Shown piece after piece: positions 1 through 64,000 of a DNA stretch of 64,000 bases. A model generated the notes under the pieces. It ran no database searches, was not told the origin of the DNA, and was given only the letters and a program-made list of their open reading frames with translations. The position numbers and the translations under genes are program-made. Within the stretch, counting starts at the first letter, position 1; each line of letters opens with the position of its first letter. The stretch spans positions 1-64,000 of the forward strand of contig NZ_LMHZ01000033.1 of NCBI RefSeq assembly GCF_001428545.1, written 5' to 3'. This DNA is from Noviherbaspirillum sp. Root189. Lineage in GTDB: Bacteria > Pseudomonadota > Gammaproteobacteria > Burkholderiales > Burkholderiaceae_D.

Positions 1-38
1 TCCACCTTGAATTCTTCTGTGTACCGTTTGCCGCTCAT
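1..38 (-). CDS. IS3-family transposase OrfA, N-terminal fragment (runs off window)
   Basis: The ATG at 36-38 (minus) opens a frame beginning MSGKRYTEEFKVE, the typical start of small helix-turn-helix OrfA proteins of IS3 elements, where the KRYxxEFK motif precedes the DNA-binding domain. OrfA is made alone or fused to the DDE protein OrfB by frameshifting. The rest lies outside the window, so nothing can be said about intactness. Confidence 0.65.
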   Translation of the reverse strand, partial: MSGKRYTEEFKV

Positions 39-99
39 AACACCTCCCTTTAGCCAAATTGTAAGGCTCGGAAGTGTCTATGAAACCAGGGGCGATTCA
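1..99 (-). mobile_element. Left end of an IS3-family insertion sequence (cut by window edge)
   Basis: Only the terminal 99 bases are in the window. On the minus strand it starts TGAATCGCCCC at base 99, followed by a short leader, a good Shine-Dalgarno (GGAGG near 44-48) and the first codons of a transposase OrfA. The boundary at 99/100 is where the reading frame of the neighbouring transporter gene suddenly stops, so the element inserted into that gene. The family call rests on the OrfA start and the terminal TGA; the subgroup cannot be told from so little. Confidence 0.7.
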
Positions 100-252
100 G
101 ACAAACCAGACAAGAAGTCCGATGCCGCTGCCTAAATAGAGCAATCCAGCCAAGGTAACTGGCGCAACTTGACCAACCAATATCTTGGCAAACGGCGTGC
201 TGGCACCAAACAGGACTGCCGCCATGAGTGCGTAAAAAACGCCGCTATGCAT
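97..252 (-). pseudogene. EamA/DMT-family transporter, N-terminal fragment truncated by an IS
   Basis: The frame starting at 252 (ATG preceded by GGAGAG) encodes about 51 residues with a first membrane helix and the GASTPFAK motif typical of EamA/DMT drug-metabolite transporters, which normally have about 290 residues and ten helices. The frame ends at TGA 97-99, and these three bases are the first bases of the IS end, so the IS supplies the stop codon. The gene is clearly broken. It points away from the chr operon, and nothing shows a functional link to it. A longer start at 312 is possible but less likely. Confidence 0.7.
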
Positions 253-415
253 ACAACTCTCCAAGAGTAGCTTTGCAGGGATTCCAATCAGGGGCGGCAA
301 ACATGCCGCCATCTCTATGAAGCCCGCACATGATAGTCAGTTCTTCCTTTTTACATGCTTTCAAAGAAAAACCCCATGGGCCGAGGTGTTTCTTCATCTT
401 GTTGCAATTTATTCT

Positions 416-450
416 TGTAATCTACTCTACATTTTGTAGACTACATTACA
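416..450. promoter_or_regulatory. 35-bp near-perfect palindrome, probable ChrB operator
   Basis: Two 16-base arms (416-431 and 435-450) are separated by TTT and pair at 14 of 16 positions; the inner arms TCTACA/TGTAGA are perfect. TTGCAA (402-407) and TTGTAA (415-420) could serve as -35 boxes. The last base of the palindrome is the A of the proposed chrB ATG, and no Shine-Dalgarno lies between them. ChrB proteins are chromate-responsive regulators of their own operons, so autoregulation here is the natural reading. A leaderless transcript would explain the absent ribosome site. Confidence 0.7.
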
Positions 451-1412
451 TGGATGAAAATAAAACCACATGGCTTTTGCTGATTGCATCGCTGCCAACC
501 TCTGGGGCCACGGCGCGCATGCGCCTATGGCGCGGTATCAAGTCGCTAGGCTGTGCTTCTTTACGGGACGGCGCCTACCTGCTTGTCGACGATGAAGGCC
601 ATGCCCAAGCCCTACATGATTTGGCTAGTCAAACCAATACAGATGGAGGACAAGCTTGGGTAGTCGATGTCACAGCACGCTCAGAAGTTGATAACCAGGC
701 CTTCCAGGCATTGTTTGACAGGTCGTCCGAATACGCCGAAATAGTTGCCGGATTGACTCAGGCTCGAAAAGCACTTCCATCTCAAACCCCGGCAGAAATC
801 ACAAAGACGCTCAAGCGTCTCCGAAAAGAGCGGGATGCCATCTTGCGCATCGACTTCTTTCCAAATCAGACTTCGCTCGATGCTGAAGCAGCATGGGCCG
901 ACTTTGAGGAAGCTGCCAATGCATTGCTGTCGCCAGGAGAGCCTCACCCCCAAGAACGTCCAATTCCGAGTTTGTCTCGCACGGACTATCAAGGCCGCAC
1001 CTGGGCCACGCGTCGCAACCTTTGGGTCGACCGGGTCGCCAGTGCGTGGTTGATTCGACGATTCATTGACTCTGATGCCAAGTTCCTATGGCTCGACAGC
1101 CCGGCTCAGTGCCCGTCGACTGCACTCGGCTTCGACTTTGACGACGCAGCATTCACGCACGTCGACGATAAGGTCACATTTGAGGTGCTGCTAGCCAGCT
1201 TCAATATCGAAATGACGCCTGGCATGGAAAAGCTCGCTGCTCTCGTTCATGCCCTTGACGTTGGGGGTGTTATCCCGCCGGAGGCCGCAGGTTTTGAAGC
1301 CATTCTGACCGGTGCGCGTACGCGGCTCAACAATGACGACGCTCTTCTTACCGAAATTGGCACCGTGCTCGATTCCCTCTATACGCATTTCAACAAAGAA
1401 CGTACGTCATGA
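450..1412 (+). CDS. chrB: Chromate resistance regulator ChrB
   Basis: A 320-residue protein with the two-part ChrB layout: an N-terminal regulatory half, and a C-terminal ChrB domain from about residue 190 carrying the block WVDRVASAWLIRRFID. ChrB senses chromate in the cytoplasm and controls the chr promoter. I chose ATG 450 (MDENKTTW) because similarity to the family begins there; the frame is open back to 330, but that stretch contains the operator and looks non-coding. No ribosome-binding site is visible before 450. The stop overlaps the start of chrA by ATGA, so the two are translationally coupled. The C-terminal half is repeated as a separate gene two genes downstream. Confidence 0.88.
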   Translation: MDENKTTWLLLIASLPTSGATARMRLWRGIKSLGCASLRDGAYLLVDDEGHAQALHDLASQTNTDGGQAWVVDVTARSEVDNQAFQALFDRSSEYAEIVAGLTQARKALPSQTPAEITKTLKRLRKERDAILRIDFFPNQTSLDAEAAWADFEEAANALLSPGEPHPQERPIPSLSRTDYQGRTWATRRNLWVDRVASAWLIRRFIDSDAKFLWLDSPAQCPSTALGFDFDDAAFTHVDDKVTFEVLLASFNIEMTPGMEKLAALVHALDVGGVIPPEAAGFEAILTGARTRLNNDDALLTEIGTVLDSLYTHFNKERTS

Positions 1413-2581
1413 ATACCTCGCTCGAAAAACCTACCTATACCCTTTGGCAAATGGTCTTGTACATGCTTCGGCTCGGCACGCTGGGCTTCGGTGGCCCGGT
1501 TGCACTGGTCGGTTACATGCATCGTGACCTGGTAGAAGACCGGAAGTGGATTACCGAGGCTGATTACAAGGAAGGACTGGCGTTGTCCCAGCTAGCTCCT
1601 GGACCGATGGCCGCGCAGCTGGGCATCTACATGGGCTATGTCCATTACCGTCTTCTTGGCGCTACGCTGGCAGGCTTCGCTTTCGTGATTCCCTCGTTCC
1701 TGATGGTGGTCGCGCTGGGCTGGGCCTATGTGCGCTTTGGCGGCATCTCTTGGATGCAGGCCGTGTTCTATGGGGTCGGTGCCGCAGTCATTGGCATCAT
1801 CGCGATGAGCACCAAGAAACTAACCGAAAAGAGCGTCGGCAAGGATAAGCTGCTATGGGCCATCTATTTAGTCTTGGCGGTCGTCACGGTGATAACCGAG
1901 TCTGAAATTGCGTGGCTCTTCATCGCTGCGGGCGCCCTTGTCTGGTTACTGCGCGCACCGCCAAAGTGGTTAAACAAAGGCAGCTTGAACGCCGCTGCGC
2001 TGACGCAGGCGCCGATTGCTGGCAGTCTTTTCGGTTCGGCAGATGTTTCTCAGCTCACGCAGATCGGCCTGTTTTTTGCAAAAGCTGGGGCATTCGTCTT
2101 CGGCTCGGGGCTCGCTATCGTGCCATTCCTGTATGGCGGCACGGTCACTGAGCATCAATGGCTGACTGAGAAACAGTTCGTCGATGCGGTCGCAGTCGCC
2201 ATGATTACGCCTGGCCCGGTGGTCATCACGGTAGGCTTCATTGGATACCTGATTGCCGGCTTGCCCGGCGCCACCGTAGCGGCATTGGCAACCTTCATCC
2301 CCTGCTATCTGTTCACCGTTATCCCGGCGCCTTACTTCAAAAAGTATGGAAAGTTGCCCGGGGTCGTAGCCTTTGTTGACGGAATAACGGCTGCCGCCAT
2401 TGGCGCCATCGCTGGCTCTGTCATTGTCATTGCCAAGCGCTCCATCGTCGATATCCCGACAGCAGTCATTGCACTCGTTACAGCAGCTTTGCTCTGGAAG
2501 TTCAAGAAGCTTCAGGAGCCGGTCATCATCGCAGCAGCGGCAGCCATTGGATTGGTTCTCTATCCCCTTCTTCGTGCGTAA
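1409..2581 (+). CDS. chrA: Chromate efflux transporter ChrA (CHR family)
   Basis: This 390-residue inner-membrane protein has two homologous halves, the long-chain CHR arrangement. The first half carries the signature FGGPVALVGYM and LSQLAPGPMAAQLG; the second repeats it as FGSGLAIVPFLYGG and AVAMITPGPVVITVGFIGY. About ten membrane helices can be drawn. ChrA exports chromate from the cytoplasm by a proton-linked mechanism and is the main resistance determinant. It overlaps chrB by four bases and is followed 14 bases later by the rhodanese gene. The length is normal and no damage is seen. Confidence 0.93.
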   Translation: MNTSLEKPTYTLWQMVLYMLRLGTLGFGGPVALVGYMHRDLVEDRKWITEADYKEGLALSQLAPGPMAAQLGIYMGYVHYRLLGATLAGFAFVIPSFLMVVALGWAYVRFGGISWMQAVFYGVGAAVIGIIAMSTKKLTEKSVGKDKLLWAIYLVLAVVTVITESEIAWLFIAAGALVWLLRAPPKWLNKGSLNAAALTQAPIAGSLFGSADVSQLTQIGLFFAKAGAFVFGSGLAIVPFLYGGTVTEHQWLTEKQFVDAVAVAMITPGPVVITVGFIGYLIAGLPGATVAALATFIPCYLFTVIPAPYFKKYGKLPGVVAFVDGITAAAIGAIAGSVIVIAKRSIVDIPTAVIALVTAALLWKFKKLQEPVIIAAAAAIGLVLYPLLRA

Positions 2582-2595
2582 AGGAACTGACGAAC

Positions 2596-2919
2596 ATGGC
2601 CACTTCAATCAATACAGACGACTTGCTCGACCTGACAAAGAAAACCCCGGTGCATATTGTCGATGTCAGACGAAAACCGGTATTTGACGCCAGCAGCAGC
2701 GTTATTGCAGGGGCAGTTTGGTGCAATCCGGAGGAAATCAACACATGGCAATCCACGTTGGATAAACAGCGTGAGGTAATCGTGTATTGCGTGCACGGAC
2801 ATCAAGTCAGCCAAGGATGCGCCGATGCACTTGTGCAAGCTGGCTTCAAAGCACGGTACCTGGAAGGTGGATTCGAACATTGGGTTGAAGAAGGTAAGCC
2901 AGTACGAGCCAAACCGTAA
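2596..2919 (+). CDS. chrE: Rhodanese-domain protein of the chromate operon (ChrE-like)
   Basis: A single rhodanese domain of 107 residues with no export signal. The N-terminal substrate loop HIVDVRRKPVFDAS and the active-site loop VYCVHGHQVSQG, with its nucleophilic cysteine, are both present, so it should be catalytically competent. Rhodanese proteins called ChrE occur in other chr operons and have been proposed to act on chromium-thiol complexes; that role is not demonstrated and is inferred here from position. A Shine-Dalgarno AAGGA precedes the ATG, and the next gene starts 11 bases after its stop. Confidence 0.8.
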   Translation: MATSINTDDLLDLTKKTPVHIVDVRRKPVFDASSSVIAGAVWCNPEEINTWQSTLDKQREVIVYCVHGHQVSQGCADALVQAGFKARYLEGGFEHWVEEGKPVRAKP

Positions 2920-2930
2920 AGGAGGCGACG

Positions 2931-3365
2931 ATGAAATGGGTAACCCGGGAACGTCCAAAGATTGACCGCATTGCTTGCCCTTGGCTTATCAGCCGATTCA
3001 TCGACAAGGAACCTGAATTTCTTTATGTTCCTGCGAATGACGTATTGACAGTGGCACGGGATACCGGTGCAGTCCCTTACGATGTGCCGGGCGTCGAAAT
3101 GTCGCATGTCGGCGACCACTGCAGCTTCGACGCTTTTCTGAAAAAGTATGACCTGACTGACCCGGTACTCGGGCAGCTTGCAGGCATCGTGCGCGGCGCC
3201 GACACCTCGAAGCTCGAACTCACCCCGGAATCGGCCGGGCTATACGCAATATCGATGGGTCTATCAGCGACTTTCAAAGACGACCATGAAATGCTTTCGC
3301 ATGGAATGGTCATGTATGACGCGCTCTATGCGTGGTGTCGGCAATGTCAGGGCGAAACGCTCTAG
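2931..3365 (+). CDS. Stand-alone ChrB C-terminal domain protein
   Basis: These 144 residues match the C-terminal half of ChrB: the start MKWVTRERPKIDRIACPWL followed by ISRFID parallels the WVDRVASAWLIRRFID block of the upstream ChrB. It has no N-terminal regulatory half. Proteins of this kind occur in chr clusters beside full-length ChrB and are annotated as chromate resistance proteins without known biochemistry. It has a strong Shine-Dalgarno (AAGGAGG) before the ATG. It might modulate ChrB or sense chromate itself; both are inference. Confidence 0.8.
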   Translation: MKWVTRERPKIDRIACPWLISRFIDKEPEFLYVPANDVLTVARDTGAVPYDVPGVEMSHVGDHCSFDAFLKKYDLTDPVLGQLAGIVRGADTSKLELTPESAGLYAISMGLSATFKDDHEMLSHGMVMYDALYAWCRQCQGETL

Positions 3366-3415
3366 GGGCGCCAAAATAAGGCGAAGACAAGTACTTGTCT
3401 TCGAAGGAGCAGTAA

Positions 3416-4042
3416 GTGAAAACGTATCTTATAGCTGCAGGCTTGTCGGCGTGCGCCTTCAACACAGCAGCTGAAACCTTCAATTTCGACGTAGACACGG
3501 CAGGCCAGCCACCAGCAGGCTGGACTTGTGGAGTCACAGGCAAGGGAAGCCAACGGTGGTCAGTAGAGCCCAATACAAGCGCTCCTAGCCTTCCAAACGT
3601 GCTCAAGCATGAAGACCCAGCCACCTTCGCATGGTGCGTACGGTCAGGAATATCGGCCGCCGATGGCACTGTGAGAGTGAAGTTCAAGCCAGTGGCGGGC
3701 AGGGAAGACCAGGCCGGCGGACTCGTCTGGCGATGGAAAAACAGTGGAACGTACTATATTGCGCGGGCCAATGCGCTCGAAGGCAATGTCTCTCTGTACC
3801 ACATGCAGAACGGCGCAAGAAAAACAATAAAGTACGTCAATGCGCCGGTTGCCCCGAATTCTTGGCACGTACTGGAAGTGACCTACAAAGGCAATGCTAT
3901 CCAAGTCTCGCTTGACGGGAAGGCATACATCGAAGCCAGTGACAGCCATATTCCGGATGCTGGGCGAGTCGGGGTCTGGACCAAAGCTGACAGCGTCACC
4001 TTGTTCGACGACTTCGCGTATGACGGCCTAACCAAGCAATGA
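3416..4042 (+). CDS. Exported concanavalin/LamG-like domain protein of the chr operon
   Basis: The start is GTG 3416, set by a Shine-Dalgarno AAGGAG just upstream. The 208-residue product opens with a short signal peptide (cleavage likely after AFNTAAA/ETF), followed by a beta-rich domain resembling the LamG/DUF1080 glucanase fold (GGLVWRWKNSGTYYIARAN, then VSLDGKAYIEASD and VGVWTKADS). This suggests a periplasmic or secreted protein. No catalytic residues could be assigned. It overlaps the following MFS gene by ATGA, so it is part of the operon. Its role in chromate resistance is unknown. Confidence 0.65.
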   Translation: MKTYLIAAGLSACAFNTAAETFNFDVDTAGQPPAGWTCGVTGKGSQRWSVEPNTSAPSLPNVLKHEDPATFAWCVRSGISAADGTVRVKFKPVAGREDQAGGLVWRWKNSGTYYIARANALEGNVSLYHMQNGARKTIKYVNAPVAPNSWHVLEVTYKGNAIQVSLDGKAYIEASDSHIPDAGRVGVWTKADSVTLFDDFAYDGLTKQ

Positions 4043-5247
4043 CCAGTCCGCTCCTGACACGAATCCTCTGGGTGCGGGGCCTACGAGCTTTTGCTGACGG
4101 ATACATCAGCCTTCTGCTGCCGATTTATCTGATTTCGCTTGGGATGGGGCCGTTCGAAGTTGGCATCATTGCGACGGCGACACTGCTTGGGTCCGGGGTG
4201 CTCACGCTGATTGTTGGACTGCATGCTTGGCGGTTCCAGTCGCACACTCTGTTGTTAGCCGCGGCCGTTCTCATGGCAGCAACTGGGCTTGGCTTTGCAA
4301 CAATCAGCGATTTCTGGCCCTTACTCATCGTGGCGGCAGTTGGGACGCTCAACCCGTCAAGTGGGGATGTTAGCGTTTTCCTACCGCTCGAACATGCATT
4401 GCTGTCGCGTACCGTGCCGGACAAGCAGCGGACAGCCGTATTTGCCCGCTATAGCCTAATTGGGTCGCTGCTTGCAGCGGCGGGAGCACTCTTTGCGGCC
4501 GTCCCAGATTACGCAGTGACCAAATTTGAAGTCGAAAGACAACTGGTCATGCAAGCGCTGTTTGTCTTGTACGGACTGATAGGTGTGGTGTGCGCCCTTA
4601 TCTACCGTCATATCCCCAAGCATGCAGACACCAGTGAACAGGTAACTGCAGCGCCTTTGCATAAATCGAAAAAAATTGTTTTTACCTTGGCCGCATTATT
4701 CAGCCTTGACTCGTTCGGGTGCGGCTTTGTGGTTCAGTCGCTCGTTGCCTTATGGCTGTACCAGAAGTTTGAGCTGTCCACCATTGTGACGGGTACGATT
4801 TTCTTCTGGACCGGCGTGCTGTCGGCTTTCTCTTACTTGGTAGCGGTCCGGATTGCCAACCGTATCGGATTGGTCAACACCATGGTGTTCACGCACCTGC
4901 CATCCAGCATTTTCCTAATACTTGCTCCCTTCATGCCAACGCTTGGATGGGCGATAGCCTTGCTTCTGGCAAGAAGTGCGCTGTCCCAGATGGACGTCCC
5001 GACACGAAGCTCCTATGTTATGGCTGTCGTGCCACCAGAAGAGCGTGCCGCCGCCGCCAGCGTTACCGCAGTCCCTCGAAGTCTGGCTTCAGCCCTCAGT
5101 CCCATGCTCGCAGGTTATATGTTGAGCGCCTCTGCCTTCGGCTGGCCGCTGGTAGTCGCTGGCGGCGTGAAGATTACCTACGATTTGCTGCTTTTGGCGT
5201 TGTGCCGGAAAGTGCCACCTCCAGAGGAAGAAAGAGCTGCAAGTTAG
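4039..5247 (+). CDS. Major facilitator superfamily transporter, last gene of chr operon
   Basis: A 402-residue membrane protein with twelve predicted helices and a long polar loop near residue 195-210, the usual MFS layout. The first loop region has DGYISLLLPIYLISLGMGPF. The substrate is unknown; as the last gene of a chromate operon it may move a chromium complex or a small organic ligand, which is inference. It overlaps the previous gene by ATGA. A degraded copy of its last 25 or so codons is found at 19830-19935 next to a dmeF pseudogene, so this gene and its neighbour were once duplicated together. Confidence 0.8.
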   Translation: MTSPLLTRILWVRGLRAFADGYISLLLPIYLISLGMGPFEVGIIATATLLGSGVLTLIVGLHAWRFQSHTLLLAAAVLMAATGLGFATISDFWPLLIVAAVGTLNPSSGDVSVFLPLEHALLSRTVPDKQRTAVFARYSLIGSLLAAAGALFAAVPDYAVTKFEVERQLVMQALFVLYGLIGVVCALIYRHIPKHADTSEQVTAAPLHKSKKIVFTLAALFSLDSFGCGFVVQSLVALWLYQKFELSTIVTGTIFFWTGVLSAFSYLVAVRIANRIGLVNTMVFTHLPSSIFLILAPFMPTLGWAIALLLARSALSQMDVPTRSSYVMAVVPPEERAAAASVTAVPRSLASALSPMLAGYMLSASAFGWPLVVAGGVKITYDLLLLALCRKVPPPEEERAAS

Positions 5248-5260
5248 GCTGGCAGCTCTT
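5232..5260. terminator. Hairpin between convergent chr and dme operons
   Basis: AAGAGCTGC (5232-5240) pairs perfectly with GCAGCTCTT (5252-5260) across an 11-base loop that contains the MFS stop codon. The downstream run is T-rich (CCTTCC) rather than a clean T-tract, so it is a modest terminator on the plus strand. It sits 20 bases from the end of the convergent dmeF gene and may act for both. Confidence 0.5.
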
Positions 5261-5280
5261 CCTTCCATATTCTTGCGTTG

Positions 5281-6270
5281 TCAGGTTTTACTGGCCCGGT
5301 AATGGATTTCAATTGTGGAGTGCACAATTTCCTCATGTATCGACAGCTCATCTCGAATCTTGCTGACAGTTAGACTCGTATCGTCGGTAACTACGCTTAG
5401 CGCACAGGAATAGAAACGTTGCCCAACTCGCCAGACATGCAGGTCGACCAGCTTGGTTTGCTTGATGTTGTCGTTAGCCTCAATGACCTCCCGGATTTCA
5501 GCAACGACCGGAGCGTCCATTTCGCGGTCTAGCAGCACTTTGCCTGTGTCTACAATCAAATTCTTTGCCCAGACTGCAACCAGTACAGCACCGACAATAC
5601 CCATTACCGGGTCCAGCCAATTCCATCCGTAAAGCCATCCTCCCACTAGTGCAGCAATCGCCAGGAACGATGTGGCCGCATCTGCGATAACGTGCACGTA
5701 AGCAGACTTGAGGTTGAGGTCATGATGCCCGTGATGGTTGTCATGGTCATGATGGTGCCCGTGCTCATGACCATGGTGATGTCCATGCTCACCGTGGTGG
5801 TGCGCACCGCCAAGAATCAAGGCGCAAGCAATGTTTACCACAAGTCCGATTACTGCAATGACAATCGCATCTCGGTAATGGATAGGCTCAGGCGCAAAGA
5901 TTCGTTCGATGGAGCTAAACGCCATCACTGCTGCAATACCAAGCAGGAAAACTGCACTTGTGTAGCCAGCTAGTATCTCAATTTTCCAGGTCCCAAACGC
6001 GAACCTCGGGTCTTTTGCGTACTTACGGGCAGCTGAGTAAGCAAAGGCGCTGAGTCCAATTGCCAATGTATGGGAGCTCATATGCCACCCGTCAGCCAGC
6101 AGTGCCATTGAGTTGAACCACCATCCGGCGGCAATTTCAACGACCATCATTACTGCGGTAATCCACATTACGAGGCGGGTACTGCGCTCCGCCGCAGGGC
6201 TCCCCTCATCGAAAATGTGGTCGTGAACCCAAGCGGAGAGCGGGTTGTCGTGGTGCTTTGTCGTACTCAT
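5281..6270 (-). CDS. dmeF: Cation diffusion facilitator with His-rich loop (DmeF-type Co/Ni exporter)
   Basis: A CDF transporter of about 329 residues that should export divalent metal in exchange for protons at the inner membrane. It has six helices, with the metal-site motif LLADGWHMSSH in helix II and a second HVIADAATS in helix V. A long histidine-rich cytoplasmic loop (codons covering about 5725-5810) lies between helices IV and V. A C-terminal cytoplasmic domain follows (KTKLVDLHVWRVG-type block). The HxxxD pattern and the RcnR-type sensor upstream favour Co/Ni over Zn. The start chosen is ATG 6270 (MSTTKHHDN); a longer frame to 6336 would overlap the small gene upstream. Confidence 0.85.
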   Translation of the reverse strand: MSTTKHHDNPLSAWVHDHIFDEGSPAAERSTRLVMWITAVMMVVEIAAGWWFNSMALLADGWHMSSHTLAIGLSAFAYSAARKYAKDPRFAFGTWKIEILAGYTSAVFLLGIAAVMAFSSIERIFAPEPIHYRDAIVIAVIGLVVNIACALILGGAHHHGEHGHHHGHEHGHHHDHDNHHGHHDLNLKSAYVHVIADAATSFLAIAALVGGWLYGWNWLDPVMGIVGAVLVAVWAKNLIVDTGKVLLDREMDAPVVAEIREVIEANDNIKQTKLVDLHVWRVGQRFYSCALSVVTDDTSLTVSKIRDELSIHEEIVHSTIEIHYRASKT

Positions 6271-6295
6271 AAAAATTCTTTCAGGTGCCGCCGGT

Positions 6296-6472
6296 TTATT
6301 TGCCTGCCAGCTTCTTTTCTCGGCGTGTGCGTTCATTGATGATTTGGTGGCGTCGATGGTCCGTCATCTTCTTCCACTCCCGTGCTTCAGCCGCGGTTCG
6401 AAGGCAACCTGTGCAGAAACCCGTTCTGCCGTCGAACTTGCATAGCTCGATACAAGGTGATTTAACAGCCAT
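6296..6472 (-). CDS. Small DUF1289 cysteine-rich protein
   Basis: A 58-residue frame between dmeR and dmeF starts at ATG 6472 with PCIELCKFDGRTGFCTGCLR, followed by RTAAEAREWKKM. This is the DUF1289 pattern: PCI, then Cx(8)Cx(2)C, then RTxxE and Wxx M. The family is widespread in proteobacteria and probably binds a metal or Fe-S through its cysteines; its function is not established. It begins 9 bases after dmeR ends and stops 25 bases before the dmeF start, so it is the middle gene of the operon. Confidence 0.8.
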   Translation of the reverse strand: MAVKSPCIELCKFDGRTGFCTGCLRTAAEAREWKKMTDHRRHQIINERTRREKKLAGK

Positions 6473-6481
6473 CTATTTGCT

Positions 6482-6760
6482 CTACTTCAGGTAGGTCCGA
6501 ACGACCTCAACTAGCTCGTCAGCCCCCTTAGCACGTTCAGCGTCGCTCTGAATCGCGGGACTAGCGACATGTTCACGGATATGGTCTTCAATGACCTCAG
6601 CCATCAGGCCGTTCATTGCGCCGCGAGTTGCTGTCAGTAGCTGCAGAACCTCGCTGCAGCCCGCTTCGTTTTCCAGCGCACGCTCAACCGCTTCAATTTG
6701 GCCGCGGATGCGGCGCACGCGGTTCAGTAACTTTGTCTTTTCACGAGCTGTATGTGCCAA
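6482..6760 (-). CDS. dmeR: RcnR/CsoR-family metal-sensing repressor (DmeR-like)
   Basis: This 92-residue all-helical repressor starts at TTG 6758-6760, preceded by GAGG. The TTG start puts His3, Cys35, His60 and His64 exactly where E. coli RcnR has its Ni/Co ligands, so I infer cobalt or nickel sensing rather than Cu(I) (CsoR) or formaldehyde (FrmR). The core RRIRGQIEAVERAL and the second helix AGCSEVLQLLTATRGAMNGL are typical of the family. In this family the tetramer leaves DNA when metal binds. It is the first gene of the dmeR-DUF1289-dmeF operon, with a G-tract operator just upstream. Confidence 0.88.
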   Translation of the reverse strand: MAHTAREKTKLLNRVRRIRGQIEAVERALENEAGCSEVLQLLTATRGAMNGLMAEVIEDHIREHVASPAIQSDAERAKGADELVEVVRTYLK

Positions 6761-6778
6761 CGTTTGCCTCTATCATAA

Positions 6779-6795
6779 ATACCATAGGGGGGTAT
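6779..6795. promoter_or_regulatory. G-tract operator for the RcnR-type repressor
   Basis: ATACC (6779-6783) and GGTAT (6791-6795) form an inverted repeat around a run of six G (6787-6792), 19 bases before the TTG start. Short A/T-flanked G or C tracts of this kind are the recognition element of RcnR/CsoR-family repressors. The position overlaps the expected promoter of the operon. Confidence 0.7.
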
Positions 6796-7050
6796 ACTAT
6801 CACACCTAAATTATCACCCGATTTCAGTGCAGCATGAGACTTTCTGGAAGTATTTGTGGATGGGCACGCCGTATCAAGCGCGGCGCTGTTTCGCTCTGGT
6901 ACTAGGTTAGTGGCTTTTTGGCAGCGGCACCCCGGTCTTGAACCTGTCGAGGCATGTAGAATTTTGCAAAAATTATACGTAGCTGTTGTGGCACATAACT
7001 GTGGATGTGATGAAGGCACAGTGCAAATCGATAAAGGGAATAGGAATTAG

Positions 7051-8037
7051 ATGGCCATTGTATTTTTCTCGTACAGTCATATTGACGAAGCGCTCAGGGA
7101 CAAACTTGAAGAGCATCTAGCATTGATGAAGCATCAAGGCTTGATTGAGGCATGGCACGACCGCCGCATTCTCGCCGGGTCAAATATTGATGATTCAATC
7201 AACGAAAACTTGGAGCGAGCGGACGTAATTCTGCTTCTCGTCAGCTCAAGCTTTATCGCATCAACGTATTGCTACTCGCGCGAGATGAAACGTGCCCTTG
7301 AGCGGCATAAGGAAGGCACCGCACGTGTGGTACCGGTTATCTTGAGGCCATGCGACTGGCATAGCGCTCCATTTGGCAGCCTCTTGGCTGCGCCCAAAGA
7401 TGGAAAAGCCGTGACCTCATGGCCCGACCAAGATGAAGTATTTACTGACGTCGCCCGACAGGTTCGTCAAGCCATAACGGCCGTGCCGAAAACTTCTTCG
7501 CCGAATCCATCGACAAGTTCACGAGGAGCTAGCCCGACTGGAATAGTTTCTCCGTTTAGTGTCGAAAATTCTGTGAGCGGCCCTATCGGACCTCGGTCAA
7601 GTAATTTGCGTTTAAAAAAGGAGTTCACGGATTATGACCGTGACGAGTTCCTTCGGGATTCGTTTGATTTTATGGCTCGGTACTTCGAAACCTCGTTGGA
7701 GGAGCTTTCAGCGCGCAATCCCGGCATAAAGGGAAAATACCATCGCATTGATGCAAACCAGTTCACCGCTGTTGTGTATCAAGACGGGAAAAGTATTGCA
7801 GATTGCACGATACGCATTGATGGGTTCGGAAGCCGAAGCAATAGCATCGCCTTTGCGTACGGTACATCCGTCCCTCGTGGAACGTCCAATGAGATGGTGC
7901 ACGTTGAGAGCGATAGCCAATTGATGTACTTGAAACCGTTGGGCATGCAATCGTTCGGAGGGCAACAAGGACAAAAGCTGTCCCAGGAGGGGGCGTCGGA
8001 GCACTTCTGGGACTTGTTGATAAAACGTCTGCAATAA
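7051..8037 (+). CDS. TIR-domain protein with an unrecognised C-terminal domain
   Basis: Residues 1-145 form a bacterial TIR domain: FFSYSHIDEALRDKLEEHL, then GSNIDDSINENLERADVILL, then the alphaC segment YCYSREMKRALERH with the conserved glutamate that is catalytic in NAD-cleaving TIRs, and VVPVILRPCDW. A low-complexity linker (about 150-190) leads to a C-terminal domain of about 135 residues that I do not recognise. Bacterial TIR proteins often serve as NAD-depleting effectors in phage defence, with the partner domain as sensor. Here it is a lone gene between metal operons, with no obvious partner. SD-like GGAATAGGA precedes the ATG. Confidence 0.8.
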   Translation: MAIVFFSYSHIDEALRDKLEEHLALMKHQGLIEAWHDRRILAGSNIDDSINENLERADVILLLVSSSFIASTYCYSREMKRALERHKEGTARVVPVILRPCDWHSAPFGSLLAAPKDGKAVTSWPDQDEVFTDVARQVRQAITAVPKTSSPNPSTSSRGASPTGIVSPFSVENSVSGPIGPRSSNLRLKKEFTDYDRDEFLRDSFDFMARYFETSLEELSARNPGIKGKYHRIDANQFTAVVYQDGKSIADCTIRIDGFGSRSNSIAFAYGTSVPRGTSNEMVHVESDSQLMYLKPLGMQSFGGQQGQKLSQEGASEHFWDLLIKRLQ

Positions 8038-8050
8038 AATCATCACAGAC

Positions 8051-8097
8051 AATGGTTGATGTCAGGCGTTTTATACCTTTGCGAGACATCAACCATT
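8051..8097. terminator. Perfect 13-bp inverted repeat at the convergent gene ends
   Basis: AATGGTTGATGTC (8051-8063) and GACATCAACCATT (8085-8097) are exact complements separated by 21 bases, and the right arm covers the arsH stop codon. It lies between the stop of the TIR gene and the stop of arsH, the usual place for a bidirectional terminator. The loop is long and no T-tract follows, so other roles, such as an mRNA 3'-end stabiliser or a recombination site, remain open. Confidence 0.45.
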
Positions 8098-8857
8098 ATT
8101 CCAGCTCGTCCTTCGTTTCGTCAGGTAACGTCTCATGGCTCATTGCTGCCGCGGCTAAGGTTGTAGCAAGCTCCGGAAACGTTACCTTGCGCTCACTGTA
8201 TCGACTTGTCAGGTAGTCCGAGCGGTCCCGTACAAGCAAGGTGAACTTGTAGAGCTCTTCCATGACGTCCACCAGACGCTCATAGTAGGACGACGGTTTC
8301 ATGCGACCGTTGTCATCAAACTCCTGGTAAGCCTTCGCTACGGATGACTGGTTCGGGATGGTCACCATCCGCATCCAACGACCGAGAACCCGAAGTTGGT
8401 TCACCGCATTGAAGGATTGGGACCCTCCTGATACCTGCATCACCGCTAGGGTCCGTCCTTGGGTAGGCCGAATGCTTCCGATTTCCAATGGCAGCCAATC
8501 GATTTGAGACTTGAACACCCCGGTCATAGCCCCATGCCTTTCAGGACTGCACCATACCTGACCTTCAGACCACTCGGACAGCTTCCGCAATTCCTGGACC
8601 TTTGGATGGCCAGGAGCACAGCTATCCACCATTGGAAGACCTTGCGGGTCAAAGACTCGTGTTTCAGCACCGAAGTGCTGCAAAATCCGCTCCGCCTCCA
8701 AGGTAAGCAGCCGGCTATAGGACTTCTCACGCAACGAACCATACAACAGCAGAATGCGCGGCGGATGCGTTGACACCTTCGTTGCGTCGAGCTTCTCCTG
8801 CGTCGGGACATCAAGATGTGGGGCGCTGATGTTCGGTAGATTTGACAGGTCAACCAT
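8096..8857 (-). CDS. arsH: ArsH, NADPH-dependent FMN oxidoreductase
   Basis: A flavodoxin-like protein of 253 residues with the ArsH signatures [20 protein letters not shown] (FMN phosphate loop), [19 protein letters not shown] and [18 protein letters not shown]. ArsH oxidises trivalent methylarsenicals to less toxic pentavalent forms. I chose ATG 8857 ([16 protein letters not shown]); this start overlaps the end of arsC by 8 bases, and a longer frame to 8893 would bury more of arsC. It is the last gene of the arsenic operon. Confidence 0.92.
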
Positions 8858-9281
8858 TGTCTTTGACCCTTTTGCCTTCGGCGTCGATGACAACTTCCCC
8901 GTCTTCCTTGCTGAACGGGCCGTTCTGCGGCAACGGGAGGATGTCGAGCACTATTTCGGACGGACGGCACAGGCGAACACCAACGGGCGTCACGACAAAG
9001 GGACGATTGATGAGAATCGGATTGGCCACCATGGCATCAAGCAGTTCGTCGTCTGTCAAATTCGGGTTGTCCAAGCCAAGCTCGGCATAAGGCGTGCCCT
9101 TTTCCCGGATAGCTTCCCGTACGGTCAGGCCTGACTTTGCAATCATTTCATTTAGCTCTTCCCGGCTTGGTGGAGCCTTCAGGTATTCGATGACCTGCGG
9201 TTCGATGCCGGCATTGCGGATGAGCGCGAGGGTGTTACGGGACGTCCCGCAGCTGGGGTTGTGGTAAATCTTGATTTCCAT
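8850..9281 (-). CDS. arsC: Glutaredoxin-dependent arsenate reductase ArsC
   Basis: A cytoplasmic 143-residue enzyme reducing arsenate to arsenite with glutathione and glutaredoxin. The catalytic cysteine is at residue 11 in [17 protein letters not shown], and the arginines of the ArsC active site are visible in the second half ([12 protein letters not shown]). The start at ATG 9281 fits the family length; the open frame runs back to 9344 but that part overlaps aqpS. Even so it overlaps the aqpS stop by 47 bases. The operon carries a second, thioredoxin-type ArsC as well. Confidence 0.9.
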
Positions 9282-9951
9282 ATGGAGAGACCTCTTTGCT
9301 TGTGGCGAATAGCCATTTGAATACGACAACGGCGGCGGCGGCACCTAATAGCTGAGCAACGATAAACCCAAGAACATCCTGCGGCCGGATACCGGCGAAT
9401 GTGTCCGACGCGGCGCGCGCCAGAGTAACGGCCGGGTTGGCAAAGGACGTGGACGACGTGAACCAGTAGGCAGCTGTGATATAGGCGGCGACTGCAAACG
9501 GCGTGCTGGTCGGCCGAGTTCTGGAGCAGCTGATGATGACGGCCAGCAGCCCGAACGTCGCCACGAACTCGCTCCACCACTGCGAGGGCCCGGTACGGGC
9601 ATGCTGTGAAGCGAAGAACACTGCCTCTTGAAACATCCCATGGGCTGCAGCAACGCCTACAAATGCCCCCGCGATTTGCGCCAAGATATACATCGTGGCA
9701 TGCCGCCAATGAATCTGACCAAACCAGGCATCGCTCAGCGTGACAGCTGGATTGAAATGGGCACCTGAGATGGGACCGAAGGTCAGGATTAATGCGACGA
9801 GGCCGGCACCGGTTGCCAGCGTGTTGCCAAGCAGCGCAATGGCGACGTTACCCCCGGCCAGTCGCTCGCCCATAATGCCGGAGCCAATAACAACCGCAAG
9901 CAGGAATGCGGTCCCGAGAAATTCCCCGGCTAATCTACGAGACATTGTCAT
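9235..9951 (-). CDS. aqpS: Aquaglyceroporin AqpS-like arsenic channel
   Basis: This 238-residue MIP-family channel has six helices and both pore motifs: NPA at 67-69 (GAHFNPAVT) and NPA at 172-174 (SFANPAVT). AqpS channels inside ars operons of rhizobia let arsenite made by ArsC leave down its gradient and also pass methylarsenicals. No ArsB or Acr3 pump is encoded in this operon, so the channel is the only visible exit route. It overlaps the upstream arsC by ATGA (9948-9951). A second possible ATG lies two codons in. Confidence 0.88.
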   Translation of the reverse strand: MTMSRRLAGEFLGTAFLLAVVIGSGIMGERLAGGNVAIALLGNTLATGAGLVALILTFGPISGAHFNPAVTLSDAWFGQIHWRHATMYILAQIAGAFVGVAAAHGMFQEAVFFASQHARTGPSQWWSEFVATFGLLAVIISCSRTRPTSTPFAVAAYITAAYWFTSSTSFANPAVTLARAASDTFAGIRPQDVLGFIVAQLLGAAAAVVVFKWLFATSKEVSPYGNQDLPQPQLRDVP

Positions 9952-10448
9952 ACCGGTGTCTCGCCAATCTTTTTGATTTCGTGCTGGATAGCATGCTTCT
10001 CCAGCATATGCAGTGGAAGGCTGACGAAGGCGTTCATCCTCGCCATGATTTGCTTGAATATTTTTTCAAAAGCATCCCGCTTTTCTTCATCCGAACCTTC
10101 GACGGCCACTGGGTCTTCAAAGCCCCAGTGAGCAGTTGCGGGATGGCCAGGCCAAATCGGGCAAACTTCCCCTGCGGCGTTATCGCAAACGGTGATGATG
10201 AAATCCATGTGCGGCGCATCCGGAGCGGCGAACTCATCCCAACTCTTGCTGCGAAGGTTGTCCACCGGGTAGCCGGTCTTCTTCACCTGCTCGACGGCAA
10301 AAGGATTGACCTTGCCGCCCGGTTTGCTGCCTGCACTAAAACCCTGAAAGCGGCCGTGTCCCATCGTGGTTACGAGTGCTTCGGCCATGATGGAGCGAGC
10401 GGAGTTACCCGTGCAAAGAAACAGCACGTTGAATTTCTTGTCAGTCAT
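9948..10448 (-). CDS. arsC: Thioredoxin-type arsenate reductase ArsC (LMW phosphatase fold)
   Basis: This 166-residue protein carries the P-loop FLCTGNSARS, with nucleophile Cys12, and the redox pair region VCDNAAGEVCPIWPG found in arsenate reductases of the low-molecular-weight tyrosine phosphatase type. It reduces arsenate using a triple-cysteine cascade and thioredoxin. The start is ATG 10448 (MTDKKFNVLF); the longer open frame to 10508 is not supported by the family. It starts 8 bases after arsN ends and overlaps aqpS by four bases. Confidence 0.9.
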   Translation of the reverse strand: MTDKKFNVLFLCTGNSARSIMAEALVTTMGHGRFQGFSAGSKPGGKVNPFAVEQVKKTGYPVDNLRSKSWDEFAAPDAPHMDFIITVCDNAAGEVCPIWPGHPATAHWGFEDPVAVEGSDEEKRDAFEKIFKQIMARMNAFVSLPLHMLEKHAIQHEIKKIGETPV

Positions 10449-10456
10449 GATTTTCC

Positions 10457-10903
10457 CTAAAGTTCTTGGATGAGGCGCCGCCGCATGCATGTAGCCTGCG
10501 ACGGACATAGGCTTGAAAATTCGGTTGTTTTCTGAAGCGAGGAAGGCGCCGTGCTGCGCTCAATGACTTCGTACCCGCGACGCGCGAAGAAATCAGCGGC
10601 GGTTGTGGTGAGCAAATACAGAGTTCCAATACCGGTTCGCCGGGCGTGCTCTTGTACAGCATCGACCAGTTGCGTCCCTAGCCCTGTGAACTTGCTCTCG
10701 GGTCGCACTACTATGGAGCGCAAGAGCGCGTCTTCGCCGTATCGCTCCAGCCCGACTATCCCAAGGACAGACTGTCCACCTTCCGCAACTAGGAAATCCG
10801 CGAGGTGCCTAGCTGTCAGGTCCTGGTACGGCAGGCCGGCGTCCTCAAGCAGAGCGAGGACTGCCGGCAGGTCTTCGGACGTAGCTAGTCGAAGCAGCGT
10901 CAT
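10457..10903 (-). CDS. arsN: GNAT acetyltransferase of the ArsN type
   Basis: A GNAT-fold protein of 148 residues with the acetyl-CoA loop region SKFTGLGTQLVDAVQEHAR and the C-terminal block FFARRGYEVIERS. Short GNATs called ArsN occur in many ars operons; ArsN1 acetylates the antibiotic arsinothricin, whereas for the ArsN2 group the substrate is unsettled. From its length and place I favour ArsN2-like, with moderate certainty. It sits three bases after arsI and eight bases before arsC. Confidence 0.8.
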   Translation of the reverse strand: MTLLRLATSEDLPAVLALLEDAGLPYQDLTARHLADFLVAEGGQSVLGIVGLERYGEDALLRSIVVRPESKFTGLGTQLVDAVQEHARRTGIGTLYLLTTTAADFFARRGYEVIERSTAPSSLQKTTEFSSLCPSQATCMRRRLIQEL

Positions 10904-10906
10904 GTC

Positions 10907-11428
10907 TTAGCAGCAGGCGCCGGTCGTGCCCTTCTGCGTATTCGGCACGCAGCACGGACTGTCCGCGGAGAGCTTGATACGCGGCTTAGCGAGCGGAACG
11001 CAGCATGCTTCTGTACCCATAGCAGCTTCCCCTGGTGCGGCAGTCTTGTTGGGCTCGCCGAAAACCGGAATGGTGTCGAGCGTATGGAAGGTCTCCCACG
11101 CGATTCCGGAGGGGTCGTTTGCCCAATATTTGTCGGACTTGGCGTAGCAGCAGGCCACACCTTCTTCCTTCTTCACGTCGGGCTGTAAAGCACCGAAGCG
11201 GCACTGCATTTCGCTCAGCTCTGTGGCCGACTCGACTTGGATGCCGAGATGGTTCAGGCCCACTTCGGCTCCGCGCTGAGAGATGGCGAAATTTAAGCGT
11301 GGGTCATCGAGCATCCACTTCGCATAGTCCGTCTTCACGACGGTCGGTTCGGACGCAAAAATGCCGGAATAGAACTTGATGCTGTCGGCGAGATTGTCGA
11401 CGGAGACGTGTACGTGCAAGCGTTTCAT
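10907..11428 (-). CDS. arsI: ArsI-type C-As bond lyase (vicinal oxygen chelate family)
   Basis: Counting from ATG 11428 (MKRLHVHVSV), the protein has His5, His60 and Glu112 as probable Fe(II) ligands and the adjacent pair Cys93-Cys94 in GVACCYAKSDKYW, the substrate-binding pair of ArsI lyases that demethylate trivalent organoarsenicals. These features separate it from generic glyoxalases. The tail carries three more CC pairs (EACCVP, SPCCVP, GACC), possibly an arsenic-binding extension. It overlaps arsR: TGA 11425-11427 shares bases with this ATG. Confidence 0.85.
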   Translation of the reverse strand: MKRLHVHVSVDNLADSIKFYSGIFASEPTVVKTDYAKWMLDDPRLNFAISQRGAEVGLNHLGIQVESATELSEMQCRFGALQPDVKKEEGVACCYAKSDKYWANDPSGIAWETFHTLDTIPVFGEPNKTAAPGEAAMGTEACCVPLAKPRIKLSADSPCCVPNTQKGTTGACC

Positions 11429-11763
11429 GAGCAAGCTCCTTCTTTGGAACAGTTGGAAACGCGGACAGGAGAACAGACGTTCCCGCCGCAGCAGTTATCG
11501 GTCAAGAATCCAAGCAAACCGTTCATAGCCTCAAAATTGGCCGCGTAGATAAGCGAGCGTCCTTCCCGCGTCTGCGTTACCAGGTCGGCATGTAGCAGCT
11601 CCTTCAGGTGGAATGACAGAAGGGAGGGAGCGATTCCAACGCCTTCGGCAATCTGTGTAGCCGCAAGTCCCCCAGGTCCGGCTTGTACAAGGAGGCGGAA
11701 GACTGCAAGCCGAGTCTCCTGAGCAAGTGCAGCAAGGGCAGCAATAACGCCTTTTATTTCCAT
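11425..11763 (-). CDS. arsR: ArsR/SmtB-family arsenic-responsive repressor
   Basis: A winged-helix repressor of 112 residues starting at ATG 11763 after AAGGAT. The recognition helix region is GIAPSLLSFHLKELLHADLV. The metalloid-binding cysteines are C-terminal (DNCCGGNVC, then two further Cys), an arrangement like that of the Acidithiobacillus-type ArsR and unlike the helix-4 CVC of R773 ArsR. Arsenite or methylarsenite binding would release it from the promoter immediately upstream. It is the first gene of the arsRINC-aqpS-arsCH operon. Confidence 0.9.
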   Translation of the reverse strand: MEIKGVIAALAALAQETRLAVFRLLVQAGPGGLAATQIAEGVGIAPSLLSFHLKELLHADLVTQTREGRSLIYAANFEAMNGLLGFLTDNCCGGNVCSPVRVSNCSKEGACS

Positions 11764-11780
11764 TTCGATTATCCTTGAAA

Positions 11781-11820
11781 TATTCAATTCAATAGTAGTT
11801 GAAGTATTTGGAAAAATCAA
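11781..11820 (-). promoter_or_regulatory. Promoter and probable ArsR operator of the ars operon
   Basis: On the minus strand, TTGATT (11815-11820) and TACTAT (11792-11797) are separated by exactly 17 bases, a good sigma-70 promoter. Overlapping it is a dyad of TATTCAA (11781-11787) and TTGAAGTA (11799-11806), the ATTCAA/TTGAA type of element bound by ArsR repressors. The arsR start lies about 30 bases downstream of the -10 box. Confidence 0.75.
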
Positions 11821-11885
11821 GGACCCCGAGCACTAATCGGCTTAAATACTAGTCAGACAGCGAAAAGCCGGACTAAAGCGAGCCA

Positions 11886-12059
11886 TCAGTGCGGAACGTG
11901 GCGGCAGCGCATCGAACAAGCCACCTCTCGGGCTTGTTCCCGAAGGGCAAGTACTTCAAGCGCGTTTAAAAGATGGTCGGCAACTTCCATGTCACCTTCT
12001 CGCCAAGCCCTCTGGAATGCCGCAAGAATCTCATCAGCGAGAGAATGCATTTCTTCCAT
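11886..12059 (-). CDS. Small uncharacterised protein at the end of the cus cluster
   Basis: A 57-residue frame starting at ATG 12057-12059 (MEEMHSLADEILAAFQRAWR) is amphipathic and helical, with LLNALEVLALREQAREVA in its second half and a CxC-His tail. Codon use looks like its neighbours and the frame ends before the ars promoter. I do not recognise a family. It is the last possible gene of the cus transcript, about 160 bases after the lipoprotein frame. The remaining sequence between 12060 and 12216 shows nothing else. Confidence 0.5.
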   Translation of the reverse strand: MEEMHSLADEILAAFQRAWREGDMEVADHLLNALEVLALREQAREVACSMRCRHVPH

Positions 12060-12290
12060 TTTCAACTCCGGTATTCGTTTGCCGAGCTCAAGGTAGCCCT
12101 TCCTATGGAGGGAAGGTCAAGGCCATTCTTGACGAGAATGTAGAGTTGCAATTTGATTGCCGACCTTTATAGCGGATGCGCTTGGGTCAAAAGCCACCCT
12201 TGCGCGGAATTCTCCCTCAACTAGACGTTTTAGGCTTGGCCTCTGGGACCATCATTTGATGATGTCGGTGCATTATGTCCATATGCTGCT

Positions 12291-12467
12291 TCATCTCGGG
12301 GACATCTGACTCATATGCGTCATGCACATGTCCATCATCTGCTTATCTGACATCATGGTCATGGGCATAGAACCCATCGAGGCATCCGGCTGAGATGCCT
12401 GGCCCGTTACGCAGCCAGCCAAGATCGCAGATGATAGTAAGGGAATGGCCAGTAATGAGAGCTTCAT
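12291..12467 (-). CDS. Methionine-rich small lipoprotein, probably frameshifted
   Basis: ATG 12467 opens a lipoprotein signal (LLSSAILAGC, lipobox cysteine at about residue 18) followed by a short Met/His-rich tail (MGSMPMTMMSDKQMMDMCM), a composition typical of periplasmic Cu(I)-binding proteins in cus clusters. The frame stops at 12291 just after a run of four C on the minus strand (12298-12301). One extra C would join it to a second Met/His-rich stretch (MKQHMDIMHRHHQMM) ending at 12217. I therefore think the original gene was 12217-12467 and has lost a base, or that this is a sequencing error. Confidence 0.6.
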   Translation of the reverse strand: MKLSLLAIPLLSSAILAGCVTGQASQPDASMGSMPMTMMSDKQMMDMCMTHMSQMSPR

Positions 12468-12566
12468 AGCTACCTCCTCATGTGAAGTGGAAAAGTACCG
12501 CGTCCTCCCCGGAAATAGGTGCAGCACAGCCCTCAGCCGCGCCGCGCCGTTTATCTGATAACCTCG

Positions 12567-12944
12567 TTACTTTTGAACCTGAAGTGCTGTAACGACTGCC
12601 GTGCCTTTGACGGTTTCGACGTTGAACTTCACCTTGTCGCCAACTTTGACCTTCGACAGCAGGGTGTCCTTTTCAACGGAGAACGTCATAGTCATCGGAG
12701 GCATTTCGACGGTCTTTGACTTGACTGGGCCGTGCTTGAGGGTGACGGTCTTGCCAGCCTGGTCGACTGCTTTGACCTCGCCTTCGTTCACGCGCGCAGC
12801 TTCAGAAGATTTTTCGGCCATGCCGTCCATCTTCATGCCCCCCATGTCCATCCTTTTGCCACCGTTCATTTGGTCAGCGTGGGCAGTCAGTGCGGCGGCC
12901 ATCAGGCCAAGCGCTAAAATTGATTTAAACAGCGACGTTTTCAT
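12567..12944 (-). CDS. cusF: CusF-like periplasmic copper-binding protein
   Basis: The product of 125 residues has a signal peptide (cleaved after ALTAHA), a Met-rich linker ([11 protein letters not shown]) and a CusF domain. CusF hands Cu(I) or Ag(I) to the CusB-CusA pump. The metal ligands His (TLKHGP) and two Met (PPMTMTF) are present, but the tryptophan that caps copper in E. coli CusF is replaced by Met in TVEMPPMTM. The start at ATG 12944 overlaps the end of cusA by 20 bases. A second CusF-type domain, which keeps the Trp, is fused to CusB. Confidence 0.85.
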
Positions 12945-15900
12945 GGTGCGGCTCCTTGATAGTCGTGGTTGAAATTTTTGTTGCTTCCCGTAGCCGACGT
13001 TCCTGGAGGAGGCGCCATGCCGCGGGTATGACGAAAAGTGACAATAGGGGTGCGGTGACCATGCCACCAACCATAGGGGCGGCAATACGCTGCATAACTT
13101 CGGAGCCGGCTCCGCTGCTGAACATGATGGGTAGCAGGCCGGCAAGAATCACGGCAACGGTCATCGCCTTGGGGCGAACGCGCAGAACGGCTCCCTCTCG
13201 AATTGCCTCGAGAATCAATTCCTTGGTCAACGGCTCGCCACTTTGAAGGCGGGCGTTCAGCGAGTTCCTGAGGTAGACCAGCATCACAACCCCGAACTCC
13301 GCGGCCAAGCCTGCCAGCGCAATAAAGCCAACGGCCGTCGCTACGGAAACGGCATGGCCTAACCCCCATACGAACCAGAAGCCCCCAATGAGCGCAAACG
13401 GTACGGTCAGCATGAGCAGCAAGGCCTCGGACGTCAACCGGAATGCCAGGTACAGGAGCAGGAAGATGACGGCAAGAGTGAGCGGAATCACGGTTTGCAG
13501 CTTTGCCGCCGCACGCTCCATGTATTCGAACTGGCCGGACCAACCAATCGAATATCCAGGCGGAAGCTTGACCTCTTTTTGCACGGCGGTCTGCATCGCG
13601 TGCACGGCAGTTCGCAAATCGGTCCCGCGTACATCGACGTATACCCAGCCCGAAAGCCGGGCGTTCTCGCTTCGAATCATCGGCGGGCCGTCGGTCACTT
13701 GGATCTGCGCGACATCTCCCAGTCGGAGTTGCGCGCCCCGTTCAGTGACAAGGGGTAGCTCGCGCAGATTCTGCAAGGAATCGCGGTAGTCCCTCGGGTA
13801 GCGCACATTGATTGGGAACCGCTGGCGGCCGTCCACCAACTCGCCAACGTTTTCCCCACCGATAGCAGAGGAAACGACGGACTGGATGTCAGCAACTGCC
13901 AAGCCGTAACGGGCAGCCTGCCTCCTGTCAATCGTGACATCTATATACCGCCCGCCACTCAACCGCTCGGCTAGTGCGGACGTCACGCCCGGCACAGCCT
14001 TTACGACCGCTTCAACCTGTGCCGCAATCCGGTCAATCTGCCCCAAGTCGGCGCCGGACACCTTCACCCCCACCGGTGTCTTAATGCCAGTGGAGAGCAT
14101 GTCGATGCGGTTTCGGATGGGTGGAACCCAGACGTTGGACAGGCCCGGCGCTTTTACGACTTTGTCCAGCTCCTCGACCAGCTTCTCTGGCGTCATGCCC
14201 GGGCGCCACTGCTCTCGTGGCTTGAACTGGATGGTGGTCTCAAACATCTCGAGCGGCGCTGGGTCAGTCGCCGACTCTGCGCGGCCGGCCTTGCCAAACA
14301 CGGTTGCTACTTCCGGGACAGTCTTGATGAGACGGTCGGTCTGCTGCAGCAACTCGCTGGCTTTCGACGCCGACAAGCCTGGCAATGCGGAAGGCATATA
14401 CAGCAAGTCACCCTCGTCAAGCGGCGGCATGAACTCCCCGCCTAGCCGCAAGACCGGTATGGCCGTCAGAACGAGTGCGACAACGGCGACCATGATGACC
14501 GCGACTGGATGTCGAAGGCTGGCTTCCAGCAGCGGCCGGTAAGCCGCAATCAATACTCGGTTGAGCGGATTAGACGCCTCGCTTGGAATACGCCCGCGAA
14601 TCAGATAGCCCATCAGCACCGGCACCAGCGTAATCGCCAGTCCTGCCGCCGCAGCCAGCGTGTACGTCTTCGTGTAGGCCAAAGGGGCGAAAAGTTTGCC
14701 TTCCTGCGCCTCCAGAGCAAATACAGGTAAGAACGAGAGGGTCACAATCAACAATGAGAAGAACAGCGCCGGACCAACCTCAATAGAAGCACGGGTGATA
14801 ATGGCCCACCGCTCTTGGGCGCCAAGTTCTTTGTCTGGATAGTCGTGCGCGTACTTTTCCAGATGTTTGTGGGCATTCTCAATCATCACAATGGCCGCGT
14901 CCACCATCGCACCGATGGCGATGGCAATTCCGCCAAGAGACATGATGTTGGCGTTCACGCCTTGGTAGCGCATGACAATCAAGGCCGCAAGAATGCCCAA
15001 AGGCAGGGAAATGATGGCGACGAACGCGCTGCGAAGATGGAACAGGAATATCGCGCAGACAACCGTGACAACAATGAATTCCTCGATGAGCTTGTTCCGG
15101 AGGTTATCGACCGAAGCCTTAATGAGATTTGACCGGTCATAGGTCGTCACCACTTCAACGCCTTTGGGAAGAGACTGCTTCAGCGTGTCGAGCTTCGCCT
15201 TGACTGCCTCAATGGTCTGAAGCGCATTCTTACCGGACCGCATGACGACCACCCCGCCCGCGACTTCGCCTTCTCCGTTGAGTTCGGCAATACCGCGGCG
15301 CATTTCCGGGCCCAGCCGCACTGTCGCCACGTCCCGCAGCAAGACAGGCGTTCCAGCCTCGTTGACATTCAGTAGGACATTACGGAAATCTTCCAGTGAG
15401 TGCAGGTAGCCTCGAGAGCGGACCATGTACTCAGTCTCAGCCATCTCGACTACGGAACCGCCGGATTCCTGGTTAGACTTGCCAAGTGCTTCCAGCACCT
15501 TGGTATGCGAGATACCGAAGACACGCAATTTGTCTGGGTCGACCACCACCTGGTATTGCCTGACCATGCCACCGATACTGGCCACTTCCGCGACATCCGG
15601 CACAGTCTTCAACTCGAAGCGCATGAACCAGTCGTTCAGTGCCCGGAGTTGGCTCAAGTCATTTTGGCCCGTGCGGTCTACCAGCGCGTACTCGAATACC
15701 CAACCGACACCGGTACCGTCAGGGCCCAGTTCGGCACGCACGCCTTGCGGCAAGCGGCTTTGTACCTGGTTGATGTATTCCAAGACGCGGGAGCGAGCCC
15801 AGTACAGGTCCGTTGCGTCATCGAACAAGACATAGACGAACGAATCACCGAAGAAGGAATATCCCCGGACTGTTTTTGCACCTGGGACCGACAAAAGTGC

Positions 15901-16113
15901 GGTCGTCAGCGGATAGGTGACCTGGTCTTCAACGATTTGAGGGGCCTTACCCGGGTACTGAGCACGGATGATGACTTGCGTATCGGACAAATCTGGCAAT
16001 GCGTCCAGCGGTGTCTTCCCTAGCGACCAGAGACCCCATGCGGCCAGAATTACGGTTGCAAGCAGTACAAAAATGCGGTTCGCAATGGATTGCTGGATAA
16101 TTCGCGCAATCAT
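12925..16113 (-). CDS. cusA: CusA/SilA-type RND heavy-metal efflux pump
   Basis: This 1,062-residue inner-membrane RND protein is full length. Twelve helices and two large periplasmic loops can be placed. The three methionines of the CusA Cu(I)/Ag(I) site are seen in [27 protein letters not shown] and [16 protein letters not shown], arguing for monovalent copper or silver rather than Zn/Co (CzcA). The TM4 region [20 protein letters not shown] carries the proton-relay acidic residue. It couples proton entry to metal export through CusB and CusC, and overlaps cusB by four bases. Confidence 0.93.
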
Positions 16114-17639
16114 TTTTTGCCTCCGCCAGCCGGCGTAACACTCTCCAGCACGTAGCTGCCGTCGCTACCTTCCTTGAACGAAAACTCGGCATCTTGGCCA
16201 ACCTTGATGTCGCCAAACGCATCCGGACGCGGCTTGCTAAAGTCCATGGTCATGGCTGGCCATTTCAGTTCCGGTATTGGCTTGTGTGAGAAGGTAATGC
16301 TTTCCTGAGATACTTTCTCGACCTTGCCGACACCCTTGTACGCCTTACCGGCTGACCCCTGCGATGGACGTGCAGAGGCCTGACTCTGTTCTTGGCCTGC
16401 ATACTTGGGAAGAACAGATTTCAGCCTTGCCTCGGAATCAATCAGGAACTGTCCGGAAGCCACGACTTTTTGCCCTTCGGTGAGGCCGCTCAGAACCTCC
16501 GTGTTATCGCCCATGTCCCGACCGGTGGTGACCACAACAGGCTGGATGCTATTGTTTTCGGCTGCCACCAAGACGACTGAACGCTTACCGCTGGTGATGA
16601 CAGCTTCAGTCGGAACAACAAGGCGTGGCACTGCTTTTTCGGCCCTCACTTGGACACGCATCAGCATCCCGGGCGTGAGGCTGTCATCACGGTTATCCAG
16701 TTCGAGTCGAGCCTGAACCGTTCTAGTCGTAACACTTACGCCGGGCAGAATCTCGCGGACTTGGCCAGAGTACTTGCGGTCCGGGTTCCCGGCGAATGAT
16801 GCGTCCACCTTCATTCCAGGCCGAACGGCATTGGCCTGCTGTTCGGGGATTTCAGCCACTAACCAGACCTTGCTCAGCGCGGCCACTTTTGCGACCGTCA
16901 TCCCGGGCGATACCATGGCACCGTCGCGTATAGGCAGTTCAGTTACGACGCCGGCCACAGGAGATGTCAGAGTTAGATTTCGTTGAACCTTTCCGGTCCG
17001 CTCCAGCTGTGCAACCAAGCTGTCGGGAATCGAGAGCGTCCGCATCCTGTCCCGGGCGGCGGAAGCCAGTGCATCATTGCCACTACGCTTGAGCGCTAGG
17101 TACTCCTCTTGTGGAGCAATCCATTCAGGCACAAATAATGTCGCGACAGATTCGCCTCGCTTAATACGCTGCATAGGCGCACGGGCATGCAACCGTTCGA
17201 TATAGCCGGTCACACGGCTCTGTACGACTTCTACAACGCTCTCATCGAACTGAGTGGTGCCGACAAATTCGAAGGCATCCTTCGTTTCCTCACGACGGAC
17301 GGTTGCGTACCGGATACCGAGGTTCTGCTGAAGCATAGGACTGACTTTGACACCACCGTCCCCACCAGCCTCATCCGCGTAGACCGGGACCAGTTCCATG
17401 TCCATGAATGGACTCTTTCCTGGCTTGTCAAATTTCTGCCCGGGCATCATGGGGTCATGCCAGTACAGCACCTTGCGGCCTGACTTGGGGTCGATTGTTT
17501 CTCTCCCAGCTGCCTGCTTCAATGCAGGTCCAGACCCTTTGTCCTGCTGATAATGTGAGCCAATCCAGTAGCCACCAAATGCCAGGCCAGCGCCCGTAAG
17601 AGTCAGGCCCAGTGCCTTGAGTGCAAAATTGTTTTTCAT
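16110..17639 (-). CDS. cusB: CusB-type periplasmic adaptor with a C-terminal CusF-like domain
   Basis: A membrane-fusion protein of 509 residues. After an N-terminal anchor or signal ([18 protein letters not shown]) comes a heavy-metal-binding segment ([20 protein letters not shown], then MDMELVPVY), followed by the barrel-sandwich and beta-barrel domains. From about residue 430 it continues into an extra domain resembling CusF ([18 protein letters not shown], then [10 protein letters not shown]), with the Trp and MxM ligands intact. The tail may make the adaptor carry its own metallochaperone. It overlaps cusA and cusC by four bases each. Confidence 0.92.
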
Positions 17640-18949
17640 TGCTGTGCCTTCGCGACTGATGCCAACTCATGCGGCACGACTTGATGTTCAAGCTTTGCCC
17701 AAATCAAAGCCGCATCTTTCTCAAGCTCTGCTATCTGCAATTGCTGCTCAAGTTGCGTTTTTCGTGCGCTGAAAACTGCACTCAGACTGCCGGTGCCTGC
17801 GCGATACGCAGCAGTGGCCAACTCGGTTTGCTGGCTGGCGGCGGGCAATAGTTCTGACTTGAGCCGGGCAAGCCTCTCTCTTTGGCTTGAAAGTGTGGAG
17901 GCCAAGGTCCGTATTTCAGTCTGCATCCCCCGTACAGCATCTTCGTACTGCAGCCGAGCTCTCGTTCCCATTGCGGAGCGTTCGGCAATGTCACGGTCCT
18001 GCCTCTGCGACGGGTTGACCGTGATGGGGATACTGACGCCTACGGAAATCATGTTCGAGAAATGCGGCCGCTGGCTGAACCCGGCTTCAATAGACCAGTC
18101 CGGACGTCGCTCCTTTGTAGCTACCGTCGTTTCTGCATCCGCAAGGGTGATGGCTCGCCGGGCAGCGAGAACCGCGGGATGGTACTTCTCTAGGTCTTCA
18201 ATAGAGAGATGCGGAACCCGGGATTCCAATATGGGCGTCTGGTCGGACACCGTCTCCACAGGGGTGGTTGTCCAGCGGCTCAGAGCTAGCTTCGCGTTCT
18301 GGAGCTCCAGTTCGCGCTTTCGGACAGCGTCCCGCGTCTGGGTAACGGCTAACTGGGCCTGTACGACGTCACCTGCTGTAGCTTTGGCACCCCGGTGCGA
18401 CGCTTGAACGGCCGTCAAATCTGCAACAGATTGCTGCTCGAGTGCCTTGACGAGAGCTAGTGACCTCTGCGCATATAGAACTGTGACCCATGCCTTGGCT
18501 GTCTCCTCGCGTACCTTCGCGACATCCGCAAGATAGTTGCCTTCTTCGGATTCGACAGCTCGCTGCGCACGGTCTGAACGGGCGGCCCGCTTATCTGACG
18601 ACACCCATTGTTGCTCGATACCGACCCTACGCATGGTCATGAAATCCTGCGTCGTACTCCAGCGGTCTGCACCGTTGACTGGCAGATTCTCGATTCCGAC
18701 TTTGAGCATCGGGTCCGGGAGCTGGCCAGCTTTCACTGCTGCCTCCCGGCTCGCTTGTACGGCAGCTTCCGCTGCTTTGGGCAAGGAAGAACGCTGTAGC
18801 GATAGCTGCAGTGCCTCGTTCAAGGTCAGTGTACTTGCCTGAGCATGGGCAAAGGCTGTGCCAAACGCCAGAGCTATGAGTGCGCTGACATGACGTAGTG
18901 AATGCGACCGGTTACTTGGAACCAATCGCGTATTGATACGCAAAAACAT
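17636..18949 (-). CDS. cusC: CusC-like outer-membrane efflux protein (TolC family)
   Basis: An outer-membrane channel subunit of 437 residues starting at ATG 18949, with a signal peptide (ALIALAFGTAFAHA). Long coiled-coil helices of the OEP repeats follow (TLNEALQLSLQRSSLPKAAE in the first, AAYRAGTGSLSAVFSARKT in the second). There is no lipobox cysteine, unlike E. coli CusC. It completes the tripartite pump with CusB and CusA. An in-frame ATG at 18976 is also possible. Confidence 0.88.
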   Translation of the reverse strand: MFLRINTRLVPSNRSHSLRHVSALIALAFGTAFAHAQASTLTLNEALQLSLQRSSLPKAAEAAVQASREAAVKAGQLPDPMLKVGIENLPVNGADRWSTTQDFMTMRRVGIEQQWVSSDKRAARSDRAQRAVESEEGNYLADVAKVREETAKAWVTVLYAQRSLALVKALEQQSVADLTAVQASHRGAKATAGDVVQAQLAVTQTRDAVRKRELELQNAKLALSRWTTTPVETVSDQTPILESRVPHLSIEDLEKYHPAVLAARRAITLADAETTVATKERRPDWSIEAGFSQRPHFSNMISVGVSIPITVNPSQRQDRDIAERSAMGTRARLQYEDAVRGMQTEIRTLASTLSSQRERLARLKSELLPAASQQTELATAAYRAGTGSLSAVFSARKTQLEQQLQIAELEKDAALIWAKLEHQVVPHELASVAKAQQ

Positions 18950-19020
18950 GAAACCCCCTGTGACAAAGACGAACACCGGCTCCGGCGATATGCCGGGCGG
19001 CGTGACAACAGGAGGTCAAG

Positions 19021-19398
19021 TCAAATACGCAGTCGCTGCGTTCGGAGGTATGGCGGGTCGTTTCCTGAGTCCAAGACTAGCTCAGACCAGAAAGAGGTGC
19101 GAAAAGGCGGGATAACTGCCGCAATGGCTGGAATGACAAACGAAATGGTCGGCGGGCTAAGCGTCGGCGGCGTTGCAAAGTGCTCTAACGCCAACTTGTC
19201 GCCGACCTGTGCCTCAACACAATGGACAGGCTTTTCCTTATCCATCTCTGCGCAGGGCATTCCTTCCATCATCTCCGGCATGGTCGGCTTTGCAAGTTCC
19301 GGACATACGTACGCAGCCATGGCGATTCCTGAGGTCAGGAACGTCATGAGAAGAACGGTAGCTATAAGCCTGCCGAATGATGATAACAATCTACGCAT
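19021..19398 (-). CDS. Small exported protein heading the cus cluster
   Basis: A 125-residue product with a signal peptide (LIATVLLMTFLTSGIAMA) and a short mature part rich in Met, Cys and Pro (CPELAKPTMPEMMEGMPCAE, then HCVEAQVGDKLALEHF). A second hydrophobic segment (TISFVIPAIAAVIPP) and the tail PPYLRTQRLRI follow. Proteins of this shape often precede cusCBA in Burkholderiales; they have no known biochemistry. The Cys/Met/His content suggests periplasmic metal binding. It is the first gene of the cluster, 71 bases before cusC. Confidence 0.65.
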   Translation of the reverse strand: MRRLLSSFGRLIATVLLMTFLTSGIAMAAYVCPELAKPTMPEMMEGMPCAEMDKEKPVHCVEAQVGDKLALEHFATPPTLSPPTISFVIPAIAAVIPPFRTSFWSELVLDSGNDPPYLRTQRLRI

Positions 19399-19829
19399 TC
19401 ATTGTTAAAGGGTTATTTCAGCTAGTGTAGCGCAACTTGTTCATTGCCACTAGCGAATCAAATCGCGTACAACATTGGAAAATGTTGCCGAGATTGAATA
19501 TAAAGGTTCTTGGATTTGCTAGGTCAAGCATGCATACTTGCAACGTCCGGACCTAAGCACACGTTTTCCAAATTTTCCTTTATAGCCTTCCAATTTTCTC
19601 TATGGGGCGCTCCAGAAAGTCGCTGGATCATATCTCGATGTGGGTTCGCGACGTATAACTGCTCGCCTCGGTCTTTCGAAGGAAAACGTAATATTGTCGC
19701 CAGCGGTAGGTTGCATCTCCAAACTCGTCGGTAGGGCAATAGGGGCGATTACAGGACACCAAGTCCCCGCGTAATGTACTCTTGGAACATCGAGTGTCTC
19801 GGGTTTGGGACGGCCTTTGATAGACACTG
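19399..19829. other. Region upstream of the cus cluster
   Basis: A stretch of 430 bases without a convincing gene. It contains a perfect inverted repeat CAACATT-GGAA-AATGTTG at 19470-19487, about 72 bases before the start of the first cus-cluster gene, which could be an operator for a copper regulator. TACACT on the minus strand near 19430 could be a -10 box. Short open frames here have no recognisable product. Confidence 0.4.
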
Positions 19830-19935
19830 GAGGCTTGAAGATAACTTACGATTTACCGCTCCTGGTAATGTGCCGCAATGTTCCAGCCCCAAGGAAGAAA
19901 GGACTGCCGGTTAAGGTGGGCAGCGCGTCTTCCTT
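19830..19935 (+). pseudogene. Relic of the MFS transporter C-terminus
   Basis: Translation gives GLKITYDLPLLVMCRNVP, against GVKITYDLLLLALCRKVP at the end of the intact MFS gene near 5170-5225. The following bases also resemble the terminator hairpin region of that gene. Nothing upstream of 19830 matches, so only the last 25 or so codons remain. It lies convergent to a dmeF pseudogene exactly as in the intact copy. Confidence 0.75.
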
Positions 19936-19956
19936 TCAAAGTATTTATTCAGCCCT

Positions 19957-20766
19957 TCAGGTTTTGCCGAGCAGGTGATGCACTTCAATCGTCGAGTGGA
20001 CAATTTCCTCATGTATCGAAAGCTCATCGCGAATCTTGCTGGTGGTAAGGCTTGTGTCTTTGGTAACCACACTTAGTGCACAAGAATAGAATCGCTTTCC
20101 CACGCGCCAGACATGCAGATCGACCAGCTTTGTTTGCCTGATGTTGTCGTTCGCCTCGATGATTGCTTGAATTTCGGCGACGACCGGTGCGTCCATCTCA
20201 CGATCTAACAACACTTTGCCGGTATCTATAATCAGGTTCTTCGCCCAGACTGCTACCAATACGGCACCGACAATGCCCCTAACCGGGTCCAGCCAATCCC
20301 ATCCATAAAGCCATCCCCCACAAGCGCAGCAATTGCCAAGAACGAGGTGGTAGCGTCCGCAATGACGTGCACGTAGGCGGACCTAAGGTTGAGGTCATGA
20401 TGTCCGTGATGATGCCCATGCTCACTGTGGTGGTGAGCACCGCTCAGTATCAGTGCACACGCAATGTTCACGACAAGACCAATTACTGCGATGATGATTG
20501 CATCCGGTAGTGGAGGGGCTGCGGAGTGAAAATTCGTTCGACGGAGCTGAACGCCATCATGCCTGCGATACCAAGCAGGAACACCGCACTGGTGTAGCCG
20601 GCCAATATCTCGATTTTCCAGGTGCCAAACGCAAACCTGGGGTCTTATATGTACTTGCGAGCCGCCGAAGAAGCGAAGGCGCTTAAGCCGATAGCAAGTG
20701 CATGCGAGCTCATGTGCCAGCCATCTGCCAGCAGTGCCATCGAGTTGAAACACCAACCTGCTGCAG
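19957..20766 (-). pseudogene. Decayed second copy of dmeF
   Basis: This is closely similar to the intact CDF gene at 5281-6270 but inactivated. The C-terminal 100 codons (19957-20259) are in one frame; a frameshift near 20260-20280 moves the helix V region to another; a further shift near 20500 and an in-frame TAA (RKYI*DPR, near 20648) disrupt the rest. The match ends at about 20766, so the N-terminal 45 codons are missing. The His-rich loop is shorter than in the intact copy. Together with the MFS relic it marks an old duplication of the 5.2-6.1 kb segment. Confidence 0.88.
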
Positions 20767-20785
20767 AGAAAAGGGAAATGAATGG

Positions 20786-20926
20786 ATGGAACGTGAAGAC
20801 CGTAAGCCTCGCAGCAATTGGGGCATCCTATTCGTTGTGGGTGCATGGACAGCAGCCATCTGGGTCCTGTGGCCTATGTCATTGCGCCGCGCGTTGGCGT
20901 TTGAGAGAAACCTCCCTATGAATTGA
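20786..20926 (+). CDS. Possible small single-helix membrane protein
   Basis: A 46-residue frame (MEREDRKPRSNWGILFVVGA start) has a charged N-terminus, one hydrophobic helix with several Trp (WTAAIWVLWPM) and a positively charged tail. An AAGGG stretch lies about 11 bases upstream. Its position beside a pseudogene and its small size make it uncertain; no family was recognised. It may be a real small membrane protein or a chance frame. Confidence 0.3.
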   Translation: MEREDRKPRSNWGILFVVGAWTAAIWVLWPMSLRRALAFERNLPMN

Positions 20927-21022
20927 CGAAGCTGGAAACGACCTTACCAAAGTCAGTCTCAATGTACTGCCCTTCAAGTAACCTTCATGAAGAGTTATTT
21001 CATTTTTGGCTGGACTGCATCA

Positions 21023-21529
21023 TCAGCGAGCAATGGAAAAGAACACTTTGTTCCATAAAACGTGCGTATCCGTCTTATATAAAATTAAAACCGCTGTATC
21101 ACCGGCCATTGTGTTTACTTGGTCAGAGCGATAGCGTTCGTCTGGAGCCATTGTGACTAGCCCGTCGGAGTTCACCTTTATCTTCCAAGGCGATAGGGAC
21201 TCGTATGCCAAGCTGGTGCTTCGCGTGACGTCGGCGGCCTGTGCAGGAGCGTCCACAATTTCGACCTGAAGCTGAACTCTATCCCCTTGTCGAAGTCGGA
21301 TAACGTTCTTGCGAAAAACAGCCATCGCTGCCTTATCGCTTTTGAACGTCATACGATGCAGGTCTGCCTCACCAAGCACGATTTGATCATTGACACGTAC
21401 TCGTAAAGAGGAAACTTCTCGGTGCGATTCCCCTGCAACGCTTGGTACGCTGAACACGAACGAGAGCCCAGGCAGAACGCGCCACAAGGTCTGCTCAAGA
21501 CGTTTTAAAATGGTGGTTCTATATTGCAT
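21023..21529 (-). CDS. Uncharacterised exported protein
   Basis: A 168-residue frame with a probable signal peptide (LPGLSFVFSVPSVAGE) and a beta-rich mature part (SSLRVRVNDQIVLGEADLH, then RLRQGDRVQLQVEIVDAP and KIKVNSDGLVTMAPDE). It lacks cysteine clusters or recognisable catalytic motifs. It has no operon partner: the dmeF relic lies downstream and the Mn exporter gene ends 70 bases upstream. I do not recognise a family; an envelope or adhesion-type role is only a guess from the composition. Confidence 0.5.
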   Translation of the reverse strand: MQYRTTILKRLEQTLWRVLPGLSFVFSVPSVAGESHREVSSLRVRVNDQIVLGEADLHRMTFKSDKAAMAVFRKNVIRLRQGDRVQLQVEIVDAPAQAADVTRSTSLAYESLSPWKIKVNSDGLVTMAPDERYRSDQVNTMAGDTAVLILYKTDTHVLWNKVFFSIAR

Positions 21530-21602
21530 TTCTTTTTCACTTGAAGGAAAAACAGTGCGATTGCTCTCGTTGGTTCAGCAGATTTGGCGACACTACTCTG
21601 GA

Positions 21603-22178
21603 TTAAAATCCTAAGCTTTTTCCAGCACCAAGCAACGTGGCAAAGCCAAGAACGGCGAAGATACCCGCCGCAATGGTGTGTACCAGTCGCACAGGAAGTC
21701 GATTGGCCAACCGGTCGCCGAGCAGAACCGCCGGCACATTCGCGATCATCATTCCAAGGGTGGTACCAGCAACGACCGCCACAAACGTGTTGTACTGCGC
21801 CGCCAACGCAATGGTCGCCACTTGAGTCTTGTCGCCCATCTCCGCGAGGAAGAATGCTACAAACGTAGCACCAAGAACCCCGAAACGCGATAGCTTGGCA
21901 TCGTCTTCATCAAACTTATCTGGAATGAGAGTCCAAACAGCCATTGCGATAAACGATACGCCTAGAATCCAACGCAGCGTCCCAGGATCCAGTAACGACG
22001 TGATCCAGGCACCGAGTGCACCCGCAAAACCATGATTGAACAGCGTTGCGCCCAAGATGCCTAATGCTATCGGTATGGGCTTGCGAAATTTTGCTGCGAG
22101 GATGAATGCGAGGAGTTGTGTCTTGTCGCCGATTTCGGCCAACGCAACGATGCCAGTCGAGATAAGGAATGCTTCCAT
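21603..22178 (-). CDS. mneA: TMEM165/GDT1-family manganese exporter
   Basis: A 191-residue six-helix membrane protein with two copies of the family motif ExGDKT: ALAEIGDKTQLLAFILA in the first half and FLAEMGDKTQVATIALA in the second. Bacterial members export Mn(II) and relieve manganese toxicity. The start ATG 22176-22178 gives the usual length; the open frame extends upstream through the riboswitch but is not coding there. A manganese riboswitch immediately upstream supports the substrate. The symbol mneA is by analogy. Confidence 0.87.
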   Translation of the reverse strand: MEAFLISTGIVALAEIGDKTQLLAFILAAKFRKPIPIALGILGATLFNHGFAGALGAWITSLLDPGTLRWILGVSFIAMAVWTLIPDKFDEDDAKLSRFGVLGATFVAFFLAEMGDKTQVATIALAAQYNTFVAVVAGTTLGMMIANVPAVLLGDRLANRLPVRLVHTIAAGIFAVLGFATLLGAGKSLGF

Positions 22179-22202
22179 TTGTAATACGCTCCCAGGCCGG
22201 AC

Positions 22203-22254
22203 AAAAATTCCAATGACCATACTTCTCCCCGGCCAGTCCGAAGGCAGTATGGTC
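22203..22254 (-). terminator. Rho-independent terminator in the riboswitch expression platform
   Basis: On the minus strand GACCATACT (22246-22254) pairs perfectly with AGTATGGTC (22215-22223), followed within ten bases by a T-run (22203-22207). It begins where the riboswitch aptamer ends and lies 25 bases before the exporter start, so metal binding can be expected to decide between terminator and read-through. Confidence 0.7.
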
Positions 22255-22356
22255 AAAGGTCTTGCCAAGCTTAGGAACCGCTTACGCCATGGCCGAACGG
22301 CCAAGTGTGTTGACGCAAGCACCTCCAGAAGTGTGAAGGTAGGCTACTCCCCAATG
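22251..22356 (-). ncRNA. yybP-ykoY manganese riboswitch
   Basis: The minus strand carries the conserved 5' block GGGGAGTAGCC (22342-22352), a variable hairpin, and the 3' block GGCAAGACCTTT ending near 22251, in the order and spacing of yybP-ykoY aptamers. This class binds Mn(II) and switches on exporters such as MntP and TMEM165-type proteins, which fits the gene that follows. Confidence 0.85.
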
Positions 22357-22365
22357 ACGGGACAG

Positions 22366-22371
22366 ATTATA
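22366..22371 (-). promoter_or_regulatory. -10 box of the riboswitch transcript
   Basis: A perfect TATAAT on the minus strand lies about 15 bases before the first conserved riboswitch block. The -35 region (22390-22395, TAGACG on the minus strand) is weak, so the promoter may depend on an extended -10 (TGCTATAAT). Confidence 0.6.
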
Positions 22372-22511
22372 GCAACCTCTGCCGGTGCGCGTCTATTACG
22401 CTAATAGGGTCAATTTATCAATTGTCTGCACCACATTTAACGTTTCACTTCTAGCGCGCTAGGACAATAGTGTCTAACGGGCTAAGCTGTGCAGGCTGGT
22501 AAAACAAGTAG

Positions 22512-22930
22512 TCAATTTGGGAAGGCCGGGTGTGCTTCATCTAATCTTCGCAACTTGCTTGTGGAAGAACCGTGTATATCAGACATAAAATTGCCAGCGT
22601 TTAAGGGTTTTACGATGTACTTTGATATCCAAAGAAGATTACTTCGATGAATGTACTCGTAGCTCGCAGCAGCGCTGAGGATGAATATCGGTATACCAGA
22701 CAATGCGGGATTAGATCGCACTTGTTTCAGCACCTCGATGCCGTCCAAGTGTGGCAGCTTCAAGTCGAACAGAATGAGTGATGGATGACCTATCTTCCGT
22801 TTAGCGTATAGTCCGTGGCATGTCAGGTATTGCAACCGTCTCGCACGACATCCGCTTTTGCAACGAAGCCGCAGCTCTTCAATAGTTTAAGCGTAAGGTA
22901 AACGGCGGCTTCGTCGTCTTCGATGAGTTA
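22512..22930 (-). pseudogene. Broken response-regulator receiver protein
   Basis: The 3' part (22512-22835) encodes the second half of a receiver domain with the phospho-acceptor block LILFDLKLPHLDG and KPLNAG. The first half is found in a different frame just upstream on the minus strand (IEDDEAAVYLTLKLLKSCGF near 22860-22925), with a frameshift near 22830 and no usable start (TAA precedes it). The layout is that of a phytochrome-associated or RcpA-like single-domain regulator. It is not functional as written. Confidence 0.75.
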
Positions 22931-23139
22931 CAGTTCATATGCCATTTCGGATTTATACCCCTTGCATAGTTTCCTTCCTTGAGTCGAGGAGAGAAGGTCC
23001 TATCTCGCTTGAGTTTTGTCAAACCTCCCATCTTGCATCTATAAGTGTAGCCATCGCTAACCGACTTCGTGCCTGTCACGTTTGATAACAATTTTGCCAC
23101 AACTGATTCTCCTGTCGAGGGTCTATCTTCGTAGATGGA

Positions 23140-23153
23140 CCTTATTGATAAGG
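23140..23153 (+). promoter_or_regulatory. Small palindrome overlapping the lipoprotein Shine-Dalgarno
   Basis: CCTTATTGATAAGG is a perfect palindrome that can fold as a 5-bp stem with a TTGA loop; its right arm shares bases with the strong Shine-Dalgarno AAGGAGG. It could hide the ribosome site or be a protein-binding site. The stem is short, so this is only suggestive. Confidence 0.3.
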
Positions 23154-23161
23154 AGGATTTT

Positions 23162-23440
23162 ATGATTTCAAAAAAAATTACCGTTGTCGCTTCTGTGTTG
23201 TTGGCAGTTGGACTAACCGCTTGCGACATTGATAAAACAAAAGAAGGAAAGGTCAGCCTGCCGAAATATGAAGTAGAAAAGACCAAGGAAGGCAGCGTAA
23301 AGCTCCCTGAGTATGACGTAAAGACGCCCGATGTTACGGTTAAAAAAGAAGAAAAGACAGTTGAAGTCCCGACCATCAAGAAAGAAGAGCGAACCGTTCA
23401 AGTGCCGAACGTTGACGTCACTTCTGCTAAAGAAAAATAA
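23162..23440 (+). CDS. Small lysine/glutamate-rich lipoprotein with short repeats
   Basis: A 92-residue product starting at ATG 23162 after AAGGAGG. The lipobox (AVGLTAC) puts the lipidated cysteine at about residue 21. The mature part is charged and repetitive: KTKEGKVSLPKYEVE is followed by KTKEGSVKLPEYDVK, then TVEVPTIKKEERTVQVP. It is probably an envelope protein anchored to a membrane. The repeat style is known from uncharacterised proteobacterial lipoproteins; no function is known. Confidence 0.75.
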   Translation: MISKKITVVASVLLAVGLTACDIDKTKEGKVSLPKYEVEKTKEGSVKLPEYDVKTPDVTVKKEEKTVEVPTIKKEERTVQVPNVDVTSAKEK

Positions 23441-23926
23441 TCAAAGATAGCCGTTTGTCGGGGGCCTCCCCGACAAATAATGTAACTCCCAAAGCAGCAA
23501 GCAGGCGATGGTCTACTGGCTACAAAACGGCGAAGAAGATTCGTTTTGGTCTACGGCGAGGTGCTGAATCTCGAAAGGGATTTGGGTTCATCGTGCGAAT
23601 GCTTTCTGCAACTCACACCACCTCTTCGTATAGCGAGGTCTCTTGTTTTCAGCTTTTACCATTTACCGCCTTTTTGTTCCAGATGGGACTACGCAAAAAG
23701 TGCCACAGCCAAATCGCTTGTTTAAGACGTCAGGCGTGCTATCAAAGCGCTACAGTGCCTTGCTTGTTCCTCTAAAACGTCAAAAGCGATGCCTGTATTT
23801 GGCCGGCGAAAGCTAACTCTAATAGAATCACGCCGTTCCAATGCATTGAAGGTTGGGATACGTACACCAAGCAGAGTGCTGCGGACATTGTCATAGAAGG
23901 TCTTGAAGACAAAAGTGGGACAGTGT
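23441..23926. other. About 480 bases without a supported gene
   Basis: Several short frames are open on both strands, the longest on the plus strand at 23455-23775, but none has a family resemblance, a good ribosome site or a sensible composition. GTTTGTCGGGG/CCCCGACAAAT near 23454-23478 forms a hairpin that may terminate the lipoprotein transcript. Confidence 0.45.
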
Positions 23927-24277
23927 TTAACTTGGAATCGGAGGCGCAAACAGTGTCCGAGCGTCGTCTCCGGAGGCTACCGGCGCAGTAATCGTCGGTA
24001 TTACGTTGTCTGGACCACGCTCGACTTCAAAGCAGAGAAAGCCACAGCAGTGTTGCTCCTGGCGAGCCAGCGATTCAACGTCCGCGGCGGCGTCCCTTTT
24101 ATAGGTCAGACGAGCGCTCAAGCCTTCAACCTGATCCGCAATCAATGCCTCGGAAGTGAGGTCATTTAGCCACTGGGCCCGGCTTCTGAAGTTAACCGGT
24201 GACAAAGTGCAAGCAATTGGAGCCACTGTATCGTATTTATGGGGTGTCCTTTCATCAAATTTTACAGCTGGAGCCAC
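23927..24277 (-). CDS. Uncharacterised protein paired with a MerT-like gene
   Basis: About 100-116 residues, cytoplasmic. The conserved core is IACTLSPVNFRSRAQWLNDL, then VEGLSARLTYKRDAAADVES and EQHCCGFLCFEVE; the CC pair late in the protein is its most striking feature. Proteins of this pattern occur near heavy-metal genes in Burkholderiales, with no assigned function. Two GTG starts are possible, 24277 and 24226; the family core fits the second, but neither has a clear ribosome site. The first overlaps the upstream gene by 23 bases, suggesting translational coupling. Confidence 0.6.
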   Translation of the reverse strand: MAPAVKFDERTPHKYDTVAPIACTLSPVNFRSRAQWLNDLTSEALIADQVEGLSARLTYKRDAAADVESLARQEQHCCGFLCFEVERGPDNVIPTITAPVASGDDARTLFAPPIPS

Positions 24278-24548
24278 ACCCGCAGCCGCTGGTACTTTGC
24301 GTTAAGATCGATTTCGCCTTGCGCCGACGACGAGCGATAAGAAATGCACCAATGCCCAGAGTGGAAACACCTGTCACGGGCAGATACCAGCCAGTTGCTG
24401 CGGCCCCTAGTCCGGACAACCCAAGCCAGGCAAACAATGGAGTGACCAGAGGGATGCTGACGCAACACGCAGCACAGGCTGCGGCAACAGCACCGGTGGC
24501 ACCTACTGCCCCAGCTACCGAGCCTAATTTCGTTTTTGTTACCTTCAT
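24255..24548 (-). CDS. MerT/MerF-like small membrane protein with cysteine pairs
   Basis: A 97-residue protein with two membrane segments. The first has the cluster ACAACCVSIPLVTPLFAWLG, whose CC pair (residues 28-29) sits where MerT and MerF carry their Hg-binding cysteines. The short C-terminal tail adds CGCGSSC. The start ATG 24548 has AAAGGAG upstream. It is controlled by a divergent MerR-type promoter. I infer a role in moving or binding a thiophilic metal; whether Hg(II) is the substrate is unproven, and no merA or merP is nearby. Confidence 0.65.
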   Translation of the reverse strand: MKVTKTKLGSVAGAVGATGAVAAACAACCVSIPLVTPLFAWLGLSGLGAAATGWYLPVTGVSTLGIGAFLIARRRRKAKSILTQSTSGCGCGSSCKI

Positions 24549-24588
24549 CACTACTCCTTTCGTTCGTCAAAAAGATCTGCTTGCATGA

Positions 24589-24619
24589 AAGGTACGACCT
24601 CAAGTAACTTGAGGTGCAA
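24589..24619 (-). promoter_or_regulatory. MerR-type promoter with 19-bp spacer and dyad operator
   Basis: For the minus-strand gene, TTGCAC (24614-24619) and TACCTT (24589-24594) are separated by 19 bases, the overlong spacing that MerR-family activators correct by twisting DNA. Between them lies a perfect 8-3-8 dyad, ACCTCAAG-TAA-CTTGAGGT (24597-24615). The divergent regulator gene starts at 24642, so the same site can autoregulate it. Confidence 0.85.
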
Positions 24620-24641
24620 GGACTTTTTGATAGGAGACGTT

Positions 24642-25169
24642 ATGCTGCAGGGTAATCTCACGATTGGCACGCTCGCCTCGCAGACAAATATGAACGTGCC
24701 GACGATTCGTTACTACGAAGAAATAGGATTACTGCCGCCGGCCCAGCGTGCCGCCAATGGGCATCGCTTCTATGGAGACGGCGACCTGAAGCGTCTCTCC
24801 TTCATCAAGCGCTGCCGAGATTTCGGATTCCCGATCGAACAAGTCCGGACGCTGGTCGCCCTATTCGAGGACGGTGACCGCTCCTGTATCGAAGTGCGCG
24901 ACATGGCTCAAATCCATCTGAATGAAGTGCGTGCAAAACAGGAGGAGATGCGCCTTTTGGAAGCAAGTCTGGCAGCATTCGTCGCAAGTTGCGATGAGGC
25001 TTGCTGCAAAGGGCCGACTAGGGACTGCGCTATTATTGAGGACTTATCAGCTGCTGACCCTAAGCTTCCTCCGTCGTCAAGCAACGAATGCTGCGATGCT
25101 TCGCCCATCGCCGAAAAGCCGAAGGAGTTAGCAAAATCGACCACCTTTTTTGAGATTAGGCGGACTTGA
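24642..25169 (+). CDS. MerR-family metal-responsive regulator
   Basis: A 175-residue regulator starting at ATG 24642 after GGAG. The winged helix is at the N-terminus (MNVPTIRYYEEIGLLPPAQR), followed by a dimerisation helix. Cysteine at about residue 80 (RSCIEVRDMAQIHL) and the later cluster ASCDEACCKGPTRDCAII match the three-cysteine layout of MerR and PbrR-type sensors of Hg, Pb or related metals. The C-terminal tail with another CC pair is longer than usual. It faces a MerT-like gene across a classic 19-bp-spacer promoter. Confidence 0.85.
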   Translation: MLQGNLTIGTLASQTNMNVPTIRYYEEIGLLPPAQRAANGHRFYGDGDLKRLSFIKRCRDFGFPIEQVRTLVALFEDGDRSCIEVRDMAQIHLNEVRAKQEEMRLLEASLAAFVASCDEACCKGPTRDCAIIEDLSAADPKLPPSSSNECCDASPIAEKPKELAKSTTFFEIRRT

Positions 25170-25171
25170 GT

Positions 25172-25399
25172 ATGGAGTGGACTGATTTTGCGCGAACCTT
25201 CAGACTGTTTTTTGCCATAGCAATAGCAGAGCTTGCCGGGTGCTACCTGCCACTCCTTTGGCTAACTGGGAAAGACGGCATTTGGCGAAGGGCCCTCGAT
25301 GGAAGCTTTGATTTCCATTTTGTTAAGCCAGTGGACATTCGGGCGCTGCTTGAATCTCTTGCAAGATATCAGCCTACGATTCCGAGGCAAAATGGGTAA
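25172..25399 (+). pseudogene. Chimeric fragment: YnfA start fused to the end of a receiver domain
   Basis: The first 40 or so codons (from ATG 25172, MEWTDFARTF) match the N-terminus of UPF0060/YnfA small membrane proteins, including ELAGCYLPLLWLTGK. From about 25295 the frame changes character to FDFHFVKPVDIRALLESLAR, the last helix region of a response-regulator receiver, and stops after 75 codons. YnfA should continue with three more helices. The join is therefore a deletion or recombination scar. It follows merR directly. Confidence 0.75.
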
Positions 25400-25473
25400 C
25401 TACGTCTATTAATTGAGTACAGAGCGTCCCTTTGTCATTGGATGACCTGAGTTTTAGTTGAGCTCACTAGCGT

Positions 25474-25995
25474 TCAATCGTCATCGTCATGATGGCGATG
25501 ATGCTTCCAATGACCTCGGCCGCCATGACGCCGATAAGGCCCCTCATCGACGTAGTAGACAGGTGAGTCAACGACCATAGGCTCTGGCATGATGTAGACT
25601 GGTGCACTCTGCACCTGAACAGGCTGTCGGTAGACTTGAGGCGGTTGCTCATAAGCTGGCACTCGCACTTGTTCAACAACCGTTTGACACCGCTCAACGT
25701 TCTGGTACTGCACTGACCTTGATGACATACGGTCACCCACTACTGCGCCTGTCATCGCGCCAACCGCAGTCGCTATGGTTTTTCCACTGCCACCACCGAC
25801 TTGGTTTCCAAGAATACCACCGGCAATTCCGCCAACAATTGCGCCACCGTAGTCATTACCTGCAGCCTGTACTGGTACCTGCTCCTGCCAGCATTCCTGG
25901 CGTGGGCGTTCGACTATTCGATATTCCGTAGCACTGGCAGCAAACGGCAGCGTAAGCAATGCAACGGCTCCAAGTATTGCCTTATACATATTCAT
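25474..25995 (-). CDS. Glycine-zipper 2TM-domain envelope protein
   Basis: A 173-residue exported protein: signal peptide (ALLTLPFAASA), a CW-containing stretch, then a glycine-zipper segment GGAIVGGIAGGILGNQVGGG with GKTIATAVGAMTGAVVGDRM. A Pro/Gln/Val-rich middle and a His/Asp tail (HHRHHDDDD) follow. Glycine-zipper 2TM proteins insert in or bridge the envelope and are often stress related; the His/Asp tail could bind metal. A second protein with the same zipper is encoded just upstream, so they are probably paralogues. Confidence 0.75.
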   Translation of the reverse strand: MNMYKAILGAVALLTLPFAASATEYRIVERPRQECWQEQVPVQAAGNDYGGAIVGGIAGGILGNQVGGGSGKTIATAVGAMTGAVVGDRMSSRSVQYQNVERCQTVVEQVRVPAYEQPPQVYRQPVQVQSAPVYIMPEPMVVDSPVYYVDEGPYRRHGGRGHWKHHRHHDDDD

Positions 25996-26075
25996 ATTTT
26001 CAATTCAGTTCAGTTGCAGCCCAGCGGTTTGCCCTACAGATAAGGCAGACAACGACGGGCCTACGGTGAGAACGT

Positions 26076-26597
26076 TCAATAGCGTTTGGCAATCTCATTG
26101 CCAACATATCCGCCGCCAACAGCACCGGCAATCGTAGCTAACGTCTTGCCGGTGCCGCCACCGACCTTGCTACCAAGGACACCCCCTACGACCGCACCGA
26201 CGCCAATACCGATAGGACTAACTTGTGCAACTGGCTGCTGAGGCTGCGCAGGAGCGTATACAGGGGCATGAGCATTTTGTGTCACTTCCACCGGCTTAGC
26301 GTGTGTCAGATAACGGTGATGAACGATAGTCTTTTCTACAATTTTAGTGGCAGGCTGCGCTACCGCTGTGGGCGGAGCAAGTTGAGACACTGTTGCGACG
26401 GGCGCAGGAGCAACCGCAACCTGTGCAGCAGCGACCGGAGTCGCGACAGCTGGAGCATCAGAACTATGCGAAGACGGCAGAATGCCGGCTATGGCGGCTG
26501 CGCCGATAAGGCTCACAAGCATAACGGAGCCAGCAGCGCCGGCGACGAGTGGGTGGATACGCTGAGTCGTCAAATTGTTTGCCATGTTTGATTGCAT
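26076..26597 (-). CDS. Second glycine-zipper 2TM-domain protein
   Basis: Starts at ATG 26597 or 26585 (MANNLT) with an N-terminal hydrophobic anchor (GSVMLVSLIGAAAIAGILP). A long Ala/Pro/Val-rich linker follows, then a C-terminal glycine zipper (GIGVGAVVGGVLGSKVGGG, then GKTLATIAGAVGGGYVGNEI). The anchor-linker-zipper layout suggests a protein spanning the periplasm. The open frame continues upstream to 26897 but lacks coding character. It stands 80 bases from the other zipper gene, same strand. Confidence 0.72.
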   Translation of the reverse strand: MQSNMANNLTTQRIHPLVAGAAGSVMLVSLIGAAAIAGILPSSHSSDAPAVATPVAAAQVAVAPAPVATVSQLAPPTAVAQPATKIVEKTIVHHRYLTHAKPVEVTQNAHAPVYAPAQPQQPVAQVSPIGIGVGAVVGGVLGSKVGGGTGKTLATIAGAVGGGYVGNEIAKRY

Positions 26598-26909
26598 CTG
26601 CAGATGTGGTTGTTGGTACACCCACAATAACGATGCAGCATGCCTTCTGACGGTAAATCGACTGTTTCGAGCGTAAGCGGATGTAACTATACCCAGCAAC
26701 ATACCGACCGGTGTTAGTTTTACCGACCCGCGTAGGCAACTTAAAGAACCGTAGAAAAGAAACCCGCAGGGCTTACGCGCTACGGGCAAATTCGTCTTGC
26801 GCCCTTGGGGTGCAAATTCAGCGTACTCCCGTAGACTGTGGGATCGTTGAGGCAAAACAAAGAACGCGCTGACTATTCGAGGTGAGTTACAGCGCAACCT
26901 GTGCGTTCT

Positions 26910-27003
26910 GCTCGCTCCGTTCTGCTAATGGAACGGCAATTGCTCTACGCCATGCATTGCGAATACCTGCTTTGCCAAGTCCACACCAATCGTTGTGGGT
27001 GCA
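26910..27003 (-). pseudogene. IS110-family transposase N-terminal relic
   Basis: The minus strand encodes TTIGVDLAKQVFAMHGVEQL followed by a stop. This is the first beta-strand region of IS110-family DEDD transposases, with the catalytic Asp in GVDLAK. Nothing downstream or upstream continues it convincingly. The surrounding 26600-27160 otherwise shows no gene. Confidence 0.7.
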
Positions 27004-27229
27004 TGTCGGAGTACTCGCCTCAAGTGCTTGGTCAACACTTTTACTTTGGCACATCGATGCCGTCGGCGCAGGAGTGCCTTTAATTTCCATGTTCTCAACC
27101 CGCGTTAGCTCAAGAAGGCGGCGCCCATACTCTTTCTAACAGGAGAATTTTGGAGTCATAAGAACTTTCATGAAGATGGTGGAGAAGGGAGATAGCGCGC
27201 GAACTGGTAGATAATGAAATATGGGGATA

Positions 27230-27545
27230 ATTCAGCGATTGTTACCGGCCACCTTCCGACGTAAGGTCCATCCGGGCTGAAAGCGGCTAGGCGAACGGTG
27301 CGTGTCCCCGTTGACGGGTACCTTGGTTGTTTTGCTGTCCGACACCCCATGGGAGATGCTACCGCAGGAGGTGGGATGTGACTCAAGTATGACATGCTGG
27401 CGTTACTTACAGGCATGGCGGCAAGCGGCTGTATGGCCCGATTGTCCCAAGTATTGCTGACGCATCTGCGTGGTGCTAACAAGCGCGATTTTTCTCGTGT
27501 CGTGGCCGACAGTTCTTTAGTACGCGCTGTGCACGAATGAAAAAC
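27230..27545 (+). pseudogene. IS5-family transposase relic
   Basis: In the plus strand the segment PWEMLPQEVGCDSSMTCWRY, followed by LQAWRQAAVW, is the conserved IS5-family core (usually TGIPWEMLPQEMGCGSGMTCWR). A frameshift near 27450 then moves the match to LLTHLRGANKRDFSRVVADS. Stop codons occur upstream. The fragment covers about 100 codons and is inactive. Confidence 0.75.
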
Positions 27546-27856
27546 TGGAAAGAACCCAACCGATGGCCGTAAAGCAGGCAGCAATGCACATCGTATGGTA
27601 TAAACGGCTGCCTTCGATGCATGATCCACTTCTACGCATTGGACGCGGCATCACCTACTGACGCAGTGTTAACAACTTATTTTGTTAATCGCTTTTAAGA
27701 ATGTGGGGAGAATAATTATTATGTCACGCGTGGGAGTCAAGTGAATGTTCCACAGGCCTGGCACAGGGCGTAATCTGCACCGGAATCCAAGGAATGCCAG
27801 CTGCCTATACATCGGGCATTATCGCTACGTTCCGCCAGACCTGGCTGATCGGCCAC
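27546..27856. other. Gap of about 310 bases between the IS5 relic and the iron operon
   Basis: No gene is supported here. The sequence is AT-richer around 27670-27730 and could hold remnants of an IS end, but no repeat or promoter could be assigned with confidence. Confidence 0.4.
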
Positions 27857-28561
27857 CTATATCGCCCAAAAGAAACCGAGGCTGGCAAGCAGTGCCCCAA
27901 TGCTGACAAAAACTGCGATCGTCCGAACGGTATGCAATTGGGTCCACAACAGCAACCCGGTCAAGGAAAGAAGGATCATACTTCCTGCAATCGTGTCAGT
28001 TAATAGCACCCAGAAAGCATTGACGCCGACCGACATGTGTAGCCGGGTTAAGGTGCCAATCAACGTGGCATCGACATGCTCGATTTTAATGGACTGGGTA
28101 CCGACAAAGTATTCGGCATTAATAGCACCCTCCGGACGCGTCAGACTGACGTTCCAACGCTCTGGTTGGGTTAGCTCCCTGCCGGACAGCAGCAATATTT
28201 GTGCTGGCTGTGATTTTACGATTGGAGGAGCTAGCGGGATGAACTGTAACTCTTTTTGTACCCAATCCGACAAGCTGGCTGGCGACGCAAAGCCCCGTGC
28301 GGGGGCTTGTACCTGAAGTGTTCGAACGCTTGTTTTTGTAACAGGGATTTTAAGAATTGTTCGGTGATTGAGTACCAATCCGGTGGCGCCGAAAAGCAGC
28401 CCAAGGGCCGCACCCCATAGCCCGACGTAGAGGTGTATCTGTCGAAGCCATCGAAGAAAAACTGCTCGTTTACTCCGAACGCGAGGGAAGACGGCTTTGT
28501 TTCTCTGCATGGTGTTGACAGACGTCGGCGTTAACACTTCTGATTCAGCATAGTCACGCAT
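27857..28561 (-). CDS. PepSY-associated membrane protein
   Basis: A 234-residue inner-membrane protein with an N-terminal helix after RQIHLYVGLWGAALGLLFGA (the HxxxG start typical of PepSY_TM proteins), a periplasmic domain, and two C-terminal helices beginning LTRLHMSVGVNAFWVLLTDT. These proteins accompany TonB-dependent siderophore receptors and may reduce or help release ferric complexes; that role is inferred. The start at ATG 28561 is four bases after the previous stop; ATG 28510 is an alternative. Confidence 0.75.
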   Translation of the reverse strand: MRDYAESEVLTPTSVNTMQRNKAVFPRVRSKRAVFLRWLRQIHLYVGLWGAALGLLFGATGLVLNHRTILKIPVTKTSVRTLQVQAPARGFASPASLSDWVQKELQFIPLAPPIVKSQPAQILLLSGRELTQPERWNVSLTRPEGAINAEYFVGTQSIKIEHVDATLIGTLTRLHMSVGVNAFWVLLTDTIAGSMILLSLTGLLLWTQLHTVRTIAVFVSIGALLASLGFFWAI

Positions 28562-28565
28562 GTTG

Positions 28566-29291
28566 TTATTCTGCGGGAAGTTGAGGAGGAATCGCCGGCC
28601 CGGCGGGCAAGCCATTTTCTACAAACAGGGAATAAGTAAAATGATTGCGCAATGATTGATATTGCATGCCTTCATGCTCGCCAGGAGTCTTGTCCACGTG
28701 AAGAACATGAATGACGTAGCGACCTTGCCAAGGCGTATTGATCTTTACCTGCCCTCGTTGATCGGACGTGTGTTCCTGCACCCAAGTGTTCGGCGCGATC
28801 ACCTGCACTTTTGCTCGTGGTACGGGCTTACCTTGGTAAAGGATGGAAAAGGCATTTTCTCCCTGTGGCGCAATGTCGACCGCGAGCCAGGCACCGTCTG
28901 CGGTAACCGGGGCGGCAATCTGCCCTACGCGAGCATAGTAATTGGTTTTGGCGATTTCTAAACCATACTTGCTCAGGTCACGTACTTCGGTCGCCTCGAC
29001 CTTTACCAATACAGTTGGTTGTCGGCCGTTCGTCGAGACGGCGAAATGATCCGGCAGTTTAACCGCGGCGGCGTTTAAAGCCTCGTTACCGGTTAATACC
29101 GTGACTTGGGGATGCCGAATTGTGTCCAGCTTGCCGGGAGTCTTTTCCCGAACGCCTTCCTCAACTTCTCCGTAGAACAGCTTAACGTCGCCCTCGCCTG
29201 GTTCCAGCCATAGGTAATGGGCCTGTGCCAAGGTAGACGAAAATGCCACGGCACAGAAAAGCGCCAGTGTCATGCTGCGTTGCCGGATCAT
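28566..29291 (-). CDS. DUF4198 periplasmic protein
   Basis: 241 residues with a signal peptide (ALFCAVAFSSTLAQA), then AHYLWLEPGEGDVKLFYGEV, the DUF4198 N-terminus. The second half (GKPVPRAKVQVIAPNTWVQE, then TDQRGQVKI-type strand) resembles a carboxypeptidase-regulatory beta-sandwich. Members are linked to nickel, cobalt or iron uptake through TonB receptors. It begins ten bases after the receptor gene and is followed by the PepSY gene, forming a three-gene uptake operon. Confidence 0.78.
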   Translation of the reverse strand: MIRQRSMTLALFCAVAFSSTLAQAHYLWLEPGEGDVKLFYGEVEEGVREKTPGKLDTIRHPQVTVLTGNEALNAAAVKLPDHFAVSTNGRQPTVLVKVEATEVRDLSKYGLEIAKTNYYARVGQIAAPVTADGAWLAVDIAPQGENAFSILYQGKPVPRAKVQVIAPNTWVQEHTSDQRGQVKINTPWQGRYVIHVLHVDKTPGEHEGMQYQSLRNHFTYSLFVENGLPAGPAIPPQLPAE

Positions 29292-29301
29292 CTCTTTGTC
29301 C

Positions 29302-31422
29302 TTAGAAGTTATAACGTGCGGTTACTTGCACATTGCGCGGCGCACCAGGCAGATTGAGCAATGGTGACGTACCGTGTCCGGATATAATGTACTTACGGTC
29401 AAACAGGTTATTCACATTGAGTTGCAAGTCAAGCTTTGCAAGGCGGTATCCGATCATGGCGTCGACTGTCGTGTAAACAGGCAGCGTGACAGTGTTGCCA
29501 GGATTGGCGAAGCGATCCGCAACGTAGTTAATACCTGCACCGGCACGATAACCATCGTCAAAGGCCTTTGTTACCCAGAGATTGGCACTATGGCGCGGGG
29601 TCAGCGTTGCGCGTTTTCCTTGTACCGGCTGACCGGCATCCCGAGCGATGGATGAAGTCACTTTCGCATCCAAATATGCATAGCCGGAATACACTTGCCA
29701 TCCATGCGACAGATCGCCGGTGAATGTCAATTCCAGCCCGTCGGTACGTTGTACGCCAATTGGGATCAGGCGATTCGTAGCTGGATCGGTTGCTTTGATG
29801 TTGGTCCGTTCGAGACGAAACACGGAGGCGCTGGCTGATGCCATTCCATCCAGGAAGTCGAATTTGCCGCCAATTTCCTTATTGGTGGTCTCTTCAGGAG
29901 CAATTTCGGCGTTATTGGACGCTAATGGAAATGCTTCACCCGACGGCTGGAATGACTTGCTGAATGCAGCGTAATACGACTGATTGGACCTAGGCTGATA
30001 AACCAAGCCAACACGTGGACTCCACGCTGTATCGGTGCGTGCCAGATTGCGTTGACCAACGCGACGCTCCTGCGTTTCCTGCTCAAAGCGATCGTAACGG
30101 AGACCCGCCAGCGCCTTCCATTCTTTGGATAACGTCACCAGATCTTGCACGTAGGCACTGGAGGTTGTCATAATGCCGAGGTTATCGGTCGATGGTGCTG
30201 CGGTCACTGTTAATGGCAATACGGGGAGAACCGGGTTGAATAGTGAGACCGTCGCAATATTATTTTGCGTGCGGAAAAACTGATCTTTATCCTGCTTTCC
30301 AACCTCAATCCCATACAGGAATTGATGTGCCATACCACCCAATGTGGTTTTTTGCGTCAGTTCCGTTTGATTGAAATAGCCTTCTTCGTCCCGTCGAACG
30401 TTGCTGCGGTTTAGCGACGCCGTCAGTGCCGCCTCATTCACCGCCCCAACCAGCGTGTTGTTTCGGTCAAGTTTGTAGGCGTAATGGCGGAACGCGTTAC
30501 GCACGGAAAGCGTATCGCTAAAGCGATGTGTCAGGGTGAACCCTAATGCGGTGACGTCAGATTGAGAGGTATCGACATCGCGCGCATTGCGGGCGCCATA
30601 GTATGTGCTTGCAGATACATCAACCGGGCGACCACGGTAGGCCGGAATTCCAAAATCGGTCACACGACGGTCGGAAAGGTACTCCGCCTGGAGCAACAGA
30701 TCGGTGTTCGTCCCGAGTTTGAAGGACAAGGACGGTGCGAAGGCTTCACGATCGAGAAACTGGTTGTTGCGATAGCTATCTGCGCGCTCAATGGCTCCTG
30801 TCACCCTAAACGCGATGCCGCTATCCTTAAGATTCCGGGCAACATCAAATTCACCGCGACGCTGATCATGGCTTCCGACTTGCGCCGTGATTTCACTCTT
30901 GTCAATGCCGGGCTTTTTTGTGATCCGGTTGATGAGCCCTCCAGAAGAGCCACGGCCGTATAAGACGGACGCCGGTCCCTTTAGCACTTCGACTTGCTCG
31001 ATATTGGAGAGGTCGCGGAAATACAGCGCATCGTCCCGCAGGCCATCAATGAACTGGTCCGCAATTGCTGTAAAGCCCCGAATGGTCACCTGGTCGCGCT
31101 GGCCATCACCATGAGACAAGCCGACGCCGGGTACCAGTCGCAAAGCCTTCTCCATGGATGTGACGTTCTGGTCTCGCAGCAACTGGTTCGGCACCACATT
31201 CACGGTCTGGGGAATGTCACGCAGTGGCGCTTCGATCTTTGTCGCACTGGTCGCAGTCGGTGGGTTATAAGTGGGTGGAAGCTCTCGCGAGCCCTGAACT
31301 TGCACGGTAGGCAGCGTCGTATCGCCGGCCGCCGAAGAGGTATCCTGCGCGTGCGTAGAAGTGAAGATTTGTTGTACGGCCAGCGCGACCAGCAGCGCAA
31401 GCTTCTTTTTCTTTATAACCAC
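29302..31422 (-). CDS. TonB-dependent siderophore receptor
   Basis: A 706-residue outer-membrane receptor starting at GTG 31422 after GGAGAG. Parts in order: signal peptide (to about residue 25), plug domain (DIPQTVNVVPNQLLRDQNVT, then VEVLKGPASVLYGRGSSGGL), and a 22-strand barrel ending in the aromatic terminus VTARYNF. The plug resembles Fiu/BfrE-type catecholate receptors, but the ligand cannot be decided. Its promoter carries a Fur box, so it should be expressed under iron limitation. Confidence 0.88.
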   Translation of the reverse strand: MVIKKKKLALLVALAVQQIFTSTHAQDTSSAAGDTTLPTVQVQGSRELPPTYNPPTATSATKIEAPLRDIPQTVNVVPNQLLRDQNVTSMEKALRLVPGVGLSHGDGQRDQVTIRGFTAIADQFIDGLRDDALYFRDLSNIEQVEVLKGPASVLYGRGSSGGLINRITKKPGIDKSEITAQVGSHDQRRGEFDVARNLKDSGIAFRVTGAIERADSYRNNQFLDREAFAPSLSFKLGTNTDLLLQAEYLSDRRVTDFGIPAYRGRPVDVSASTYYGARNARDVDTSQSDVTALGFTLTHRFSDTLSVRNAFRHYAYKLDRNNTLVGAVNEAALTASLNRSNVRRDEEGYFNQTELTQKTTLGGMAHQFLYGIEVGKQDKDQFFRTQNNIATVSLFNPVLPVLPLTVTAAPSTDNLGIMTTSSAYVQDLVTLSKEWKALAGLRYDRFEQETQERRVGQRNLARTDTAWSPRVGLVYQPRSNQSYYAAFSKSFQPSGEAFPLASNNAEIAPEETTNKEIGGKFDFLDGMASASASVFRLERTNIKATDPATNRLIPIGVQRTDGLELTFTGDLSHGWQVYSGYAYLDAKVTSSIARDAGQPVQGKRATLTPRHSANLWVTKAFDDGYRAGAGINYVADRFANPGNTVTLPVYTTVDAMIGYRLAKLDLQLNVNNLFDRKYIISGHGTSPLLNLPGAPRNVQVTARYNF

Positions 31423-31632
31423 GAAACTCTCCAGTTAAGCTTTAGATAATAACTAGGCTGGCTAGAGGAAAAGTCTCGTTGCTGGCAGTAAATTGGGTGG
31501 GCCGTCGCCTCAATGCCGATGGGCATAGCACGACACTCCAAGTGTTGGAAGCTCAAATTACAGCGATTGAAGAGTAGGCTTGATTATCCACTGCTCACAA
31601 CACGCTGGGATTTGAACGCAATCGCTCAATTG

Positions 31633-31681
31633 ATGAGAACGATTCGCATTCAATTATCGTTCATGTGTCGATTTTTGGCAA
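31633..31681 (-). promoter_or_regulatory. Promoter with Fur box for the TonB receptor operon
   Basis: On the minus strand TTGCCA (31676-31681) and GATAAT (31653-31658) are 17 bases apart. Immediately downstream and overlapping the -10 is AATGCGAATCGTTCTCAT (31633-31650), which matches the classical Fur box in its AATGCGAAT/NNTTCTCAT form. Iron-loaded Fur would block this promoter. Confidence 0.85.
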
Positions 31682-31749
31682 TTTGTATCTGAATGTACGT
31701 GCGTAAAAAGAATAGAATGTCGCCCAGCGTCTAATACTACTGCGTCATA

Positions 31750-32581
31750 AATTGGCGCGACCACAGCAGGGACAGATTCTGAGATGTTTGACCAAGCCCA
31801 CGATCAAGGCCAACCGCAACGACCGGATGGAATCAGGGACATGCCGTTGCGCGCGCACTGGCCCCGCGCGGGCGGTAACTTTCGGGTAAGGAAGGTAGCG
31901 GGCGTTGCCGGGCTTTTTTTTGGCGCAGTCGTTGCGCCAATAGAAAGCCATAAGCCGCAATGCACAGCGTTGCATGGTGATGGAAGCCACGCCAGCCACG
32001 TCCTTCATAATGCCCCAATCCAAACTCCTGTTTCAGTTCTTCATAGTCCCGTTCGATCCGCCAACGCATCTTCGTCGTTGCCACCAGTTCTTCCATCTTT
32101 ATCGTAGCCGGCAAATTCGATAACCAATATTTGGTCGACTCCGGCTCTCCTTTACGCCACTCCACCAGCAACCACACTTCGTCACGCAATTGGCTAAGCC
32201 AGTAGTCCCGGTGCGCCGGGCGTACACGCATACGCGCAAAGCGCGAGCGCAGCATGGTGTTGCTTGCTTCACGCCAAGTCACTGTGCGCCATGCCTGTGG
32301 CGGCAAACTCATTGCCAGTGTCTTCACCGACACCGGTTGATGATTCGCATCGCGCTTAAGCAGGGTCGCCGGCTTACCAATGCCACGATACGGTTTGGCA
32401 GGAATGGGCCCGGTACCCGCTGCCCATACGGTGGTCGGGTGGCTGACACCCACTGCATACTCAAGTCCTAATGCTTCCAGTCCTTCACGAAACAGGCATT
32501 CATTGCCATAACCAGCGTCGGCCACCACGATACCCACTGGAACGCCTGCTGCTTTGGTGCGCCACATTTGTTCAAGCGCCA
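31750..32581 (-). pseudogene. IS701-family transposase, C-terminal part, frameshifted
   Basis: The frame covers the DDE region onward: GIVVADAGYGNECLFREGLE with a catalytic Asp, then KMRWRIERDYEELKQEFGLG containing the catalytic Glu. A base is missing near 31855: the frame ends at 31833, while the normal tail (VRAQRHVPDSIRSL, then CPCC) continues in another frame to about 31748. The first half of the gene is absent; it stops abruptly at the ISKra4 end at 32582. Confidence 0.82.
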
Positions 32582-32626
32582 TTGAGAGCAGTTAAAACTG
32601 GAGGCATCGCTAGGGCGTGTTAACAA

Positions 32627-33013
32627 TTAAGCGATCCAGATGTAAGCGCAGACGAGGTTGAGAAATGAGAGGTAGTTGCGCGCCAGTTTTTCATATCGTG
32701 TAGCGATGCGTCGGAATTGCTTGATGCGGTTAAAGAAACGTTCGACCAAATTACGGTCTTTATACAGATGACGATCATAGTTACGTTGCACAACACGATT
32801 GCGTTTGGGCGGGATGACCGCGACCGCTCCGCTGGCCTGAGTGCTGTCGATCAATGCATCGGCATCGTGGCCTTTGTCAGCCAAGACCGCGTCCGCATTC
32901 AAACCGTCGAGCAGCGGTCTGGCCTGCGTGATGTCGGCCACCTCACCGCCGCTCAGCAGCCAGCGTACCGGATTGCCCAACGCATCAACGACCGCATGAA
33001 TCTTGCTCGTCAA
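32627..33013 (-). CDS. IS5-family transposase OrfB (DDE catalytic part)
   Basis: 128 residues with the catalytic Asp in VLADKGHDADALID and the Glu-containing C-terminal signature YKDRNLVERFFNRIKQFRRI. In IS427-type elements OrfB is made as a -1 frameshift fusion with OrfA. A slippery run of seven A (minus strand, 33050-33056) followed by G sits in the overlap and would allow this. It is intact, but its partner OrfA is interrupted, so no active fusion can form. Confidence 0.85.
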   Translation of the reverse strand: MTSKIHAVVDALGNPVRWLLSGGEVADITQARPLLDGLNADAVLADKGHDADALIDSTQASGAVAVIPPKRNRVVQRNYDRHLYKDRNLVERFFNRIKQFRRIATRYEKLARNYLSFLNLVCAYIWIA

Positions 33014-33771
33014 TCCACCGCGCGAGCGGCCGATCGCTTGAGGACCTTCTTTTTTTGGGCACCGGCCGCATGCGGGTGGGCGCGCACCGCCGTGCTGTCG
33101 ATCATCAGCGCCTCCAGATCACGGTCACCACTGACCGCTTCGACGACTCGCTGCCAGACGCCGGATTGGCCCCAGCGTTTGAATCGCTTGTAGGTCGTGT
33201 GCCAGTTCCCCAATGCAGCAGGCAAGTCGCGCCAAGGTGAACCCGTTCGCACGATCCAAAACACCGCCTCCAAAAACAGGCGGTTATCTTGCGCCGTCGC
33301 GCTGCGATCGCCCACCTTGCCGGGTAATAGCGGCTCCAGCTTGTTCCATTGGTCGTCTCGCAGCAGCAGAGGTGGCCCCGTCTGATTGGACAGCAAATTG
33401 CTGCTGCTAAGTGGAGCTTCGCGGAAGTAGGGTTGCCATCTATGCCGCTTGTGGCATTGGCTGATTGTCGAAGTAGAACGCATCCGGAGTCTCGCCGTCA
33501 AGCGCACTATGTGGGCGCCGGATATTGTAAAACTCCAGGTAGCGGCCAATCCCGCTTCTTGCCGCGCTCACTGTATCGTAAGCATGCAAGTAGACTTCTT
33601 CGTACTTGATCGATTTCCACAGCCGTTCGACGAATACATTATCTCTCCAACATCCTTTGCCATCCATGCTGATGGCAATGCCATTGCCTTTGAGCAGATC
33701 AGTAAAATCGGTACTGGTAAACTGGGCGGATTCAACCAGTCGTCGCAACACCTTAAATCAAGGAGGTGTTT

Positions 33772-34891
33772 ATGGGAAGACCAGCGGGATGGATGCAGAA
33801 GTTGACAGGGCGAGGACCGATGCGCTCACCAGGTGCGCCGTCGCATCGGCGTGAGACCGAGCGGCGATTCTGGGAGCAGATCGCAACAGGCATTACAAGT
33901 GAGAAGGCTGCTGAAGCGGTTTGCGTGTCGCAAGCAGTAGGAACTCGCTGGTTTCGTCATAATGGTGGCATGCCACTTTCCATGTTGAGCCCGAGATCGG
34001 GGAGATACTTATCATTCGCCGAACGAGAAGAGATTGGACTACTTTCATGCCAGGACATCGGAGTACGAGAGATTGCTCGCCGTATCGGGCGCAGTGCATC
34101 AACGGTCTCCCGAGAACTGAGACGTAACGCTACAACTCGTAGTGGTCGGCTAGAGTATCGCGCTTCGGTTGCGCATTGGAAGGCGGAATTGGTTGCCAAA
34201 AGACCCAAGCCATGCAAATTGACGACTAATCCACGGTTACACCACTATGTGCAAGACCGTCTGGAGGGCAAGGTTCGCGACGCTAAGGGGCGTAATATTT
34301 CTGGGCCTGTGCCAGCGCCGTTTATAGGAAGAAACAAGCCGCATCGCGGTGACCGCAAATGGGGCAATGGCTGGTCACCCGAACAGATTTCCAACCGACT
34401 GCAGATCGACTTCCCGGACGACGAATCCATGCGCATTTCTCACGAAGCCATCTACCAGGCTCTCTACATCCAGGGCCGAGGGGCACTCAAACGCGAGCTG
34501 GTTAGCTGTCTGCGCACCGGGCGAGCGTTGCGCGTGCCCAGAGCTAGGGCACAGGCCAAGGCCTGGGCGCACGTTAGCGAGGAGGTGATGATCTCTAAAC
34601 GGCCTGCAGAAGTGCAGGATCGCGCTGTGCCGGGGCATTGGGAGGGTGATCTGATCATCGGCCTGAACAGGTCCGCGATTGGAACGCTGATTGAGCGCTC
34701 GAGCCGATTCACCATGCTGGTTTATTTGCCTCGCGGGGAAGGCTACGGGCTGATTCCCAGGACGAAGAATGGCCCTGCGCTGGCTGGCTACGGCGCTGTC
34801 ACGATGGCTAATGCGCTCAAGAAGACGATAACTGACATGCCTGCCCAGTTGTGGCAGTCTTTAACTTGGGACCGCGGTAAAGAACTGTCTG
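33772..34891 (+). pseudogene. IS30-family transposase, C-terminally truncated
   Basis: Starts at ATG 33772 after AGGAGG. It has the IS30 helix-turn-helix domain (LSFAEREEIGLLSCQDIGVR, then IARRIGRSASTVSREL) and the first catalytic Asp in PGHWEGDLIIG. The family block WDRGKELS is reached at about 34888, then the sequence switches to an antisense IS630 gene; the second Asp and the Glu of the DDE triad are missing. The frame stays open by chance to 35043. Confidence 0.82.
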
Positions 34892-35340
34892 ATAAAACCC
34901 ATTGCCCGCAGTACCAGCCACACACTGGTCTTGCAATACGAAATGCCAAACTCGCTCTCGATGAGCTGCGCAATCCGGCGCAATGTCCAGACGTCGGTGT
35001 CGAATCCATTGGCCTGCGCACCGCGCAGCAGCATCCGGCGTAGCCGCTTGCGTTGTGCGTCGTCGAGAGCTGGACGGTACCCGAGCGGTTTGCGATGCCA
35101 CGCCTGTCTGTCAGCCTCCAGCGCTTTGGCCCATACCGACACGCTTTGTCGGCTCACCCCCAGTGTGGCTCACCCCCAGTGTGCGGGCAATCTCCGCCTG
35201 CCTCATTCCTTTGGCCAACAACTGAGCCGCTTGCTTGCGCCGTTGTTCCAGCGCAGTAAAATCCCAACGATATCGCTTCGTTGCCATGACATAACCTCCA
35301 TCCGTCGCAGGTCATGTCTGAGTTATAGCCCAAATTCTTG
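34891..35340 (-). pseudogene. IS630-family transposase N-terminal fragment
   Basis: ATG 35287 on the minus strand starts MATKRYRWDFTALEQRRKQA, an IS630 helix-turn-helix domain. A 16-bp unit (GCTCACCCCCAGTGTG on plus, near 35154-35186) is repeated in tandem and shifts the frame. The rest (SRQSVSVWAKALEADRQAWH, then GYRPALDDAQRKRLRRML) is in a second frame down to the junction at about 34891. The catalytic domain is absent. Confidence 0.78.
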
Positions 35341-35952
35341 TCAGGTATAGACTAAACGCTCAGTAAAATCTGGTCAACATCTAGTGTTGCGACGACCGAT
35401 TGAATCCGCTCTGGCTTCCCTGGTCGGTATTGAAGATCTCCGGTGCTCCATGACGGTCAATGGCTTGCTGTACCGCTTGGAGGCAGAAGTCAGTGGTCAG
35501 CGTATTGGACAGCTGCCATGAGAGTACCCGCCGGCTGGCCCAGTCCATGACTGCAAACAGGTACACGAAGCCACGCTTCATTGGAATGTAGGTAATGTCG
35601 GCGCACCAGACATGGCCTGGCCGCTCAATCGTCATATCACGTAGCAGATAGGGGTACACCTGATGGGCAGCATGGCGAGTGCTGGTCCTGGGCTTTCTGT
35701 ACAGTGCCTCAATGCCCATCTTCTTCATCAGCGTCGTCACATGCTTGCGGCCAATGGCGGTGCCTTCCCGCCGCAACATGTCACGCAGCATGCGACTGCC
35801 GGCAAACGGGTGTTCGAGGTGCAGTTCGTCAATGCGGCGCATGATCGCCAGGTCGACTTCACTGGTTGGTTGCGCTCGGTAGTACGCTGTCGAGCGTGCC
35901 AGTGATAGCACTTGGCACTGCCGGGACACTGGCAACTCATGAGTGCGGTCGA

Positions 35953-36261
35953 TCATTTTTTTGCGCTCAGCAGTCCCGCCTTGGTGAGCGCGCTTTCTAA
36001 AAAATCATTCTCCAGTGTCAATCGGCCGATCTTGGCGTGGAGCGTCGTGAGGTCCGGTTCATTGGCCGACTTGGCCGTTACGCCACCATCGAATACGTCT
36101 GCGGCTCGCTCGAGCAACTGCCGTTTCCATTCTGTCACTTGATTCGGATGCACATCGAATTGCTGAGCGATCTCAGCTAGCGTCTTGTCACCTTTGATGG
36201 CTGCCAGCGCCACCTTGGCTTTGAATCCGCTTGCGTGGTTGCGTCTTGTTCTCTTGCTCAT
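35953..36261 (-). CDS. IS3-family transposase OrfA
   Basis: 102 residues, apparently intact: MSKRTRRNHASGFKAKVALA, then DVHPNQVTEWKRQLLERAAD with the helix-turn-helix, and a leucine-zipper-like C-terminal coil (LTLENDFLESALTKAGLL). It overlaps orfB by ATGA (35953-35956), the usual site for frameshift or coupling. GGAGC lies before the ATG. Confidence 0.85.
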   Translation of the reverse strand: MSKRTRRNHASGFKAKVALAAIKGDKTLAEIAQQFDVHPNQVTEWKRQLLERAADVFDGGVTAKSANEPDLTTLHAKIGRLTLENDFLESALTKAGLLSAKK

Positions 36262-36428
36262 GCTTTGCTCCTTGGTACGGTCTTTCGACCGGTTTCATCA
36301 AGCAAAGCTCCACTTATCTAACTGCCCAGATTTCCGGGTCCACCTCTAGCTTCCTGATTTCCTGCATCTTCGGTACCCATTTGTTCAAATACCGAATGTA
36401 AACATATTTTGTTTTTTGTTAACAGCCC

Positions 36429-37857
36429 CTAGGTAACACATTGCCAGTGATCGTCACGCTTTTGCTTTGCGACGGTTCGCCACCGATCAGGCATGTCGCG
36501 CATTTTAAGCTCGCCGTTCAGTACCGCCACCCGAACCTGAACGAGAAGGTGTGCCCCCTTATTAGTCCAACGCATCTGCCGCTTTTTCGCGCAACGCAAG
36601 CTCACGACTTCATTGACCGCCGATTCGGCGATGCTGCTGCTGATCGGCATGCCGCGCCGATAACGCCATCCATAGTTGACCAGATATTGGGCATTGGACT
36701 CCAGGTACCAGTACGTCCCGCGCAGATTCCACCATAACGCCCTGTACGCAGCGTCTTCCGGCACGAGGCCAAACATGTCATGAATGCTTTTCAGTCTTTC
36801 GACTGCTTCGGAACTCTTGCCATTTCGCCGCTGCGATTTCGTCTTCTACCGAGCGACCGTTGGGTGCCCGCAGACCAGGAAACTTCAGTGCCGATTGTTC
36901 GATTGCGCGAAATTTCATCGCGATGTGAAACCAGTCCAGAATGCGGGTCAACGGCCTTTGGGATCCATCGACCGCTTTTTCAAATTCACCTGCGCCGTCT
37001 GAGACGATCGTTATCTTTTGGTCCTGCTCAGCGCCTTGCTTCGAAAGAAAATGATCAAGCCGCGTTGCTGCCGACGTAACCTCCCGGTTGACGTAGCCAT
37101 ATACCTTGCAACGGCCATCGTCACGAACCGCGCGGCCGGCGATTATGTTCACGTGTCGCCCGGTGGATGGGAGCCGCTTCGATGGGTAATACTGCGCAAG
37201 GTTGGCTTCGTCTTGTTCCTGACGTGACGGGCGGTGGCGCGACCATGCAGAATCCACCGCCAGGGCGACAATCTTGACCTTGCCATCTGCAGGCGGATAG
37301 GCACGCTCACCGCGAATCGCCTTTTCGGCCGCGTCGTCCAGTTCTTGACCGACAGCCCATACGCGGTTCCTGACTCCGGAGGTGGAGATCGCTTGGTCGA
37401 CCGGCAAAGTCTCTTTTAAGAGCACGGTGGCGACTGCATACGGCAGGTGGGCCGCCCACTTGAACTTGGAGGTATTCCAATTCAGGACTGACGCGCTGCA
37501 GTAACGCCAACGCGATCAGGCTGAAGACTTGCTGGTCGTGTCTTGACTGCACTTACAGACCCGCAACTGGGGGCTGTCAATCGTCACCTTGCCGAAAACC
37601 GTTCGATATCGGATTGTATGCTTGGCTTTGATCGACAACGTTGCGCCGCACTGCAGGCAAGTCCTGGAAGCGGCCACAAAACCGTGCGCTTGTGCGTTGA
37701 CCAAAGCGCGCTGCGCTTCGTACATTAGACTTTTGCCTTCAGCCAGGCTCAACCCCAGCTGCTTCAGATCGCCATCGGCTCGTTCGAATTCAACCAATTG
37801 GATCGGTTCGCTACCGCCGACATTGTCTTCAATGCGCGCCTCGATGATTATCCGCAT
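36429..37857 (-). pseudogene. ISKra4-family transposase, broken by several frameshifts
   Basis: Start ATG 37857 after AGGGAGG (MRIIIEARIEDNVGGSEPIQ). The zinc-finger-like segment CLQCGATLSIKAKHTIRYRT follows, then frameshifts near 37540 and 37460. The DDE-containing middle (VKIVALAVDSAWSRHRPSRQ, then VSDGAGEFEKAVDGSQRPLT) ends at 36778, and a third frame carries the end (PISSSIAESAVNEVVSLRCA) to the TAG at 36429. At least three disruptions mean no active protein. Confidence 0.8.
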
Positions 37858-38006
37858 CCCAACCTCCCTGATTGCTAGCAAGACAATAAATGTAGCGCCA
37901 ATTACGATGGAATGGCTGCCTCCAGTTTTAACTGCTCTCAACTGAGACGACGTAACGTGCGGTACGTGCTTTATTCGAGATCGACGCAGGGCGGCGTTAA
38001 TTCTCA

Positions 38007-41000
38007 TTAGTCCGTGCTGTGTCCCTCACTAGGGTCCGCATTTTGCAGTAGCCAGTGGTATCGGAACGCCTCTGCGATACTAATTCTTAGAATATCGTCA
38101 TCCCAAGGCTTGGTATGGAACCTGAACACCGCGCCGCTATTGGTTGCCTCAATAATGGAATCGACAGCGGTATAACCCGACAACATAATCCTGATGACAT
38201 TGGGATATAACTCCTTCACCTTCGATAGAAACACGGTCCCCGGCATTCCCGGCATACGCTGGTCAGATATTACTACCTGTACTTCGTACAACGCCAAAAA
38301 AGAAAGCCCCTCCTCTGCCGAACATGCACGTAGAATTCGATAGCCATCTCGGCGCAATAGACGATTTAGCGCCGCCGACACATTTTCCTCATCGTCAACT
38401 ATCAATAGTGTTTGTTGGAGTGTGGCTATGACTTCGTCGGCCTGAGGAAGGCGTCTGTCCTCGACAAGCAGTTGCTCGAATTCTAGCGGTGGCAGTGGGC
38501 GGCTGAAGTAGTATCCTTGAATCTGATCACAGCGATGGCGACGCAGATATCCAAGCTGCTGTTCGGTTTCTACGCCCTCCGCTATTACTTCCAGCTGAAG
38601 GCTTTTTGCAAGTGTAATGATCGAGCGCGCAATTACCGCTTCCTCGGGATCGGTCGTGATGTTCCGCACAAAGGACTGGTCAATTTTCAAAACATCGATC
38701 GGAAAGCGCTTGAGATAGGAAAGGCTTGAATAACCAGTGCCAAAGTCGTCTAGCGAAAGTTTTACGCCGAGCGTTTTCAACCGATGCATAATATCCAGAG
38801 CATGCTCGATGTCCGTCATGACCAGGCCCTCGGTAAGTTCAATGTCCAAACAACGCGCGTCCAAGCCAGTATCTTCCAAAATCATTGCGAGCGTTTGAAC
38901 AAGGTCTTTCTGATAAAACTGGTTGCCGGACAAATTAACACCGATTCGCAAGGAGCCGTGGCCGGCGTCCTGCCATTTCTTGGATTGCAGACAGGCGGTC
39001 CGCATTGCCCACGTGCCGATTGGTATGATCAGACCGGTTTCTTCGGCAATGCGAATGAAGCGATCAGGCGGTATCAGCCCCAGTTGGGGGTGTTGCCAAC
39101 GCAGCAGCGCTTCCATGCCGACAATGCGGCAGGTCCGTACATCGACTTGAGGCTGATAATGCAGCAACAGTTCATTGCGCTGCAAGGCAAGTCGCAGATC
39201 GCCCTCAAGGCGCAAGCGGTCCATCGCCCGAAAATTCATTGCCGCCGTATAAAATTGAAAACTGTTACGCCCTATTTCCTTCGCGCGGTGCATTGCGATA
39301 TCCGCATGCTTGAGGAGCGCCTCCGCATTATCGCCGTCAGACGGATAAACCGAAATTCCGATCGTGCAACTTAGAAAATAGTCATGCTCTTCAATTGTCA
39401 AAGGATACGCAACGGCGTCCATGAGGCGTTGTACTCTGGTCGTCACCGTAAGTTCATCGATCGCATCCGCGAGTACCAGCACAAATTCGTCGCCAGCCAG
39501 CCGGGCTGCTGTGTCAGTGGTGCCAAGAGCGGTCTGCAGTCGGCAGGCTACTAACTGAAGCAAGACATTACCAGCTTCATGGCCGAGCGTATCATTGAAA
39601 AACTTGAACCGATCGAGATTAATGCATACTATCCAGACCTGTTCAGCATTGGTTTCCGCTCGCATGAGCGTCTGTTTTACGCGGTCACGTAGCAGGTTTC
39701 GGTTTGCCAGGCCGGTCAATGAATCGTAATTTGACTGATACTCGAGCTCTGCTTGATACTGTCTGGCGGCAGTGATGTCAGACATAGCGTACACGAAGTG
39801 GGTCACGATGCCGTTTTCGTCCCTCACCGGAGACACATGGCTGTCGATCCAGATCGGGCTGCCGTCATTACGGAACGCACGTATTACGGCGTGAGCTTCG
39901 CATTGTTGAATAAGCGCTTTCCGTATTTCGACAACCGATGGCTGTTCAAAATCATCGCGACATAGAAATAACAGCGACTTCCCGATCACATCAGCCGCCG
40001 CATAGCCAGTAATCTGATCGAAAGCTGGATTTACATATTCGATCTGGAAATGGGGGGCTTTAGCGCTTCCAATAGCAATCGCATTGGCACTCGCCTCGAT
40101 TGCTCTTTGCCGCAACCTTAGGTGTTGTTCATTTTCACGGGCTTTTTGCCCTACACGCTGACGCTCGATCGCAATACTGACGGTGTGTGCGCAAGATCCG
40201 AGAATTTCGTTTTCGACCTGCTCTGGTGAACGTGCTGAAGATGAATAGACAGCGAAGGTGCCGAAAACCTCACTGCTACTTGATAGGATCGGGTAGGACC
40301 AGCATGCGCGTATATCGCATCTAGCGATTTCATCTTGAAAGCTTGCCCACATCGGATAGTCGGAGATATCGCTTGCGAACACCGGCCGTTTCTCAAAGGC
40401 CGCTCTTCCGCAAGGTCCCGCGGCGGCTGGGTCAACTTTCATCCCATCGAGCGTTCGGCAAAAAGCAGCTGGAAGTCGTGGCGCAGCTGCCAGGTTCAGC
40501 CGACTTCCATTCTCACTGAGCAACATGACTGAACAGATCATTGTCGGATCTAATGACTCAATGATGCTAGTGGCGGTTATTAACACTTCAGAAATTGGCA
40601 CCCCGGTGGCAATGCGTTCGAGAATTTCCATTTGGGCGAGCTTAAACAATTCCAAGTGGCGGCGCTCGCTAATATCGCGAAAATATACCGTCAAGCCGTC
40701 CGAGGAGGGATAGACGCGCACACCGAACCAGCGGTTCAGAGGCGTATAGAAAATTTCGAAAGTCACGCTGCAATGATTAGCCATTGCTCTACGATATTGA
40801 CTCTCGGCGCCGGTGCCGATTAGTGCGGGATACTCCTCCCAAAGGACTTTCCCGAGTAACTCCGTGCGGTCCCGTTGCAACAGGCTCTCAGTCTCTTTGT
40901 TTATATAAGTAAACTGCCACTCAAGATTCAGTGTAAAGAATGCCTCCGTAATGCTTTCTAGTATGGTAGTGAGGCGGGCTGCCAAGCGTCTGATTTCATC

Positions 41001-42785
41001 GCTGGCAAGCTTTCTGTCATGAATATCCGTAGTGCTACCGTACCACTTTACGAGTGTCCCGCTTTCGTCTCTTATTGGCACGCCCTTCGCCAAATGCCAA
41101 CGATAAGTATTCTCAACCGCATACATTAATCGGTATTCAATCTCGAACGAATTACCAGTACGGACAGAGTCGGCCCAGGAAGTAAGTGTTCGATTCACGT
41201 CGTCCGGATGGAGAATCGTTATCCAGTTTTGACTAGCAATATCGATTTGTTTGAGGCCGGTATATTCTGCGACCGTTTCGTTGCCATAGTCAATCGTACC
41301 ATCCGGTTCCGCCGTCCATACGATCTGTGGCATCGCGTCAGCAAGTTGACGGAAGCGCTGTTCGCTCAGAATTAGGGCGCGCTCCGCCTGATTTCTTGCG
41401 ATCTGTTGAGTTGTCTCCTCAGCGCGTTTGCGCTCCGTGATGTCTGAATGGGCACCGATGGTGCGTAGCGGATGACCAGTAGCGTCACGGCTGACAATCA
41501 TGCCGCGACTAAATACCCAGATCCATCTGCCGTTTTTAGTCCGCAGTCGGTATTCATTGGCATATGTTTGGTTTTTTCCGGACAGGTAGTCCGCTGTAGC
41601 TGCCAGCACCCTATCCTTATCGTCTGGATGGACAAGCCTTTTCCACTCCGATAAACGGTTTTTAATGTCATGCTCGGCATAACCCAGCATTTCCTTCCAC
41701 CTTGTGGAATAAAACACTTCGTCAGTTTGGTTATTCCAGTCCCATACACCTTCTCCGGCACCTTCCAGCGCATATTTCCAACGGAACTCACTTTGTTCTA
41801 GGGCCACCCTTGCTTTGACGCGATCCTGCAATCCTTTGAACAAAATAAACCCTATCAAGCCGAGAAGCGCCGACACACCTACAGCGCCACTAAGCCACAT
41901 ATTTCTTTGATGGCGATAGGGGTCGAGAAGATCTTCTATTGACCGCCCGATACCGACGGTTAGTCCGTACTTGGATAACGAGCGCAAGGTGTATTGACGG
42001 TATATGCCGTCACTCTGCGAAATGCGTTGAAAAGACTCGGTTTTCGGCTCCGGCGTGTTTAAGCTCGGCACATCGCGCAATGTCTTTCCCAACCCGTATT
42101 CAGGGATGGGTGCGCGTGCTAATATTTTTCCGTCCGCTCGTATCAAAGCAACCATATCGCGAGATCCCAAACCGATGGTCCGGGAAAAACGAGTGAAGTA
42201 ATCGGGTGAGACCGATAAGACAATAACACCGGCAAATTTCCCATGCACGTCAAGCAAGGATCGAGTGAATTGAATCGACCAGCGCTGCGATACGCGACCT
42301 AACACCGGCTCGCTTATGAACAGTACATCTCCACCTTGGGTATTATTGCGATGCGCAAGAAAATGCTCACGATCGCTCAAGTTGAATGTCTTTGAATTTG
42401 GGTCGGCGCTCGAAAAAACCAGCATGCCGCTGGGGTTGATAATCGATACCTGGAAAGCAACATTCTTTTCAAGATGCGACTGATGTAACCTTACTTTATT
42501 CGCGAAGTCTTGTGAATCCTCCTTCCACCACTCGCGCAGATCAATGAGCGTAAGGTCTATTGCACCTACCGACGAGTGCACTTCTTCGGCAAATACGCGT
42601 ACAAGGTTCGCAGTATCTTTCTGGACGTCTTGTAGCGATCGGTCGTGAAGATTCTGTAGAAAAACAAAGATCAACAACCATAACAAGGAAAGCACACAAC
42701 TAAAGAATATAGCCAGCTGACCCAGCAAGGGAAGACGTACGAGATTGGAAAGCCTTAAATTTCGTGGCAGGAAATAGGAAAGCAT
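38007..42785 (-). CDS. Giant membrane c-di-GMP enzyme: Cache-PAS-GAF-PAS-GGDEF-EAL-REC
   Basis: About 1,592 residues from ATG 42785 (ATG 42860 is an alternative). Order: first helix (FFSCVLSLLWLLIFVF), large periplasmic Cache domain, second helix, three PAS domains, a GAF domain, another PAS, GGDEF, EAL and a C-terminal receiver. The cyclase motif is AGDEF (AARLAGDEFVLVL), usually active. The EAL motif is intact (GMEALLRWQHP), as is DDFGTGYSSLSYL. The receiver keeps its Asp (VVISDQRMPGM). It may make or break c-di-GMP in response to an external ligand and a phospho-signal. It is separated from the operon upstream by 650 bases. Confidence 0.88.
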   Translation of the reverse strand: MLSYFLPRNLRLSNLVRLPLLGQLAIFFSCVLSLLWLLIFVFLQNLHDRSLQDVQKDTANLVRVFAEEVHSSVGAIDLTLIDLREWWKEDSQDFANKVRLHQSHLEKNVAFQVSIINPSGMLVFSSADPNSKTFNLSDREHFLAHRNNTQGGDVLFISEPVLGRVSQRWSIQFTRSLLDVHGKFAGVIVLSVSPDYFTRFSRTIGLGSRDMVALIRADGKILARAPIPEYGLGKTLRDVPSLNTPEPKTESFQRISQSDGIYRQYTLRSLSKYGLTVGIGRSIEDLLDPYRHQRNMWLSGAVGVSALLGLIGFILFKGLQDRVKARVALEQSEFRWKYALEGAGEGVWDWNNQTDEVFYSTRWKEMLGYAEHDIKNRLSEWKRLVHPDDKDRVLAATADYLSGKNQTYANEYRLRTKNGRWIWVFSRGMIVSRDATGHPLRTIGAHSDITERKRAEETTQQIARNQAERALILSEQRFRQLADAMPQIVWTAEPDGTIDYGNETVAEYTGLKQIDIASQNWITILHPDDVNRTLTSWADSVRTGNSFEIEYRLMYAVENTYRWHLAKGVPIRDESGTLVKWYGSTTDIHDRKLASDEIRRLAARLTTILESITEAFFTLNLEWQFTYINKETESLLQRDRTELLGKVLWEEYPALIGTGAESQYRRAMANHCSVTFEIFYTPLNRWFGVRVYPSSDGLTVYFRDISERRHLELFKLAQMEILERIATGVPISEVLITATSIIESLDPTMICSVMLLSENGSRLNLAAAPRLPAAFCRTLDGMKVDPAAAGPCGRAAFEKRPVFASDISDYPMWASFQDEIARCDIRACWSYPILSSSSEVFGTFAVYSSSARSPEQVENEILGSCAHTVSIAIERQRVGQKARENEQHLRLRQRAIEASANAIAIGSAKAPHFQIEYVNPAFDQITGYAAADVIGKSLLFLCRDDFEQPSVVEIRKALIQQCEAHAVIRAFRNDGSPIWIDSHVSPVRDENGIVTHFVYAMSDITAARQYQAELEYQSNYDSLTGLANRNLLRDRVKQTLMRAETNAEQVWIVCINLDRFKFFNDTLGHEAGNVLLQLVACRLQTALGTTDTAARLAGDEFVLVLADAIDELTVTTRVQRLMDAVAYPLTIEEHDYFLSCTIGISVYPSDGDNAEALLKHADIAMHRAKEIGRNSFQFYTAAMNFRAMDRLRLEGDLRLALQRNELLLHYQPQVDVRTCRIVGMEALLRWQHPQLGLIPPDRFIRIAEETGLIIPIGTWAMRTACLQSKKWQDAGHGSLRIGVNLSGNQFYQKDLVQTLAMILEDTGLDARCLDIELTEGLVMTDIEHALDIMHRLKTLGVKLSLDDFGTGYSSLSYLKRFPIDVLKIDQSFVRNITTDPEEAVIARSIITLAKSLQLEVIAEGVETEQQLGYLRRHRCDQIQGYYFSRPLPPLEFEQLLVEDRRLPQADEVIATLQQTLLIVDDEENVSAALNRLLRRDGYRILRACSAEEGLSFLALYEVQVVISDQRMPGMPGTVFLSKVKELYPNVIRIMLSGYTAVDSIIEATNSGAVFRFHTKPWDDDILRISIAEAFRYHWLLQNADPSEGHSTD

Positions 42786-42860
42786 CTTATGAATTCGCCT
42801 AAACGCATAAACAAAGCCGTTGACCCTTGCCTCGTCGGCTTGGCAATGGCAAATCGACAC

Positions 42861-43511
42861 TAGAGGGAGAGCGCGCTACTTACAGGCGAGAGAGGCACAA
42901 GCATGAACGACCAGCAAAATTTTCTCTGCTCGGCGTTTTGTTTCGGTGACCCCGCTGTCCTATGCGCATGCGCACTTAGACCGGAAGCTTTGCGTCTCCG
43001 TTTTTCAACGGGTTTGCCATTGTCGTGTAACGTATTCTAACCGCTTTTATGTTACAAAAAATGTTGCGGCACTGATTTGGTGAAAACTGTAAGTTCGTCA
43101 CACAAGTTTATCGCTTTCGTCAGACCTGTACACTCAAATTATGTGTGTTCTCCTCAATCGATTATTAATCGAACATTTCGGGTCGACTGCCCTGTGGCCA
43201 TTTTTTTAAAAATACCGAGAGTATCGGAGGAGGTGCGGCTGGCTTGTCGTACGAGGCAGTCGTACGGATAGCGACGGTGCCCCGTTAAAACAAGGGCTTG
43301 GTCAGCGGTGTCACCAACGAATACAGGGTCAGTATTGCCGCGGAGGTTTCAATACCGCCAATTTGCATGACCGCAGATCAGCCCTCGCAATGAGGACTCG
43401 GAATCTGGTGCCTTACTCGAACGTCGGCTGCTCATGTTACTTTGCCCAATGATCAGTAGTAGCATTCTCACCGTTTGGTGGTCTCTATAAGTCAACATAT
43501 GATTGAAAAAA
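42861..43511. other. 650-base gap within the signalling region
   Basis: No gene is supported. The AT-rich part around 43030-43220 could hold a promoter for the giant c-di-GMP gene. A perfect hairpin CGTACGA-GGCAG-TCGTACG lies at 43248-43266. The lack of coding sequence contrasts with the tight packing on both sides and may mark the operon end plus a lost gene. Confidence 0.4.
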
Positions 43512-44042
43512 TTAATCCAGGTGCACCGCCCCATCCTCGCCCCATTTCACTTTAGTTATGCCCGGTTCCTCAGCTTCCAGGCGCCGTTTTTCGATCTCCT
43601 GCGGCGTTAGTTCACTGCGGCTGGCCAGGGATTCATTAGCGAGCCGTCGCATTTCTTTTGCCTCATCATGGCGTGTAAAAGCAAGATCAAAGATCTTTTT
43701 AAGGTCATCTACCATCCAAGGCTTGGCAATATAGCGGAACACTTCGGCTTGGTTGATCGCGTTCATCACCGTATCAAATTCGGTTGACGCGCTTAATACC
43801 AAGCGCACAGCATCCGGTTGTATTCCCTTGAACGCCTGAAGAAAATCGGCCCCAGTCATCCCGGGCATTCTATAGTCGGACACGACGACATCAAAAGGGA
43901 CCTCGGCGCTACGCAGTAACGCCTGCTCGGGATCTGTAAAACTTTCTATACGCAATTCGCGATCGGTAAAATGCTGGCGCAATGCACGCTGCAGCGCATT
44001 TATCACATTAATTTCGTCATCGAGCAGTAACAATCGTCTCAT
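43512..44042 (-). CDS. Response regulator with receiver domain and short tail
   Basis: 176 residues. The receiver domain fills residues 1-125 with acidic pair LLLLDDE, phospho-acceptor VVVSDYRMPGMTG and KPW (RYIAKPWMVDD). The tail of about 50 residues is charged and helical (LTPQEIEKRRLEAEEPGITK) and has no recognised output domain. The KPW style links it to all other receivers in this cluster. It is the last gene of the long operon and overlaps the HD-GYP gene by ATGA. Confidence 0.85.
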   Translation of the reverse strand: MRRLLLLDDEINVINALQRALRQHFTDRELRIESFTDPEQALLRSAEVPFDVVVSDYRMPGMTGADFLQAFKGIQPDAVRLVLSASTEFDTVMNAINQAEVFRYIAKPWMVDDLKKIFDLAFTRHDEAKEMRRLANESLASRSELTPQEIEKRRLEAEEPGITKVKWGEDGAVHLD

Positions 44043-45367
44043 GGTCTTTCCTCTACAATATATACGGTAAACACCTCTCCGGAGCTCTGTTCGAAGTCTG
44101 CGATCTGCCGGATCAGGCGCTCGCTCAACACATGGTCTGCTGAAAGCAATAGTGAGCCGTCTTTGGTGACAATGTCGCGCGCCGTAACCATTCCAGGCTG
44201 CAACTCCGGAACGGATAGCGGCTTGCCCTGCATTGAATCTACACCAGTTACACCATTAATAACATCCAGAAACGCAGCGACCACAGCAGCATCGTATCGC
44301 TTGCCACGACTCTCGATGACCAGAGCGGCGGCCTGATCAGGTCGCAGAAAGCGTTGCGAAAGCGTGCCGATCTGTAGATTGTCATAATCGCTGGCAAGCG
44401 CAAGTACGCGCGCGCCGATGGGAATATCAAATCCGGATAAACGGTCCGGAAAACCTTCGCCGTCGAAGCGTTCCTGATGCGAGCGCACGATTTTTGCCGC
44501 GTCCCGCAAATCCTCAAGTGGCATTAGCAACTGTTCGCCGCGTACAGGATATTTACGATATTGTCCGAGATTATCACCATTCATCATGGATACGGGCATC
44601 GTCAGCAACGCATCTGAAAAGCCTATTTTGCCAATGTTATGCAACAACCCTGCAATGAAGACCTCTTGCGTTTCGCGAGCATCCAGTCCAACACGGACGG
44701 CGATTCTGCGTGCCAGATCTGCCACGCGGCGCGAATGGCCAGCGAGGTTGGCGCCGCGCATTTCAATTAGGTTTGAAAACACCTTGATTGACGTCAGAAA
44801 GCTGGTTTTAAGCTTTTCATTGGATGCCAGCAACTCATCGTGCAGTCGGTTGAGCGCTGCCGTACGCAACGCCACCTTATTTTCAAGACCGGCATTTAGG
44901 TTGCGCAACTCTTCGTTTTGCAACTGTGTCAACGTCTCAAGCCGCTGCTTTTCTTGCTCTAACGCTTTGCGCTCCAAAGCGTGACGCACTACGAGGAGAA
45001 TGTCGTTGTCATCCCAAGGCTTAGTGATATACCGATAAATTTCTCCGCGATTGATTGCCCCGATAATCAATTGAATGTCTGCATACCCGGTCAGCAGAAG
45101 GCGTAGCGTATCCGGCCAGCGTGCACGAACGCGTTCAAGGAATTGCGCACCATCCATTTCAGGCATGCGCATATCGGAAATGATCACGTCGACAGGTTGT
45201 GATTCCAGCACTTTCAATCCGGCGTGGCCACTTACCTCAGTGAGCACCTCGTATCCCTGCGGCCGGAACAAGCGCCGCAGTGACGACAGAATGTTGGGCT
45301 CGTCATCCACGCACAGAATTGTTACCGGACGTGCCCCTCCTCGCGGCACATTGTCGGAGCCGATCAT
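44039..45367 (-). CDS. Receiver protein with degenerate HD-GYP domain
   Basis: 442 residues: receiver (Asp in VIISDMRMPEM, KPW present), coiled coil, HD-GYP-like domain from about residue 190, and a C-terminal extension. The catalytic signature is damaged: HD is HN (AGLLHNIGKIGFSDALL), the HPxxG histidine is Tyr (YRKYPVRGEQLL), the HH pair is HQ (RSHQERFDGEGFP) and GYP is GFP. True HD-GYP enzymes hydrolyse c-di-GMP through a metal centre; this one has probably lost that activity and may instead bind a ligand or protein partner. It overlaps genes on both sides by four bases. Confidence 0.85.
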   Translation of the reverse strand: MIGSDNVPRGGARPVTILCVDDEPNILSSLRRLFRPQGYEVLTEVSGHAGLKVLESQPVDVIISDMRMPEMDGAQFLERVRARWPDTLRLLLTGYADIQLIIGAINRGEIYRYITKPWDDNDILLVVRHALERKALEQEKQRLETLTQLQNEELRNLNAGLENKVALRTAALNRLHDELLASNEKLKTSFLTSIKVFSNLIEMRGANLAGHSRRVADLARRIAVRVGLDARETQEVFIAGLLHNIGKIGFSDALLTMPVSMMNGDNLGQYRKYPVRGEQLLMPLEDLRDAAKIVRSHQERFDGEGFPDRLSGFDIPIGARVLALASDYDNLQIGTLSQRFLRPDQAAALVIESRGKRYDAAVVAAFLDVINGVTGVDSMQGKPLSVPELQPGMVTARDIVTKDGSLLLSADHVLSERLIRQIADFEQSSGEVFTVYIVEERP

Positions 45368-46398
45368 ATCCGCTGGTCCTTCTCTTCTTGATCCATTAGT
45401 TGATGCCGGATCGGGAGCGTGATACGAAAGGTAGTACCGCTATCCAACTCACTCTCGACCTCGATACGCCCAAAGTGCTTTTGAATGATGCCATAGGAAA
45501 GCGACAAGCCTAATCCGGTGCCGCTTCCGATTGGCTTCGTAGTGAAGAACGGATCGAAAATACGCGAAAGGATTTCTTTCGGGATCCCAGCACCCGTATC
45601 GGCGATTTCTATCCAGACATACTCACCGGCGGTGCCGGTACGAATTGTGATTTTGCCGCGCACGCTACCGATAGCATGGGCACCGTTGACAACGATATTC
45701 ATGATGACCTGATTGATCTGTGAAGGCAAACATTCAATTTCCGGAACGACGCCGTATTCCTTGACCACGTCGGCCTTGTACTTCACCTCGTTGCTGACGA
45801 TATTCAAAGTGGAATCGATTCCGTCATGGAGATTTGCCCACTGCCATTCCTGATTGGCGTCAACACGGGAAAAATCCTTCAAATCCTGGACAATCTTGCG
45901 TACACGGACAATCCCCTCCCTGGACTCGGCCATCAGTACCGGTATGTCTTCCATCAGAAAATCCAGATCAATACGCTCGCGCGTCGCCTTTGCTTTGGCG
46001 ACAGCCTCCGGCGACCCGATGCTCAGTTCGACATCCTCGTATACTTTCAACATTTCGAGCATGCTTGCGATGTAGTTTTCGAGAGTTCCGAAATTGGAAA
46101 ACACGTAACCGATCGGATTGTTGATCTCATGCGCGACACCAGCTGCAAGCTGGCCAATCGATGCGAGCTTTTCGGACTGTACCAGTTGTTCCTGCGCCAT
46201 CGACAATTTGGCATTCAGTTCTGTCAGCTCCGTATTGCGTCGCAACAGCTCCGCTTCTGCCTCTTCCCGTTTTCGGATGTCGTCTTCGAGACGTTCCTTG
46301 GCCTGCGCCAGTTGTGATGTACGTTTTGCCACTAGATCTTCCAGCTCGTCAAGGCGGGCTGCGTCCATCGACTCATGTGAGTGCGGTGTTGTATTCAT
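45364..46398 (-). CDS. Cytoplasmic sensor histidine kinase
   Basis: 344 residues without membrane segments. An N-terminal coiled coil (about 15-85) leads directly to the H-box ([20 protein letters not shown], phospho-accepting His) and a complete HATPase domain (N-box VNGAHA, G1 ADTGAGIP, F-box DPFFTTK, G2 [11 protein letters not shown]). There is no sensor domain, so the signal probably comes from a partner, perhaps the HDOD protein just upstream. The phosphoryl target is likely one of the two receivers encoded next. Confidence 0.88.
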
Positions 46399-46419
46399 TT
46401 CTCTATCTCGCTCATTGAT

Positions 46420-47262
46420 TCATGCAGCCAAAATCTGGCAGACCTCTTCGAATTCGGATTCCGTTTCACGGAACACACGCTGCAGCGCGGTGCGTTCAAT
46501 GTTCAGGCTGTTCCATGCATTTTCCGCAATGTGCGGGACCAAGTCATCTTCCTGTTCCCCAAGGTCGAGTGCATGCACGACTGCATTGGCGACATGCACG
46601 ACACTCGGGATGTCCCCCAGATCCTGCGCTAACGGAGCATGATGGTTGGCGATTGCCCGCTGGATCAAAGGTGGGAACTTCCAATGCTCTGCCAGCGCGC
46701 GTCCGACAGCGGTATGGTCTACCGCCAGCACGGCGCGCTCAGCGTCAAGCATGTAGCAGTCATTGGCTATTCGATGCAGCCTTGCTTGTTCGTACTGCTG
46801 CGGAAATCGCGTTACCAGAACCAGTTTTCCGATGTCATGCAACAGACCCGAAATAAATGCATAGTCCTGGTTCAAGTTCGACATGCGCGCCAGGCTTTTT
46901 GCACAAAGGGCGGTCCCAATCGCCTGCCGCCAGAACCCCTTGAAATTAAATGAAGTACCTTCTTTGGCACCAAAGTTGTCAATGACTGCTGCAGCGGTAA
47001 TCAGTGCACGCACGCTATCGAACCCCAAGACCGTGATTGCTTGCTGAATTGTCTTGACTTTCGACTGCAGACCATAAAAGGAAGAATTGGCGAGACGCAG
47101 CGTCTTGGCTGCCAGGGCCTGGTCGTGCGACACTTTGTCCGCCAGAACACTGATGCTGATGTCTTTCTGTTCAAAACTCTCGATCAGTTCCATCACGATC
47201 AACGGCAGGGATGGCAGGTCACGGACTTGTTTGACCACATCGGTGAGCGCAATAGCATTCAT
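46420..47262 (-). CDS. HDOD-domain signalling protein
   Basis: 280 residues starting at ATG 47262, which overlaps the previous stop. An HDOD domain fills most of it: VRDLPSLPLIVMELIESFEQ at the start, then LANSSFYGLQSKVKTIQQAI, and the HD-like segment SGLLHDIGKLVLVTRFPQQY. HDOD proteins are HD-superfamily relatives without demonstrated catalysis that often sit in chemosensory and c-di-GMP pathways. Its His-Asp pair is present here, while the neighbouring HD-GYP protein has lost its own. Confidence 0.85.
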   Translation of the reverse strand: MNAIALTDVVKQVRDLPSLPLIVMELIESFEQKDISISVLADKVSHDQALAAKTLRLANSSFYGLQSKVKTIQQAITVLGFDSVRALITAAAVIDNFGAKEGTSFNFKGFWRQAIGTALCAKSLARMSNLNQDYAFISGLLHDIGKLVLVTRFPQQYEQARLHRIANDCYMLDAERAVLAVDHTAVGRALAEHWKFPPLIQRAIANHHAPLAQDLGDIPSVVHVANAVVHALDLGEQEDDLVPHIAENAWNSLNIERTALQRVFRETESEFEEVCQILAA

Positions 47263-47576
47263 GCCACCTCTCCAAGCCGGTATTCCGTCACCCATTGCAA
47301 CAAAAAGCCACAGGCCCGATTGGTCGGACACTTCCTGAAAAGGGATACCAGTCGCTGTTGTACTCGCTCGCGCTCAGCCAATAGATCTGCTTCCGAGATC
47401 GCGTCGTTGACGACCTGTACTGAGTCGATCCCGCGTCGTCGCAAGGACGTTAAAAGCGCATCGGTAAGGACCGTATTTCTCGGCAACAGCACGTCTCCAT
47501 TACCGTGTAGGATATCTTCAAACAGGACCATGCCGGGAACGGTATTATCCAGGTCAAGTCTTAGGTATCTGTTCAT
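47259..47576 (-). CDS. Small protein resembling the N-terminal module of HD-GYP regulators
   Basis: 105 residues, soluble. The first part, LRLDLDNTVPGMVLFEDILH, then LLPRNTVLTDALLTSLRRRG with IDSVQVV, looks like the small beta-domain (DUF3391-like) found before HD-GYP domains and in HDOD clusters. The rest is helical with two cysteines. The resemblance is weak and no function is claimed. It overlaps the HDOD gene by ATGA and lies 45 bases after the ATPase gene. Confidence 0.6.
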   Translation of the reverse strand: MNRYLRLDLDNTVPGMVLFEDILHGNGDVLLPRNTVLTDALLTSLRRRGIDSVQVVNDAISEADLLAERERVQQRLVSLFRKCPTNRACGFLLQWVTEYRLGEVA

Positions 47577-47621
47577 TATTGCCTCATTTTCTGTCTCGTT
47601 GAATTGAAGGGCGGCATTTGC

Positions 47622-49853
47622 TCATTCCGGTCCCAACACCCGGAACACTTCTTCCAACGTAGTCCGGCCGCTTTGTACTTTTGCGAATGCGTCTTCACGC
47701 AGGGTAAGAAATCCACATTCGCGCGCATACTGCGTAATTTCTGTAATTGCCGCTTCCGTAGCAATCAGGTGACGCAGGTGACTGTCCGGCACAAGCACCT
47801 CGTAAAGGCCTATCCGGCCCTTGTACCCGGAGTGGTGACACGCTGGGCAGCCACGACCCTTGAAGGCTGATACGCTAGCCTTGGCGAATTGGCTGCCGAG
47901 GCGTGGAAGCAGTTCCTTGTCCGGCTCGACGGGTTCCCGGCAATTGCCACATATCTGTCGCACCAGGCGTTGTGCAATGATGGCTTCCAGTCCGGTCGCT
48001 ACAACGAATGGTTTAAGTCCCAAGTCAAACAGCCTTGAAATGGTAGCGATTGCCGAATTGGTGTGCAGCGTCGAAAAAACCTGATGGCCGGTGAGCGCGG
48101 CGTGAAACGCCACCTCGGCAGTTTCAAAATCGCGGATTTCGCCCACTAATAGCACGTCGGGATCCTGCCGCAGGATTGCACGCAGAATCAATGGAAAGGT
48201 AAGCCCGATTTTCTCGCGGACCAAAACCTGTCCGGCGGCATCAAGGTAGTATTCGACCGGATCCTCGATCGTGATGTAGTTCTTGTCTGACGTTGCATTG
48301 CTTTGCAACAGGCTGTAGAGCATTGTCGTTTTGCCGCTGCCCGTGGGCCCCGTCGCCAATATGATGCCTTGCGGCTTGTCGCTCGCATGGCGAATCTTCA
48401 AAAGGTCTGTTGCGCCGAAACCAAGTTCCTCGAGCCGCAGAACGGCAGCGTTACGGTCGAGGATACGCATCACAATCTTTTCGCCATTGATGGTCGGGAG
48501 CGTTGAAATCCTGAGATCGACCACGCGCTTCGGAGTCTTCACCGCAAGTCGTCCATCTTGCGGGCGCCGCCGCTCGGAGATATCGAGCTCGGCCATCACC
48601 TTGATGCGCGAAACGATTGACTGATGCATATTATGCGGAATCTGGATCTTGTCAATTAGTACACCGTCGATTCGCAAGCGCACCATGACGTTTTTTGCGC
48701 GTGGCTGAATATGGATGTCGGATGCCCCTAGTCGGATCGCTTCGGCCAGAATTGAATTGACGAGGCGGATAGCGGGCGGATCATCCGTTCCTTTCAACAA
48801 GTCTTCCAGTGACATTGAATCGATATCGTCTTCGATTACGATTTCGATGCCTTCATAGGGATCCTGCGACCCGAAGCTCGATTCAAGGTCCGCAATATCG
48901 GTGGCGCCGCTTTTATAGACATCGCGTATCTTGGCTTGAATCGCCGCGATTGATGCTAACACCGGCTCTACTTCCAGCCCGGTCACAAAGCGCAGATCTT
49001 GCAGCAGTCCCGCATCCAGAGGATCCGCCATTGCCAGTGTTAGGCGTTTGGCTTCGACCTTGAGAGGCGTAACCAATTGCCGTTGGCAAAGCGAGGCGGG
49101 CACGAGCGCTGCCACAGCGGGATCGACTGCAAACTCATTCAACGTCACCGTCTGGAGCATCAGTTCTTTGGCGAGCAAATTATGGATTGCCTTTTCGGCG
49201 GCCCAGCCGCGGTCGACAATCAACTTGATCATCGGATCCTTGCGCTGCGGGTTTTGCTGTAGCCGTGTCAATTCGTGCACTTGCTGGACACTCAGCAAGC
49301 CTTGCTTATTGAGCATCATGGCCAACTGGCTGCGGTTGGTAACACTAAATTTCGCGAGCCGTTCGATTTCGTCGGACTTGCTCCGGTTTTCGCGCGTCAA
49401 TGTATTGTTTTTCTGTTTCAGCTCATACTGTTCCAGTGCGAGCGCTACCGTAACGCGCAAATCGTCGTCGTTCCATGGCTTGAGGATAAATTTGTAGACA
49501 GCGCCTGTTTTCACCGCGCCGATCACCGCATTGACGTCCGCATGGCCGGTAAGCATGATGCGGATCGTATTGGGTTGAACAGCACGTGCCTGCCGCAGAA
49601 TTTCACCACCGTTCGTGCCGGGCATCATATAGTCGGTAATGACGACTTGAAAAGACTCATCGGCAAGCCGTCTTAGCGCATCGGCAGGATCCTGGCAACA
49701 AAGGATTTCATAGTTTTCCTGCCGAAATACTCGCCTTAATGCGGAAAGCACATTCGGCTCATCATCCACCAGCAATATCCGGTACCGTGATGTCCGCAAG
49801 GTATTGTTGCCCAACGGCGGCTGTTCGCCGGTAAAGAGATGGGCATAACTCAT
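47622..49853 (-). CDS. Receiver-fused GspE/PilB-type secretion or pilus ATPase
   Basis: 743 residues. Residues 25-145 are a receiver domain (LLVDDEPNVLSALRRVFRQE, Asp in VVITDYMMPGT, KPW). Then comes a GspE N-domain (about 170-330) and a full hexameric ATPase: Walker A ATGPTGSGKTTMLY, Walker B region DPDVLLVGEIRD, His box STLHTNSA, and the zinc tetracysteine CGNC...CPAC. The N-domain has a sequence (LNKQGLLSVQQVHELTRLQQ) faintly like the c-di-GMP-binding MshEN repeat. No pilin, PilC or secretin gene is nearby, so it must act with a machine encoded elsewhere. The fusion would let phosphorylation gate the motor. Confidence 0.88.
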   Translation of the reverse strand: MSYAHLFTGEQPPLGNNTLRTSRYRILLVDDEPNVLSALRRVFRQENYEILCCQDPADALRRLADESFQVVITDYMMPGTNGGEILRQARAVQPNTIRIMLTGHADVNAVIGAVKTGAVYKFILKPWNDDDLRVTVALALEQYELKQKNNTLTRENRSKSDEIERLAKFSVTNRSQLAMMLNKQGLLSVQQVHELTRLQQNPQRKDPMIKLIVDRGWAAEKAIHNLLAKELMLQTVTLNEFAVDPAVAALVPASLCQRQLVTPLKVEAKRLTLAMADPLDAGLLQDLRFVTGLEVEPVLASIAAIQAKIRDVYKSGATDIADLESSFGSQDPYEGIEIVIEDDIDSMSLEDLLKGTDDPPAIRLVNSILAEAIRLGASDIHIQPRAKNVMVRLRIDGVLIDKIQIPHNMHQSIVSRIKVMAELDISERRRPQDGRLAVKTPKRVVDLRISTLPTINGEKIVMRILDRNAAVLRLEELGFGATDLLKIRHASDKPQGIILATGPTGSGKTTMLYSLLQSNATSDKNYITIEDPVEYYLDAAGQVLVREKIGLTFPLILRAILRQDPDVLLVGEIRDFETAEVAFHAALTGHQVFSTLHTNSAIATISRLFDLGLKPFVVATGLEAIIAQRLVRQICGNCREPVEPDKELLPRLGSQFAKASVSAFKGRGCPACHHSGYKGRIGLYEVLVPDSHLRHLIATEAAITEITQYARECGFLTLREDAFAKVQSGRTTLEEVFRVLGPE

Positions 49854-51094
49854 GTTGCTCTTTCGTTATTGTTTATGGGGAAGTAAAGGAAAACCGTGCT
49901 GCCTTCTCCGACAGCCGTTTCGACGCTAATGCGCCCGCCATGGACATTCACGATATCGCGAGCAACCGTCAGGCCTAGTCCCATGCCCTGCCCGACATCG
50001 CGCGTCGTAAAAAAGGGATCGAAAATGCGCGGCAGGACTTCCTGCTTGATGCCGCAGCCGTTATCGCTGACCGCGACTCTCACTTCATTGCCGGCCATGT
50101 CGCTCATAATGCGGATGCACCCTCCTCCTGCACCAAGCGCCTGGCGCGCATTCAGCAACAGCGAAAACATGACTTGATTCATGCGGCTGAGGTCGCAGAC
50201 GATAGGGTGGAGCGGCTGCAGGTCAGTCTCAATCTGTATATTTCCCGGTAACTGGTCGCCCACTACTGCCGCGGCGGCCCGCACGGCATCATTGAGGTCA
50301 ACCGCCGCGGACGACCCACAGTCGATGCTTGCATAGGCCTTCAGGTTTTCCACTATCCGTGCAATGCGATCCGCACCAGTAATCGATTCGTCTACCAGAC
50401 CCGGGAAATCATCCAGAACGAAGTCGATGTCCTGCTGCTGCCAGAGCGAGTCAGCCTGCTCCTTATCCCCACGGCGGAAGGTGCGCAGCGTATTTTGCAT
50501 CTTGTCCAGATACGACGACGCTGTATTGAGATTACTGCGAATGAAACCCACCGGATTATTAATCTCATGTGCCATGCCTGCAGCTAGACTCCCCACTGAT
50601 GCCATTTTTTCCGATTGGTAAAGCTGACGCTGCGCTCGTTCGATCACCTCCACTTGCGCCTTGACGCGTTGTTCGAGCTGTGCGGCGAGTTCCCGGTATC
50701 GCGCCTCCGATTCCTGCAGGGCAGCATGCTTTTGCTGGAGCGTTTCGTGGTCGGCGTTGACGGCTTCGAGGTGCAGGTCCGCCGCCATTCGGTAACGATA
50801 CGCATTAGTCAACACCATTTCCAACCACCTTGTCGCGGCCTCTCCGTGCTGACGATGGATTTCCGGCACCACTAGACGGCCAATCACTTCGATCTCAATA
50901 GTGAGCGGCACTTCTGCCTGGTTCCCATTCACTTCCAGGCCAGAATCCAATATAGGGACGTCGTCGGCATCCACAATACGCCAGACGTCGCCGATAGTCC
51001 TTCTCAATGCAGCTTCAATTTTGATGCGAGGTATCGTATGCAAAAGCTCGGCAAGGCAGACCTCTCTGTCAAACCATGAAGAACGATTGTTCAT
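49850..51094 (-). CDS. Cytoplasmic histidine kinase next to the MglA-like GTPase
   Basis: 414 residues, no membrane helices. An N-terminal domain of about 110 residues (IPRIKIEAALRRTIGDVWRI) of unknown type precedes a coiled coil, the H-box (GSLAAGMAHEINNPVGFIRS) and an HATPase domain (N-box LLLNARQAL, G1 VSDNGCGIK, F-box DPFFTTRD, G2 GMGLGLTVARD). It overlaps the GTPase gene and the ATPase gene by ATGA, so the three are made together. The neighbouring receiver-ATPase is the obvious substrate candidate. Confidence 0.87.
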   Translation of the reverse strand: MNNRSSWFDREVCLAELLHTIPRIKIEAALRRTIGDVWRIVDADDVPILDSGLEVNGNQAEVPLTIEIEVIGRLVVPEIHRQHGEAATRWLEMVLTNAYRYRMAADLHLEAVNADHETLQQKHAALQESEARYRELAAQLEQRVKAQVEVIERAQRQLYQSEKMASVGSLAAGMAHEINNPVGFIRSNLNTASSYLDKMQNTLRTFRRGDKEQADSLWQQQDIDFVLDDFPGLVDESITGADRIARIVENLKAYASIDCGSSAAVDLNDAVRAAAAVVGDQLPGNIQIETDLQPLHPIVCDLSRMNQVMFSLLLNARQALGAGGGCIRIMSDMAGNEVRVAVSDNGCGIKQEVLPRIFDPFFTTRDVGQGMGLGLTVARDIVNVHGGRISVETAVGEGSTVFLYFPINNNERAT

Positions 51095-51741
51095 GGTCCT
51101 TCTCCTGCGACCGCAACGAAAGCCGCCCGCGAAAGGCCATGCACCGACTCCAGTGAAAACCTGTGGTCGAGTCGATCATGCACGCGCGCGAGCAGCGCAG
51201 TGAATGAATCAAGCACGCCGCCCCCCTCCAGTGCAGACGCAAAAAATAGTGGCCATGGCGCCTTGGCCCAACGCTCATGGATCTCCTGCTCGCTCAGGAT
51301 ATCGGGAAGATCGCGTTTATTGAACTGGACGATGAGTGGCAATGTGGCGAGATCTATCCCCAATGTATTGGCGTTGGCGATGAGGTTTTCAAACGATGCG
51401 CCGTTATTGACTGCCTGGCTACGCTGGGAGTCCGCAACAAAGATGACACCGTCAGCGCGAGAAAGCACGGCTTTGCGTGTTCCATCATGAGCGACCTGTC
51501 CTGGCACGGTAAACAGTTTGAATTTGACAAGAAGACCGGATGGCGCTTTAAAACCGACCGGTAGCAGGTCGAAAAATAGCGTTCGGTCACCTTCGGTTTC
51601 CAAGGTCATCATTTCGCCGATCAGGTCGGCCGACAACAGATCGTGCAAGCGCGTCAGATTAGTCGTCTTGCCGGACATGGCCGGGCCGTAGTAGACCAAT
51701 TTCACGGTCAGCCGCTTACGGTGTTCGTCAAATTCAGCCAT
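51091..51741 (-). CDS. MglA-like small Ras-type GTPase
   Basis: 216 residues starting at ATG 51741. It has the MglA fold motifs: P-loop VYYGPAMSGKTTNL, switch I region MTLETEGDRTLFFDLLP, the MglA-type switch II LFTVPGQVAHDGTRKAVLSR, VIFVADSQRSQ, and NKRD (IVQFNKRDLPDILSE). MglA proteins are polarity switches for gliding and type IV pilus motility. No MglB/roadblock GAP gene is seen in the window. Its position between c-di-GMP enzymes and a kinase/ATPase pair is unusual. I infer polar localisation or pilus control, not proven. Confidence 0.88.
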   Translation of the reverse strand: MAEFDEHRKRLTVKLVYYGPAMSGKTTNLTRLHDLLSADLIGEMMTLETEGDRTLFFDLLPVGFKAPSGLLVKFKLFTVPGQVAHDGTRKAVLSRADGVIFVADSQRSQAVNNGASFENLIANANTLGIDLATLPLIVQFNKRDLPDILSEQEIHERWAKAPWPLFFASALEGGGVLDSFTALLARVHDRLDHRFSLESVHGLSRAAFVAVAGEGP

Positions 51742-51769
51742 GTGGTTTAGCTCCAAGTGAAGACGGACA

Positions 51770-54700
51770 TTACGCAGATTCAGCGGGCGTCAAGGTAATG
51801 AGCGTGCCACGCGACTGTGTGCCTCTGCCCATGCTGCGCGAGACAACATCGAAACGTTTGCCATGCACTTCTGCGACGCATTTTTCACCTTCGGCGACGC
51901 CGCGGATCGCATGCAACACTTCTGGTACTATCTGCTCGGCTTCGCTGCCGAGTATCAAACCAACTCCCTTAAACAGGTTCTGCCCGGCGACATTGGTGAA
52001 GGCAATGATCTCGTCGTCGTCCAGTCCGATAATCGGCAGCGGTACATGTTGTAATGCTTCGCGCACGATATCGAGTGTGATTTCATCGTGCTGGATTTGC
52101 TGCTGCTGTTGCTTTAGCACCTCTTCCAGCTGTCGATTGGCTTGCGCCAACCCATAATTAGCCGTCCGCACTTCCAGGTCAAGGCGCCTGTTGTCGTCCG
52201 CCATCTCCTTGTGCTGGAATGCCTCGTCGATATGCGCCCGCAGCTGCGCGTCGTCCCAGGGTTTGGTGAGGAACTTGTAAATCGCTCCCTCATTTACCGC
52301 ATCTGTGACTGATTGCAGCTCGGTAAAGCCAGATAGTACAATGCGCACCGTTTCTGGATACAGGGTTTTCACCGCCCGAAGGAACTCGACCCCAGTCATG
52401 CCTGGCATGCGCTGGTCGGATACGATAACGTCCACCTCCGTCGTCGAGAGCAACTCCAACCCCTCCTTGCCACCGGGCGCTGTAAGTATCTGGTAACCGG
52501 CCCCGCGTAGCTGCCGCTTCAGTGCGCCAAGAATATTCGGCTCGTCGTCCACCAGCAGCAAGGTACGGGGACGTTTGTGCATGCGCAACAGGCGGTCTGG
52601 CAAGCGCGGCGCTTCGCGCAGCAGTGCCTCCATGTCACTTGGCGCCAGCGGCTTCGAAAATACGAAACCCTGTATTTCGTCGCACATGTTCCGTGACAAG
52701 AACTCGCATTGCGCTTCAGTTTCTACTCCTTCAGCGATGACCCGGATCCCAAGACTGTGCGCCATCGAAATGATGGCATCAGATATGGCGGCATCGTTCG
52801 ACTGCGGCGAAATCTTCTGAACGAACGACTGGTCAATCTTCAACACATTGATGGGAAACCGATTCAGATAGGCAAGGCTCGAGTAACCGGTACCGAAATC
52901 ATCGATTGATAAACTGACACCCAAGGCCCGAAGTTTGTTAAGGACGTCAACTGCGCGCTCCACATCGGTCATCACGATGCTTTCGGTAAACTCGAGGTCG
53001 AGATAATGTGCGGCGAGTCCGGTTTCCTTGAGTGTATTTGCGACCAGCCCAACAAGATCCGGTTGCGCGAATTGACGGACGGAGAGGTTAATGGCGACGC
53101 GCAAATCGCCCAGACCGGCGGATTGCCATTCTTTGATTTGCGCGCATGCCGTACGCAGCACCCATATACCAATCGGCAAGATCAATCCGGCCTCTTCTGC
53201 GAGGGCAATAAAACGGCCCGGTGGGACTAGGCCCAGTTCCGGGTGTTGCCACCGTAGCAGCACTTCCACGCCAACCATCCGACCTGAGCATAGGTCCACT
53301 TGCGGCTGGTAGTGCAGCAGGAACTCGGAGCGTTCCAACGCACCACGCAACGCAGTCTCGAGCTGCAGGCGCTCCTGGGCGCGCTCGTTCAACACTGGTG
53401 TATAGAACTGAAAATTATTGCGTCCAAGTTCCTTAGCCCGGTACATCGCAAGATCCGCATTCTCAATCAATGCTTCAGGATTACGTCCATCAGTCGGATA
53501 CACGGAAATGCCGGCACTGCAGCTTAGGAATAGTTCGTGGCCTTCGACGGCGATTGGTTCGGTAATCACTTCCATGATGCGATGCACGACTGCTGTTGTC
53601 AGATGTTCGCCGGCATGTTCCGGCAGAATCAACACAAATTCATCGCCACCCAGGCGTGCCACCGTATCGGACGTCCGTACAACGGATCGTAACCGTTCCG
53701 ATATCGTTTTGAGAAAAACGTCGCCCGCATGGTGACCGAAGCTGTCGTTGACGAACTTGAAACGGTCGAGATCAAGGAAGACGACCCACACCGCTTCCTC
53801 ATAGCGCACGGCATGTCCGATGGACTGATGCAGACTTTCACGCAACAGGTTGCGATTGGCCAGGCCCGTCAACGAATCATGGTTGGCTTGATATTCGAGT
53901 TCTTTTTCATAGCGCTTTTTTTCTGTAATATCGTAATGCGCCACAACAAAATGTCCCGCTTCGCCCGAGTTATCTCTAACGGGTGCGATATAAACCTCGG
54001 ACCAGAACGATTCGCCGTCTTTTCGGTAGGTCCGCAGAACGGTTTTTACCTCACGCATTTCTCTGACACCAGAAATAATTTCCTTTACACCAGCTTGATT
54101 GCGCTCTTTCCCCCAAAGTATGCTGCAACTGCGTCCAATGACTTCGGTAGCGGAAAACCCAGTCATCTTTTCGAAGGCCGGATTCGCATATTCGATTGGG
54201 TAGTCCGGGCCTATTGAGCTGGTGATGATGATTCCGTTGACGCAGGCTTCAATTGCGCGTTCTTGCAGTTGCAATGTTTGATTGGCTTGTGTCAACGCAG
54301 CAGTACGTTCCTGTACTATCTGCTGTACACGGGCGGATCGTGAAGTGAGCGCACGCATGTAGGCTGCCGCCAAAAGGCTACTTATGAGGCCACCGATAAG
54401 CATTAGCAAAGTACGGAAATAACTTTTTAGCGATGGCGAAGCTGAATCGGACACGACCATGTGCCATGGTTCTCCCGCAACCTCGAAGGTTTCTTCAATA
54501 CGTCCCGGCACGGGGCGGAAGATTCGCATGGCAGACGCGAACAACGCATGTTGACTTGCCATTGCGTCTTTTGCATGAAACGCGAGGTTTTCTTGATTGA
54601 CAATCGTGCCGGTATAAACGCGGATGTCGAATCCGGACACACCGAGCAGTTTTCGTTTAGCCAAGATCTTTTCCACTAATTCCGAACCGACAAGCGTGAT

Positions 54701-55390
54701 CGCCGTGTAGCCCAGAACAGCGCGACAGCGCGACACTACATCGTTTGGCAGCATTCCGCGGTGATAGGTCGGCATTAGTATCACAAAGCCGCGCTGCGTG
54801 CCGATTTCTTGCACAAGCCGATACAGTGGCGTTGCTGACGCATTCCCGGTGGCACAAGCCCTTTGCCAGACGACATCTTGTTCCCTGCGCGAAGAGGCAT
54901 CCAGGCCGAATGCTGCCGTGTTCCCAGCCATCGGTTCCAAGTATTCAATGACACGGTATTGTGCCCTCCGGCTTGCGGGACCAAGCTTTCCGTTGGAAAA
55001 TTCGGTAACAGCGAACCCCGGATGGCGCTTTCGCATTGCTGCTTCGAAGGCAGGTCTTTCCTCCTCAGAAACCAGACGTTGGAAAGCAATGGAGCGGATC
55101 TGCGGATTGCGCTCTAACAAGGGCCGCGTAAACTTCCGGAACTGTTCATGATCAACCGGCCACATTGTTGAAAATAGTCGATTGACATCCGACAGCACCT
55201 CAACAGTTTCTCCCATGCCGTTTCGGACCGCATCGATACGCATCATCGCGCGTCGCTCGAAATCGGCTCGGTACTTATTGACTTCAAGGTTACTGACGAG
55301 GGCGGTAAGCGACCCAGTAAAAAAGAGTCCGGTCAGCAGTACCAGCCATGCAGGCGATACGACAGATGCAGATGAATGTTTGTTTGACAT
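51770..55390 (-). CDS. Membrane c-di-GMP enzyme: CHASE-PAS-GGDEF-EAL-REC-PAS
   Basis: 1,206 residues. A first helix (LVLLTGLFFTGSLTALV), a periplasmic CHASE domain (about 70-250), a second helix, PAS, GGDEF with an intact motif (RLGGDEFVLIL), EAL, a receiver (VIVSDQRMPGM) and, after a glutamine-rich coiled coil, a terminal PAS-like domain. The EAL motif reads EVL (GVEVLLRWQHP) but keeps the catalytic Glu; the DDFGTGYSSL block is normal. Having a receiver in the middle of the C-terminal half and a PAS at the very end is uncommon. It may tune c-di-GMP in response to an extracellular cue and phosphorylation. Confidence 0.88.
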   Translation of the reverse strand: MSNKHSSASVVSPAWLVLLTGLFFTGSLTALVSNLEVNKYRADFERRAMMRIDAVRNGMGETVEVLSDVNRLFSTMWPVDHEQFRKFTRPLLERNPQIRSIAFQRLVSEEERPAFEAAMRKRHPGFAVTEFSNGKLGPASRRAQYRVIEYLEPMAGNTAAFGLDASSRREQDVVWQRACATGNASATPLYRLVQEIGTQRGFVILMPTYHRGMLPNDVVSRCRAVLGYTAITLVGSELVEKILAKRKLLGVSGFDIRVYTGTIVNQENLAFHAKDAMASQHALFASAMRIFRPVPGRIEETFEVAGEPWHMVVSDSASPSLKSYFRTLLMLIGGLISSLLAAAYMRALTSRSARVQQIVQERTAALTQANQTLQLQERAIEACVNGIIITSSIGPDYPIEYANPAFEKMTGFSATEVIGRSCSILWGKERNQAGVKEIISGVREMREVKTVLRTYRKDGESFWSEVYIAPVRDNSGEAGHFVVAHYDITEKKRYEKELEYQANHDSLTGLANRNLLRESLHQSIGHAVRYEEAVWVVFLDLDRFKFVNDSFGHHAGDVFLKTISERLRSVVRTSDTVARLGGDEFVLILPEHAGEHLTTAVVHRIMEVITEPIAVEGHELFLSCSAGISVYPTDGRNPEALIENADLAMYRAKELGRNNFQFYTPVLNERAQERLQLETALRGALERSEFLLHYQPQVDLCSGRMVGVEVLLRWQHPELGLVPPGRFIALAEEAGLILPIGIWVLRTACAQIKEWQSAGLGDLRVAINLSVRQFAQPDLVGLVANTLKETGLAAHYLDLEFTESIVMTDVERAVDVLNKLRALGVSLSIDDFGTGYSSLAYLNRFPINVLKIDQSFVQKISPQSNDAAISDAIISMAHSLGIRVIAEGVETEAQCEFLSRNMCDEIQGFVFSKPLAPSDMEALLREAPRLPDRLLRMHKRPRTLLLVDDEPNILGALKRQLRGAGYQILTAPGGKEGLELLSTTEVDVIVSDQRMPGMTGVEFLRAVKTLYPETVRIVLSGFTELQSVTDAVNEGAIYKFLTKPWDDAQLRAHIDEAFQHKEMADDNRRLDLEVRTANYGLAQANRQLEEVLKQQQQQIQHDEITLDIVREALQHVPLPIIGLDDDEIIAFTNVAGQNLFKGVGLILGSEAEQIVPEVLHAIRGVAEGEKCVAEVHGKRFDVVSRSMGRGTQSRGTLITLTPAESA

Positions 55391-55435
55391 ATCGACTCAA
55401 TTAAAATGGCCGTCAGCGCATATTCTGATAGCTGA

Positions 55436-58400
55436 TCACAAGGACGCTGCGCTGCGCATAACTACCTTGGATTCGAACTCACTGAACGCGTCGTCAACCG
55501 CGGAGAACAGTTCTTCCTCATCCCAAGGCTTGGTTAAAAACTTGAAAATGGCACCATGGTTGACTGCATCGGTCACCGACTGCAAATCAGTGTAACCACT
55601 GAGCACCATGCGAACCACCACAGGGTACATATGCTTGACGCGTGAAAGGAATTCGGTACCGCTCATATCCGGCATGCGCTGATCGCAGAGTACGACGCCG
55701 ACTTCGGTGGTTGCCAGTATTTCAAATGCTTCTGCTGCACATGTCGCGACGTACAATGTGTAGTCCTTGTTACGCATGAGGCGCTTGATTGCGGCGACTA
55801 CATTTAGCTCATCGTCGATGAACAATAGAGAGCGCTTGTACGGCTGACGAGGCAGCTTGTCGAGCACGAGGGTCTTCTTCTCGCTCAGCAGGTGCGCGTA
55901 GGCAGCGGCGTCGACCGGCCTGCTGAACAGGTAGCCTTGCATCTCGTCGCAACCATTTTGAGCGAGCAGCGCGAGTTGGCCTTCCGTTTCTACTCCTTCC
56001 GCGATGACCTTCAGTCGCAGGCTGTGCGCCATGGCGATCACGGCCCGTGATATCGACAGATCGTCTGGGTCGGAAATGAGGTCGCGCACAAAAGTTTGAT
56101 CCAGCTTGAGCTTGTCAACCGGGAAGCGCTTCAAATAGTTCAGATTGGAATACCCGGTACCGAAGTCATCGATCGACAGCCTTATACCCATTTGCTTGAG
56201 CGTGTTCAGGATTGCAAAGGTATTTTCCGGGTCTTCCATCGATAGGCTTTCGGTCAGCTCAAGTTCGAGAAGCCTCGGGTCGAGGCCGGTCTCGTCCAGG
56301 ATCCTTTTGACAGTGACCGCGATGTTTTCGGAGAACTGCTTGGCCGACAGGTTGACAGCTACCGGAATTTTCGGCAGTCCCGCACGTTGCCATGCACAAC
56401 TCTGTTCGCAAGCCTTGCGCAACACCCATTCCCCGATCGGCAAAATGAGCCCGGTTTCCTCCGCGAGTCCGATGAATCGCCCCGGCGGTATTAATCCGAG
56501 CTCAGGATGCTGCCAGCGTACGAGGGCTTCCGCTCCGATGATTTTTCCGGACTTCAAATCGACCTGAGGTTGGTAATGAAGCAGGAATTCATTACGTTCG
56601 AGTGCGCGGCGCAATGCGCTCTCAAATTTGAACCGGTCGTTCGCTCCACGATTAAGTTCGGGCATGTAGAACTGATAGCCTTCCGTCTTGTTGGCAAGCG
56701 CGCGGCGCATTGCCATCTCCGCGCCTTGCGATAACAGCTCGAAATCGTCGCCATCATCGGGGAAAATGGTAATCCCCACGCTTGCCGCGATATGCAAATC
56801 ATGATGTTCGAAGTGGAATGGCTCGCTCATTATTGAAAGAATCTGGCGTGCAATCACCGATAGCTCTTTTGGTTCCCTCCTTGTCGCGACAATGGCAAAG
56901 GTCTTGTCGTCAAAGCGTGCCACGCTGTCTTCACCGTTTGCCCATTCTTTAAGGCGGCTGGTAATCTCTTGCAGCAAGGTGTGCTCAGCGTTGCTGCCGA
57001 GGCTTTCCCGTATCAGTGGCAAGCGATCGAAATGCACCAGCAAAAAACCCATCACGTTCTTGTCAGCGAAAATTTTTTCCTGGAGTAGCTTGACCCGGTC
57101 ACGTAACAGAATGCGATTCGGAAGACCGGTAAGAACATCAAAGTTACTGAGATACTGGACTTTTTCTTCCGCGTTCCGCAGTTCGGTAACGTCAATGCCG
57201 GTCCCCAGGAAGTATTCGACTTCCTGACCTGCGTTTCTCAACACAGTCGTCGACCAGATGACATTGCGTATGCTCCCGTCGCGCGCTATCCATTCATCCT
57301 GAACCTGATGCGGCAACTTGTCAAAATCGCCATCAAGGAAAAACTTCCTCGCTGCTTCCGCACGATCCTGCGCCAGGAATATCTCCCAGAACACGCGCTG
57401 GCGTACTTCTTCAAATTTCCACCCCAACACGTTTTCGCAGGCCGGATTAAACATCACAATACGCCCGCTGGTGTTCACCAGGAACACCAGCGCACCTGTG
57501 GTACTAACCACGCCGGAAAGCAGGTTGCGTTCCGCCTGCAGCGCCTCGGCACGTTCTTTGACCAGTGCTTCCATGTTCCGGTAAAGATGTGCTCGCTCAA
57601 GCGCAATGGCGATCTGGTTTCCAACCGTATTGAGCACCCGGAAATTATCTTCTGCGAGCGTCGGGGTCTGGTCGTAGAGCAGGTCCAGCAGCCCAAAGGT
57701 GTGCGACCCTGCAGTCAGCGGAACGCTAATTTGACCACAGCCATTCGAGCCAGTGAGCCGCGACTGCGAGAGAGCGGCGCAGTCGCCAATGACTTTGGCT
57801 GCTCTTAGTTCGCCAGCCATCAGCCTCGTGCGGCACGCGCACTCGACACACGCATCCAGGGCTGCCTGATCCACTCCGAAATCCCTTATGGACGTCACAC
57901 GTAAATTACCTTCCAAGTCGAACAGCTTTATGCACCCGCCAATTACACCGGGCAGGTCAAGTACCCTGTCGAGCGCCATCTCCGAGACCGCCTTCTCGGT
58001 GATGGCGGGGTTCAACGCCTCGGCGATCCTGTATAGGCCTTCCAGCGACTGATAAGAATTGGCGATCTGATTTTGCTGCGCCCTTAACTCCTCGGTCATC
58101 TGTATCGCTTCCTCGTAGGTCGAGATGAGGAGGTCGAATATCTGTTGGCGCTCGGCCGTAATGAAGTGCGTTTGCCCGCCAAGATTGACCTGCATGCCAA
58201 GCTGGACTTTTTCGTTACTGCGCAATTCGCGGTTGGCCAGGATGAGGCGGATGCGTCCGAGCAGGTATTTGCCATCGAAGGGCTTGCGGATAAAGTTGTC
58301 CGCGCCGCAGTCGAGGCCTTTTATGACGTCGTACAAACTGTTCAGTGCGGTGAGAAGAATGACCGGAATGTCGCAAAGGGAACGGTCCTCTTTTAGCTTC

Positions 58401-58624
58401 CGGCACATGTCGAAGCCGTCCATTTCCGGCATCGCAATATCGCTGACGATCAAGGTCGGCTTTGCCGCCCTTGCTTCCGCCAGACCCAGCCGACCATTTT
58501 TTGCCAGCCGCACCTGATAGCCGTCAGACGACAATAAGTGCGCAATCTGATTTGCCTGTGTGTCGCTGTCTTCGACAATCAGGATATCGACGATATGATC
58601 CCGACTGACATCGTTGTTTTTCAT
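55436..58624 (-). CDS. Soluble REC-GAF-PAS-degenerate GGDEF-EAL-REC protein
   Basis: 1,062 residues, cytoplasmic, with receivers at both ends (LIVSDIAMPEM and VVLCDQRMPDM). Between them are a GAF domain with several cysteines (ACVECACRTRLMAGELRAAK), a PAS domain, a GGDEF domain and an EAL domain. The cyclase motif is lost: where GGDEF is expected the sequence is RFDDKTFAIVAT. The EAL domain is complete (GAEALVRWQHP, DDFGTGYSNLNYL), so it should act only as a c-di-GMP phosphodiesterase. It follows cheB by nine bases and is the first c-di-GMP enzyme of the operon. Confidence 0.88.
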   Translation of the reverse strand: MKNNDVSRDHIVDILIVEDSDTQANQIAHLLSSDGYQVRLAKNGRLGLAEARAAKPTLIVSDIAMPEMDGFDMCRKLKEDRSLCDIPVILLTALNSLYDVIKGLDCGADNFIRKPFDGKYLLGRIRLILANRELRSNEKVQLGMQVNLGGQTHFITAERQQIFDLLISTYEEAIQMTEELRAQQNQIANSYQSLEGLYRIAEALNPAITEKAVSEMALDRVLDLPGVIGGCIKLFDLEGNLRVTSIRDFGVDQAALDACVECACRTRLMAGELRAAKVIGDCAALSQSRLTGSNGCGQISVPLTAGSHTFGLLDLLYDQTPTLAEDNFRVLNTVGNQIAIALERAHLYRNMEALVKERAEALQAERNLLSGVVSTTGALVFLVNTSGRIVMFNPACENVLGWKFEEVRQRVFWEIFLAQDRAEAARKFFLDGDFDKLPHQVQDEWIARDGSIRNVIWSTTVLRNAGQEVEYFLGTGIDVTELRNAEEKVQYLSNFDVLTGLPNRILLRDRVKLLQEKIFADKNVMGFLLVHFDRLPLIRESLGSNAEHTLLQEITSRLKEWANGEDSVARFDDKTFAIVATRREPKELSVIARQILSIMSEPFHFEHHDLHIAASVGITIFPDDGDDFELLSQGAEMAMRRALANKTEGYQFYMPELNRGANDRFKFESALRRALERNEFLLHYQPQVDLKSGKIIGAEALVRWQHPELGLIPPGRFIGLAEETGLILPIGEWVLRKACEQSCAWQRAGLPKIPVAVNLSAKQFSENIAVTVKRILDETGLDPRLLELELTESLSMEDPENTFAILNTLKQMGIRLSIDDFGTGYSNLNYLKRFPVDKLKLDQTFVRDLISDPDDLSISRAVIAMAHSLRLKVIAEGVETEGQLALLAQNGCDEMQGYLFSRPVDAAAYAHLLSEKKTLVLDKLPRQPYKRSLLFIDDELNVVAAIKRLMRNKDYTLYVATCAAEAFEILATTEVGVVLCDQRMPDMSGTEFLSRVKHMYPVVVRMVLSGYTDLQSVTDAVNHGAIFKFLTKPWDEEELFSAVDDAFSEFESKVVMRSAASL

Positions 58625-58633
58625 TATTTTCCT

Positions 58634-59704
58634 TCAGTCCTGGAGAAAAGGCAGACCGGGAACGTGCTGTTTGCCCAGAACACGTAATATCCTGCCAATT
58701 TCGGCCGGGGCCAGGATTAGTCTGGCCGCATCGTGCCTGATTGCCTCGCCGGGCATCCCGTAGACGGCCGAGGTAGCGCGGTCCTGCACAATCGTGACGG
58801 CACCGCTGTCCTTGAGTTGCCGAAGCTCCTGTGCACCATCCTTCCCCATTCCGGTCAACTGTACCGCAACGGTACCGCTGCGCAAGTCCTTGTGAATCGA
58901 ACGAAAAAGATACGACACCGAAGGACACATTCCATGCTCTGGCCGATCGGACGATAGTGCGATATGCAAGTCGCGCGTCACTGCGATATGGAATCCGTCG
59001 GGTGCGAGGTAAGCGCATCGGCCGACAAGTTGTTCGCCATGGGCGGCGAGACGCACCGGAAATCCGCTTGCCGAAGACAGCCATTCCACGAATCCGCCGA
59101 TGAAGCCCGCCGACATATGCTGCACGATAACAATGGGTAACGCATAGTCAGGTGGTAACTCGGCCAGAATGTCGCGCAAGACAGTGGGGCCACCGGTAGA
59201 GGCGCCAAGTAGTACCAGCTTGTACGCCTGTTTCTGCGGTGGGGTAGCCTTCACGATTACCTTGCGCGCGTTGTGTCCCGCCCCCTTGGGCCAGCGCCGT
59301 ACAACTCGAACTTCGGCCATAGCCTTTACGGTGCGGATGAGCGCTTGCGCCGTCTGGTTATACGCTGCATTTTCGGGACCGCAAGGACGTTGTACGATCA
59401 CCAGGGCGCCGGCTTCGACGGCCCGGAAGCTGGCGTCGATTTCAGCTTGTATTTCGCTGCCGCTGACGATCACGATCGGCGTCGGGCGGGTTTCCATGAT
59501 CTGTCGCGTGGCTTCGAAGCCGTCTACATTTGGCATATGTAGATCCATCGTGATGACGTCCGGTTTTTTTTCGTGCACCATCCGCAATGCATCTTCGCCA
59601 TCAACGGCGCAACCTACGATCTCCATCTCGGGATCCGAGCCGAGGATGTACACCAGCAGCTCGCGTACCGAAGGAGAGTCGTCCACTACCAGCACCCGGA
59701 TCAT
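58634..59704 (-). CDS. cheB: CheB protein-glutamate methylesterase
   Basis: 356 residues: an N-terminal receiver (VLVVDDSPSVRELLVYILGS, Asp in VITMDLHMPNVDG) and a C-terminal methylesterase domain with the catalytic triad regions LGASTGGPTVLRDILAELP (Ser), VQHMSAGF (His) and TGMGKDGAQEL (Asp). It removes methyl groups from, and deamidates, the MCP for adaptation. A CheR is expected upstream, outside the window. It lies 13 bases after cheA. Confidence 0.92.
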   Translation of the reverse strand: MIRVLVVDDSPSVRELLVYILGSDPEMEIVGCAVDGEDALRMVHEKKPDVITMDLHMPNVDGFEATRQIMETRPTPIVIVSGSEIQAEIDASFRAVEAGALVIVQRPCGPENAAYNQTAQALIRTVKAMAEVRVVRRWPKGAGHNARKVIVKATPPQKQAYKLVLLGASTGGPTVLRDILAELPPDYALPIVIVQHMSAGFIGGFVEWLSSASGFPVRLAAHGEQLVGRCAYLAPDGFHIAVTRDLHIALSSDRPEHGMCPSVSYLFRSIHKDLRSGTVAVQLTGMGKDGAQELRQLKDSGAVTIVQDRATSAVYGMPGEAIRHDAARLILAPAEIGRILRVLGKQHVPGLPFLQD

Positions 59705-59717
59705 TCCACGGTTCTCC

Positions 59718-61982
59718 TCATATCAGGCGTCGGATCGTCTTCAACAGGTTGTCCTGATCGAACGACCCTTTGACGACATACGCATCGGCACCCGCACGCA
59801 AGCCCCGTTCTTTTTCCTGAGACGACTGCAGCGAAGTCACAAGTATTACCGGTAGGTCTTCCGTTTTTGGGTTGGCGCGAATGCGCTCGGTAAGCGCCAG
59901 TCCGTCAAGATGCGGCATTTCGATATCGCTGACTACCGCGTCGAAGTCCTCCTGCCGTAATTTCGATAGCGCCTGCAGGCCGTCGATGGCAGTCTCGACC
60001 GCGTATCCGGCACTTTCCAGTATGTGCTTCAACAACAGCCGCGATGTAATGGAATCCTCCACCACAAGCAACCGCCTAACCGTGGCTGTACTTGCCGGAT
60101 CGCGCTGCGTTGGCGGCGCGTCGTTGCCCGCCTCAAGTCCACGTTTGGCGATATCCTTCAGGGCAAGTATTGGCACAAGACTGCCGTCACCGAGTTGCGC
60201 GGCGCCGGTAATGCAGCGCACGCGACGTAATTGCTTGCCTAGGCTCTTAGGGAGGACCTCTTGTTCGAACAGGACTTCGTCAACCAGCAAAGCAAACGTG
60301 TTTCCGTCGGTATGCGCCACCACGGCAACACCTTCCCCATTGCTTTGGGCGGAGTCGGCACGGTGCAAGCCAAGCAAATTCGCGAGGCGGATGGCCGGCA
60401 CCACGCGCCCCCCAAACAAAAGCGTTTCCCGGTTTTCAACGGTCCGGATATCACCGACCCGGAGCGCGCGCACGGCTTCGACGCCAAACAGCGGGAATAC
60501 GAATCGTGTCCCCTTGGTCCGCAGCACCAATCCTCTCACCGTTGCAAGCCGCACCGGCAGTAACAGCTCGAATGAACATCCTGAGCCCACGGTCGTGTCG
60601 ATACGAAGGCCTCCTCCGATCGACGCCGCTTTTTCCGCGACGACGGCTAAGCCGACGCCACGTCCCGATACGGGAGTGACTTCCACGCTGGTGGAAATAC
60701 CGACGTGCAAGACCAGCTGCAATTTTTGCCGTTCGCTTAGGCCGGTTACCTGTTCTTGATTGACGTTTCCGCTCTTGAGCGCAGCGGCGACAATGGCGTC
60801 GACATCGATACCGCCACCATCGTCGGAAACCGCCACCGCGATCCGGTTGCTGTCGATCTGGGCCACCGCGACCCGTATTTTTCCCGCAGCCGATTTTCCG
60901 TTGGCCAGACGCCTTTCCCTTGGCTCTATGCCATGGTCTACCGCGTTCGTTACCAGATGGATCAATGCTTCGCGAACGATATTCAAGATGCGCCGATCGA
61001 TCTGTATGCTTCCGCCCTCGATGTCGAGAACCACTTCCTTGCCACTGGCGCGAGCCAGGTTCCGGACCAGTCCGGGCAATTGCTCCAGCGCCGATGAACT
61101 CGGCACCATTGCCGTTTCAAGAGTCGCTTCCATAAGTTTGTCGCGAATCCCGACGAAGTGGCGACGGGTCCTGCCCAAGGCGGTCGCCAACTGGCGGCAT
61201 CGAAATTCGAACTGGCCGTCGTCGCCACCAATCTTCACGGCACCACCGGTCATGTCTTTATTGGCATGGGTGGAACGCATGCGCGCACCCGGTTTCCGTG
61301 ACACGGATTCGGCAACCTGCAGCTCATCTTGCCGGTCTGACATATCGTCGGCGAGTTCAAGCAGCTCTGTGATGTGATGCTGCAGTGCCAGTTCGACCGA
61401 AAGGAGCGCTTCGGCTTGATGGCGAATTGCGTCGAGATTCCTTCCCTGAACACGGATGACGTCCGTCTTCGCCACGTCCACCGTATCGGAAATGTCAGGC
61501 AATGCGGCGGCATGTACGGAGTCGGCCGTCCCGGTATCGTTATTTGTTTCAGTCGCCAGTATTTCAGGCTTTTCGGCCTCGGATATTTCCTTGGAGAGGT
61601 GATTCAGCCGCACGCCCAGGGCCGCAACCTGATTGCGTACCCTGCCGGATGGCTCGACCAGGAGCTGGCGGGCCAAGCCGCCGCCTTGATGAAGCAAGTC
61701 GAACTGTTCGGATGTAAGTGTCCGATCTAACGTGCGGAGCGCCGAAAACACGTCCTCCAGCGCATGACAAAGGTGTTCCAGCTCCGTCGAGTTGACGGCC
61801 CTGGCAGCGCCCTTCAGCGTGTGGAGGGTTCTCAGTATGCGTTCTACATAATCCCTTTGGGCCCCGTCAACTCCCTGCTCCAGAACGACGATGTTCGACA
61901 AGATGCTCTGCAGATGGTCCTCCGCTTCAACCCGGAAGGTGTTCTGCAATTTGAGAAGGAACTCTTTATGTGGATCTTGCAT
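59718..61982 (-). CDS. cheA: Hybrid CheA-type kinase: Hpt-kinase-CheW-REC
   Basis: 754 residues. The Hpt domain has phospho-accepting His54 (TLHTLKGAARAVN). A long linker follows without a recognisable CheY-binding P2 domain. Then come dimerisation, an HATPase with VTNAVDHGIEPRERR, SDDGGGIDVD and GRGVGLAVVAEKA, a CheW-like domain, and a C-terminal receiver (AVVSDIEMPHLDG). CheA-REC fusions of this kind are typical of FrzE and of ChpA/PilL-like systems rather than flagellar chemotaxis. No separate cheY is present; the fused receiver and the many receivers downstream are the likely outputs. Confidence 0.9.
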   Translation of the reverse strand: MQDPHKEFLLKLQNTFRVEAEDHLQSILSNIVVLEQGVDGAQRDYVERILRTLHTLKGAARAVNSTELEHLCHALEDVFSALRTLDRTLTSEQFDLLHQGGGLARQLLVEPSGRVRNQVAALGVRLNHLSKEISEAEKPEILATETNNDTGTADSVHAAALPDISDTVDVAKTDVIRVQGRNLDAIRHQAEALLSVELALQHHITELLELADDMSDRQDELQVAESVSRKPGARMRSTHANKDMTGGAVKIGGDDGQFEFRCRQLATALGRTRRHFVGIRDKLMEATLETAMVPSSSALEQLPGLVRNLARASGKEVVLDIEGGSIQIDRRILNIVREALIHLVTNAVDHGIEPRERRLANGKSAAGKIRVAVAQIDSNRIAVAVSDDGGGIDVDAIVAAALKSGNVNQEQVTGLSERQKLQLVLHVGISTSVEVTPVSGRGVGLAVVAEKAASIGGGLRIDTTVGSGCSFELLLPVRLATVRGLVLRTKGTRFVFPLFGVEAVRALRVGDIRTVENRETLLFGGRVVPAIRLANLLGLHRADSAQSNGEGVAVVAHTDGNTFALLVDEVLFEQEVLPKSLGKQLRRVRCITGAAQLGDGSLVPILALKDIAKRGLEAGNDAPPTQRDPASTATVRRLLVVEDSITSRLLLKHILESAGYAVETAIDGLQALSKLRQEDFDAVVSDIEMPHLDGLALTERIRANPKTEDLPVILVTSLQSSQEKERGLRAGADAYVVKGSFDQDNLLKTIRRLI

Positions 61983-61990
61983 GGCGACGC

Positions 61991-63628
61991 CTAGAGCTTG
62001 AACCTTTCGCTCATTTGCTTGAGTTTCTGACCTAGCTCATTCAGGTTTTGCGCCGACATTTCAGACTGTTTCGAGCCAGCTGCATTCTCGACGCTTACCT
62101 GCTTAATGTTTTCCATTGCTAGCGCCACCTGATCCATTCCGACCAGCTGCTGTTGGCTGGAAGCAGCAATCTGCGCCGCTGCCTGGGCCGCATCCGTGAT
62201 GCTTTCCGACAAAATCGTGATCGCGTTGCCTGCCTCAGTGGTCTTTTCGACGCCGTTGGCGACCGCGCGCGCTCCTTGTTCGGTAGTCATGACGGCGGCA
62301 CTGATGGCCTTCTGGATATCGCCGAGCAGCACGCGCACCTGCTTGGTCGCTTGCCTGGACTGGTCGGCCAAGTCTTTAACTTCATGCGCAACGACTGCGA
62401 ATCCCTTGCCGTAGTCGCCGGCTTTGGCCGCCTCGATGGCGGCATTGACCGCCAATAGGTTCGACTGCTCGGCGAGGCCGCCGACTGCCACGATGATTTC
62501 GCCGATCGCCTCGCTGCGCTCGCTCAGGCGCACGATCGTCTCGGCAATCGATTCCATTTGCTGCTGGACGGTTTGCATCCCTTCGATACCGTCCTCGATC
62601 GCCGTGCGTCCGGCGTCCGCTGTCCGTGCCGCCTGTTGTGCCGCATCCGATACCATGCGCGCCTTCTGGCTTGCCAGCAGCGCGGTTTGCTTGACTTCTT
62701 CGACTGTCGCGGTGGTCTCGCTCACTGCTGCCGCCGTTTCGGTCGCTCCGGCGGATGCCTGCATGGTCCCGGCGAGAATTTCGCTTGCCGCCGCGCTGAG
62801 CGTGACAATGCCGGTGTTCGTCTCTCTCATCAGTTGCTTCCAGGCGGTGACCATTGAATCAAGGGCGCGCAGCAGCTGGCCCACTTCGTCCAGGGAATTC
62901 GACGGCGACACTTTTACCGTCAAGTCCCCTGTCGCGATTTGCTGGGCAATCGCAGTTGCTTGCCGCAGCGGCGTCGCAATAATGCGGTCCAGCCCGACAA
63001 CCAGCGCCAACCCAATCAGAATGGCAATAATGTTTGCGGCAACCAGCGTGGCCTGCGCATTGTCAACCAGCGTTTCGGAGTCGCGCATGCGTTTCTCGGC
63101 TTCGGCAAACTGCTGAGCGCCGATCTGGTCCGCGATTGCTCTCAGTTCCTCGAATTTTTCACGCAAGGAACCGACGATTGCTGTGCCCGCTTCGCTTCGT
63201 TTTCCGGATTTGATCAGGGGAAGCACCTCGCGATCACGAATCCCGGCATACTCTCTGTATGCATCGTTGAGCCGTTCGAATTGCTGTCGAAAATCGGCAT
63301 CGTTCTCTCTACGGCCTGAAAGCTTGTTCAAGCGGGAGACGATTTCGGCCGACTCCTGTTCGAGATTCTGGAGGAACTTCGGTTGCTCGGATACATCGGC
63401 AACGGACAGCGATAGCAGGACAACACGTTCACGATTGATAACATTGCGTAAGGCTGTCAAGTCGAAGGCAATTGCAAAGTCGTCTCGAAACAATGCTTGC
63501 TGCGACAGCTTCAATCGCTCGGCATCGCGATAAGCAGTAGCGCTGACTCCCGCCATCAACGCTACGATGAGTCCAAATGCCAGCAGCAGTTTCAGACGAG
63601 TGCTGAGGTTCAATAATATGCTCATCAT
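61991..63628 (-). CDS. Methyl-accepting chemotaxis protein
   Basis: 545 residues: first helix ([19 protein letters not shown]), a periplasmic four-helix-bundle sensor (about 35-185), second helix ([20 protein letters not shown]), HAMP and the methyl-accepting signalling domain with the conserved hairpin tip [20 protein letters not shown]. There is no CheR-binding pentapeptide at the C-terminus. It is the only receptor in the cluster and presumably feeds the hybrid CheA. Either of two adjacent ATGs could be the start. Confidence 0.92.
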
Positions 63629-63668
63629 GTATCCAATCCTATTCAGCAGTTTTTTGTTTTATCGGTAT

Positions 63669-64000
63669 TCAATCGATGTCGACGACCAGCCTGGCATCGG
63701 ATAATAGTTGGACTGCATCCAGGACTGCGGTCCGATCCGTCGCCACACCCTTCAAATAAGTCTTTTCGATATTGGCCAAGGTCGGCAAATTGGGCTGAAG
63801 TGATTCCAGCGGATACCGCTCCAGTCCTAATATTGCTTCGGCAAGAATGCCGAACTCCATTGACTCTCCCCGCAGTACGACGATGGCCTCAGGTTCGGCC
63901 AGACCCGACAGCGGCAAATCAAGCAATGAGCGCAGGTCGATCACGGACAGTACGTCTCCGTATACGGCGATGATGCCGACAACGTAATCCGGGACGCCCG
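63669..64000 (-). CDS. CheW-domain protein (runs off the window)
   Basis: About 110 C-terminal residues are visible. The frame runs to the window edge: GVPDYVVGIIAVYGDVLSVI, then DLRSLLDLPLSGLAEPEAIV and LVVDID at the end. This is the second half of a CheW fold, the coupling protein linking the receptor to CheA. The start is outside. It is 40 bases upstream of the MCP gene and is the first visible gene of the long operon. Confidence 0.85.
   Translation of the reverse strand, partial: GVPDYVVGIIAVYGDVLSVIDLRSLLDLPLSGLAEPEAIVVLRGESMEFGILAEAILGLERYPLESLQPNLPTLANIEKTYLKGVATDRTAVLDAVQLLSDARLVVDID

Follow-up and report, generated by a model that had tools for sequence, protein, structure and literature searches.

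The central finding in the 64-kb window, that is, the whole stretch of DNA analysed, is a triad of genes encoding a Group 1 MglA-type GTPase, a histidine kinase and a REC-MshEN-PilB-like ATPase, which lies here inside a larger run of signalling genes and may serve to move pili. The triad is conserved across many proteobacteria: it was kept in 48 of the 49 distinct loci besides the window in which the GTPase is at least 55% identical and at least 3.3 kb of downstream DNA is available. Its carriers include Methylobacillus sp. MM3, Massilia frigida and Desulfatitalea alkaliphila, and a literature search found no description of a triad system. We tentatively read it, with confidence only just short of even, as a conserved cassette for a second, phosphorylation-gated, GTPase-linked type IV pilus extension motor.

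A preliminary description had placed 14 minus-strand genes at 43512-64000, and an ORF and domain check recovered all of them with the same position, order, strand and domains. Recomputed from the ATG start codons of the GTPase (51741) and HDOD (47262) genes, the intergenic gaps from cheW to the lone receiver come to 40, 8, 13, 9, 45, 28, -4, -4, 45, -4, 21, -4 and -4 bp. With cheR and a second cheW just upstream, outside the window, the run comprises 16 genes. A simple scan found no terminator excess over shuffles in 42500-62000 (16 vs. a shuffle mean of 20.3). Transposase-type genes lie a few kb from the run. The block divides into three units: module A, a Wsp-like chemosensory cluster with a GGDEF-EAL hybrid last; module B, a set of signalling genes; and module C, the triad. 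In gene order, the features are:

contig 65619-66065, upstream of cheR (gap 1 bp): module A, second CheW, 148 aa
contig 64298-65617, upstream of the window (gap -4 bp): module A, CheR, 439 aa
63669-64000, minus strand: module A, CheW, 210 aa, extending to contig 64301, with CheR and the second CheW beyond
61991-63628, minus strand: module A, MCP with 4HB sensor and HAMP (domains)
59718-61982, minus strand: module A, CheA-REC hybrid kinase (Hpt, HATPase_c, CheW, Response_reg)
58634-59704, minus strand: module A, CheB (domains)
55436-58624, minus strand: module A, output protein, REC-GAF-PAS-GGDEF(degenerate)-EAL-REC (domains, motif alignment)
51770-55390, minus strand: module B gene 1, CHASE-PAS-GGDEF-EAL-REC (domains; GGDEF and EAL motifs present)
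51091-51741, minus strand: module C gene 1, MglA-type Ras-like GTPase (profile and invariant motifs; ATG start)
49850-51094, minus strand: module C gene 2, HK1, a histidine kinase with a small alpha/beta domain at its N-terminus (HATPase_c, HisKA, HEINN box)
47622-49853, minus strand: module C gene 3, REC-MshEN-T2SSE, a PilB-like ATPase with an N-terminal receiver (Pfam)
47259-47576, minus strand: module B, 105-aa protein of no Pfam family
46420-47262, minus strand: module B, HDOD protein (HDOD 206 bits on the ORF from 47331)
45364-46398, minus strand: module B, histidine kinase HK2 (HATPase_c, HEINN box)
44039-45367, minus strand: module B, REC-HD-GYP of the NosR family with a degenerate active site (NF053512)
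43512-44042, minus strand: module B, lone receiver with a C-terminal extension (Response_reg)

Triad counts were obtained by tblastn after removal of the duplicates L100 (= L014) and L125 (= L029), leaving out 5 of 58 distinct loci with less than 3.3 kb downstream. Among the alignments, A3 omits L026 (55 of 56 relatives), A1 omits L071 (41 of 42) and A2 omits L071 and L075 (45 of 47). The single exception to the triad, L126, is a 200-aa remnant matching both GTPase and ATPase, and the ATPase of L022 appears split in three. At 50-53% GTPase identity the triad was found in 0 of 4 loci; in L130 (51%), the third gene encodes a REC-PAS-GGDEF-EAL-REC protein. Distances of GTPase and ATPase remain correlated once the PilB tree is taken into account (partial Mantel r 0.51, permutation p 0.001, 39 genomes); the ATPase tree itself mirrors that of PilB (r 0.84). 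The tie suggested earlier between a pilus-type motor gene and an MglA-type GTPase gene appears sound as a lead, both standing with the kinase gene in 48 of 49 loci. Plasmid-borne transfer of the GTPase or CheA was considered and rejected: 72,556 plasmid records yielded a single GTPase match (E 1e-10), to a 40% identical Deinococcus protein, and 31 CheA matches (E 1e-60), all below 60% identity.

The three modules were seen together only in the window genome; pairs of them recur. Modules A and B without C are found in two genomes (G408, G472) with matching gene order, and two loci (L098, L099) have B and C in precisely the window's order but lack A; in G916, a different chemosensory cluster precedes B and a triad remnant. 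Because it is conserved elsewhere, the gene block is more than a chance assembly. The earlier proposal of one pathway is borne out only in part, the A-B and B-C linkages being recurrent and the union of all three seen once; the concern that the block might be a mosaic conserved in no other genome applies to that union, while its pieces are conserved. It is possible, though we doubt it, that the 16-gene run is a mosaic in which module A sends no signal to C, the three modules being joined by a common transcript or just by lying on one strand. In none of the 49 other loci does CheA come within 9 kb of the triad, three of eight other genomes with this CheA (G313, G441, G393) have no module B behind A within the DNA read, and the transposase-type genes nearby would suit such an origin. 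Against this, the module junctions in the window are at most 45 bp, the pairings in G408 and G472 and in L098 and L099 agree in gene order, and G916 offers a comparable arrangement with another chemosensory cluster. We propose that the three modules may be co-regulated.

Module A, which had been likened to Frz, holds the gene content of Wsp (wspA-F plus an output regulator). Like the Wsp system as outlined in PMC8552884, it has two CheW, CheR, an MCP, CheA-REC, CheB and a c-di-GMP-type output, here ordered CheW-CheR-CheW-MCP-CheA-REC-CheB-output; its CheR gave weak, below-cut-off matches to TPR proteins. Unlike in Wsp, where it comes first, the MCP gene is third-last before CheB, and its place between the second CheW and CheA breaks the wspA-wspF synteny with WspR (DGC) or WspH. 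The output also differs from WspR in combining a degenerate GGDEF with an intact EAL. This degeneracy (RFDDKTF in the 55436-58624 protein), missed by the preliminary description, was seen in 6 of 6 sequences, and orthologues of the output protein (58-67% identity) adjoin CheB in L185-L189. A Frz-type CheA-REC fusion is present in module A; Frz systems also have a FrzCD-type receptor and a FrzZ output, and the receptor here, with its 4HB sensor and HAMP, would seem unlike FrzCD. Wsp would be the better fit, Frz being judged by gene content, and Frz homology was dropped as a working idea: the content is of Wsp type, the chemosensory genes do not stand beside other triads, and module B is missing behind A in the three genomes named above.

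Module B gene 1 has an orthologue at the same place in L095, L098 and L099; L187 and L189 also have one there but lack the triad. Relatives of the 105-aa protein lie near 9 of the 49 other triads and also in L187/L192; on our reading, this protein resembles the C-terminal tail of REC-HD-GYP proteins. The start of the HDOD gene overlaps the preceding gene (ATGA). The REC-HD-GYP protein scores 573.2 bits against NF053512 (NosR family), above the cut-off of 400, and N244 and Y273 replace its metal ligands (HN for HD, Y for the ligand His), so that it would lack the HD and ligand His of an active HD-GYP phosphodiesterase. The label of degenerate HD-GYP given earlier is right for the window protein, yet among 43 aligned sequences including it, D is kept in 34 (N in 8) and the ligand His in 35. 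The module resembles the NosK-NosR pairs described in PMC12570481 in its HEINN-bearing kinase, its REC-HD-GYP with altered active site and its NosR-level score, and differs from that description in that no FIST (NosP) gene is present among the 16 genes.

Within the triad, a profile of 56 GTPase sequences matched MglA structures (E 2e-60 to 9e-58), the next best being Arf (E 2e-7). G1, Arg58, Thr59, TVPGQ and NKxD are invariant among the 56 aligned GTPases, which gives the protein the TVPGQ in G3 and the Arg adjoining the G2 Thr that mark Group 1 MglA (PMC4316618). The GTPase ORF extends upstream to a TTG at 51756. A coupled MglB (Roadblock) is described as common, not universal, in the MglA family (PMC4316618); here, a profile search found no PF03259 match in the own genome, and MglB is present in 3 of 40 triad carriers and absent from 37. 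The N-terminal domain of HK1 was modelled with AlphaFold at a pLDDT of 91.7 and has a weak GAF-like resemblance (Foldseek). A fused MglB-like (Roadblock) GAP in this position was considered and rejected: in Foldseek no PDB match fell below E 0.001, and MglB does not appear among the best 50 of 374 hits.

The REC-ATPase has intact catalytic residues, with D74, T102, K125, the Walker A sequence GPTGSGKT and the CxxC cysteines invariant in 46 sequences. It falls below all three equivalog cut-offs, with 554.1 bits for PilB (TIGR02538, cut-off 675.65; own genome's PilB, 839.5), 548.3 for GspE (TIGR02533, cut-off 630.25) and 439 for TfpB (NF053534, cut-off 850), and these curated cut-offs place its clade with neither PilB nor GspE. 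That clade is monophyletic in the tree (48/48, support 0.995) and separate from PilB (39/39), and the best solved-structure match is PilB at 445 bits, compared with 413 for GspE over a shorter chain.

An MshE-like regulation of the ATPase by c-di-GMP had been suggested. The MshEN receptor signature consists of tandem 24-residue RLGxx...LxxxLxxQ motifs (PMC5013675); the window protein retains 10 of 22 positions, within the PilB range (8 to 12 in 39 proteins), against 18 in this genome's MshE-like ATPase; in the window protein the first RLG is QLA and the second PMI. Direct MshE-like control is therefore not predicted from such a degenerate motif. The 47 relatives retain 9 to 16 positions, and c-di-GMP binding may be ancestral, because the motif is better preserved in the two Desulfatitalea relatives, L023 (14 of 22) and L025 (16 of 22).

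Co-occurrence links the triad to pilus machinery. A true PilB is present in 39 of 40 triad genomes; in the order sample it accompanies 22/22 carriers vs. 144/278 non-carriers (Fisher p 1.1e-6), and by genus 13/13 vs. 62/122 (p 2.9e-4), an association confounded by shared ancestry. The triad is absent from 144 of the 166 PilB-bearing genomes of this sample. A search of the window contig and of 57 neighbour loci found no PilC/GspF relative. It is unlikely that the REC-ATPase powers another type IV filament, a type II secretion system or MSHA-like pilus, instead of the type IVa pilus: its GspE and PilB scores are close (548 vs. 554), the genome also encodes GspE, as well as an MshE-like ATPase that has a PilC/GspF-like gene beside it, and at L066 a convergent secretin-PilN-prepilin-T2SSE cluster lies ~0.4 kb past the triad, but a T2SSE gene belongs to that cluster itself, a prepilin-type motif occurs near the triad in 1 of 57 loci (secretin being examined at L066 only), and PilB genomes are enriched among carriers (enrichment computed for PilB only). 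Still less probably, the REC-ATPase is a regulatory partner that joins PilB in mixed rings or occupies PilC, restraining extension when phosphorylated, which a receiver on a motor ATPase and the lack of an adjacent platform gene would suit, but one would expect a pure decoy to have lost some of the ATPase motifs that are invariant in 46 sequences.

The motor reading is supported because the triad is kept in 48 of 49 loci, GTPase and ATPase distances are correlated, the ATPase clade is separate, PilB co-occurs, no PilC lies nearby and PilB is the best structure match. Several observations run against it: the sub-cut-off, near-equal PilB and GspE scores, the shared ancestry behind the PilB co-occurrence, an ATPase tree that mirrors PilB's, the many PilB-bearing genomes without a triad, the split ATPase of L022, the different third gene of L130, the lack of MglB in most carriers as a means of turning the GTPase off, and the 0/4 count at 50-53% identity; the L066 cluster, for its part, could point to another filament. 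In the mechanism we propose, the REC-MshEN-T2SSE protein would be the motor, HK1 would phosphorylate its receiver and thereby act as an on/off switch for the ATPase or for its docking, and the GTP form of the GTPase would contact the ATPase and position or activate it on the pilus machinery, in the way MglA acts on pili in Myxococcus. Having no platform protein of its own, the motor would run on the cell's standard PilC-based type IVa machine alongside PilB. The triad would take its input from modules B and A, B adding two-component and c-di-GMP-type input and the Wsp-like A being placed in front in this genome. It is conceivable, though somewhat less likely than not, that the GTPase, its own kinase and the receiver-fused PilB-class motor form one complex as a widespread control unit, with extension gated by phosphorylation and GTP and with input modules (Wsp-like chemosensory, HDOD/HD-GYP c-di-GMP type) swapped by lineages.

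The small GTPase route to a pilus motor is best known from Myxococcus. Since 48 loci in addition to the window carry the GTPase, kinase and motor genes as a single conserved set, the GTPase-motor question becomes directly testable, and the triad adds a candidate extension-motor class, with a built-in phosphorylation switch, beside PilB, TfpB and MshE. In Myxococcus xanthus, MglA activates pili through SgmX (PMC7668184), and, in the account of PMC4316618, mglA is not near its partners' genes. The GTPase described here is likewise of Group 1 (TVPGQ, Arg finger) with a proposed link to pilus motor activity, whereas its gene is locked to those of a kinase and a REC-ATPase, with no MglB in 37 of 40 carriers. 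The REC-ATPase shares the MshEN-T2SSE architecture of MshE, and MshEN together with REC has already been noted in other proteins (PMC5013675); unlike in the MshEN receptors, its c-di-GMP motif is degenerate. TfpB is described as a second extension motor in Acinetobacter baylyi (PMC8213720). Like TfpB, the REC-ATPase appears to be an additional extension-type ATPase of a distinct clade in genomes with PilB, but it differs from PilB and TfpB in its N-terminal receiver and its fixed GTPase and kinase partners, and scores below the TfpB cut-off.

The predicted operon consists of three modules. Module A is a Wsp-like chemosensory cluster (CheW, CheR, CheW, MCP, CheA-REC, CheB) with a GGDEF-EAL hybrid output. 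Module B encodes a GGDEF-EAL-REC protein, a 105-aa small protein, an HDOD protein, the kinase HK2, a REC-HD-GYP protein and a lone REC. Module C is a triad of an MglA-type GTPase, the histidine kinase HK1 and a REC-MshEN-T2SSE ATPase. Window gene calls and a domain search reproduced the order, strand and domains of all 14 genes in the preliminary description. Neighbouring genes in this run are separated by -4 to +45 bp, five pairs overlapping by 4 bp, and the run extends to 16 genes once cheR and the second cheW, both past the window edge on the same contig, are counted. Upstream of these two genes, across a 478-bp gap, is a gene that matches DUF6429; the contig continues for 3.6 kb past the window. 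Pattern scans of window positions 42500-62000 found no excess of promoter or terminator patterns over shuffles. The operon's surroundings in the window include:

5281-6336 (-): cation efflux family protein
7051-8037 (+): TIR-domain protein
12925-17639 (-): metal-efflux-type genes (RND pump, CusB/CusF-like)
31833-32582, 35381-35956 (-), 33766-35043 (+): genes of transposase or integrase type plus an HTH protein, several kb past the operon's downstream end
38007-42860 (-): 1617-aa dCache-PAS-GAF-GGDEF-EAL-REC gene, 651 bp downstream of the operon and probably a separate unit

The triad is a conserved gene set. At E<=1e-20, the GTPase was matched in 10/294 family genomes (including two of the 15 genus members listed), 9/369 class-sample genomes and 6/398 phylum-sample genomes, one of these six at 31% identity; each count includes the window's own genome. 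In the order sample, 50/300 genomes had a match at E 0.001, of which 22 were strong (E <1e-80, at least 62% identity) and the remainder weak (at most 33% identity). One genome-contig scan yielded 18 GTPase loci, and the neighbourhood comparison covered 58 distinct loci, 53 with 3.3 kb of downstream DNA. GTPase, kinase and REC-ATPase are consecutive and on the same strand in 48/49 loci at GTPase identities of at least 55%, and in 0/4 loci at 50 to 53%. The sole exception, L126 (G916:C64, 9934-10536), is a 200-aa ORF similar to both GTPase and ATPase, which looks like what a deletion left of the triad. In 47/49 loci, most of the ATPase's length can be aligned with no stop; in the Desulfosarcina locus L022 it is split into three pieces. 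In locus L130 (G1288:C2), a REC-PAS-GGDEF-EAL-REC gene replaces the REC-ATPase after GTPase and kinase. Carriers include Massilia, Methylobacillus, Methylotenera, a Gammaproteobacteria MAG and, from the Desulfobacterota, Desulfosarcina and Desulfatitalea. A DUF6901 gene lies directly downstream of the REC-ATPase in three class-sample loci (L121, L122, L124).

A profile built from the window GTPase and 55 relatives had strong structure matches to MglA alone (E 2e-60 to 9e-58), with Arf next at 2e-7. The marks of Group 1, TVPGQ and the Arg finger (PMC4316618), are invariant in 56/56 GTPase sequences. No Roadblock/MglB match was found in the own genome or in 37/40 carriers, and the same search gave matches in 3/14 control genomes. 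The window GTPase is therefore an orphan Group 1 MglA-type GTPase.

The ATPase, with its REC-MshEN-T2SSE architecture, falls below the cut-offs for PilB (554 vs 675.65), GspE (548 vs 630.25) and TfpB (439 vs 850), each of which is passed by a protein of the own genome. Across 46 sequences, receiver residues D30, D31, D74, T102 and K125 do not vary, nor does the Walker A motif. A FastTree phylogeny of 93 sequences, which we rooted on TfpB, placed the 48 triad ATPases in one clade (support 0.995), separate from 39 PilB (1.0) and sister to the MshEN-T2SSE protein of locus L029 (1.0). Support for the deeper branching between motor classes is weak (0.22 to 0.54), which makes the clade's wider placement uncertain. 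The same tree joins to PilB (0.958) a 788-aa GAF-MshEN-T2SSE protein of the own genome (L007, C45:148970-152926, at 433-2799), which likewise combines a sensor domain with a motor ATPase. In the MshEN c-di-GMP motif, which is degenerate, Gln replaces the first Arg in 39/46 sequences and Ala the Gly in 41/46. Scored over 22 positions with a flexible spacer, the window ATPase matched 10 and its 47 relatives 9 to 16, compared with a background of 8 to 12 in 39 PilB and 18 in the own genome's MshE-like ATPase. Co-occurrence of MshEN with REC domains is among the observations reported in PMC5013675.

The REC-HD-GYP protein belongs to the NCBI NosR family (573 bits, cut-off 400), and its site is degenerate in the window, as had been described. 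In the NosK-NosR system, according to PMC12570481, a HEINN kinase phosphorylates NosR, which has an altered HD-GYP; HEINN is present in both HK1 and HK2. GGDEF is lost from the module A hybrid in 6/6 sequences, and the EAL motifs remain. The module B hybrid of the window retains both, and some relatives show variants. In locus L069 (G295:C90), a FIST-domain (NosP-type) protein is encoded at 4054-5247 (+), on the opposite strand about 1 kb past the triad, and is of interest given the NosR- and NosK-like proteins of module B.

The full gene set of the preliminary description recurs in pieces: A, B and C are each found elsewhere, and all three together only in the window. Within 9 kb of 49 triads (window excluded, remnant L126 included, some stretches shorter at contig ends), same-strand genes encoded REC-HD-GYP at 35, lone REC at 36, HDOD at 21, GGDEF-EAL at 19 and the small protein at 9. 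On either strand of these stretches, CheA occurred at 0/49 and CheR or CheB at 1/49 (L126); a lone CheB match lies slightly beyond 9 kb at L119. Loci L098 and L099 match the window in all nine genes of B and C and in their order; in Methylobacillus (L019) and Methylotenera (L020), unlike the window, B genes precede the triad. A CheA-REC search of 245 family genomes (E 1e-110) matched nine, the own genome included. CheW-CheR-CheW-MCP-CheA-CheB followed by the same GGDEF-EAL hybrid was present in five of the other eight (G313, G441, G408, G393, G472), the hybrid of G393 missing its last REC; the clusters in G317 and G487 are more distant, and G496 offers no more than a 3.4-kb contig. In G408, module A is followed by GGDEF-EAL-REC, small protein, HDOD, kinase, REC-HD-GYP and REC, the window order without the triad; in G472, by GGDEF-EAL-REC, an opposite-strand ORF, HDOD, kinase and a REC protein. 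G441 has no GTPase match, and genome numbering indicates that the other four also lie outside the 10 GTPase-matched family genomes. In G916, a chemosensory cluster of another kind, its CheA lacking REC, comes before B and the triad remnant. Given A with B but no triad, B with C but no CheA, and the different cluster in G916, the three modules are separable and have joined in pairs repeatedly. Our confidence in this module structure and its conservation is high.

Genome content associates the triad with type IV pili, without amounting to proof. The PilB cut-off is passed in 39/40 triad genomes, the single miss being a 420-contig assembly. In the order sample, PilB occurs in 22/22 carriers vs 144/278 others (Fisher p 1.1e-6), and at genus level in 13/13 vs 62/122 (p 2.9e-4). 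Distances among the GTPases correlate with those among the ATPases beyond what the PilB tree accounts for (partial Mantel r 0.51, p 0.001). Both sets also track that tree (r 0.71 and 0.84, respectively), which suggests inheritance mainly by vertical descent, with frequent loss. A search of the 57 neighbour loci and the window contig turned up no PilC/GspF relative; one of the 57, L066 (G028:C2), has a prepilin-type motif. There, an N-methylated prepilin, a secretin, a PilN domain and a T2SSE gene end (1-5691, +) lie convergent with the triad, about 0.4 kb past it, which is evidence for a type IV filament link and also for a filament other than T4aP. In Massilia frigida and relatives (L014, L097, L101), the triad GTPase is preceded at a distance of about 0.5 to 4 kb by a T2SSE gene; the L101 protein exceeds the TfpB cut-off.

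These comparisons establish the triad's composition, adjacency, conservation, intact residues and PilB association. In the mechanism we propose, HK1 would phosphorylate the motor's receiver, the GTPase would recruit or license the motor, and B and, in the window, A would modulate it; we hold this full scheme to have roughly even chances of being correct. Full-text searches of main texts, few of them subscription papers, gave no paper whose title, abstract opening or consulted passages describe an MglA-kinase-REC-PilB gene set. The main text of PMC4316618 reports wide variation in Group 1 gene neighbourhoods and, in the sections covered, does not describe a GTPase-kinase-REC-ATPase one. Precedents established in other systems are polar pili activated by MglA-GTP via SgmX (PMC7668184) and a second extension motor that can share the pilus machine with PilB (PMC8213720; reviewed in PMC11656802).
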